Below, in pieces: positions 1 through 22,895 of a stretch of DNA of 22,895 nucleotides; within the stretch, counting starts at the first letter, position 1, and every line of letters starts with the position of its first letter. A program made the position numbers and the translations under genes. Source of the stretch: Gemmatimonadota bacterium (lineage in GTDB: Bacteria > GCA-2686955); the NCBI GenBank assembly GCA_002686955.1, contig NYZA01000228.1, positions 1 to 22,895 on the forward strand. Reading direction: 5' to 3'. A model generated the notes under the pieces. The model had not been told where the DNA came from. It saw only the letters and a program-made list of their open reading frames with translations, and made no database searches.

Positions 1-191
1 ATTCCTCCGGTTTCGAGGCTCGCCGATCGACCAGATCTGCGGCACATCTGGGCGCCAAGATGACAAGCTATTCTTGCGCGGACCCTTTGCCCAGTGGGAT
101 TGACGCACCTTGGAATCACATCTCGCGCGCTCAGTTGCGCCTGCTCGCTGATTGTCAGTCAGCTACCGCACGCATCGGGAGAGAGATAGAT

Positions 192-209
192 TTGGTGACC
201 GGTCACCAA
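192..209. promoter_or_regulatory. perfect 18-bp palindrome, candidate antitoxin operator
   Basis: The sequence TTGGTGACC-GGTCACCAA is a perfect palindrome with no spacer. It ends 10 bp before the GTG start of the Phd-like gene. Phd/YefM antitoxins bind palindromes that overlap their own promoters, so an autoregulatory operator is the natural reading. No clear Shine-Dalgarno sequence lies between the palindrome and the start codon. The function is inferred from position and symmetry. Confidence 0.6.
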
Positions 210-219
210 CACTGGTCAT

Positions 220-417
220 GTGAAGACGCTCACAGCGACCGACCTCAAGGTCCGTTGCCTGGCGCTTTTCGACGAGCTTGCCGAGACCGGAGTTGGGCTT
301 CTGATCACGAAGCGAGCACGGCCGGTGGCCCGTGTCTACTCTCCGGCCGCCGGTGAAGAGGATCCTCCCCAATTCACCCTCGCCGACAGCGTGGAGTGCT
401 TGAGCGAAATGATCTAG
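220..417 (+). CDS. Phd/YefM-family antitoxin, toxin partner not present
   Basis: A 65-residue protein starting at GTG. Its N-terminal half matches the Phd/YefM pattern: M-K-T-L-T-A-T-D-L-K, then LALFDELAETG, then LLITKRARPVARVY. In the family this part is the DNA-binding and dimerisation domain, and the C-terminal tail neutralises a toxin such as Doc, YoeB or a PIN RNase. The protein is slightly short for the family (about 75-90 residues) and ends in FTLADSVECLSEMI, where relatives usually continue for about ten residues. The stop codon TAG lies within the CTAG junction of the R1 repeat that follows. No toxin gene follows: the 148 bp after the repeat hold only short, unrecognised open stretches. 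It is either an orphan antitoxin or one whose partner was lost around the time of the repeat insertion. Family assignment is fairly secure. Confidence 0.75.
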   Translation: MKTLTATDLKVRCLALFDELAETGVGLLITKRARPVARVYSPAAGEEDPPQFTLADSVECLSEMI

Positions 418-596
418 CCCGCATTTCTCACCAACTGTCGTCGTGAGGCGGCGCAGATTCGTGCCCTGGCGGTGCTTCGCACCGTTTTGCGCGGAGGCGT
501 GCTGGTTGCACGTCGCACAAAGCGAAACGGGGGGAAGTGCTGCCAGGGTGCGGATATGCGCCGCCACAGCAGAAAGTTGGTGAGATATGCGGGCTA
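415..596 (+). repeat. R1 hairpin element, copy A
   Basis: A near-palindrome of 178 bp (core 417-594) with arms of about 60 bp. The left end reads GCCCGCATTTCTCACCAACT and the right end is its near reverse complement. The non-palindromic centre holds GCGGAGGCGT, a small hairpin CGTGC-tggtt-GCACG (498-512) and GTCGCACAA. The element sits between direct CTAG copies (414-417 and 594-597), so the empty site would be GATCTAGCGCC. Copy A defines the forward orientation. No protein-coding pattern is shared with the other copies. Confidence 0.85.
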
Positions 597-744
597 GCGC
601 CCCAATCCCCGGTCTTCGGGTGGTCACCGGCCCTGTGGACGCCCCTCGCGGGCGCCCGGAGAAATCCGTGCTCGTGACCCGCGATGCGAGGTCGGCCGAG
701 TACGATGTGACGATAGTGGGAGCCTGATAGAGGCGTTGCTCAAA

Positions 745-1290
745 TTAGATCCCGGCGCGCCGCGCAGGTGTCCCCGATTCGATTCCGAGCGCCTTCATTC
801 GACTTCTCAGAGTGGCTTCGGGGATGCACAGTGAGCGGGCCGCCGCCGTCTTTACGCCGCCGTGCATTTCCAGGGCTTGCCGGATGCGGGAGATCTCGTA
901 GCGGCGGACATCGGTCTTGAGCCCTAGGTCGGATAGAGCCATTTTCGACTTGGCCACGTCGGGCCGCTCTCGCATCCAGAGCTCGAGCTCTGATCTGCAC
1001 AGGGAGTGAGGAATCACGCGTCCAAGTGTTCGCGCGGCGAGCCGCTCCACGAAACCGTGCAGCTCTCTGATGTTTCCCGGCCATTGCCAGTTGCTCAGGA
1101 TCTTGATCGACCCGATGTCGAGCACCGGAGTGGCATCGAGGCCGAGTCTCTGTTTCGCACGTTGGAGCGAGACTGTCGTCAGTTCTTCCAGGTCTTCGAG
1201 CCTTTCCCTCAACGGAGGCACATCGATGGTGTGAGGGCGGATCCGCTTGGACTTGCGCCGATTCGCGAGCTCTCGCGATCTCGCGAGCTC
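745..1290 (-). pseudogene. C-terminal remnant of a sigma-54-dependent activator
   Basis: This frame encodes the last part of a bacterial enhancer-binding protein. Visible features are the post-ATPase segment HTIDVPPLRERLEDLEEL, the conserved W-P-G-N-I-R-E-L, and a Fis-type helix-turn-helix tail (ALEMHGGVKTAAARSLCI, then TLRSRMKALGI). The Walker A and B motifs, the GAFTGA loop and any sensor domain are missing. An in-frame TGA at 1291-1293 closes the frame upstream, and an 18-bp tandem duplication (1264-1299) lies at that breakpoint. Without the ATPase core it cannot remodel sigma-54 polymerase. It could at most be a DNA-binding fragment translated from a GTG at 1221, but decay is more likely because the piece upstream on the same strand is also broken. 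Confidence 0.75.
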
Positions 1291-1299
1291 TCACGATGC
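1264..1299. repeat. 18-bp tandem duplication at a deletion junction
   Basis: Two adjacent units, CGCGAGCTCTCGCGATCT and CGCGAGCTCTCACGATGC, differ at three positions. Each contains the palindrome GAGCTC. They sit exactly between the sigma-54 activator remnant and the TPR remnant, which suggests slippage or an illegitimate join there. Confidence 0.7.
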
Positions 1300-1301
1300 G
1301 G

Positions 1302-1898
1302 CTACGGCTTCGCCAGATCAGCGGCGAGCGATCTCCAAAACGCCCCTCGAACCCGATCTTCGACCAGTTGTCGGACCGCCAGAGACCGGGCCGCCTCGAT
1401 ATCTCCATCGGCGCGCAGCGCGAAGGAGTGCAGCAGTTCCAGTCGCCCGCGCGAAAACGGGTCCGCCGGAGTCGCACCGGATTCGAAGGCCGCCGCGATA
1501 TCCTGGATTGCCCTCCCCGGAACTCCCATCCGGAGCCATTCCCACGCCCTGGCCTCGGCAAGGTCCGCGTCATCGACCCGCCCCTCCGCGCTGCCACCGA
1601 GACGCGCGCCGGCGAGCGCTCCGATCGCCGCGGCACCTGTCACGACGGATGATTCGGCCACACGTATTGCTATCTCGCGCGCTTCACGCCATCCTCCGGA
1701 TTCCAGGAGCATCCGTTCCGGGAGCGTCGAAACCGAGATGTGGCCCGGGAAGCGGTCCAGCAGACGGGACATCATGCGCACTGCTTCGTCTTCACGGCCG
1801 ATTCGCCACAGCAGGTCCGCCCGTCTGATTGAGAGATCGGACTCGGAATTGACCGCCTCTATCGCAGACTGCGTAACGAGAGCATCATCAGTTGTCGC
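1302..1898 (-). pseudogene. TPR-like helical fragment, probably from the same broken regulator
   Basis: This open minus-strand frame is bounded by stops at both ends (TGA at 1899-1901 upstream). It encodes helical repeat-like sequence, for example ADLLWRIGREDEAVRMMSRL, then ESGGWREAREIAIRVAES, then ARAWEWLRMGVPGRAIQDIA and ELLHSFALRADGDIEAARSL. The alternating A/L/W pattern resembles TPR arrays. It is out of frame with the sigma-54 remnant downstream. Fusions of kinase, TPR and sigma-54 activator modules exist, so both pieces may derive from one gene that lost its central ATPase. It could also be a duplicated tail of the neighbouring kinase-TPR gene, but I see no strong match to that tail. 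Confidence 0.5.
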
Positions 1899-1932
1899 TC
1901 AAGGATCCCCCAGCAGTGCGGCCTGCCCCCTC

Positions 1933-2060
1933 CTACGGCAAGGAACGAACCGGCCCTCCGGATTCCACCCCCCGCGCCGCGGTTTCAAAGTAGCCGTTGT
2001 CGTCTTTGTCGTCCTCCCATGTCACGACGAAGTTTCCAATGAACAACATGATGCGATATG
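1933..2060 (-). pseudogene. fragment of a secreted W-E-D-D repeat protein
   Basis: The minus strand encodes GNFVVTWEDDKDDNGYFETA followed by ARGVESGG. This resembles one unit of the repeats (G-N-F-V-V-x-W-E-D-D-x-D-x-N-G-Y-Y-x-I-x-A-R-G) seen in many secreted proteins of environmental bacteria. Only one unit is present and no signal peptide leads into it. The frame does open at an ATG overlapping the kinase stop codon (2125-2127), giving a 64-residue ORF, but the first 27 residues look unstructured. I read it as a remnant. Confidence 0.4.
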
Positions 2061-2123
2061 CACGCGGCATAGTAGATCTCCGAGTACCTTGATGATCCGT
2101 ACGGGAGCATAACCCTAATGGAG

Positions 2124-5100
2124 TCATGGTCTTCCTTCGGATCGAACACCGGCGACCAATCGCCGCAGCTCTCCAACCTCACGCAGCGAGGCGAAGCTCG
2201 AGCGGTACGAACCCGAAGCGGGCAGACGCTCCACCTGGGCTTCGAAGATCTGGGCGGCCCGGATTGCGAACTCGCGAGCGGCTCCGAGGTCGAGAAGCTC
2301 CACGCAGGCGGTACCCGCCAGCACGGCGCCGGTCCACACCAGCCGCTGGGAGTCGATCCGGTCCGCGGTGTCGACCGCCCGCTTCGCGAGAGCGCGTGCG
2401 ATCGCGGGCTTGCCGGCTTCCAGATGCGTGCGCGCCTCCGCCAAGTCGGCGCGGGTCTCGATGTAGCGATCACCGGCGGATTGCGCCAAGCGCCTCGATT
2501 CCGCGAGCAGGTTGGCGGCGGACCGATCGGAGCCCCGAGGATCGGTGAGCGCCGCACGACTCAGCGCCAACTCGGCGGCCAACGCCGGAGAGCCCCGGGC
2601 GCATTCGGCGAGATCCTGTCGCTCGCAGAAGCGCAATCGCTCTCTTGCCTCTCCGGTGCGACCCAGCCGGGTCAAAGCCTCCGCCCAATGAAGAGCGGTC
2701 TCGATCATCGCGGGGCGCTCCCCCGTCTCCGTCGCCTGGCGCGCGGCCGACTCGAGCAGAAGGAGGGCATCTCGAAAATCCCCGAGAGCCAGACTGCACT
2801 GCCCGGCAACGGCGCCGACCTGTGATCGCTCCCCCACATCACCCCGACGCATCCGGTCGAGTCTACGCGCCTCGGTGAGGGCGCCGATCGCTTCCGTCCA
2901 TCCTCCGCAGCGGATCTCCAGTCGGATCCGTTCGAGGAGACAGGCCACGCGGGCGCTCGGGCCATGCTCCTCGGCCGCCGCCCGGAGCGCCGTGTCGAGT
3001 GCACTTCTCGCCTCGGTGCTCCGACCCAGCCGTCCCAGAATCCGAGCCCGCTCCCCCTGAGTCTGAGCAATCGCGCCCGTCAGAGCGGCCTTCTCGGCAA
3101 GCGCCGCGGCCTCGTCGGCGATGCCGAGCGCTTTCGCCTGGTCCCCCGTCGCTCCCACGATCGCCGCCTGCAGAGCGAGCGCCGTGGCCAGTGCATCGAC
3201 CCGATTCTGCTCCCGAAAGAGATCGACCGCCCCCTTGGCGTGGTCGCGCGCCGAGGGCCAGGCTCCAGCATGAAAGGCAACCTCCCCGAGCCCCAGCGTG
3301 CAGACCGCGCGGCCGTCGGCATGCCCGATCGATTCCGCCAACCCCAACCCCTCCGCGTACGTCCTCTCGGCTTCGTCGAGCCGTCCCGCCCGGCGACTCT
3401 GCTCTCCCAGCGCCGCCAGTACCGGAACCTCCATCGAGCGAACGCCCTCGGAGCGTGAAATGTCGAGCGCACGATTCAATGCGCTCCGCGCCGCGCTCAG
3501 ATCGTCGCGCTGCAAATGCACATAGCCGAGTGAGCAAAATGTGTTGCAGACTTGCAGAACCTGTCGCTGCGCTCCGAAGGCGGCCTCCGCCTCTTCCAGC
3601 GCGCGCCTGGCCCCCTCCAGATCCTGCGTGACGGAAAGGGCGGCGCCGAGCTCCGCCAGGGCGTGCATCCGCCCCTTAGCGATCTCCCGCTCTTCGCAGA
3701 TTCGAAGCGACTCCCGAATCAGGGGCAACGCCTCGTGCACTTCGCCGCGAAAACGATGGAATCGCGCCAACGAGCGGAGCGACGACGCCGTGATCTCCGG
3801 GTGCTCACGGATGCGCCGACTTTCTTCGATCGCACGCTCCAGGTGAACGCGCGCCTCTTCCATCGCGCCCCCTCGCATCAAGAGCTCGCCCAGAAGTCGC
3901 CGGGCCTCGGCCAAGGAGTAGCTCTGCTCCGATGTGGAGAGCAGCGCCACGGCCTCCTCGAGGTGGGCGCGCGCCGCCTCATTCTCCGCCCTCTGCATGC
4001 ACACGTGGGCCAGAAAGAGCAACGCTTTTCCGTGAAATTCCGTCGCTCCCTCGCGCCCCGCACGCTCGACGATTCCCACCGCCCGCGCCTCGGCCTCGTC
4101 CACGTGTCCCGTTTCGAACTCGAAGCGACACAAATCGATCAGCTCCGCGAGCGCCAATTCGCCCAGCTTCGCCGCCTCTCGATAGAGCCCGATCGCCTCC
4201 ACGAATCCCCAGCGCGCCGCCGCCTCTTCCGCGGCGCGGATCAGATGGGGCACCGCCTCCTCATCGCGACCCCCATCTCTGAGGTGGCGGCCGAGGGGAG
4301 CCGGCTGGCCCTCGCCGTGCAGAGATCTAGTGGCTTCGGCCAAGCGGCGGTGAAGTCGGCGCCGTCGCGCTTCCGAGATTGTCCGCGCGATCTCAGCGCG
4401 GAGTAGGGCGTGACGAAAGCGGAATCCGTCCCCCTCTTCGACCAAGATCCGGCGGCGAAGCAACCCGTCGAGAAGATCGAGCAGCGGGTCTTCGTCGAGA
4501 CCTGTCGCGGCCAGAAGCAGATCGAACGAGGGATGCGCGTAGGCGAGTGCGATCGCGCGAACCGCGAGAAGCTCATCCTCTCCCAGATCCCCCAGGCGCG
4601 CCGCCAACACGCTCGACAGCGTCCGGGGCACCGCATCCGGATCGAGCTGATCGGCAACCTCCAGCTCGCCCGACGCCGGATCCTCGCGAAGAGTGCGGTC
4701 GAGAAGAAGCCCGCGGATCAGCTCCTCGGCGAAGAAAGGGTTGCCACCGGAAACCTCGGCGACATGATTCGTCAGCTCCTCACTCGCCGCACCCTTCCCC
4801 ACGAGCGACTCTAGCATCCCCCGGAGCGACTCCCGGTCGAGAGGACGGAGTGGAATCGAGAGCAGATCGGGTCGCGATCGAAGCGCGTCGATCCCCGTCG
4901 AAATGCGATCTGAGTCGCGCAGCTCATGAGACCGCAATGTCGCGACCACCAAGAGCGAAAAGGCCCCTTTTCCCTCCCCGCCCGCGAGCGACAGAAGCTC
5001 ATCGAGCAGCGCGACGGTGCCTTCATCGGCCCAGTGGAGATCTTCGAGCTCGACCACGAGCCGGCGGCGGCGGCCGAGCTCCATCAGAAAAGAGGCGATC

Positions 5101-6437
5101 GATCGGGTCAGGGCGCGTTGAGCCTCGCGGGCGTGCAGGTCGGGCGTGGGGGGAAGGTCTTCGAAGCCCGGCAGGCCGAGCAGCTCCGGCGCCAGAGGAG
5201 CGAGCAGGCGACCCTGATCCCCCAGGAGGGCGCGCCTCTCCTCTTCCCCCATACGGCCGAGCAGCTTCTCGGCTCCCCGAAGCACCGCCGAAACCCCTTC
5301 GTAGGAAAGCCTGCTCTCTTGCCGGTGTACACCCCGCAAGGTGCGGAAACCCTCCCATCGAGCCATCTCCGAGAGCTCCGACGCCAACCGCGATTTCCCG
5401 AGTCCCGCCTCTCCCTCGATCAGCACGACCCCGCCGCGGCCCTCCCTCGCGCGCGCCAGCGCCGCCGCGATCCCCTCCACCTCACGCGCGCGTCCCGAGA
5501 GCACCGACCGGAAGGCGAACTCGGCCGGTTTCTCCAGCATCGCCGCGCCCCGCCAGGGCCCCACCGGCACGTCGGGCGCACTGCTCCCCAGCTCTTCCGC
5601 CACCCCGGCCAGAGCACGAAAGACCGCCTGTCCGGTCGGCGGACGCTCCGCCGGGGTCTTCCCCAAGAGGCGACCCAAGAGCTCGGCCAACGAGGACGGC
5701 GCCCACGCCGCGCCGCATTCCCGAAGATCGGGCGGACTCATCGCTAAATGCGCTTGCAGCAGAGCGGCGAGACTCTCCTGCGGAAAAGGCAGCCGCCCGC
5801 AGAGAGCCTCGAAGAGCATCACGCCGGCCGCATAGAGATCGGCGCGCGAATCGAGGTTCTTCTCGGCATTGATCTGCTCCGGCGCCATATAGGCCACCGT
5901 ACCGACCAGCAGGCCGCTGCGCGTCAGCCCCTGCGCCTCGGCGTGGTCCCGCGCCAGCCCGAAATCGGTCAGCTTGACCACCCCATCGCCGGTGACCAGC
6001 ACATTGCCCGGCTTGAGGTCTCGGTGAACGATCCCCTGCCCGTGCACATAGTCGAGCGCCGCGAAGATCTGTAGGAATGCCCGCAGAACCGACGCGCGCC
6101 GCGGCTCACCAGGGGGCTGATCCTCGAGCCAGGCGTGTAGATCGCATCCGCCGACCGCCTCCATCGCAAAATAGAGTCGGCCTTCGTCGTTTCCCATGTC
6201 GTATGCGCGGACGACATTCGGGTGCTCCAGCCGCGCCAGCGCCCGGAACTCACGCTTGAAGCGCATGAACTCTTCGCGCCCGATCGACCGATCGGAGCGA
6301 ATGACCTTCAGCGCGACCTCGTCCGGCCCGAGCCCGCCGCCCGACGCCCGGTACACCACCCCCATCTCGCCCCGACCGAATTCACCCCTGATTCGGTGGG
6401 GACCGATCTCTCTCGGACGTGCTGCTTTAGCGGACAA
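2124..6437 (-). CDS. Ser/Thr protein kinase fused to AAA ATPase and TPR array
   Basis: A 1437-residue cytoplasmic signalling protein, numbered from a TTG at 6437. Residues about 15-290 form a PknB-type kinase: glycine loop GRGEMG, catalytic Lys in VALKV (about 44), HRDLKPGN (138-145), DFG (158-160) and APE (185-187). A regulatory ATPase follows, with Walker A GEAGLGKS (342-349) and Walker B VVELEDLHWAD (about 461-471), as in large LuxR/STAND-like predicted ATPases. From about 720 onward there are many TPR-like helical repeats. All kinase and P-loop residues checked are present, so the protein should be active. The frame can be extended to an ATG at 6623, but that start overlaps the preceding gene by 76 bp and adds a low-complexity Gly/Arg stretch. 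No good Shine-Dalgarno sequence supports either start. Its substrate is unknown. Confidence 0.9.
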   Translation of the reverse strand: MSAKAARPREIGPHRIRGEFGRGEMGVVYRASGGGLGPDEVALKVIRSDRSIGREEFMRFKREFRALARLEHPNVVRAYDMGNDEGRLYFAMEAVGGCDLHAWLEDQPPGEPRRASVLRAFLQIFAALDYVHGQGIVHRDLKPGNVLVTGDGVVKLTDFGLARDHAEAQGLTRSGLLVGTVAYMAPEQINAEKNLDSRADLYAAGVMLFEALCGRLPFPQESLAALLQAHLAMSPPDLRECGAAWAPSSLAELLGRLLGKTPAERPPTGQAVFRALAGVAEELGSSAPDVPVGPWRGAAMLEKPAEFAFRSVLSGRAREVEGIAAALARAREGRGGVVLIEGEAGLGKSRLASELSEMARWEGFRTLRGVHRQESRLSYEGVSAVLRGAEKLLGRMGEEERRALLGDQGRLLAPLAPELLGLPGFEDLPPTPDLHAREAQRALTRSIASFLMELGRRRRLVVELEDLHWADEGTVALLDELLSLAGGEGKGAFSLLVVATLRSHELRDSDRISTGIDALRSRPDLLSIPLRPLDRESLRGMLESLVGKGAASEELTNHVAEVSGGNPFFAEELIRGLLLDRTLREDPASGELEVADQLDPDAVPRTLSSVLAARLGDLGEDELLAVRAIALAYAHPSFDLLLAATGLDEDPLLDLLDGLLRRRILVEEGDGFRFRHALLRAEIARTISEARRRRLHRRLAEATRSLHGEGQPAPLGRHLRDGGRDEEAVPHLIRAAEEAAARWGFVEAIGLYREAAKLGELALAELIDLCRFEFETGHVDEAEARAVGIVERAGREGATEFHGKALLFLAHVCMQRAENEAARAHLEEAVALLSTSEQSYSLAEARRLLGELLMRGGAMEEARVHLERAIEESRRIREHPEITASSLRSLARFHRFRGEVHEALPLIRESLRICEEREIAKGRMHALAELGAALSVTQDLEGARRALEEAEAAFGAQRQVLQVCNTFCSLGYVHLQRDDLSAARSALNRALDISRSEGVRSMEVPVLAALGEQSRRAGRLDEAERTYAEGLGLAESIGHADGRAVCTLGLGEVAFHAGAWPSARDHAKGAVDLFREQNRVDALATALALQAAIVGATGDQAKALGIADEAAALAEKAALTGAIAQTQGERARILGRLGRSTEARSALDTALRAAAEEHGPSARVACLLERIRLEIRCGGWTEAIGALTEARRLDRMRRGDVGERSQVGAVAGQCSLALGDFRDALLLLESAARQATETGERPAMIETALHWAEALTRLGRTGEARERLRFCERQDLAECARGSPALAAELALSRAALTDPRGSDRSAANLLAESRRLAQSAGDRYIETRADLAEARTHLEAGKPAIARALAKRAVDTADRIDSQRLVWTGAVLAGTACVELLDLGAAREFAIRAAQIFEAQVERLPASGSYRSSFASLREVGELRRLVAGVRSEGRP

Positions 6438-6547
6438 GGAGCGGCCTGTTGGTTGGGGATCGACTCGCGCGGAAATGCCAATCCTAGCCGATCGACCGCC
6501 CCGTCCGTCCCCGGAGCCAGCCCCGTCCCGTGCCCATTTTGTTGCCT

Positions 6548-7879
6548 CTACTCCGTCGCCACCACGCCGATCCCCGGCGCCCAGATGATCCACTGGCCCC
6601 AATCCGGAATCTCGAGCTCCCAATCACCATTCAAGTCGGTCAGCTCGGGACCGACTACCTGGATCGGGATCGTATCGATCCGCACGGCATAGACACTGAT
6701 CTCTTCCATCGCGACACCATTTACTTCGATCGCTCCGTCGGCGACCATCACTCCCTCATCGCCGACTTCCGCGCTCCGAACATTCACTATATTCGGAATC
6801 TCGAGGCTGTAGACACCCGGCAGCACATCGTCGAACGCGAAGATCCCGGCCGAATCGGTGCGGTCACGATAGGTGCAACCGACCGTTCCATCCGCCAAGA
6901 GCACCGGTCGGTTCACGAAGGGCTCACCGTCCACAAAAACATCGCCACCGACCACTCCGGCACCCGAGAGCCCGTACGTGAAAGCGTTGTAGAGAAGCTG
7001 CGGGTCGCTACGCTGCAGCGGAAGCCCCGGCGTGTACTCGTGGGGAGAGGAGAAGTAGATGCCGACTCCCTCGCCCCGCTCGACAAAGACCTCGACGCTG
7101 TTCGAATCGGGCTCGCCCATGGCGACGATTCGCCCATCCAGCATCAGATCGTCGCTCCATGCCCGCGAAGACTCCCGTTCCGCCCGCAGTTTCTTCGTTA
7201 CGCCGAATGGCGTTCCGATCGGCAAACTGTCGGCGAGCTCCGGCGGCACATTTGCATCGAACGACATCAAAACGGTCGCATCGTGGACTTGATCGAAGAT
7301 CCGATTCGACGTATCGATTCCGAAGATCGGCCCCAAATGGCGATTGTCGCTACCACGCGATCCTCCAAGAACGAGGCCAGTGCCGACGATTGTCGTCCCC
7401 TCACGCATCTGCATCGTCTCTAGCGCGATCATCTCACGGGGCGAGAACTCCTGATCGGTCCAGACCGGTGACGCGATCCAGATCGCATGCGGGTCCGCCG
7501 CGCGCAGATCCGCCAAGGTGAACGACGCCACCCTCTCCAGACGCCGATCAAAAACCAAGGGCAGATCGCCAAAGGTCCGCCACTCCGTCGTGAGCTCATC
7601 GATCCAATTCGTCGTAGCTGTGTCGACAATCGAAGACTTCACGACGACCACGCGAACCGTGTCGACGGACTCTTGCGGTTGCGGCCGTGTCGCCGCCAGT
7701 CTCATCGCGATCTGCGTCGCGGCATCGCGGCCGAAGATGCGCAACGCGGCGCGGGACCGTGCTTCGATCGGAACATTGTTCGAGCCGATCGCTGATGTGC
7801 GGCTGGTCACCGTCATCCCTACCAGAACCGCCAGCGCGGCGGCCGAGATGGCGGCATTCATGCGATTCGACTCTTTCAT
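6548..7879 (-). CDS. secreted protein: amidotransferase-like (ThuA-type) domain plus carboxypeptidase-regulatory-like domain
   Basis: A 443-residue protein with a signal peptide (residues 1-30, hydrophobic core AAISAAALAVLVGM). The start is supported by GGAGG seven bases before the ATG. Residues about 72-175 resemble class-I-glutamine-amidotransferase/ThuA-like folds: VDTVRVVVVKS, then DLRAADPHAIWIASPVW, an acidic helix starting REMIALE, and GTTIVGTGLVLGG. I cannot identify a catalytic Cys-His-Glu set, so binding rather than catalysis is possible. Residues about 308-365 (GDVFVDGEPFVNRPVLLADG, then TDSAGIFAFDDVLPGVYSLE) match a carboxypeptidase-regulatory or prealbumin-like beta-sandwich. The tail ends in a Trp-rich segment with no recognised sorting signal. 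It lies just upstream of the kinase on the same strand and downstream of a truncated paralogue. Precise function is unknown. Confidence 0.75.
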   Translation of the reverse strand: MKESNRMNAAISAAALAVLVGMTVTSRTSAIGSNNVPIEARSRAALRIFGRDAATQIAMRLAATRPQPQESVDTVRVVVVKSSIVDTATTNWIDELTTEWRTFGDLPLVFDRRLERVASFTLADLRAADPHAIWIASPVWTDQEFSPREMIALETMQMREGTTIVGTGLVLGGSRGSDNRHLGPIFGIDTSNRIFDQVHDATVLMSFDANVPPELADSLPIGTPFGVTKKLRAERESSRAWSDDLMLDGRIVAMGEPDSNSVEVFVERGEGVGIYFSSPHEYTPGLPLQRSDPQLLYNAFTYGLSGAGVVGGDVFVDGEPFVNRPVLLADGTVGCTYRDRTDSAGIFAFDDVLPGVYSLEIPNIVNVRSAEVGDEGVMVADGAIEVNGVAMEEISVYAVRIDTIPIQVVGPELTDLNGDWELEIPDWGQWIIWAPGIGVVATE

Positions 7880-8030
7880 TGGGCCTCCAAACGGTCAGGT
7901 TTCAACGGCCGAGGATAATCGACATTTGAACCGTTCTCAATCAAAGCGCCTGCCCAGGATCCGTCACCCAATAAGCGCTTCGCCATGCGCCTCTTGGCCC
8001 TATCCTTAGCCACTCGCACCGATTTGATGC

Positions 8031-8585
8031 TCAACGTAGCACCACCACACCTGTGCTCAAATCGGCCCCAGTCCCACCTAACACGAGCCCGGTTTCGAGC
8101 ACCGTCCCACCCTTGGGCTGGAACTTCTCGAGGTCGGCGATCTCGCTCGCGACGAGCGCCTGCTTGGCCCCCACCGCCGACGCCAACCAGACCACATCGG
8201 CCTTCGCTTTCGTCAGATCGTCGTATGTGATCGTCTTCAGCCAGTTCAGCTCGGTGCTAACACTCACCGGCAGCTCGCCGAAGTCGTTCCAGTGCTCGTT
8301 CAGATCGCAGATCCGCGACGAGGGGGTCAGCCGCGACTTCACCACGCCCACGCGCACCGTATCGACTGCGCTCAGCCCCTCGGGACGATCGAGCCCCGCC
8401 AGCCGCGCCACCATCTCGATCATCGCATCGCTCGCCAGATCGCGAAGGGCGGCGGCCGAGGGCGGCGATGAGGGCACCTCGCGCCGTGCCGCCGGCTTGG
8501 CGCTCGAAGCTGTTGCGCCCAGCACGCAAAGCGCGCCCGCGATCGAAAGATGAATTGCTCGGACTCTTGCGGCGCTGTTTCTCAT
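8031..8585 (-). CDS. truncated paralogue of the adjacent amidotransferase-like protein
   Basis: A 184-residue product from an ATG at 8585, supported by GGGAG seven bases upstream, with a signal peptide (AIHLSIAGALCVLGATASSA). It parallels the neighbour segment by segment: ALRDLASDAMIEMVARLAGL, VDTVRVGVVKS, DFGELPVSVSTELNWLKTIT, KADVVWLASAV, EIADLEKFQPKGGTVLETG and LVLGG. It stops about 14 residues after LVLGG, where the neighbour continues for another 270 residues, so the second half, including the beta-sandwich domain, is missing. This looks like a tandem duplicate that lost its 3' part. The remaining fold may be nearly complete, so it could still be expressed. The 151 bp between the two genes show no further coding remnant. 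Confidence 0.65.
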   Translation of the reverse strand: MRNSAARVRAIHLSIAGALCVLGATASSAKPAARREVPSSPPSAAALRDLASDAMIEMVARLAGLDRPEGLSAVDTVRVGVVKSRLTPSSRICDLNEHWNDFGELPVSVSTELNWLKTITYDDLTKAKADVVWLASAVGAKQALVASEIADLEKFQPKGGTVLETGLVLGGTGADLSTGVVVLR

Positions 8586-8707
8586 CGGGAGCTCCCCAGC
8601 CGGCTCTGCCCGGGACCGCGATTCGGCCCCGCGCACGGACGCTCTTCACGATTCCATCGTCCGCGTTCGAGAGAAAAATGAGCGGCACTTCCGCCCTCCC
8701 GGGGGGA

Positions 8708-8819
8708 TGGGGGCGATATGCGCCTTCGCCTCTCGATTCCGAGAGCCGACGCAAGTCGTCCCGGCGGCTGCGCGCGCGGTGGGGGCTCGGTCGCCGCTGC
8801 GTTTGAACACGTGTGCGAT
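8708..8819 (+). repeat. R2 dispersed repeat, copy 1
   Basis: Similar to 22595-22705 along its whole length: GGGGGCGATATGCG at the start, GAGCC(G)ACGC in the middle, a GCGCGCG run, GGGGCTCGGTCG, and the best-conserved end TTTGAACACGTGTGCGAT. Similarity stops right after GCGAT. It lies in the 407-bp stretch between the divergent genes at 8585 and 8993. The rest of that stretch shows nothing else recognisable beyond an AT-rich patch with TAATAT at 8892-8897 that could be a -10. Confidence 0.65.
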
Positions 8820-8992
8820 CTTCTCGATTCGTCCGACTTCGGAGAACAAATCGAGGCGTTCCAGAACCCGCCTGTTTTATCAGCAATCGCGTAATATTTT
8901 GGGATGTCGGCGCGGGGCCGGCCAATCGGCACCGCCATCGCTCCCGTTCTCGAACGTCACTCTCCCCCGAGAGTAGGCGGAGAAAAAAGTTC

Positions 8993-9043
8993 ATGCGCAA
9001 TGCACTGGTCTTGGTCTCGCTCTTGGCGGGGGTCGGTTCCTAG
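8993..9043 (+). pseudogene. signal-peptide mini-ORF ending at R1 copy B
   Basis: After GGCGGAG at 8976-8982 comes an ATG and MRNALVLVSLLAGVGS, a typical Sec signal-peptide start (Arg-Asn, then a hydrophobic core). A TAG at 9041-9043 then ends the frame inside the CTAG junction of R1. This looks like the start of an exported protein whose body has been lost. Beyond the repeat, the frame from 9224 stays open for 42 codons and closes at a TGA overlapping the next gene's ATG. It would join only if the TA bases belong to the element rather than to a target duplication. Confidence 0.35.
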
Positions 9044-9223
9044 CCCGTATTTCTCACCAACTTTCGTCGCGAGGCGGCGCATCTCCGCACCCTGGCGCCA
9101 CTTCCCCCCGCTTCGTTTTGTGCGACGTGCAACCAGCACGCCTCCGCGCGAAACGGTGCGAAGCACCGCCAGCGCACGAATCTGCGCCGCCTCGCGACGA
9201 AAGTTGGTGAGAAATGCGGTCTA
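9041..9223 (-). repeat. R1 hairpin element, copy B (inverted)
   Basis: This copy is the reverse complement of copy A in its asymmetric centre. It has the longest arms of the four: about 39 bases at each end pair with only two mismatches (ATTTCTCACCAACTTTCG and onward). The core is 9043-9221, flanked by direct CTAG copies at 9040-9043 and 9221-9224. It stands 125 bp upstream of the first double beta-helix gene and may separate that gene from an older promoter. Confidence 0.85.
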
Positions 9224-9348
9224 GATCGGCGCCGTGCGCGGGAGATGCCGGCCGCGTTTCGTGGCGAAGAACCCTCCGCGGGACTGTCGGCCGAGTTATC
9301 CTCCACCCCAGAGACGCCGGAAATCGAGAGTCGATCGAGGAGCAATAC

Positions 9349-11769
9349 ATGAGCGCGGCCAGGTTCATGCTCGCCGCCTGCGTCATCGCGGGCACCGCCA
9401 CGATTCAAGCCGAGACGATACGCGTTCCCTCGGATTACCCTAACATACAGGGCGCCCTCTGGCTCGCCGCCGAGGGCGACACGGTGCTCGTCGCCGGCGG
9501 AACCTACTCCGGTCCCGGCAATCGAGAGATCGGGTTCGAGGGGATCGATCTCGTGCTGCTTTCCGAGGAGGGTGCCGGCGCGACTGTCATCGATTGCGAA
9601 GGCGGCGGATTCGGTGTCTCTTTCCATTCGGGCGAGTCCTCCGCATCGATCCTCGAAGGCTTCGAAATTCGTGGTGCCGGCAATGGAATCAGGTGCATCG
9701 GCGCGAGCCCGGCGATTCGAGGCTGCCATCTGACGGGCCACGAAACCGGCGCGGGCGCCGGGATCTACTGCAAGTTCGCCTCTCCGGCGGTGACCGATTG
9801 CAGGATCACGGGAAATGTCGCTACATCCTCGGGCGGCGGTGTCTATTGCTACGAAGCGTCGCCGATCCTGACCGATTGCACGATCTCGCAAAACAGCGCC
9901 AACTCGTCCGGAGGCGGGATCTACTGTTACGAGGCGTCGCCGATCTTGACGGCCTGCGCGATCTCGGAGAACTCGGCGGGATCCAGAGGCGGCGCGACCT
10001 ACATGCGTTACTCGTCGCCGGTCTTCGCGGGCTGCACGATCTCCGAGAACAGCGCCGACTACGATGGAGGTGGAATCTACGCGACCAACTCCGACCCGAT
10101 CTTCGACGACTGTCTCGTGATCCGCAACCGATCGGATGCGGGTGGTGGCCTGTATCTCTGGGCAGGCTCCTCGGTGCTCACCGGCTGCACCATCGCGACA
10201 AACGCGGCCTACGATGAAGGGGGCGCGATCTACAACGCTTTCCAGAACACTCAGGCCATGGACAAGTGCACGATCGTGGGCAACACGGCCAGCATCGGCG
10301 GAGCGATCTACGTCCGCGGCGGCACGCCGACGCTCACCAACTCTATCCTCTGGGCCAACGCGCCCCGGGAGATCGACATCTACTCCGGAGCCCCGCTCGT
10401 GACCTACTCCGATATCGAGGGTGGCTGGCCGGGCAAAGGGAATATCGACGCCGATCCGCTATTTTGTGATGTGGTTTGCGGCGCCTTCGACGATCTGGGC
10501 CTGGCCGCCGACTCACCCTGCTTGGGAGCGGGATTCGCCGGGGCGGACATGGGCGCCTGGGGGGAGGCCTGCGCCCTGCCGATCGAGCCCCCCGAAGCGC
10601 TCGTCCTCGAAGTGCCGGCTCAGTACGCAACGATCGGCGCGGCCCTCTCCGATGCCTGCGACAACGACACAATTCTGATCGCACCGGGCACCTACGTCGA
10701 GTCCGACCTTGAAGTCCCCGGTCTCGGCATCGTGCTCACCGGCTGGGATCCGCGCGATCCCGACATCGTCTCGGCGACCGTGATCGACGGGGCGGGCGCG
10801 ACCGTGATTCGCTTCTTGCCGAACCGTTCCTCCCGAAAGTGCACCCTCGCGGGCCTGACGATCACCGGCGGTGGCACGGGAATCGAGTGCCATGGAGCCT
10901 CGCCGACGATCGAGTACTGCACGATCTCGGGGAACAACTCGGAATACAGAGGCGCCGGACTCCACTGCTCCTACTCGTCTCCCGCCCTCAACCATTGCAC
11001 GATCAGCGATAACACGACAACGGGATCCGGCGGTGGGCTCTACTGCAGCGACGACTCCTCTCCCATACTCGACCGATGCACGCTCGAGAGGAACTCCGCC
11101 CAAGGCGAAGGCGGGGCGCTCTACTGCTCATCATCCGATCCGATTCTGATCCGCTGCACTCTCGTCGGGAACGAGGCCCGTGGCAACGGAGGTGGAATCT
11201 ACTGCTCTTCATCCGATCCGATTCTCACGAACTGCACCCTCTCGGCGAATGCTGCTGAAGGCGAAGGAGGCGGAATCTACGGCAACACCTCCCCGGTGAC
11301 GCTCACGAACTGCACCCTGAACGACAACTCCGCCGGAGGGCGGGGGGGAGGACTGCGCTGCTACTCCTCCTCTCCCGCCACGCTCACCAACTGCACCCTC
11401 TCGGGCAACTCGGCCGGTCTTCCCGGCGGCGCGCTCTCCCACAGCTACTCCTCCACGCCCTGGCTCACGAACTGCATCCTCTGGGCCGACTCACCAAACG
11501 AGATCGAGGGGGCCGCGACCGCAACCTACTGCGATATTCAGGGCGGCTGGACCGGCGAGGGCAACATCGACGCCAACCCCGGTTTCCGTTTCGTAGGTGG
11601 CTTCGACTACCTGCTGCGCCTCGGTTCCCCCTGCATCGACACCGGCGATCCAACGATCGAAGACGGTATTTCCGACCGGCACCCGCGTTGGCCGGATTGG
11701 TATCACGATGGTCCGCGCTCCGATATGGGGGCTTATGGCGGGCCGGGGAATATTGGATGGCTGCCTTGA
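9349..11769 (+). CDS. secreted double right-handed beta-helix protein, Cys-rich
   Basis: A 806-residue protein. The ATG at 9349 is preceded by GAGGAG at six bases and followed by a signal peptide (residues 1-21, cleavage after TIQA). Two modules each begin with a pectate-lyase-like cap: VPSDYPNIQGALWLAAEGDT at about residue 25 and VPAQYATIGAALSDACDNDT at about 421. Each continues as rungs of about 26 residues with the pattern G-G-G-I-Y-C-x(8-9)-L-T-x-C-T-I-S-x-N-S-A. Module ends carry GGWPGKGNIDADPLF or GGWTGEGNIDANPGF, and the protein closes with RSDMGAYGGPGN. Most rungs carry two Cys at fixed positions. Such folds act as surface adhesins or polysaccharide-binding or cleaving proteins; no catalytic residues can be assigned. 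No C-terminal sorting signal was recognised. It is a tandem paralogue of the next gene. Confidence 0.9.
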   Translation: MSAARFMLAACVIAGTATIQAETIRVPSDYPNIQGALWLAAEGDTVLVAGGTYSGPGNREIGFEGIDLVLLSEEGAGATVIDCEGGGFGVSFHSGESSASILEGFEIRGAGNGIRCIGASPAIRGCHLTGHETGAGAGIYCKFASPAVTDCRITGNVATSSGGGVYCYEASPILTDCTISQNSANSSGGGIYCYEASPILTACAISENSAGSRGGATYMRYSSPVFAGCTISENSADYDGGGIYATNSDPIFDDCLVIRNRSDAGGGLYLWAGSSVLTGCTIATNAAYDEGGAIYNAFQNTQAMDKCTIVGNTASIGGAIYVRGGTPTLTNSILWANAPREIDIYSGAPLVTYSDIEGGWPGKGNIDADPLFCDVVCGAFDDLGLAADSPCLGAGFAGADMGAWGEACALPIEPPEALVLEVPAQYATIGAALSDACDNDTILIAPGTYVESDLEVPGLGIVLTGWDPRDPDIVSATVIDGAGATVIRFLPNRSSRKCTLAGLTITGGGTGIECHGASPTIEYCTISGNNSEYRGAGLHCSYSSPALNHCTISDNTTTGSGGGLYCSDDSSPILDRCTLERNSAQGEGGALYCSSSDPILIRCTLVGNEARGNGGGIYCSSSDPILTNCTLSANAAEGEGGGIYGNTSPVTLTNCTLNDNSAGGRGGGLRCYSSSPATLTNCTLSGNSAGLPGGALSHSYSSTPWLTNCILWADSPNEIEGAATATYCDIQGGWTGEGNIDANPGFRFVGGFDYLLRLGSPCIDTGDPTIEDGISDRHPRWPDWYHDGPRSDMGAYGGPGNIGWLP

Positions 11770-11807
11770 TCGCACCTCACCATCCCGAAAACGACGCCGG
11801 CCCCATG

Positions 11808-11860
11808 GCTGCCGATCCGGCCTCGGCTGGACCGCCACCGCTTTTGAACACGTGTGCCGG
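11808..11860 (+). repeat. R2 dispersed repeat, partial copy
   Basis: Only the conserved end of R2 is clear: GGCCTCGGCTGGACCGCC followed by CGCTTTTGAACACGTGTGC. It fills part of the 112-bp gap between the two beta-helix genes and ends about 20 bp before the second gene's start. ACACGTGT is itself an 8-bp palindrome. Whether it acts as a regulatory site here is unknown. Confidence 0.5.
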
Positions 11861-11881
11861 AGATCTCATAGGGAGCAGGCC

Positions 11882-14746
11882 ATGATCGAAACAAGATACA
11901 CTCTCGCCGCATTGGCTCTCACGAGCGCCCTCGTCGCCCACGCCACGACCATTCACGTCCCCGAGGACCATCCGCGAATCCAGGGCGCCATCTGGTGGGC
12001 GGCCGAGGGAGATACGGTTTTGGTGGCGAGCGGCACCTACACGGGGGTCGGCAACCGAGATCTCAGTTTCGAGGGGATCGATATCGTGTTGCTCTCGGAA
12101 GAAGGCGCCGATGCGACGGTCATCGATTGCGAAGGCAGTGGCTCCGCGTTCTCTTTCGGCAGCGGGGAAAGCCCCGCATCGGTTCTCGATGGGTTCGAGA
12201 TTCGGGGCGCCCACCATGGGATCAAATGCGTCGAATCGAGCCCGACGATACGAGGGTGTTATCTGACCGCGAACGAAACCGGTGTGAGCGCGGGCGGCGA
12301 CGAATTGCCGACCCTTCCCGGCGCTTACCTCACCTTCGACGAGACCGGCGTGGGTGCGGCGATCTACTGCGAATCGGCTTCCCCCGTGCTGGATGGTTGC
12401 ACCATCTCCGGCAATGCGGCCCGCATGGGCGGTGGGATCTACTGCATCTCGGCCTCCCCCTCGCTGACCAACTGCACGATTTCAGAGAACTGGGCATCGG
12501 AACATGGCGGTGGGATCTACTGCTTGGCGTCGTCGCCGACGCTGACCAACTGCGTGATCTCGAACAACTCGGCCTATTGGTACGGAGGAGGTATCTACTG
12601 CGAAGATTCGGCTCTCATCATCACCGACTCTTCCTTCGCCGAGAACTCCGCCGCCCTGGGAGGGGGCATCTACAGCGCGGATTCGACGCCCACTATTACC
12701 GACTGCTTCTTCGCAAAGAACTCCGCCAACGCGGGGGGTGGCATTCACAGCGAGGGTTCCTCGCTCTTCCTTCTGGGGTGTACTCTGGCGGAGAGTTCCG
12801 CCTATACTGGGGCGGGTGTCTACGGGAACTACTCGGATGCGCTTATCGAGAACTGCGCATTCTCGACGAATCGGGCGAGCTCACGCGGTGGCGGCCTTTA
12901 CTGCTACCAAGGCTCGACGACGCTGACGAAGTGCACTGTCGCGGGCAATTCCTCCGACCACGAGGGAGGCGGGTTTTTCTTCGATGAGTATGTTGCGATC
13001 GAGCTCGATCGGTGCAGCATCGTAGGAAACACCGCTACGAACGGAGGCGGACTCTACTGCCAACAAGGCTCCCCCGTTCTGACCAATTGCATCCTCTGGG
13101 CCAACGCCGCCCAGGGAATCGTGGCCGACCGCGGATCTCCGATCGTGACCTACTCCGATGTGCAGGGCGGCTGGACGGGAGAGGGAAATATCGATGTCGA
13201 CCCACTCTTCTGCGAGCTCCTGTGCGAAGAGCCCGACAAGCTCGGATTGGCGGCCGATTCGCCCTGTCTGGGAGCGGGCTACGCGGGTGCCGATATGGGT
13301 GCGTGGGGAGAGACGTGCGCCGAGCCGCCCCTTCTCCCCGAACCTCGTACACTCTTGGTCCCCGCCGACTACCCCACGATCGCTGAGGCCCTCACAGCCA
13401 CTTGCAAAGACGACACGATCGTCGTCGCGCCCGGCATCTACCACGAATTGGATCTGGAGATCCCGGGGCGGGGAATCGTGCTTGAGAGCGAGGATCCACT
13501 CGATCCGGAGGTCGTGGAGGCGACAGTGATCGATGGTGGAGAGAGCGATGTGATCAGTTTCATGCCGAGCCTCTCATCGGGCGCCGGATCGATCGCGGGT
13601 TTGACCATCACGGGTGGAGGCATCGGCATCACATGTCGAAGCGCCTCACCCTCGATCGATCGCTGTACGGTCTCGGGCGATTCCACCGACAACGGCAGAG
13701 GGCTTTACTGTATATACTCCTCGCCCGCGATCACGCATTGTACGATCTCGGGGCGTTCGAGTGGCATCTCCTGCCAAAACAACTCCAGCCCGATTCTAAG
13801 CAACACCATTATCGAAGGCAACTCCGGCTACACCGGCGGAATCAGCTGTTTCGATCACTCCAGCCCCATCCTCACCGACTGCGCCATCATGAGAAATGCC
13901 GGCAGCGGCAGCGGCAGAGGCGGTGGGATCCGCTGCTCGGAGTTTTCCGATCCGACCTTTCGCAACTGCATTATCGAAGAGAACTCATGTGACGGGGCCG
14001 GTGGCGGTCTACATTGTTCCGACTCTTCGGCCCCCACTCTGATCGACTGCAGCATCATCGGAAACTCGGCCACTTTGGACGGAGGCGGGATCTACTGTGC
14101 CGATTTCTGCAGCCCGGTTCTCACGAACTGCACGGTGCGCGGATGCTCCGCCTCGAGCGACGGAGGCGGTCTATATTGCTATCGCAGCTCGTCGCCAACG
14201 CTCACAAACTGCATAGTCGGCGAGAACTCGGCTCAGGGGGGCGACGGCGGTGGGCTCTACTGCTACCAGAATTCGTCGCCGACTCTCACCAACTGCATCA
14301 TCTCCGACAATGATGCAGCCGGCGACGGAGGCGGGCTTTTCTGCTATCTCAACACCTACCCGACTCTCACCAACTGCACCCTGACGGGAAATTCCGCCTT
14401 TGACCAAGGCGGAGGCCTCTTATGTCGTGCATCATCGTCCGCTGCGCTCACCAATTGCATCCTCTGGTCCGACACACCCAACGAGATCGAGGGGACCGCG
14501 ACCGTGAACTACTGCGACATTCAGGGCGGTTCGCCCGGCGAGGGCAACATCGACGCCAACCCCGGTTTTCGCTTCGCTCGCGGCTTCGACTACCTGCTGC
14601 GCCCGGGTTCCCCCTGCATCGACACCGGCGATCCGGCGATCGAAGACGGTATTTCCGACTGGCACCCGCGTTGGCCGGATTGGTATCACGATGGTCCGCG
14701 CTCCGATATGGGGGCTTATGGCGGGCCGGGGAATGGAGGCTGGTGA
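11882..14746 (+). CDS. secreted double right-handed beta-helix protein, tandem paralogue
   Basis: A 954-residue protein from an ATG at 11882, with GGGAG six bases upstream and a signal peptide (residues 1-21, ending VAHA). It repeats the architecture of the preceding gene: first cap VPEDHPRIQGAIWWAAEGDT, second cap VPADYPTIAEALTATCKDDT at about residue 490, and Cys-containing rungs such as GGGIYCISASPSLTNCTISE. The same ending RSDMGAYGGPGN is present. It is longer because it has more rungs, plus a 24-residue insertion near residue 138 that duplicates the E-T-G-V segment. The last 115 bases differ from the sister gene at only a few positions although the rest has diverged widely, which suggests gene conversion. 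No enzyme motif was recognised; a surface or extracellular role is likely. Export could use Sec, but the final anchoring is unclear. Confidence 0.9.
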   Translation: MIETRYTLAALALTSALVAHATTIHVPEDHPRIQGAIWWAAEGDTVLVASGTYTGVGNRDLSFEGIDIVLLSEEGADATVIDCEGSGSAFSFGSGESPASVLDGFEIRGAHHGIKCVESSPTIRGCYLTANETGVSAGGDELPTLPGAYLTFDETGVGAAIYCESASPVLDGCTISGNAARMGGGIYCISASPSLTNCTISENWASEHGGGIYCLASSPTLTNCVISNNSAYWYGGGIYCEDSALIITDSSFAENSAALGGGIYSADSTPTITDCFFAKNSANAGGGIHSEGSSLFLLGCTLAESSAYTGAGVYGNYSDALIENCAFSTNRASSRGGGLYCYQGSTTLTKCTVAGNSSDHEGGGFFFDEYVAIELDRCSIVGNTATNGGGLYCQQGSPVLTNCILWANAAQGIVADRGSPIVTYSDVQGGWTGEGNIDVDPLFCELLCEEPDKLGLAADSPCLGAGYAGADMGAWGETCAEPPLLPEPRTLLVPADYPTIAEALTATCKDDTIVVAPGIYHELDLEIPGRGIVLESEDPLDPEVVEATVIDGGESDVISFMPSLSSGAGSIAGLTITGGGIGITCRSASPSIDRCTVSGDSTDNGRGLYCIYSSPAITHCTISGRSSGISCQNNSSPILSNTIIEGNSGYTGGISCFDHSSPILTDCAIMRNAGSGSGRGGGIRCSEFSDPTFRNCIIEENSCDGAGGGLHCSDSSAPTLIDCSIIGNSATLDGGGIYCADFCSPVLTNCTVRGCSASSDGGGLYCYRSSSPTLTNCIVGENSAQGGDGGGLYCYQNSSPTLTNCIISDNDAAGDGGGLFCYLNTYPTLTNCTLTGNSAFDQGGGLLCRASSSAALTNCILWSDTPNEIEGTATVNYCDIQGGSPGEGNIDANPGFRFARGFDYLLRPGSPCIDTGDPAIEDGISDWHPRWPDWYHDGPRSDMGAYGGPGNGGW

Positions 14747-14956
14747 TCTTTCCTGGGCACTCCGAACTGCTGGCGGGCGGAAAGGCTCGAATGCCGGCGC
14801 GAGATCTTCCTCCAGGAGATGCCGGGTTCGACGTTTGGATCGATATCGGTCCGCCGCTGCGCAGTTCCTTACTATCGAAGCGTTGGCCGCAGTGAGCGTC
14901 TCTTCCGGTCTTGCTCCAAAAAGGCTACGATCGCTTCGAACAATGCAGGAGCCGCC

Positions 14957-15370
14957 ATGCTGAACGACGTCCGTTGGAAACAGCGTTTTCAGAATTTCGA
15001 CCGCGCCGTCGTGCTCTTGCGCGAGCCGATCGCCCGAGGCGTGGCATCACTCTCGGACTTGGAGAAAGAAGGGACGATCCAGCGCTTCGAGGTCGCCGTG
15101 GAACTGGCCTGGAAGACGCTGAAGGACTACTTGCAGTATGAGGGCCGGGTCATCGAACCGATCACTCCGAGGACCGTCATCAAGGAGGCCTTCGCGGCCC
15201 GGATCCTGGACGATGGACAGGTTTGGATCGACATGCTCGATCATCGTAATCTGCTCGCCCACACTTACGATGCCGCCATCTTCAGCAAGGCCGCTCTTGC
15301 GATCGAGGAGCGCTACCTGGCCGCGATCGATGCGCTGCATGCCTGGCTCCTCGAAAGGCGGGACGTATGA
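14957..15370 (+). CDS. HEPN-domain protein, HI0074 family (nucleotidyltransferase partner)
   Basis: A 137-residue protein from an ATG at 14957 with AGGAG five bases upstream. It matches the HI0074/NTase substrate-binding family: WKQRFQNFDRAVVLLRE, then EKEGTIQRFEVAVELAWKTL, then VIKEAFAARILDDG and WIDMLDHRNLLAHTYD. It carries R-N-L-L-A-H-T-Y, the RX4HXY motif of HEPN ribonuclease toxins. In studied HEPN/MNT pairs the partner modifies the Tyr of this motif with AMP and silences the toxin. Its stop overlaps the next start (ATGA at 15367-15370), so the two are translationally coupled. The family is clear; toxin activity is inferred from the intact motif. The 210 bp before it contain no recognised promoter. 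Confidence 0.88.
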   Translation: MLNDVRWKQRFQNFDRAVVLLREPIARGVASLSDLEKEGTIQRFEVAVELAWKTLKDYLQYEGRVIEPITPRTVIKEAFAARILDDGQVWIDMLDHRNLLAHTYDAAIFSKAALAIEERYLAAIDALHAWLLERRDV

Positions 15371-15669
15371 CCGGGATTCAGGGGCTGGAGCCGGCTGAGC
15401 TCACTCTTGTCCGCTCCATCCTGGAGCGGCATCCGGCCGTGACCGGGGCACTCCTTTTCGGTTCCCGAGCCAAGGGCACCGCCGCTCGGGCATCGGACAT
15501 CGATCTGGCGCTCGAAGGTGTGCTCGACCCTCTGCGCGCCTCGGCCGTTGGAGCGGAGCTTGAGGCTTTGCCCTTGCCCTACCGCTTCGATGTCGTGGCT
15601 CTGGCCGAGATAGCACACGGGCCCTTGCTGGAGCATATCGAGAGAGTCGGGATCAGGATTTACGGATAG
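15367..15669 (+). CDS. minimal nucleotidyltransferase (MNT) antitoxin of the HEPN pair
   Basis: A 100-residue protein with the minimal pol-beta-type nucleotidyltransferase fold. The motif GALLFGSRAKGTAARASDID contains G-S followed by D-I-D for metal binding, and YRFDVVAL supplies the third acidic residue. All three catalytic acidic positions are present, so AMP transfer to the HEPN partner is plausible. It overlaps the HEPN gene by 4 bp, the usual HEPN-then-MNT order. The next gene starts only 3 bases after its stop codon, so it may share the transcript. Identification is firm; its role as antitoxin follows from the family. Confidence 0.88.
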   Translation: MTGIQGLEPAELTLVRSILERHPAVTGALLFGSRAKGTAARASDIDLALEGVLDPLRASAVGAELEALPLPYRFDVVALAEIAHGPLLEHIERVGIRIYG

Positions 15670-15672
15670 CCG

Positions 15673-17565
15673 ATGATGAGCACACTTCCCATTCTCGCCC
15701 TTGCGATCCTCGCCGCCGCCGAGGACCCGTTCTGGAACTGCACATCGGTGACCTGGTCCGGCGATCGGGCGGTCGGTGGGGGCGGCGACCTGGTCGTGGC
15801 CGGCACTCCGGAGGGCCCGCGAATCGAGATGCGGATCGAAGGCCTGGTTCGAGATCTGGCGGGAGGCGATCGATGGGTGGCGGTGGCCGGCGACTGGGGC
15901 GGCACCCATCTGCTGCGAGGGCCCGATCTCGAGCCTGTCGCCACGATTCCGAGCGAAGACGCCGGCCTGGCGGTCGATCTCGCCGGCGATCTTCTGGCGA
16001 TCGCCGAGGGCACCGCTGGCGTCAGCTTCTTCGCACTCGATCGAGATGCGCCGCGCCTGCTCCGGCGGGAGCGCCTCGACGGGGCCGAGGTGGTGGATGT
16101 CGAGATCGAGGGCGGCGCGCTCTGGGCCGCCGCCTCGGACGGCCGGGTGTTCCGCTTCGGGCCGCAAGGCGATCGGAGCTCTTGGCGCATCGCCGGAAGT
16201 CCGTCGCTACCGCCATGTCTCGTCGCCACCGAGGCGGGGATCGCGGCGTGTCGAGGCGGTCGCGCACTGCTGCTGGACTCCGGCGAGCTGGTCGATGTCT
16301 CGGGTCCGATCCAGGGGGGCGAGGGCCCTTGGCTGGCCGCGGGACCCGCCGGGCTGCTGCACTGGCCCGATCCCAGCGGGCGCCCCCGAGATCCTCTGGC
16401 TCACGACCCGCACTCGGTCTGGGACCTCGAGCTGAGGGGCGATCGGATCGCTACCGCCTCGGGCGGGGGCGGGCTGCTGATCTGGCACACGCCCGAGAGA
16501 GGCGGAGCACCGCGGCCGCTGGGGTCGCTTCGACCGGTCGGACACAGTCGATCGAGCTCCCCGCCGGTTCCGGCCGATCCTGTCTCCGCGCCCTGGGGGC
16601 CGATGCTGGTCGAGATCGGATCGGTCGCGCTCCCCGGCAATCCAGTCGCGGTGGTGGTCGATGAGGGGCGCGCCTATGTGGCCGCTCAGACTCGAGGTCT
16701 GCGCGCGGTCGATGTGTCGAACCCGTCCCGCCCCACCGAGATCGGCGCCTACGATCCGGTCGAAACCCCGGCGTACCTCAACGATTTGGTGCTGCACCAG
16801 GGCCATGTCATCGCCGCCTGCCATGCCCTCGACGACTGGTACTATTTTCGCGTCTTCGACGTTCACGCCGGACCCGACCCGCTCTTCATCGGCGGCGAGG
16901 AAAGCGGCTCGGTGTTCTGGATCTACGGCATCGACGCCGGCGGCGATCGTCTCTATCTGAGCGGAGCGACGGGCTATGGGGGTAACAACGACGTCCTGTG
17001 GACCTTCGACATCCGCGAGATCGCCGAGCCGCGTAGTATCGGCCGGTACGGTTTCTCCGCCTCGGGCACGTACTGGCAATCGGTGGCCGTCGACCCCGAC
17101 ACCGGTGGAGCTCTGATCTACGCCGTGCACTCGCCCTGGCGTCTCTACGGCCTCGACGCCACCGTCCCCAGCGACCCCCTCCATGTTGACGAACGCTGGG
17201 CGGCCCTCGCGACCGACATGGAGGCCGAGGGGGACCTGTTGCACCAGGCACCGTACTTCTGGAGCGGTCCCGGCTACCGGGTGCTGGCGATCGACCATAC
17301 CGGCAACCTCGACCTGGAAGCGGAAATCGACCTCCCCGGTGGTGAGATGGAGCGGCTGGCAGTACACGACCGAACCGTCGCCGGAGTGGGCCAAGACCAT
17401 CTCTGGCTGCTCTCGGTCACCGACCCAGAGGCGCCTCAGCTCCTGGCCGATCCGGTCTCGATCCCCGGCGCCAGCGACGTGTTCCTCGATTCGGACGGCT
17501 ACATCTACGTCACGGTCGCGGAGGAAGGGCTGCGCATCTTCCGCTTGATCGACCCGCGCCGTTGA
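15673..17565 (+). CDS. exported beta-propeller protein with LVIVD-type repeats
   Basis: A 630-residue protein with a hydrophobic N-terminus (STLPILALAILAAA) that lacks positive charges, so the signal peptide is atypical. The second half carries clear LVIVD-like blades: GNPVAVVVDEGRAYVAAQTR, then GLRAVDVSNPSRPTEIGAYD, and a closing blade DGYIYVTVAEEGLRIFRL. The first half is a looser propeller (DLAGDLLAIAEGTAGVSFFA, then GGALWAAASDGRVFRFGPQG). Such proteins are extracytoplasmic and of unknown ligand. It starts 3 bases after the MNT gene but has no functional link to it that I can see. Its 3' end overlaps the convergent beta-helix pseudogene by 56 bp. No catalytic motif is recognisable. Confidence 0.8.
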   Translation: MMSTLPILALAILAAAEDPFWNCTSVTWSGDRAVGGGGDLVVAGTPEGPRIEMRIEGLVRDLAGGDRWVAVAGDWGGTHLLRGPDLEPVATIPSEDAGLAVDLAGDLLAIAEGTAGVSFFALDRDAPRLLRRERLDGAEVVDVEIEGGALWAAASDGRVFRFGPQGDRSSWRIAGSPSLPPCLVATEAGIAACRGGRALLLDSGELVDVSGPIQGGEGPWLAAGPAGLLHWPDPSGRPRDPLAHDPHSVWDLELRGDRIATASGGGGLLIWHTPERGGAPRPLGSLRPVGHSRSSSPPVPADPVSAPWGPMLVEIGSVALPGNPVAVVVDEGRAYVAAQTRGLRAVDVSNPSRPTEIGAYDPVETPAYLNDLVLHQGHVIAACHALDDWYYFRVFDVHAGPDPLFIGGEESGSVFWIYGIDAGGDRLYLSGATGYGGNNDVLWTFDIREIAEPRSIGRYGFSASGTYWQSVAVDPDTGGALIYAVHSPWRLYGLDATVPSDPLHVDERWAALATDMEAEGDLLHQAPYFWSGPGYRVLAIDHTGNLDLEAEIDLPGGEMERLAVHDRTVAGVGQDHLWLLSVTDPEAPQLLADPVSIPGASDVFLDSDGYIYVTVAEEGLRIFRLIDPRR

Positions 17566-18876
17566 GCCCCCCGGCCTCGGTTCGCTCCAACCAGGCACCG
17601 TTGTCCGGCCCTCCATACGCCCCGATATCGGATCGCACTCCGTTTTCGAACCAGGGCGGCCACCAGGGGTGGCTGTCGTAGATCTGATCCGCCAGCACCG
17701 GGTCGCCCGCGTCGATCGCCGGAGAGCCCGGGCCGAGCAGGTAGTCGAAACCCCGCTCCGAGAAGAAGCGGGGGTGGCCGTCGAAGTTCCCCGTGCCGGG
17801 CCATCCCCCTTCGATCAAGGAGTACGAGATGTCGAAGTAGCCGGTTCCGGCGTCGATCTGCTCCCTCAGGTTGCCCCAGATGATGGTGTTGACGATCGTG
17901 GCGACTCTCGATCGGAACTCGAAAGATAGCCCGGCTCCGGCATTCGCGCTGTTGCCGGTGATCGTGCAATTGTCAAGCGAGCTCCAGTCGCTGCTCAGCC
18001 AGACCCATCCCGCCGTGTCCGCCCGGTTCCCCTCGATGATGCAGCCCGTGAAATCGGAGTACTCCAGATGAGCGCCGCCGCCGATGGCCGAAGCCACGTT
18101 GTCGCGCAGGATGCACATGTGCGGCTCCGACGAACTCCCAGCAACGCCGCCTCCATCGGCTCCCGCTCGATTGCCGACGAAATCGCAATGCTCGAAATCG
18201 GTGCTGGAGATCATCGCTCCACTTCGCTCAAGTACATGGCTCCGCCGCTCCCGGCCCTGTAGTTGAGACTGAGGAGGCAGTCGGTAAAGCTGGGTTCCGC
18301 CCGATCGATGTAGACGCCGCCGCCCACACTGTCGCTTTGGTTGGCGACGATGCGGCAGTGCTCGATCCGCGGCAGTGCACCGAGACGACAGATGATACCG
18401 CCGCCCATGGGCGCCGCACCGCCGGTGACGGTCAGACCGCGGATGGTTGGGTTCTTGTCGAATGTGTTGCCGATGTCGATGACCGGGCCCGCGCCCTGCC
18501 CGTCGATGACCGTCGCCGCCACCACGGCGGAATCCGCCGGATCGCTCCCGGTGAGCAGGATCTCTCGGGCGCCCAGCTCGATCTCCGATTCGGTGTAGGT
18601 GCCGGGCGCCACGAGAACCGTGTCGCCATCGCAGACCCCCGCCAACGCCGCCTGGATGCTGGGGAGATCCTCCGGCACGCGGATCGATCCCGGCCGCACC
18701 GGCTGGTCGCAACCGATCTCCAGGCTGCCCCTATCAGTTCCGCCCTCGCCCGCGCCGATGCAGGGAGAGACGGTGGCCAGCCGCAGGTCGAGCTCGCCGC
18801 CGCATTCGGGATTGCGGAAGCACGGATCGGCATCGAGGGTCCCCGTTCCCGGCCACCCGCCCTCGGGTTGAAGTGA
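17510..18876 (-). pseudogene. beta-helix protein, 5'-truncated and frameshifted
   Basis: A third member of the double beta-helix family, on the opposite strand. The open frame begins abruptly after a TGA at 18877-18879, inside the end of a first module (EGGWPGTGTLDADPCF, then LDLRLATVSPCIGAGEGG). It continues with a full second cap (VPEDLPSIQAALAGVCDGDT). After GGAMYLSEVER the frame stops at a TGA near 18211, while the rungs continue one frame over from ATGATCTCCAGC (M-I-S-S-T-D-F-E-H-C-D-F) to the family ending RSDIGAYGGPDN. A single missing base explains the break. The signal peptide and first module are absent. The ATGA overlap at the break could in principle allow reinitiation, but a sequencing error or true decay is simpler. 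Confidence 0.75.
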
Positions 18877-19020
18877 TCAGCCCGTCGAATTGTAGCGGCG
18901 GCCGTAGAGTGAGGGAGGAGCGGTGCGCGCGATCCAACGACCTTGCGCCGGAGTAGCCGGAGCACGCCGATCGCGATCGTCTTTCCGGCACGGGGGCCCG
19001 CCTTCTCCACAACCTCGCCC

Positions 19021-19150
19021 CCCGCGCACGCGTTCAGAAGCAGCCTGATCGAGCCGAAATTGGGCGCGCGGCGACCGCGCATGCGTGGCTTGGGCGGTCG
19101 AGTGCTCGAAAGTGCACAGCGCCCCCATCTTCTTCCCCGACCGGGGAGGC
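19021..19150 (-). repeat. R2 dispersed repeat, copy in reverse orientation
   Basis: Closely matches 22387-22515 (roughly nine bases in ten), for example CGCGCACGCGTTCA, GCAGCC(T/G)GATCGAGCC, TTGGGCGCGCGGCGA, CGCGCATGCGTGGCTTGGG, and GGGGAGGC at the far end. Read on the minus strand it ends in TTCTGAACGCGTGCGCG, the R2 signature. It occupies the 384-bp stretch between the beta-helix pseudogene and the nucleotidyltransferase module. Bases 18877-19020 hold nothing recognisable. Confidence 0.75.
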
Positions 19151-19229
19151 GCTTGAAGCGGCATCGGAGGTTGCCGGATTCGGCGTCTGTAGGGGCGGCG
19201 CCTGCGAGAGGGGTCGAGCATTCACTTGC

Positions 19230-19250
19230 TATACTTACCCCCTAAGCATA
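19230..19250. promoter_or_regulatory. inverted repeat over a -10 box, candidate toxin-antitoxin operator
   Basis: Arms TATACTTA (19230-19237) and TAAGCATA (19243-19250) are complementary at seven of eight positions around a CCCCC spacer. The left arm contains TATACT, a good -10 sequence. The right arm is followed at once by the Shine-Dalgarno AGGA (19250-19253), seven bases before the ATG at 19261. A protein bound here would cover both the -10 and the ribosome entry site. No convincing -35 is visible. The region stands out as AT-rich against its GC-rich surroundings. Confidence 0.55.
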
Positions 19251-19260
19251 GGATTACAGC

Positions 19261-19713
19261 ATGGAACTTCCACGAGATGTCCGCGAGCGTTTTCGAGAGC
19301 ACGGACGTGAGGGCGGCCGAGCTCGAGCGGCGCGCATGAGCTCCGCAGACAAGGTGGCGATCGCCCGCCGCGCGGCCGTCTGTCGCTGGACGCGGGAGCG
19401 CTTCGGCGCCTCCAGCTTCGCGGCTCTCGGCTTGCCGGGGGGAGAGATCGTCGACGCAGGCCTCGCTGACCTGGCAGCCGATAAAGAAACGCCGGAGAGT
19501 CTATTGGTGTCGCTGGCGGCCCCACGTCTTCGGCGAGAAGGGGTTCCACTGGCACGGGTCAACGACAAGCCCGAGAAACGTCTCTACGGGATGCTCTCGG
19601 AGAGCGAAGGAGATCTTGCTCACGCTCGCTACAACGCCTACCTGAGACAGATTGTTTCCTTTGCGGACGCCTGCGCGCTGGCACGGATAGATCGGAATCG
19701 ATGTGCGACGTGA
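19261..19713 (+). CDS. basic antitoxin-like protein paired with a nucleotidyltransferase
   Basis: A 150-residue protein with a strongly basic N-terminus (FREHGREGGRARAARMSSAD, then KVAIARRAAVCRWTRERFG) that suggests nucleic-acid binding. The C-terminal part is helical (PESLLVSLAAPRLRREGVPL, then EKRLYGMLSESEGDLAHARY, then YLRQIVSFADACALAR). I recognise this arrangement as the usual upstream partner of AbiEii/DUF6036-type nucleotidyltransferases in environmental genomes, though I know of no established name for it. It overlaps the next gene by 11 bp, and an inverted repeat sits on its promoter. Both facts fit an autoregulating antitoxin. That role is an inference; no experimental counterpart is known to me. 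Confidence 0.65.
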   Translation: MELPRDVRERFREHGREGGRARAARMSSADKVAIARRAAVCRWTRERFGASSFAALGLPGGEIVDAGLADLAADKETPESLLVSLAAPRLRREGVPLARVNDKPEKRLYGMLSESEGDLAHARYNAYLRQIVSFADACALARIDRNRCAT

Positions 19714-20236
19714 GCTGACGCTCGAAAGGTTGCAGGAGCTCATGCGGCAGCTCGCACTCTCCGCGCCCGGCGGCGATTCCTATCGCGTCTATTTGGTGGG
19801 TGGCGGCACCGCGGTCCATGCAGGATGGAGGGAATCGACGATCGACGCCGACCTTCACTCCGATCAAGATGCGGTCTTTCGTGATATCCAACGGATCAAG
19901 GAGGCTCTTTCGCTGAACATCGAGTTCGCTCGGCCGGAGGATTTCGTCCCCCCTCTGACAGGCGCCGGTAACCGACATATTTTCATCGAGACCATCCGAA
20001 ACGTGAGCTTCTATCACTACGATCCCTACTCGCAGCTCCTTTCGAAAGTGATCCGTGGATTTCGGCGCGATCTGTTGGACGCTGAGCAGTTCGTGAGATG
20101 TGGAATGGTCGATTTGGCGAGCTTCCGAAGCCTCGTCCACCAGATCCCGGAGTCGATCTACGCGAAGTATCCCACCCTGTCGCGAAAAGCCGTGCTTGGA
20201 GCAATCGATGCTTTCGCGCGAACGCTATCGCTCTAG
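19703..20236 (+). CDS. AbiEii/DUF6036-like nucleotidyltransferase, probable toxin
   Basis: A 177-residue protein from a GTG at 19703 that overlaps the preceding gene. The nucleotidyltransferase signature is YRVYLVGGGTAVHAGWREST followed by IDADL: a GGG loop and then D-A-D, where the two Asp bind metal. Downstream are FIETIRNVSFYHYDPYSQLL and SKVIRGFRRDLLDAEQFV, with the conserved K-x-x-R-G-x-x-R-D-x-x-D arrangement of AbiEii/MenT-like enzymes. Studied relatives (AbiEii, MenT) add nucleotides to tRNA or otherwise block growth, with the upstream gene protecting. Both the size and the two-gene order fit a toxin-antitoxin or phage-defence module. The substrate cannot be read from the sequence. 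A decayed ATPase gene and R1 copy C follow directly on the opposite strand. Confidence 0.75.
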   Translation: MRRELTLERLQELMRQLALSAPGGDSYRVYLVGGGTAVHAGWRESTIDADLHSDQDAVFRDIQRIKEALSLNIEFARPEDFVPPLTGAGNRHIFIETIRNVSFYHYDPYSQLLSKVIRGFRRDLLDAEQFVRCGMVDLASFRSLVHQIPESIYAKYPTLSRKAVLGAIDAFARTLSL

Positions 20237-20239
20237 AAA

Positions 20240-20605
20240 ACACCGGGGATCGTCGAAGCTGACATAGGTTCGGTCCGCGTCACTCAGCCCGCATTATTCA
20301 CCGAAACGCGTAGCGATCCGGCGCAGATCCGTGCGTGGCAGGTGCTTCGTGCCCTTGCCGCGCGGAGGCGTGATAGCACCCATGTCGCACAAGCGGCGAG
20401 GGTGGGAAGTGCCGGCCACGTGCGGATATGCGCCGGCGTAGTAGCGTTTCGGTGAATAATGCGGGCTCAGGTGCCGCGGCAATGCGGTCTTGCCGACCTG
20501 TCGTGCGCCGGTGAGCAGGCACACGGGGAACTAGGCAGAGCTTCGAAGGAAGTGGGGCTCCAGGGTTTTGGTGAGGTACAGCGGATCCTCGCGGGCTGCT
20601 GCCAA
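20240..20605 (-). pseudogene. N-terminal fragment of a DUF4143-type AAA ATPase, split by R1 copy C
   Basis: On the minus strand, DPLYLTKTLEPHFLRSSA is followed by an in-frame TAG, then FPVCLLTGARQVGKTALPR and H-L, where R1 begins. On the other side of R1 the frame resumes as SDADRTYVSFDDPR. Removing R1 and one copy of TCA joins the two parts exactly in frame, giving the Walker A region (GARQVGKT) and following strand (TYVSFDDP) of the AAA/DUF4143 family. The gene then breaks off near 20240, at the end of the nucleotidyltransferase gene. Three separate lesions (internal TAG, R1 insertion, 3' loss) make it a clear pseudogene. Intact relatives have about 400 residues. Confidence 0.8.
20287..20466 (+). 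repeat. R1 hairpin element, copy C
   Basis: A 180-bp core in the same orientation as copy A. The ends GCCCGCATTATTCACCGAAA and onward pair perfectly for 23 bases, yet differ from copies A and B at several positions, so both arms changed together. The centre keeps GCGGAGGCGT and GTCGCACAA. It is flanked by CTCAG on both sides (20283-20287 and 20466-20470), read as a TCA or CTCAG target duplication. It interrupts the ATPase fragment described separately. Confidence 0.85.
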
Positions 20606-20796
20606 TCAGCAAACTAGTTGCAAAACAGCCGTCCCGCCGCCGCCCGATCACCGGATCGCCCGGCCCTCTTCCATCGAAACCGATGGCATTGGGAGCGATG
20701 GGAAAGCTTGACGGGAATTGACCGCTTGGTCCATGTTTCCATCATAACTGATGGCATCGAGAGCGATGGCGAACCCTGGCCAGGCCGCCAACCCAC

Positions 20797-21336
20797 GATC
20801 ATCAGCAAACTCGTTGCCGATTGGTGGCGGCGGCGCTGCGACGGAATCCGGACCTGGAAGCTCAATGGTTCCCCGTGGTGTTCGGGGAAGAGAGCTACCA
20901 GGTGGCGACGGTAGGAGAATTGTGGTTGGAAGCGTTGCTACACGCCAGTGATGCGACGGACGGCGACCACTGGGGCAAGATACGTCAGGAGCTGCTGCGA
21001 GAGCCCGATGACCAACGCCTGCACGACGCAGCCTTGGCCCGGCTGCTCGATTTCGCGGACGAAAGGGGGAAACGCCTCTTCAGCGCGCCCGAAGCCTCGA
21101 GGCGCGAGACGAATCAGACACTTCCCTTGCTGGTGCGCCTCGCCGCCGCCGCGCCGGACCAGACCCTGAGGCTCCTGGAGCGCTTGCCGGTGGAATGCGG
21201 TTTCGAGCCTCTCGCCGTTGCGGTGGCTCTGGATCTGGAAGAGGAGGTGCGGGCGCCCGTGGAGATGGTGGAGGTGGCGCGAGACCGGCTGGATGATATT
21301 CGCGACGCACGGAGAGCCGCCCGCCAAACCAGATGA
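20797..21336 (+). pseudogene. fragment of a large P-loop ATPase
   Basis: The frame encodes TRCRLVAAALRRNPDLEAQW, then FPVVFGEESYQVATVGELWL, then LLREPDDQRLHDAALARLLD and FADERGKRLF. This resembles the stretch between Walker A and Walker B of STAND/AAA-type ATPases (the helix after the P-loop, W-x-P-V-V-F-x-E-E-x-Y, and the helix before the Walker B strand). The P-loop itself is lost: only QQTRCR stands where G-x-G-K-T-R-L would be. After K-R-L-F the sequence jumps to an unrelated helical stretch (TLPLLVRLAAAAPDQTLRLL), so the Walker B strand is gone too. It ends at a TGA (21334-21336). The preceding bases 20618-20796 hold nothing I can recognise. An ORF with a TTG start at 20821 exists, but a functional ATPase is excluded. 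Confidence 0.6.
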
Positions 21337-22344
21337 GGTCCTTTCCAGATCCGTCGATTCTCCGGGCTCGGTGGGTGGGAGGGCCAAGGACCGAATGGGG
21401 GCGCTGGAACCGCTATCCACCGGTACCAACAGGATATCAATGGACTATACTACCAAACGGTATTTGCGAACAATCTCGCCATAGGCACCACCGACGAGTA
21501 CCAAATCGTCTATCCCGGAGAAGGTGGCGCCATATCGTGGGTGTCCAGCAATGGACCGGTGCGTGTTACCAACAACACATTTGTGGGAAATCAGGCCTTT
21601 GATGTTCGAAATACCAGACCGGGCGATGGGGCTGCGATCTTCATTGGAGTGGCCGGATTCTGCGGCAATAACGTGATATCTCAGAACTCCGGCGGGACCG
21701 CGGTGGCCATCGCAAGCCGAGCGACGCAGTGGGGCTTTCAGCTCTTTGATGACAATGCGGACGGTGAGTACTCACGCTACGGGTTCTTGCAGCCAAGTGA
21801 TGCCTTGGGTGCATCCGAGTTCGTTGCTCCGGAAGAAAAGGACTTTCGAATCGCGAGCGGTTCAGACGCGATCGATGCCGGGCATGTCGATCTCCTCGAT
21901 GCCGATGGAACCCGCTCCGATATTGGAGCCTACGCGGTGGATCAGCGCTTTCCGGTGCACGCGTACATCTCTCGGGCGGAGTCGCTTGTTGCGCTCGGTC
22001 AAGTGGAAGAGTGGGCCTTCGCCCTAGACAACATCCACACGGAAGCGGTTGGGGTGACCATGACGATCGAATTCCGGAAGGACGGACACCAGCTCCGGAC
22101 CTTTTCCCGCTCGCTGCGGCTCGAGCCGGAGCGAGTGTGGCGAAGATCGGTTCCACTCGTGATTCCGCCAAAGGTCGGAGAAGGTGCTGTGTCGATACGC
22201 GTTTTGCTCAACTCCGGGTGGCAGGACGAGTGGCGCGGCCGTCTTGTTTCTTCGCCGACCCCAAGGGCTGAGGCGTCGCGACATCCGTCATCCCCGATTC
22301 GGTGCGGAACGCCGGCCGATGGCGCGCGGTCGAATCCGATGTAG
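21337..22344 (+). pseudogene. 5'-truncated beta-helix protein with C-terminal beta-domain
   Basis: Reading continues in the same frame immediately after the TGA that ends the ATPase fragment. It gives GGWEGQGPNGGAGTAIHRYQ, then DINGLYYQTVFANNLAIG, then GEGGAISWVSSNGPVRVTNN and NTFVGNQAF, which are beta-helix rungs. The helix closes with SGSDAIDAGHVDLLDADGTR and SDIGAY. A domain of about 110 residues follows (EEWAFALDNIHTEAVGVTMT and onward) that resembles an immunoglobulin-like or CARDB-type domain. No start codon, signal peptide or N-terminal cap is present. The rungs lack the regular Cys pairs of the other beta-helix genes here, so this belongs to a different subfamily. A GTG at 21541 could start a shorter product, but it would begin in mid-helix. 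Confidence 0.65.
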
Positions 22345-22384
22345 GCCTTGCTCGTCTCATGGCCTTCCAGCGGTAGTGCGCCCT

Positions 22385-22515
22385 CCCCCGCGCACGCGTT
22401 CAAAAGCAGCCGGATCGAGCCGGAATTGGGCGCGCGGCGATCGCGCATGCGTGGCTTGGGCGGTCGAGTGCCGGATTACACCCAGCGCCCCCACATCTTC
22501 CCGGATCGGGGAGGC
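22385..22515 (-). repeat. R2 dispersed repeat, reverse copy of an inward-facing pair
   Basis: Nearly the same sequence as 19021-19150. Read on the minus strand it ends in GCTTTTGAACGCGTGCGCG. It starts 40 bp after the beta-helix fragment and faces a forward copy at 22595-22705. The 421 bp from 22345 to 22765 hold only this pair and short unremarkable spacers. Confidence 0.75.
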
Positions 22516-22594
22516 TGCGCTACCGGGGCTCGATGGGTGAGATCCAATTCTGCCGAGCGCCCAATCTCCAGGAAGAGCCGGAGGGAAGAGGAGT

Positions 22595-22705
22595 TGGGGA
22601 GGCGATACGCGTCATCGCCGCTCCCGATTCGCGAGCCACGCGAGCTCCAGCGGCCGCGCGCACGACAGGGGCTTGGTCGCGGGCGCTTTTGAACACGTGC
22701 GCGAT
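22595..22705 (+). repeat. R2 dispersed repeat, forward copy
   Basis: Matches 8708-8819: GGGGAGGCGATACGCG near the start, GAGCCACGCGAG, GCGGCCGCGCGC, GGGGCTTGGTCG, and the conserved end GCTTTTGAACACGTGCGCGAT. Together with the reverse copy at 22385-22515 it forms an inverted pair with signature ends at the outside, about 320 bp end to end. Confidence 0.7.
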
Positions 22706-22765
22706 AGGCCGCGTTGTGCTTCGGGCGGCATTCGACCCGCCTACTCGGGCGATCGAGCTCCTGAC

Positions 22766-22895
22766 TAGCCCCGATTTCTCACGAGATTCCCTAGCGAGAC
22801 CGCGCAGGTTCTTGTCCTGCCGGTGCTTCGTGCCGGTTCGACGCGGAGGCGTAGTGGTGCTACGTCGCACAAGGCGACACGGTGCGAAGCATCGC
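22766..22895 (+). repeat. R1 hairpin element, copy D (cut by the window edge)
   Basis: Starts at CTAG (22765-22768) with GCCCCGATTTCTCACGAG, then the R1 pattern CGGTGCTTCGTGCCGG, GCGGAGGCGT, hairpin CGTAG-tggtg-CTACG (22850-22864), GTCGCACAA and GGTGCGAAGC. The right arm is mostly beyond the window. The orientation is that of copy A. The arm sequence differs from A, B and C, making it a third sequence variant. Confidence 0.8.

Follow-up and report, generated by a model that had tools for sequence, protein, structure and literature searches.

The stretch of DNA analyzed here (the window; 22,895 nt, contig NYZA01000228.1 of assembly GCA_002686955.1, from a bacterium of the Gemmatimonadota) contains a palindrome of about 185 bp, which we call R1. 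Four copies of it (A to D) had been predicted, and all of them are present at the following positions.

414 to 597, + strand: copy A with its target duplications (element 418 to 593, ends CCCGCATTTCTCACC...; CTAG at 414 to 417 and 594 to 597)
454 to 560, + strand: covariance model match of copy A, 70.2 bits
491 to 520, + strand: core hairpin of copy A, GCGGAGGCGT-GCTGGTTGCAC-GTCGCACAA
9040 to 9224, - strand: copy B with its CTAG duplications (element 9044 to 9220, core 9118 to 9147)
9078 to 9184, - strand: covariance model match of copy B, 55.5 bits
20283 to 20470, + strand: copy C, of a second end class, CCCGCATTATTCACC (element 20288 to 20465, core 20362 to 20392)
20283 to 20287 and 20466 to 20470: 5-bp duplication CTCAG of copy C
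20324 to 20432, + strand: covariance model match of copy C, 58.6 bits
22765 to 22895, + strand: copy D, cut by the contig end (element from 22769, core 22843 to 22872, stem GCGTAG/CTACGT)
22805 to 22895, + strand: covariance model match of copy D, 43.7 bits

A short Phd/YefM-like antitoxin frame (220 to 417) ends in a TAG stop shared with the CTAG duplication of copy A, and a truncated reading frame (8994 to 9044, MRNALVLVSLLAGVGS and a stop) precedes copy B. The window also contains a 109-nt direct repeat (19019 to 19127 and 22385 to 22493, 89% identical), which is not R1 and may be a further repeat of a mobile or regulatory kind. A 59-nt sequence with the common word TTTGAACACGTG(T/C)GC occurs three times (8761 to 8819, 11802 to 11860, and 22647 to 22705), in two cases before or between beta-helix-like genes.

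Copies A, B, and C have fold energies of -136 to -141 kcal/mol (z of -14 to -16), equaled by none of 200 shuffled sequences. The apical stem reads GCGTGC/GCACGT in A and B and GCGTAG/CTACGT in D, so the compensated change described in the original prediction is real, and the flanking bases that it called nearly invariant (GCGGAGGCGT and GTCGCACAA) are identical in all four copies. The arms had been described as complementary, which is exact for copy C (TATTCACCGAAACGC/GCGTTTCGGTGAATA) but not for copy A, where there is one mismatch in the TTCTCACC arm (the right arm is AGTTGGTGAGATATGC). An alternative hairpin proposed for copy C turned out to be the ordinary stem, GGCGTG/CATGTC, kept with G-U wobbles and an 8-nt loop; in the relatives of this copy, L203 and L204, the apical stem is GGCGTGG/CCCACGTC. 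The change of the outer arm between A/B and C (TTCTCACCAACT versus TATTCACCGAAACGC) had been read as covariation of a fold, but what changes there is the class of terminal inverted repeat, one class with 4-bp and the other with 5-bp duplications. Three or four copies are too few to tell whether paired changes reflect true covariation or a switch between transposon ends; the sets of 45 and 65 elements described below separate the two.

A similarity search of the 4.28-Mb draft genome found about 40 places similar to the palindrome, giving more than 35 copies beyond A to D. Many are at contig ends, where a repeat that interrupts the assembly would be expected to lie. The pattern of terminal inverted repeats (CCCGCATTTCTCACC or CCCGCATTATTCACC) matched 115 times with at most one mismatch, against once in the reversed control. 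Elements of the A/B class are flanked by 4-bp target duplications of the form YTAR, mostly CTAG, with TTAG/TTAG at L009, L200, and L201 and CTAA/CTAA at L016. The duplications are exact in 13 of 18 full insertions of this class in the genome (shuffled mean, 7.9; P = 0.001). Three 5-bp duplications were found in the class of copy C: CTCAG at copy C itself, CTGAG at L203, and TTGAG at L204. The elements are thus short and multicopy, with terminal inverted repeats and target-site duplications of 4, 5, or 6 bp by class (the 6-bp class is described below). Because they have such ends, duplications that vary between sites and match within a site, and dozens of copies, the palindromes are nonautonomous DNA transposons (miniature inverted-repeat transposable elements [MITEs]). 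The difference between the arms of A/B and C is therefore mostly not RNA drift. Terminal repeats are symmetrical because the transposase binds both ends, so a joint change of the two does not argue for an RNA fold.

Two 56-bp derivatives (L199:210-265 and L200:200-255) consist of the two terminal repeats only and have the same deletion junction at different sites. Since they lie at different sites and one of them (L200) has TTAG on both sides, the transposon ends seem to be enough for movement. A cut-and-paste (DDE-type) transposase acting in trans would have moved the MITEs. Pairing of ends at 1 to 3 kb in the draft genome and three Geobacter-type genomes found no autonomous transposon with either end type; draft assemblies often miss repeated transposons, and a related autonomous element, though helpful, is no strict requirement for a MITE. 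An IS1380-type transposase (PF13701) was considered as the mover and is absent from this genome and from one other genome of the phylum.

The same genome has a second palindromic repeat, R2, with ends GAGCCTGTTGCGCAT (L007:2541-2710, L149:1336-1504, L148:~50-154, and L158:1-50). R1 copies are located at the terminal CTAG of R2 in three places, and an R2 copy with CTAG at its border matches the R1 covariance model weakly (L007:2582-2670, E = 1.4e-6).

The core motif, GCGGAGGCGT-N(8-14)-GTCGCACAA, was found in at least 100 genome-contig stretches, mainly from Geobacter, Desulfuromonadales, and Desulfobacterales; five matches that seemed to be chance matches in genes (L072, L081, L097, L107, and L141) were excluded. 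The inner arms around the motif align across elements, and a covariance model built on the inner 106 positions recovers all four copies in the window. In a first set of 45 diverse elements, double changes occur in 26 of 32 pairs and 91.3% of cells are paired. The covariation score is 0.512, compared with 0.183 ± 0.010 for column shuffles and at most 0.139 with slid partners. In a second set of 65 model matches from genome searches, 30 of the 32 pairs have double changes and the score is 0.625 versus 0.182, although this set counts for less because its alignment was fitted to the model structure. The internal loops are nearly fixed, with GCG-G-A on the 5' side and G-C-ACxAA on the 3' side. In the first set, the invariance of the motif is by construction, the set having been found with it; in the second, A49 and G90 are conserved in 100%, GCG in 91 to 98%, and ACxAA in 92 to 97% of the elements, and G-C or A-U often takes the place of the G-U pair in the apical stem. 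Compensatory change and homology of the core are shown, and it is these inner 106 nt or so that provide the evidence for a fold.

Of 60 genomes from one Geobacter-related family, 54 have matches to the model, with as many as about 65 copies per genome. Of 290 genomes sampled across the domain, 13 have matches, and these belong to more than ten families. The single further genome from the family to which the window belongs gave no match. This patchiness suggests transfer. No match was found in phages and plasmids; viral contigs gave one, against the at least 100 stretches in genomes. The ends around the core differ. In Desulfobacterales and many Geobacter genomes, it lies between GTTTCCATCC... 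ends (the GTTTCC class). This class has 6-bp duplications with the consensus TANNTA, exact in 22 of 43 cases, and a mean longest common stretch of 5.02, compared with 2.94 ± 0.15 after shuffling (reached in 0 of 300 shuffles). A further class has GTTGTTCAAAAA-type ends (L110, L119, L130, and L256), and Geobacter relatives have a short form in which neither ends nor a target duplication signal can be recognized. Judged by sequence comparison, the core is a hairpin family, apparently conserved in structure, that outlasts both its own sequence and the surrounding transposon ends in many bacterial lineages. The central 106 nt or so is a separate module, recurring in MITEs with other ends and without ends in Geobacter relatives.

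Among 68 dereplicated elements folded on both strands, 65 had the more stable structure on the GGAGG strand, with a mean advantage of 10.3 kcal/mol (P = 6e-12). This strand was still better in 62 of 68, by 9.2 kcal/mol, when the core was swapped for a neutral hairpin to leave the arms alone, and DNA folding parameters again favored it in 65 of 68. G-U outnumber A-C mismatches 146 to 23 in a model-based count, with the structure predicted on the GGAGG strand; a geometry-only count gave more G-U in 31 elements and more A-C in 26. Since the G-U excess depends on that predicted structure, it is the folding energies that support the strand preference. By these predicted energies, the core fold is conserved as the structure of one strand. 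The idea of a functional folded RNA or folded DNA thus fits the center, which covaries and is strand specific, but not the outer arms, which are transposon ends.

These results bear on a simpler account, in which R1 is a plain MITE whose complementarity comes only from common descent and from hairpin-templated correction (quasipalindrome conversion), the fold itself being free of constraint. The outer arms are indeed transposon ends, and the coreless 56-bp derivatives between target duplications make the core seem unneeded for transposition. Conversion, however, should erase asymmetric loops and give perfect pairs, whereas the asymmetric loop bases are nearly fixed. The asymmetry of about 10 kcal/mol between the strands would likewise not arise from such correction, and the center is common to elements with unrelated ends in more than ten families. 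We consider this account improbable. Selection would instead act on a folded single strand.

Part of the core family appeared in the 2009 genome paper of Geobacter metallireducens, as 24 "predicted short RNA elements" (Aklujkar et al., PMC2700814). The palindrome at their center, GRCGTAGCGCTGCTACGCC, matches the core described here (GGCGTAGCAGCGCTACGTC) as its reverse complement. They are intergenic and near lysine/arginine genes, as here. They are reported in Geobacter and Desulfotalea only, and transposon ends, duplications, covariation, and strand analysis do not appear in the available text of that paper. The Chunjie MITE of Geobacter uraniireducens, as summarized in the available part of a review (PMC10969869), is 178 to 235 bp long, with terminal and direct repeats, in 38 copies and 57 partial copies. 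Our guess, from the description in the review and not from sequence, is that Chunjie is the GTTTCC class; the review's account of it describes no folded core common to different end types. Neither source, in the text available, describes a folded center shared across end types, covariation, or a strand preference, and literature searches with sequence words returned nothing relevant. Correia elements and QMITE2 of Coxiella are likewise short, with terminal repeats, target duplications, and a strong hairpin but no transposase. Unlike in those, one structured center recurs here with several unrelated ends in distant lineages. The MITEs are the ordinary part of the finding, and the structured, strand-specific center across lineages and end types is the unusual part.

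Elements of the short Geobacter form lie with their right end directly against the stop codon of an opposite-strand gene in 39 cases, compared with 3 mirror cases (P = 6e-9), with a lower effective number because some of the sites are orthologous. Orientation was counted by class, since a pooled count (26 to 3) is biased by the longer left side of the GTTTCC class. There was no such bias in the GTTTCC class (6 to 4) or among the copies of the window's own genome (about even). Conserved sites include the 3' end of argF and the 3' end of a gene with a nifD-like C terminus. The element or a remnant of it is present at about 7 of 30 argF loci; most of the others have a short argF-argG junction without it, a pattern that indicates gain or loss of the element at a fixed gene junction. 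Behind argF at L050:1640-1850, the hairpin is accompanied in tandem by an incomplete second copy whose apex has been lost. Another site may also be conserved: at least seven Geobacter-type genomes have a model match about 35 to 45 nt from a distant argF paralogue, which has about 28% identity and may be pyrB (G056:C12:450566, G061:C21:111196, G071:C11:256144, G072:C114:136552, G074:C32:58568, G094:C47:37875, and G096:C2:17422).

The constant placement of the element at stop codons and within operons such as argF-argG would fit an mRNA 3'-end hairpin (a terminator, a stabilizer, or an analogue of intercistronic REPs) acting in the transcript of the upstream gene. However, the more stable strand is the template strand of that gene and is absent from its mRNA, which has the worse-folding strand. 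This explanation is also at odds with the orientations in the GTTTCC class and in the window's own genome, and we regard it as quite unlikely. A functional RNA made from the GGAGG strand, a regulatory or processed hairpin dispersed by hitchhiking in MITEs, accords with covariation that includes G-U wobbles, with the much better RNA folding of one strand, with the conserved sites behind argF and the nifD-like gene, and with the earlier annotation of the Geobacter form as short RNA elements in the text cited above (PMC2700814). Rfam gave no match at the gathering threshold, and none of the weak matches below it is credible. By the 39-to-3 count in Geobacter relatives, the strand that folds better runs antisense to the preceding gene, so such an RNA would need a separate promoter. 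As a complete explanation, it is less probable than not but the most serious competitor.

A GGAG before a small bulged hairpin, strand specificity, location at gene 3' ends, and a short form without target duplication also recall REP-like elements mobilized by a RAYT/Y1 transposase, and Y1 genes are present in 11 of 12 carriers. Against this, the core was found by pattern or model at none of 30 Y1 loci, its copy number is independent of the Y1 number across 60 genomes (rho = -0.02), and other forms of the element have target duplications. With no core at those 30 loci and no correlation of copy number, the REP/RAYT link is largely refuted and very improbable.

The attC sites of integrons are imperfect hairpins right behind a stop codon, with the template strand as the functional strand. 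The short Geobacter form resembles them in all three respects: an imperfect hairpin, its place behind a stop codon, and the template strand as the folding strand. It differs in that the apex is conserved rather than the ends and in that it lies at scattered chromosomal genes, with no cassette array seen; two classes of the family, moreover, have transposon-type duplications. The attC pattern RYYYAAC/GTTRRRY was not seen by eye in the ends GTTTCC...GGAAAC and CCCGC...GCGGG.

Taken together, MITEs of several end types carry a strand-specific folded core, a picture to which we give a probability of roughly 60%. As to the acting form of the core, we tentatively put a single DNA strand, folded and recognized by a DNA enzyme, slightly ahead of a separately transcribed RNA, with the remaining probability left to an aid to the mobility or stability of the palindrome. 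The lean toward DNA comes from the position of the better-folding strand in Geobacter relatives, on the template strand and outside the mRNA of the gene. More speculatively, and with considerable doubt, the core may be a guest element, a folded single strand recognized on one strand only and repeatedly repackaged between unrelated transposon ends. In Geobacter relatives, it would have spread without target duplications to sites behind stop codons, with the template strand as the one that folds, an arrangement also known from attC sites.

Bacterial MITEs are commonly regarded as nothing more than dead transposon ends. In this family, a single folded center outlives several kinds of ends and reaches distant lineages, and it is the pairing that is kept, not the sequence. 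This makes the idea of a structured passenger in mobile DNA testable. It also offers a cause to seek behind dozens of unexplained intercistronic hairpins in Geobacter and its relatives, including those behind argF and the nifD-like gene.

Follow-up and report, generated by a model that had tools for sequence, protein, structure and literature searches.

The insertion site and its host sequence

The window (the whole stretch of DNA that was analysed, 22,895 nucleotides) lies on contig C228 of a 4.28-Mb MAG (270 contigs, 84.5% complete) and carries copies A to D of a repeat, R1. Copy C interrupts sequence related to AAA_14 ATPases, adjoined by a DUF6036 gene at 19703-20236. The features discussed here are as follows.

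418..593, no strand: R1 copy A, 176 bp, CTAG/CTAG flanks
9044..9220, no strand: R1 copy B, 177 bp, CTAG/CTAG flanks
20242..20282, minus strand: continuation of the AAA_14 ATPase relic past R1 (SDADRTYVSFDDPR); homology ends here
20283..20287, plus strand: left target-site duplication, CTCAG
20288..20465, no strand: R1 copy C core, 178 bp, CCCGCATTATTCACCGAAACGC...GCGTTTCGGTGAATAATGCGGG, ends set against other complete copies
20466..20470, plus strand: right target-site duplication, CTCAG
20471..20605, minus strand: 5' part of the AAA_14 ATPase relic, with P-loop GARQVGKT, an in-frame TAG and CTG at the start position
22767..22895, no strand: R1 copy D, cut by the contig end

Other repeats are present in the window. 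Long repetitive ORFs at 9214-14746 are made of 78-bp periodic units (CTGCACGATCTC... / GGCGGxxTCTAC), look like beta-helix-like surface proteins and contain 298-nt stretches at 11463 and 14446 that are 91% identical. A dispersed repeat ending CGCTTTTGAACACGTGTGCG occurs at 8761-8819, 11802-11860 and 22647-22705 (a 101-base query located five places in the genome), and the right part of the window holds a direct repeat of 109 nt (19019-19127 and 22385-22493, 89% identical).

Copy C has near-perfect inverted ends, CCCG...CGGG, and its inverted arms (20283-20309 and 20444-20470, 27 nt) are 96% complementary. There is no transposase ORF within its 178 bp, making it a short inverted-end element that lacks a transposase gene. 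Around it the minus strand reads LTKTLEPHFLRSSA*FPVCLLTGARQVGKTALPRH, then R1, then LSDADRTYVSFDDP. Omission of R1 and one CTCAG, a 183-bp unit (178 + 5), rejoins the sequence as GARQVGKTALPRHL-SDADRTYVSFDDP in one frame, GARQVGKTALPRHLSDADRTYVSFDDP, so the coordinates, the sequence and the exactly restorable frame are as the preliminary description had them. The joined 49-residue peptide matches PF13173 (AAA_14) with an E value of 5.1e-5, a score slightly below the curated cut-off, as is expected for so short a piece. The source genome has 13 AAA_14 matches above the cut-off, and the closest paralogue (G000:C77, C77:4571), an intact 432-residue open frame, is 67% identical to the joined peptide over 49 residues and reads GARQVGKTTFLRHL-SDADRTYISLDDP at the junction with no gap (longer stretch, MYIQRTMEAHFRRASEQFPVLLVTGARQVGKTTFLRHLSDADRTYISLDDPR). 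A genome from outside the family (G052) aligns equally without a gap (74% over 34 residues; VTGARQVGKTTLLRHAASADRRYVSLDDP). Given the PF13173 match and the gapless alignment to both, the joined reading frame is not a chance one. In the DNA, CATCTCAGCGAC of the paralogue stands against CACCTGAGTGAC of the relic, with a single CTNAG at the predicted site. The preliminary description had called for intact homologues and empty sites: the homologues do run through the junction, and the C77 locus is a paralogous empty site, the nearest available thing to an orthologous one; no orthologous empty site was found, as the sole same-family genome has no homologous DNA at the locus.

The host was taken at first to be an ATPase gene. 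The AAA_14 assignment stands, but we judge the host to be a gene relic of about 49 codons that has lost its 3' part, not a working gene. Walker A is present; however, an in-frame TAG lies 15 codons in, upstream of R1, CTG occupies the position where the paralogue has ATG and there is no recognisable start. Homology ends just after DDPR, the DNA homology extending to GATCCCCGG, 14 codons beyond R1. The decay may have preceded the insertion of R1 or resulted from it.

Copies of R1 in the genome

Searching the genome gave 45 matches with copy C as the query and 79 with a 176-bp copy. The latter represent about 40 places, the remainder being the same places on the opposite strand, because R1 and its reverse complement share about 74% identity. 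About 40 contig ends, the window's right end (22767-22895) among them, fall inside R1 copies; repeats of this kind therefore break the assembly, the true copy number is higher, and R1 appears to be among the main causes of the fragmentation. Most copies with long enough flanks sit at or outside gene edges. A 56-bp mini-copy at C261 is flanked by TTAG/TTAG. Two copies (L246 on C155 and L247 on C120) are apparently mosaic, with a left part of the C11/C108 type and a right part of the 176-bp type. R1 gave no match in plasmids, and its ends were not found in viral contigs.

Perfect 4-bp YTAR duplications flank 11 of the 13 complete 176-177-bp copies (CTAG in eight, CTAA in two and TTAG in one), and the remaining two match at three of the four bases. 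The 178-bp copies have 5-bp CTNAR duplications, perfect in three of the four (CTCAG in copy C, CTGAG and CTCAA) and matching at four of five bases in the other (C170, ATCAG/CTCAG). R1 is thus short, has inverted ends, lacks a transposase and occupies many unrelated sites with target duplications; from these sequence features we classify it as a multicopy, non-autonomous MITE. The earlier proposal that R1 is mobile is well supported, by homologues that are gapless across the junction, by the target duplication and by dozens of copies at unrelated sites, and we read copy C as a clean insertion of a mobile element.

Relation to IS1380 elements and alternative explanations

Genome contigs were scanned for the R1 end sequence, which located complete IS1380 elements in Acidobacteria (L154, 1709 bp, CCCGCATTTCTCACCGAA...GGTGAGAAATGCGGG between CTAG and CTAG) and in Rhodopila (L158, 1652 bp, CCCGCATTTCTCACCGAA with CTAG/CTAG flanks). 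Their transposases match PF13701 (E values of 1.2e-138 and 2.6e-153, respectively). Both elements share CCCGCATTTCTCACC and the CTAG flanks with the 176-bp R1 subfamily; the 178-bp subfamily has only part of its end in common with them, and the scan returned no complete insertion sequence with the same 22-nt end as this subfamily. Some matches to GTTCACC-type patterns in other genomes are not elements: by eye they belong to short-chain dehydrogenase genes that encode VNNAG. Further IS1380 elements, again in other genomes, are flanked by TTAG/TTAG (L212, 4 bp), TTCAG/TTCAG (L219) and TTGAA/TTGAA (L232, both 5 bp). As IS1380-type elements show both lengths, both R1 subfamilies are matched, and R1 has the 4-5-bp duplication typical of the family. 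Published work gives 4-5-bp repeats for the IS1380 family (PMC12116815) and 5-bp duplications for ISEcp1 (PMC2887853) and IS1247 (PMC3281130). PF13701 had no match in the source MAG, which is 84.5% complete with breaks at repeats, nor in the single genome from the same family, and no IS1380 transposase relic lies beside the solitary R1 ends examined. Since such assemblies are prone to losing repeats, the missing PF13701 match is weak evidence for a true absence.

We suggest that R1 is very probably a non-autonomous palindromic MITE moved in trans by IS1380-family (PF13701, DDE) transposases. Such a transposase would recognise the inverted ends CCCGCATT..TCACC and insert the element at short Y-T-(N)-A-R sites, where filling in of a staggered cut would produce the 4-bp YTAR duplication of the 176/177-bp subfamily or the 5-bp CTNAR duplication of the 178-bp one. 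Copy C would be one such insertion, made at CTCAG in an AAA_14 ATPase sequence, today a relic. The ends, the duplications, the copy number, the gapless homologues and the end match to complete IS1380 elements are observed directly; the transposase as mover of R1 here, and the cut-and-fill chemistry, we infer. More tentatively, and leaning slightly against it, we consider that one palindromic MITE lineage may have switched from 4-bp YTAR to 5-bp CTNAR with changed inverted ends, captured by a second IS1380-type transposase of different cut spacing, while paired changes in both arms kept the full hairpin.

The preliminary description left the duplication at copy C as either 3 bp (TCA) or 5 bp (CTCAG). 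Because the flanking repeats are identical, the joined sequence is the same for 3, 4 or 5 bp, and the restored frame alone cannot choose between 3 and 5. A 3-bp duplication at a TNA site, with a 180-bp element G...C as in some IS5-type groups, would fit the TCA or TGA found on both sides of all four 178-bp copies, including C170, whose mismatch is in the outermost position of the 5-bp repeat. However, it would give copy C8 (CTCAA/CTCAA) non-complementary ends (A...C) and make two additional matches accidental. The 176-bp copies with CTAA/CTAA and TTAG/TTAG, duplications that are not palindromic, fix the ends at CCCG...CGGG, and the 5-bp TTCAG and TTGAA of IS1380 elements agree with the CTCAG, CTGAG and CTCAA of the sister copies. 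We regard the 3-bp alternative as quite unlikely, and the duplication is best read as 5-bp CTCAG. The 178-bp subfamily might instead have been moved by an IS1595-type transposase, as at G000:C264:658 CTCAG and a CCCACATTGTTCACCGAAGC end are followed, after about 70 bp, by an IS1595 zinc-ribbon fragment (PF12760, E value of 3.3e-11). The ends of IS1595 relatives are different, however (GGGGGTAGTCGGTTAGCTCC; GCCTATCCGGTTGACTCC), and by eye C264 continues GGCTATCCGCTTGACGC directly after the R1-type end, which places an IS1595 end within an R1-type copy. IS1595 as the mover is very unlikely and we have rejected it; the C264 locus (L254, 655-700) is best read as an IS1595-type relic inserted in an R1-type copy.

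Two further explanations assign R1 a function. R1 could be retained as a module that inserts in frame, comparable to Rickettsia palindromic elements, given that element plus duplication (178 + 5 or 176 + 4, hence 183 or 180 bp) is divisible by three and that several frames of R1 copies have few stops. Yet a 177-bp copy together with its 4-bp duplication is not divisible by three, a stop within copy C (FGE*CGL) interrupts the ATPase frame and the location of most copies at or outside gene edges also speaks against it; we find it extremely unlikely. R1 could also be chiefly a functional hairpin, a transcribed structure element with arms under selection and mobility secondary. One hairpin of 68 pairs spans the whole element and is common to 19 aligned copies, with changes on both sides in 26 pairs; pairing is present in 95.2% of cells, against 87.1% when shuffled and 36-50% when slid. 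Swapping whole arms between copies reduces pairing among 15 copies of the 176-177-bp type (p 0.0002) and in a core of 10 (p 0.004), values that come from the oriented alignment (unoriented copies gave p 0.41), and copy C folded as RNA has -117.9 kcal/mol (z -10.8). Against this, swaps have no effect among the four 178-bp copies, no Rfam family was found for R1, relatedness of the copies inflates the covariation counts and arm conversion through the hairpin could yield the same pattern. For these last two reasons, selection on the hairpin is only possible, and we think it unlikely that structure is the chief function of R1.

Comparison with known systems

R1 resembles the IS1380 family (PF13701; L154 and L158 here, and ISEcp1, IS1247 and ISPme1 in the literature) in its inverted ends, which are CCCG-type and carry the TCACC motif, and in its 4- or 5-bp target duplications at CTAG or YTNAR targets. 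Unlike IS1380 elements, which are about 1.6-1.7 kb, it has 176-178 bp and no transposase gene. Like bacterial MITEs, it is short, multicopy and non-coding, has insertion sequence inverted ends and a target duplication, and lies mostly at gene edges; unlike bacterial MITEs in general, it is palindromic from end to end and falls into two subfamilies that differ in the length of their duplication. The ends of eukaryotic piggyBac also start with CCC, and its 4-bp TTAA duplication resembles the YTAR of R1. IS1380 transposases form the outgroup in piggyBac trees (PMC10813416); piggyBac nevertheless belongs to a different superfamily and a different domain of life, and the likeness is a resemblance only. 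In the limited literature searched, no description of an IS1380-derived MITE was found. R1 is of a kind already known and is slightly unusual in two respects: a single lineage in a single genome has duplications of both 4 and 5 bp, and hairpin pairing is retained over the full length. Copy C offers proof of mobility, anchored in gene sequence, for a repeat by which the assembly of this genome is also fragmented, and the two subfamilies in one genome provide a natural comparison of end sequence with duplication length in IS1380-type (piggyBac-like) transposition.
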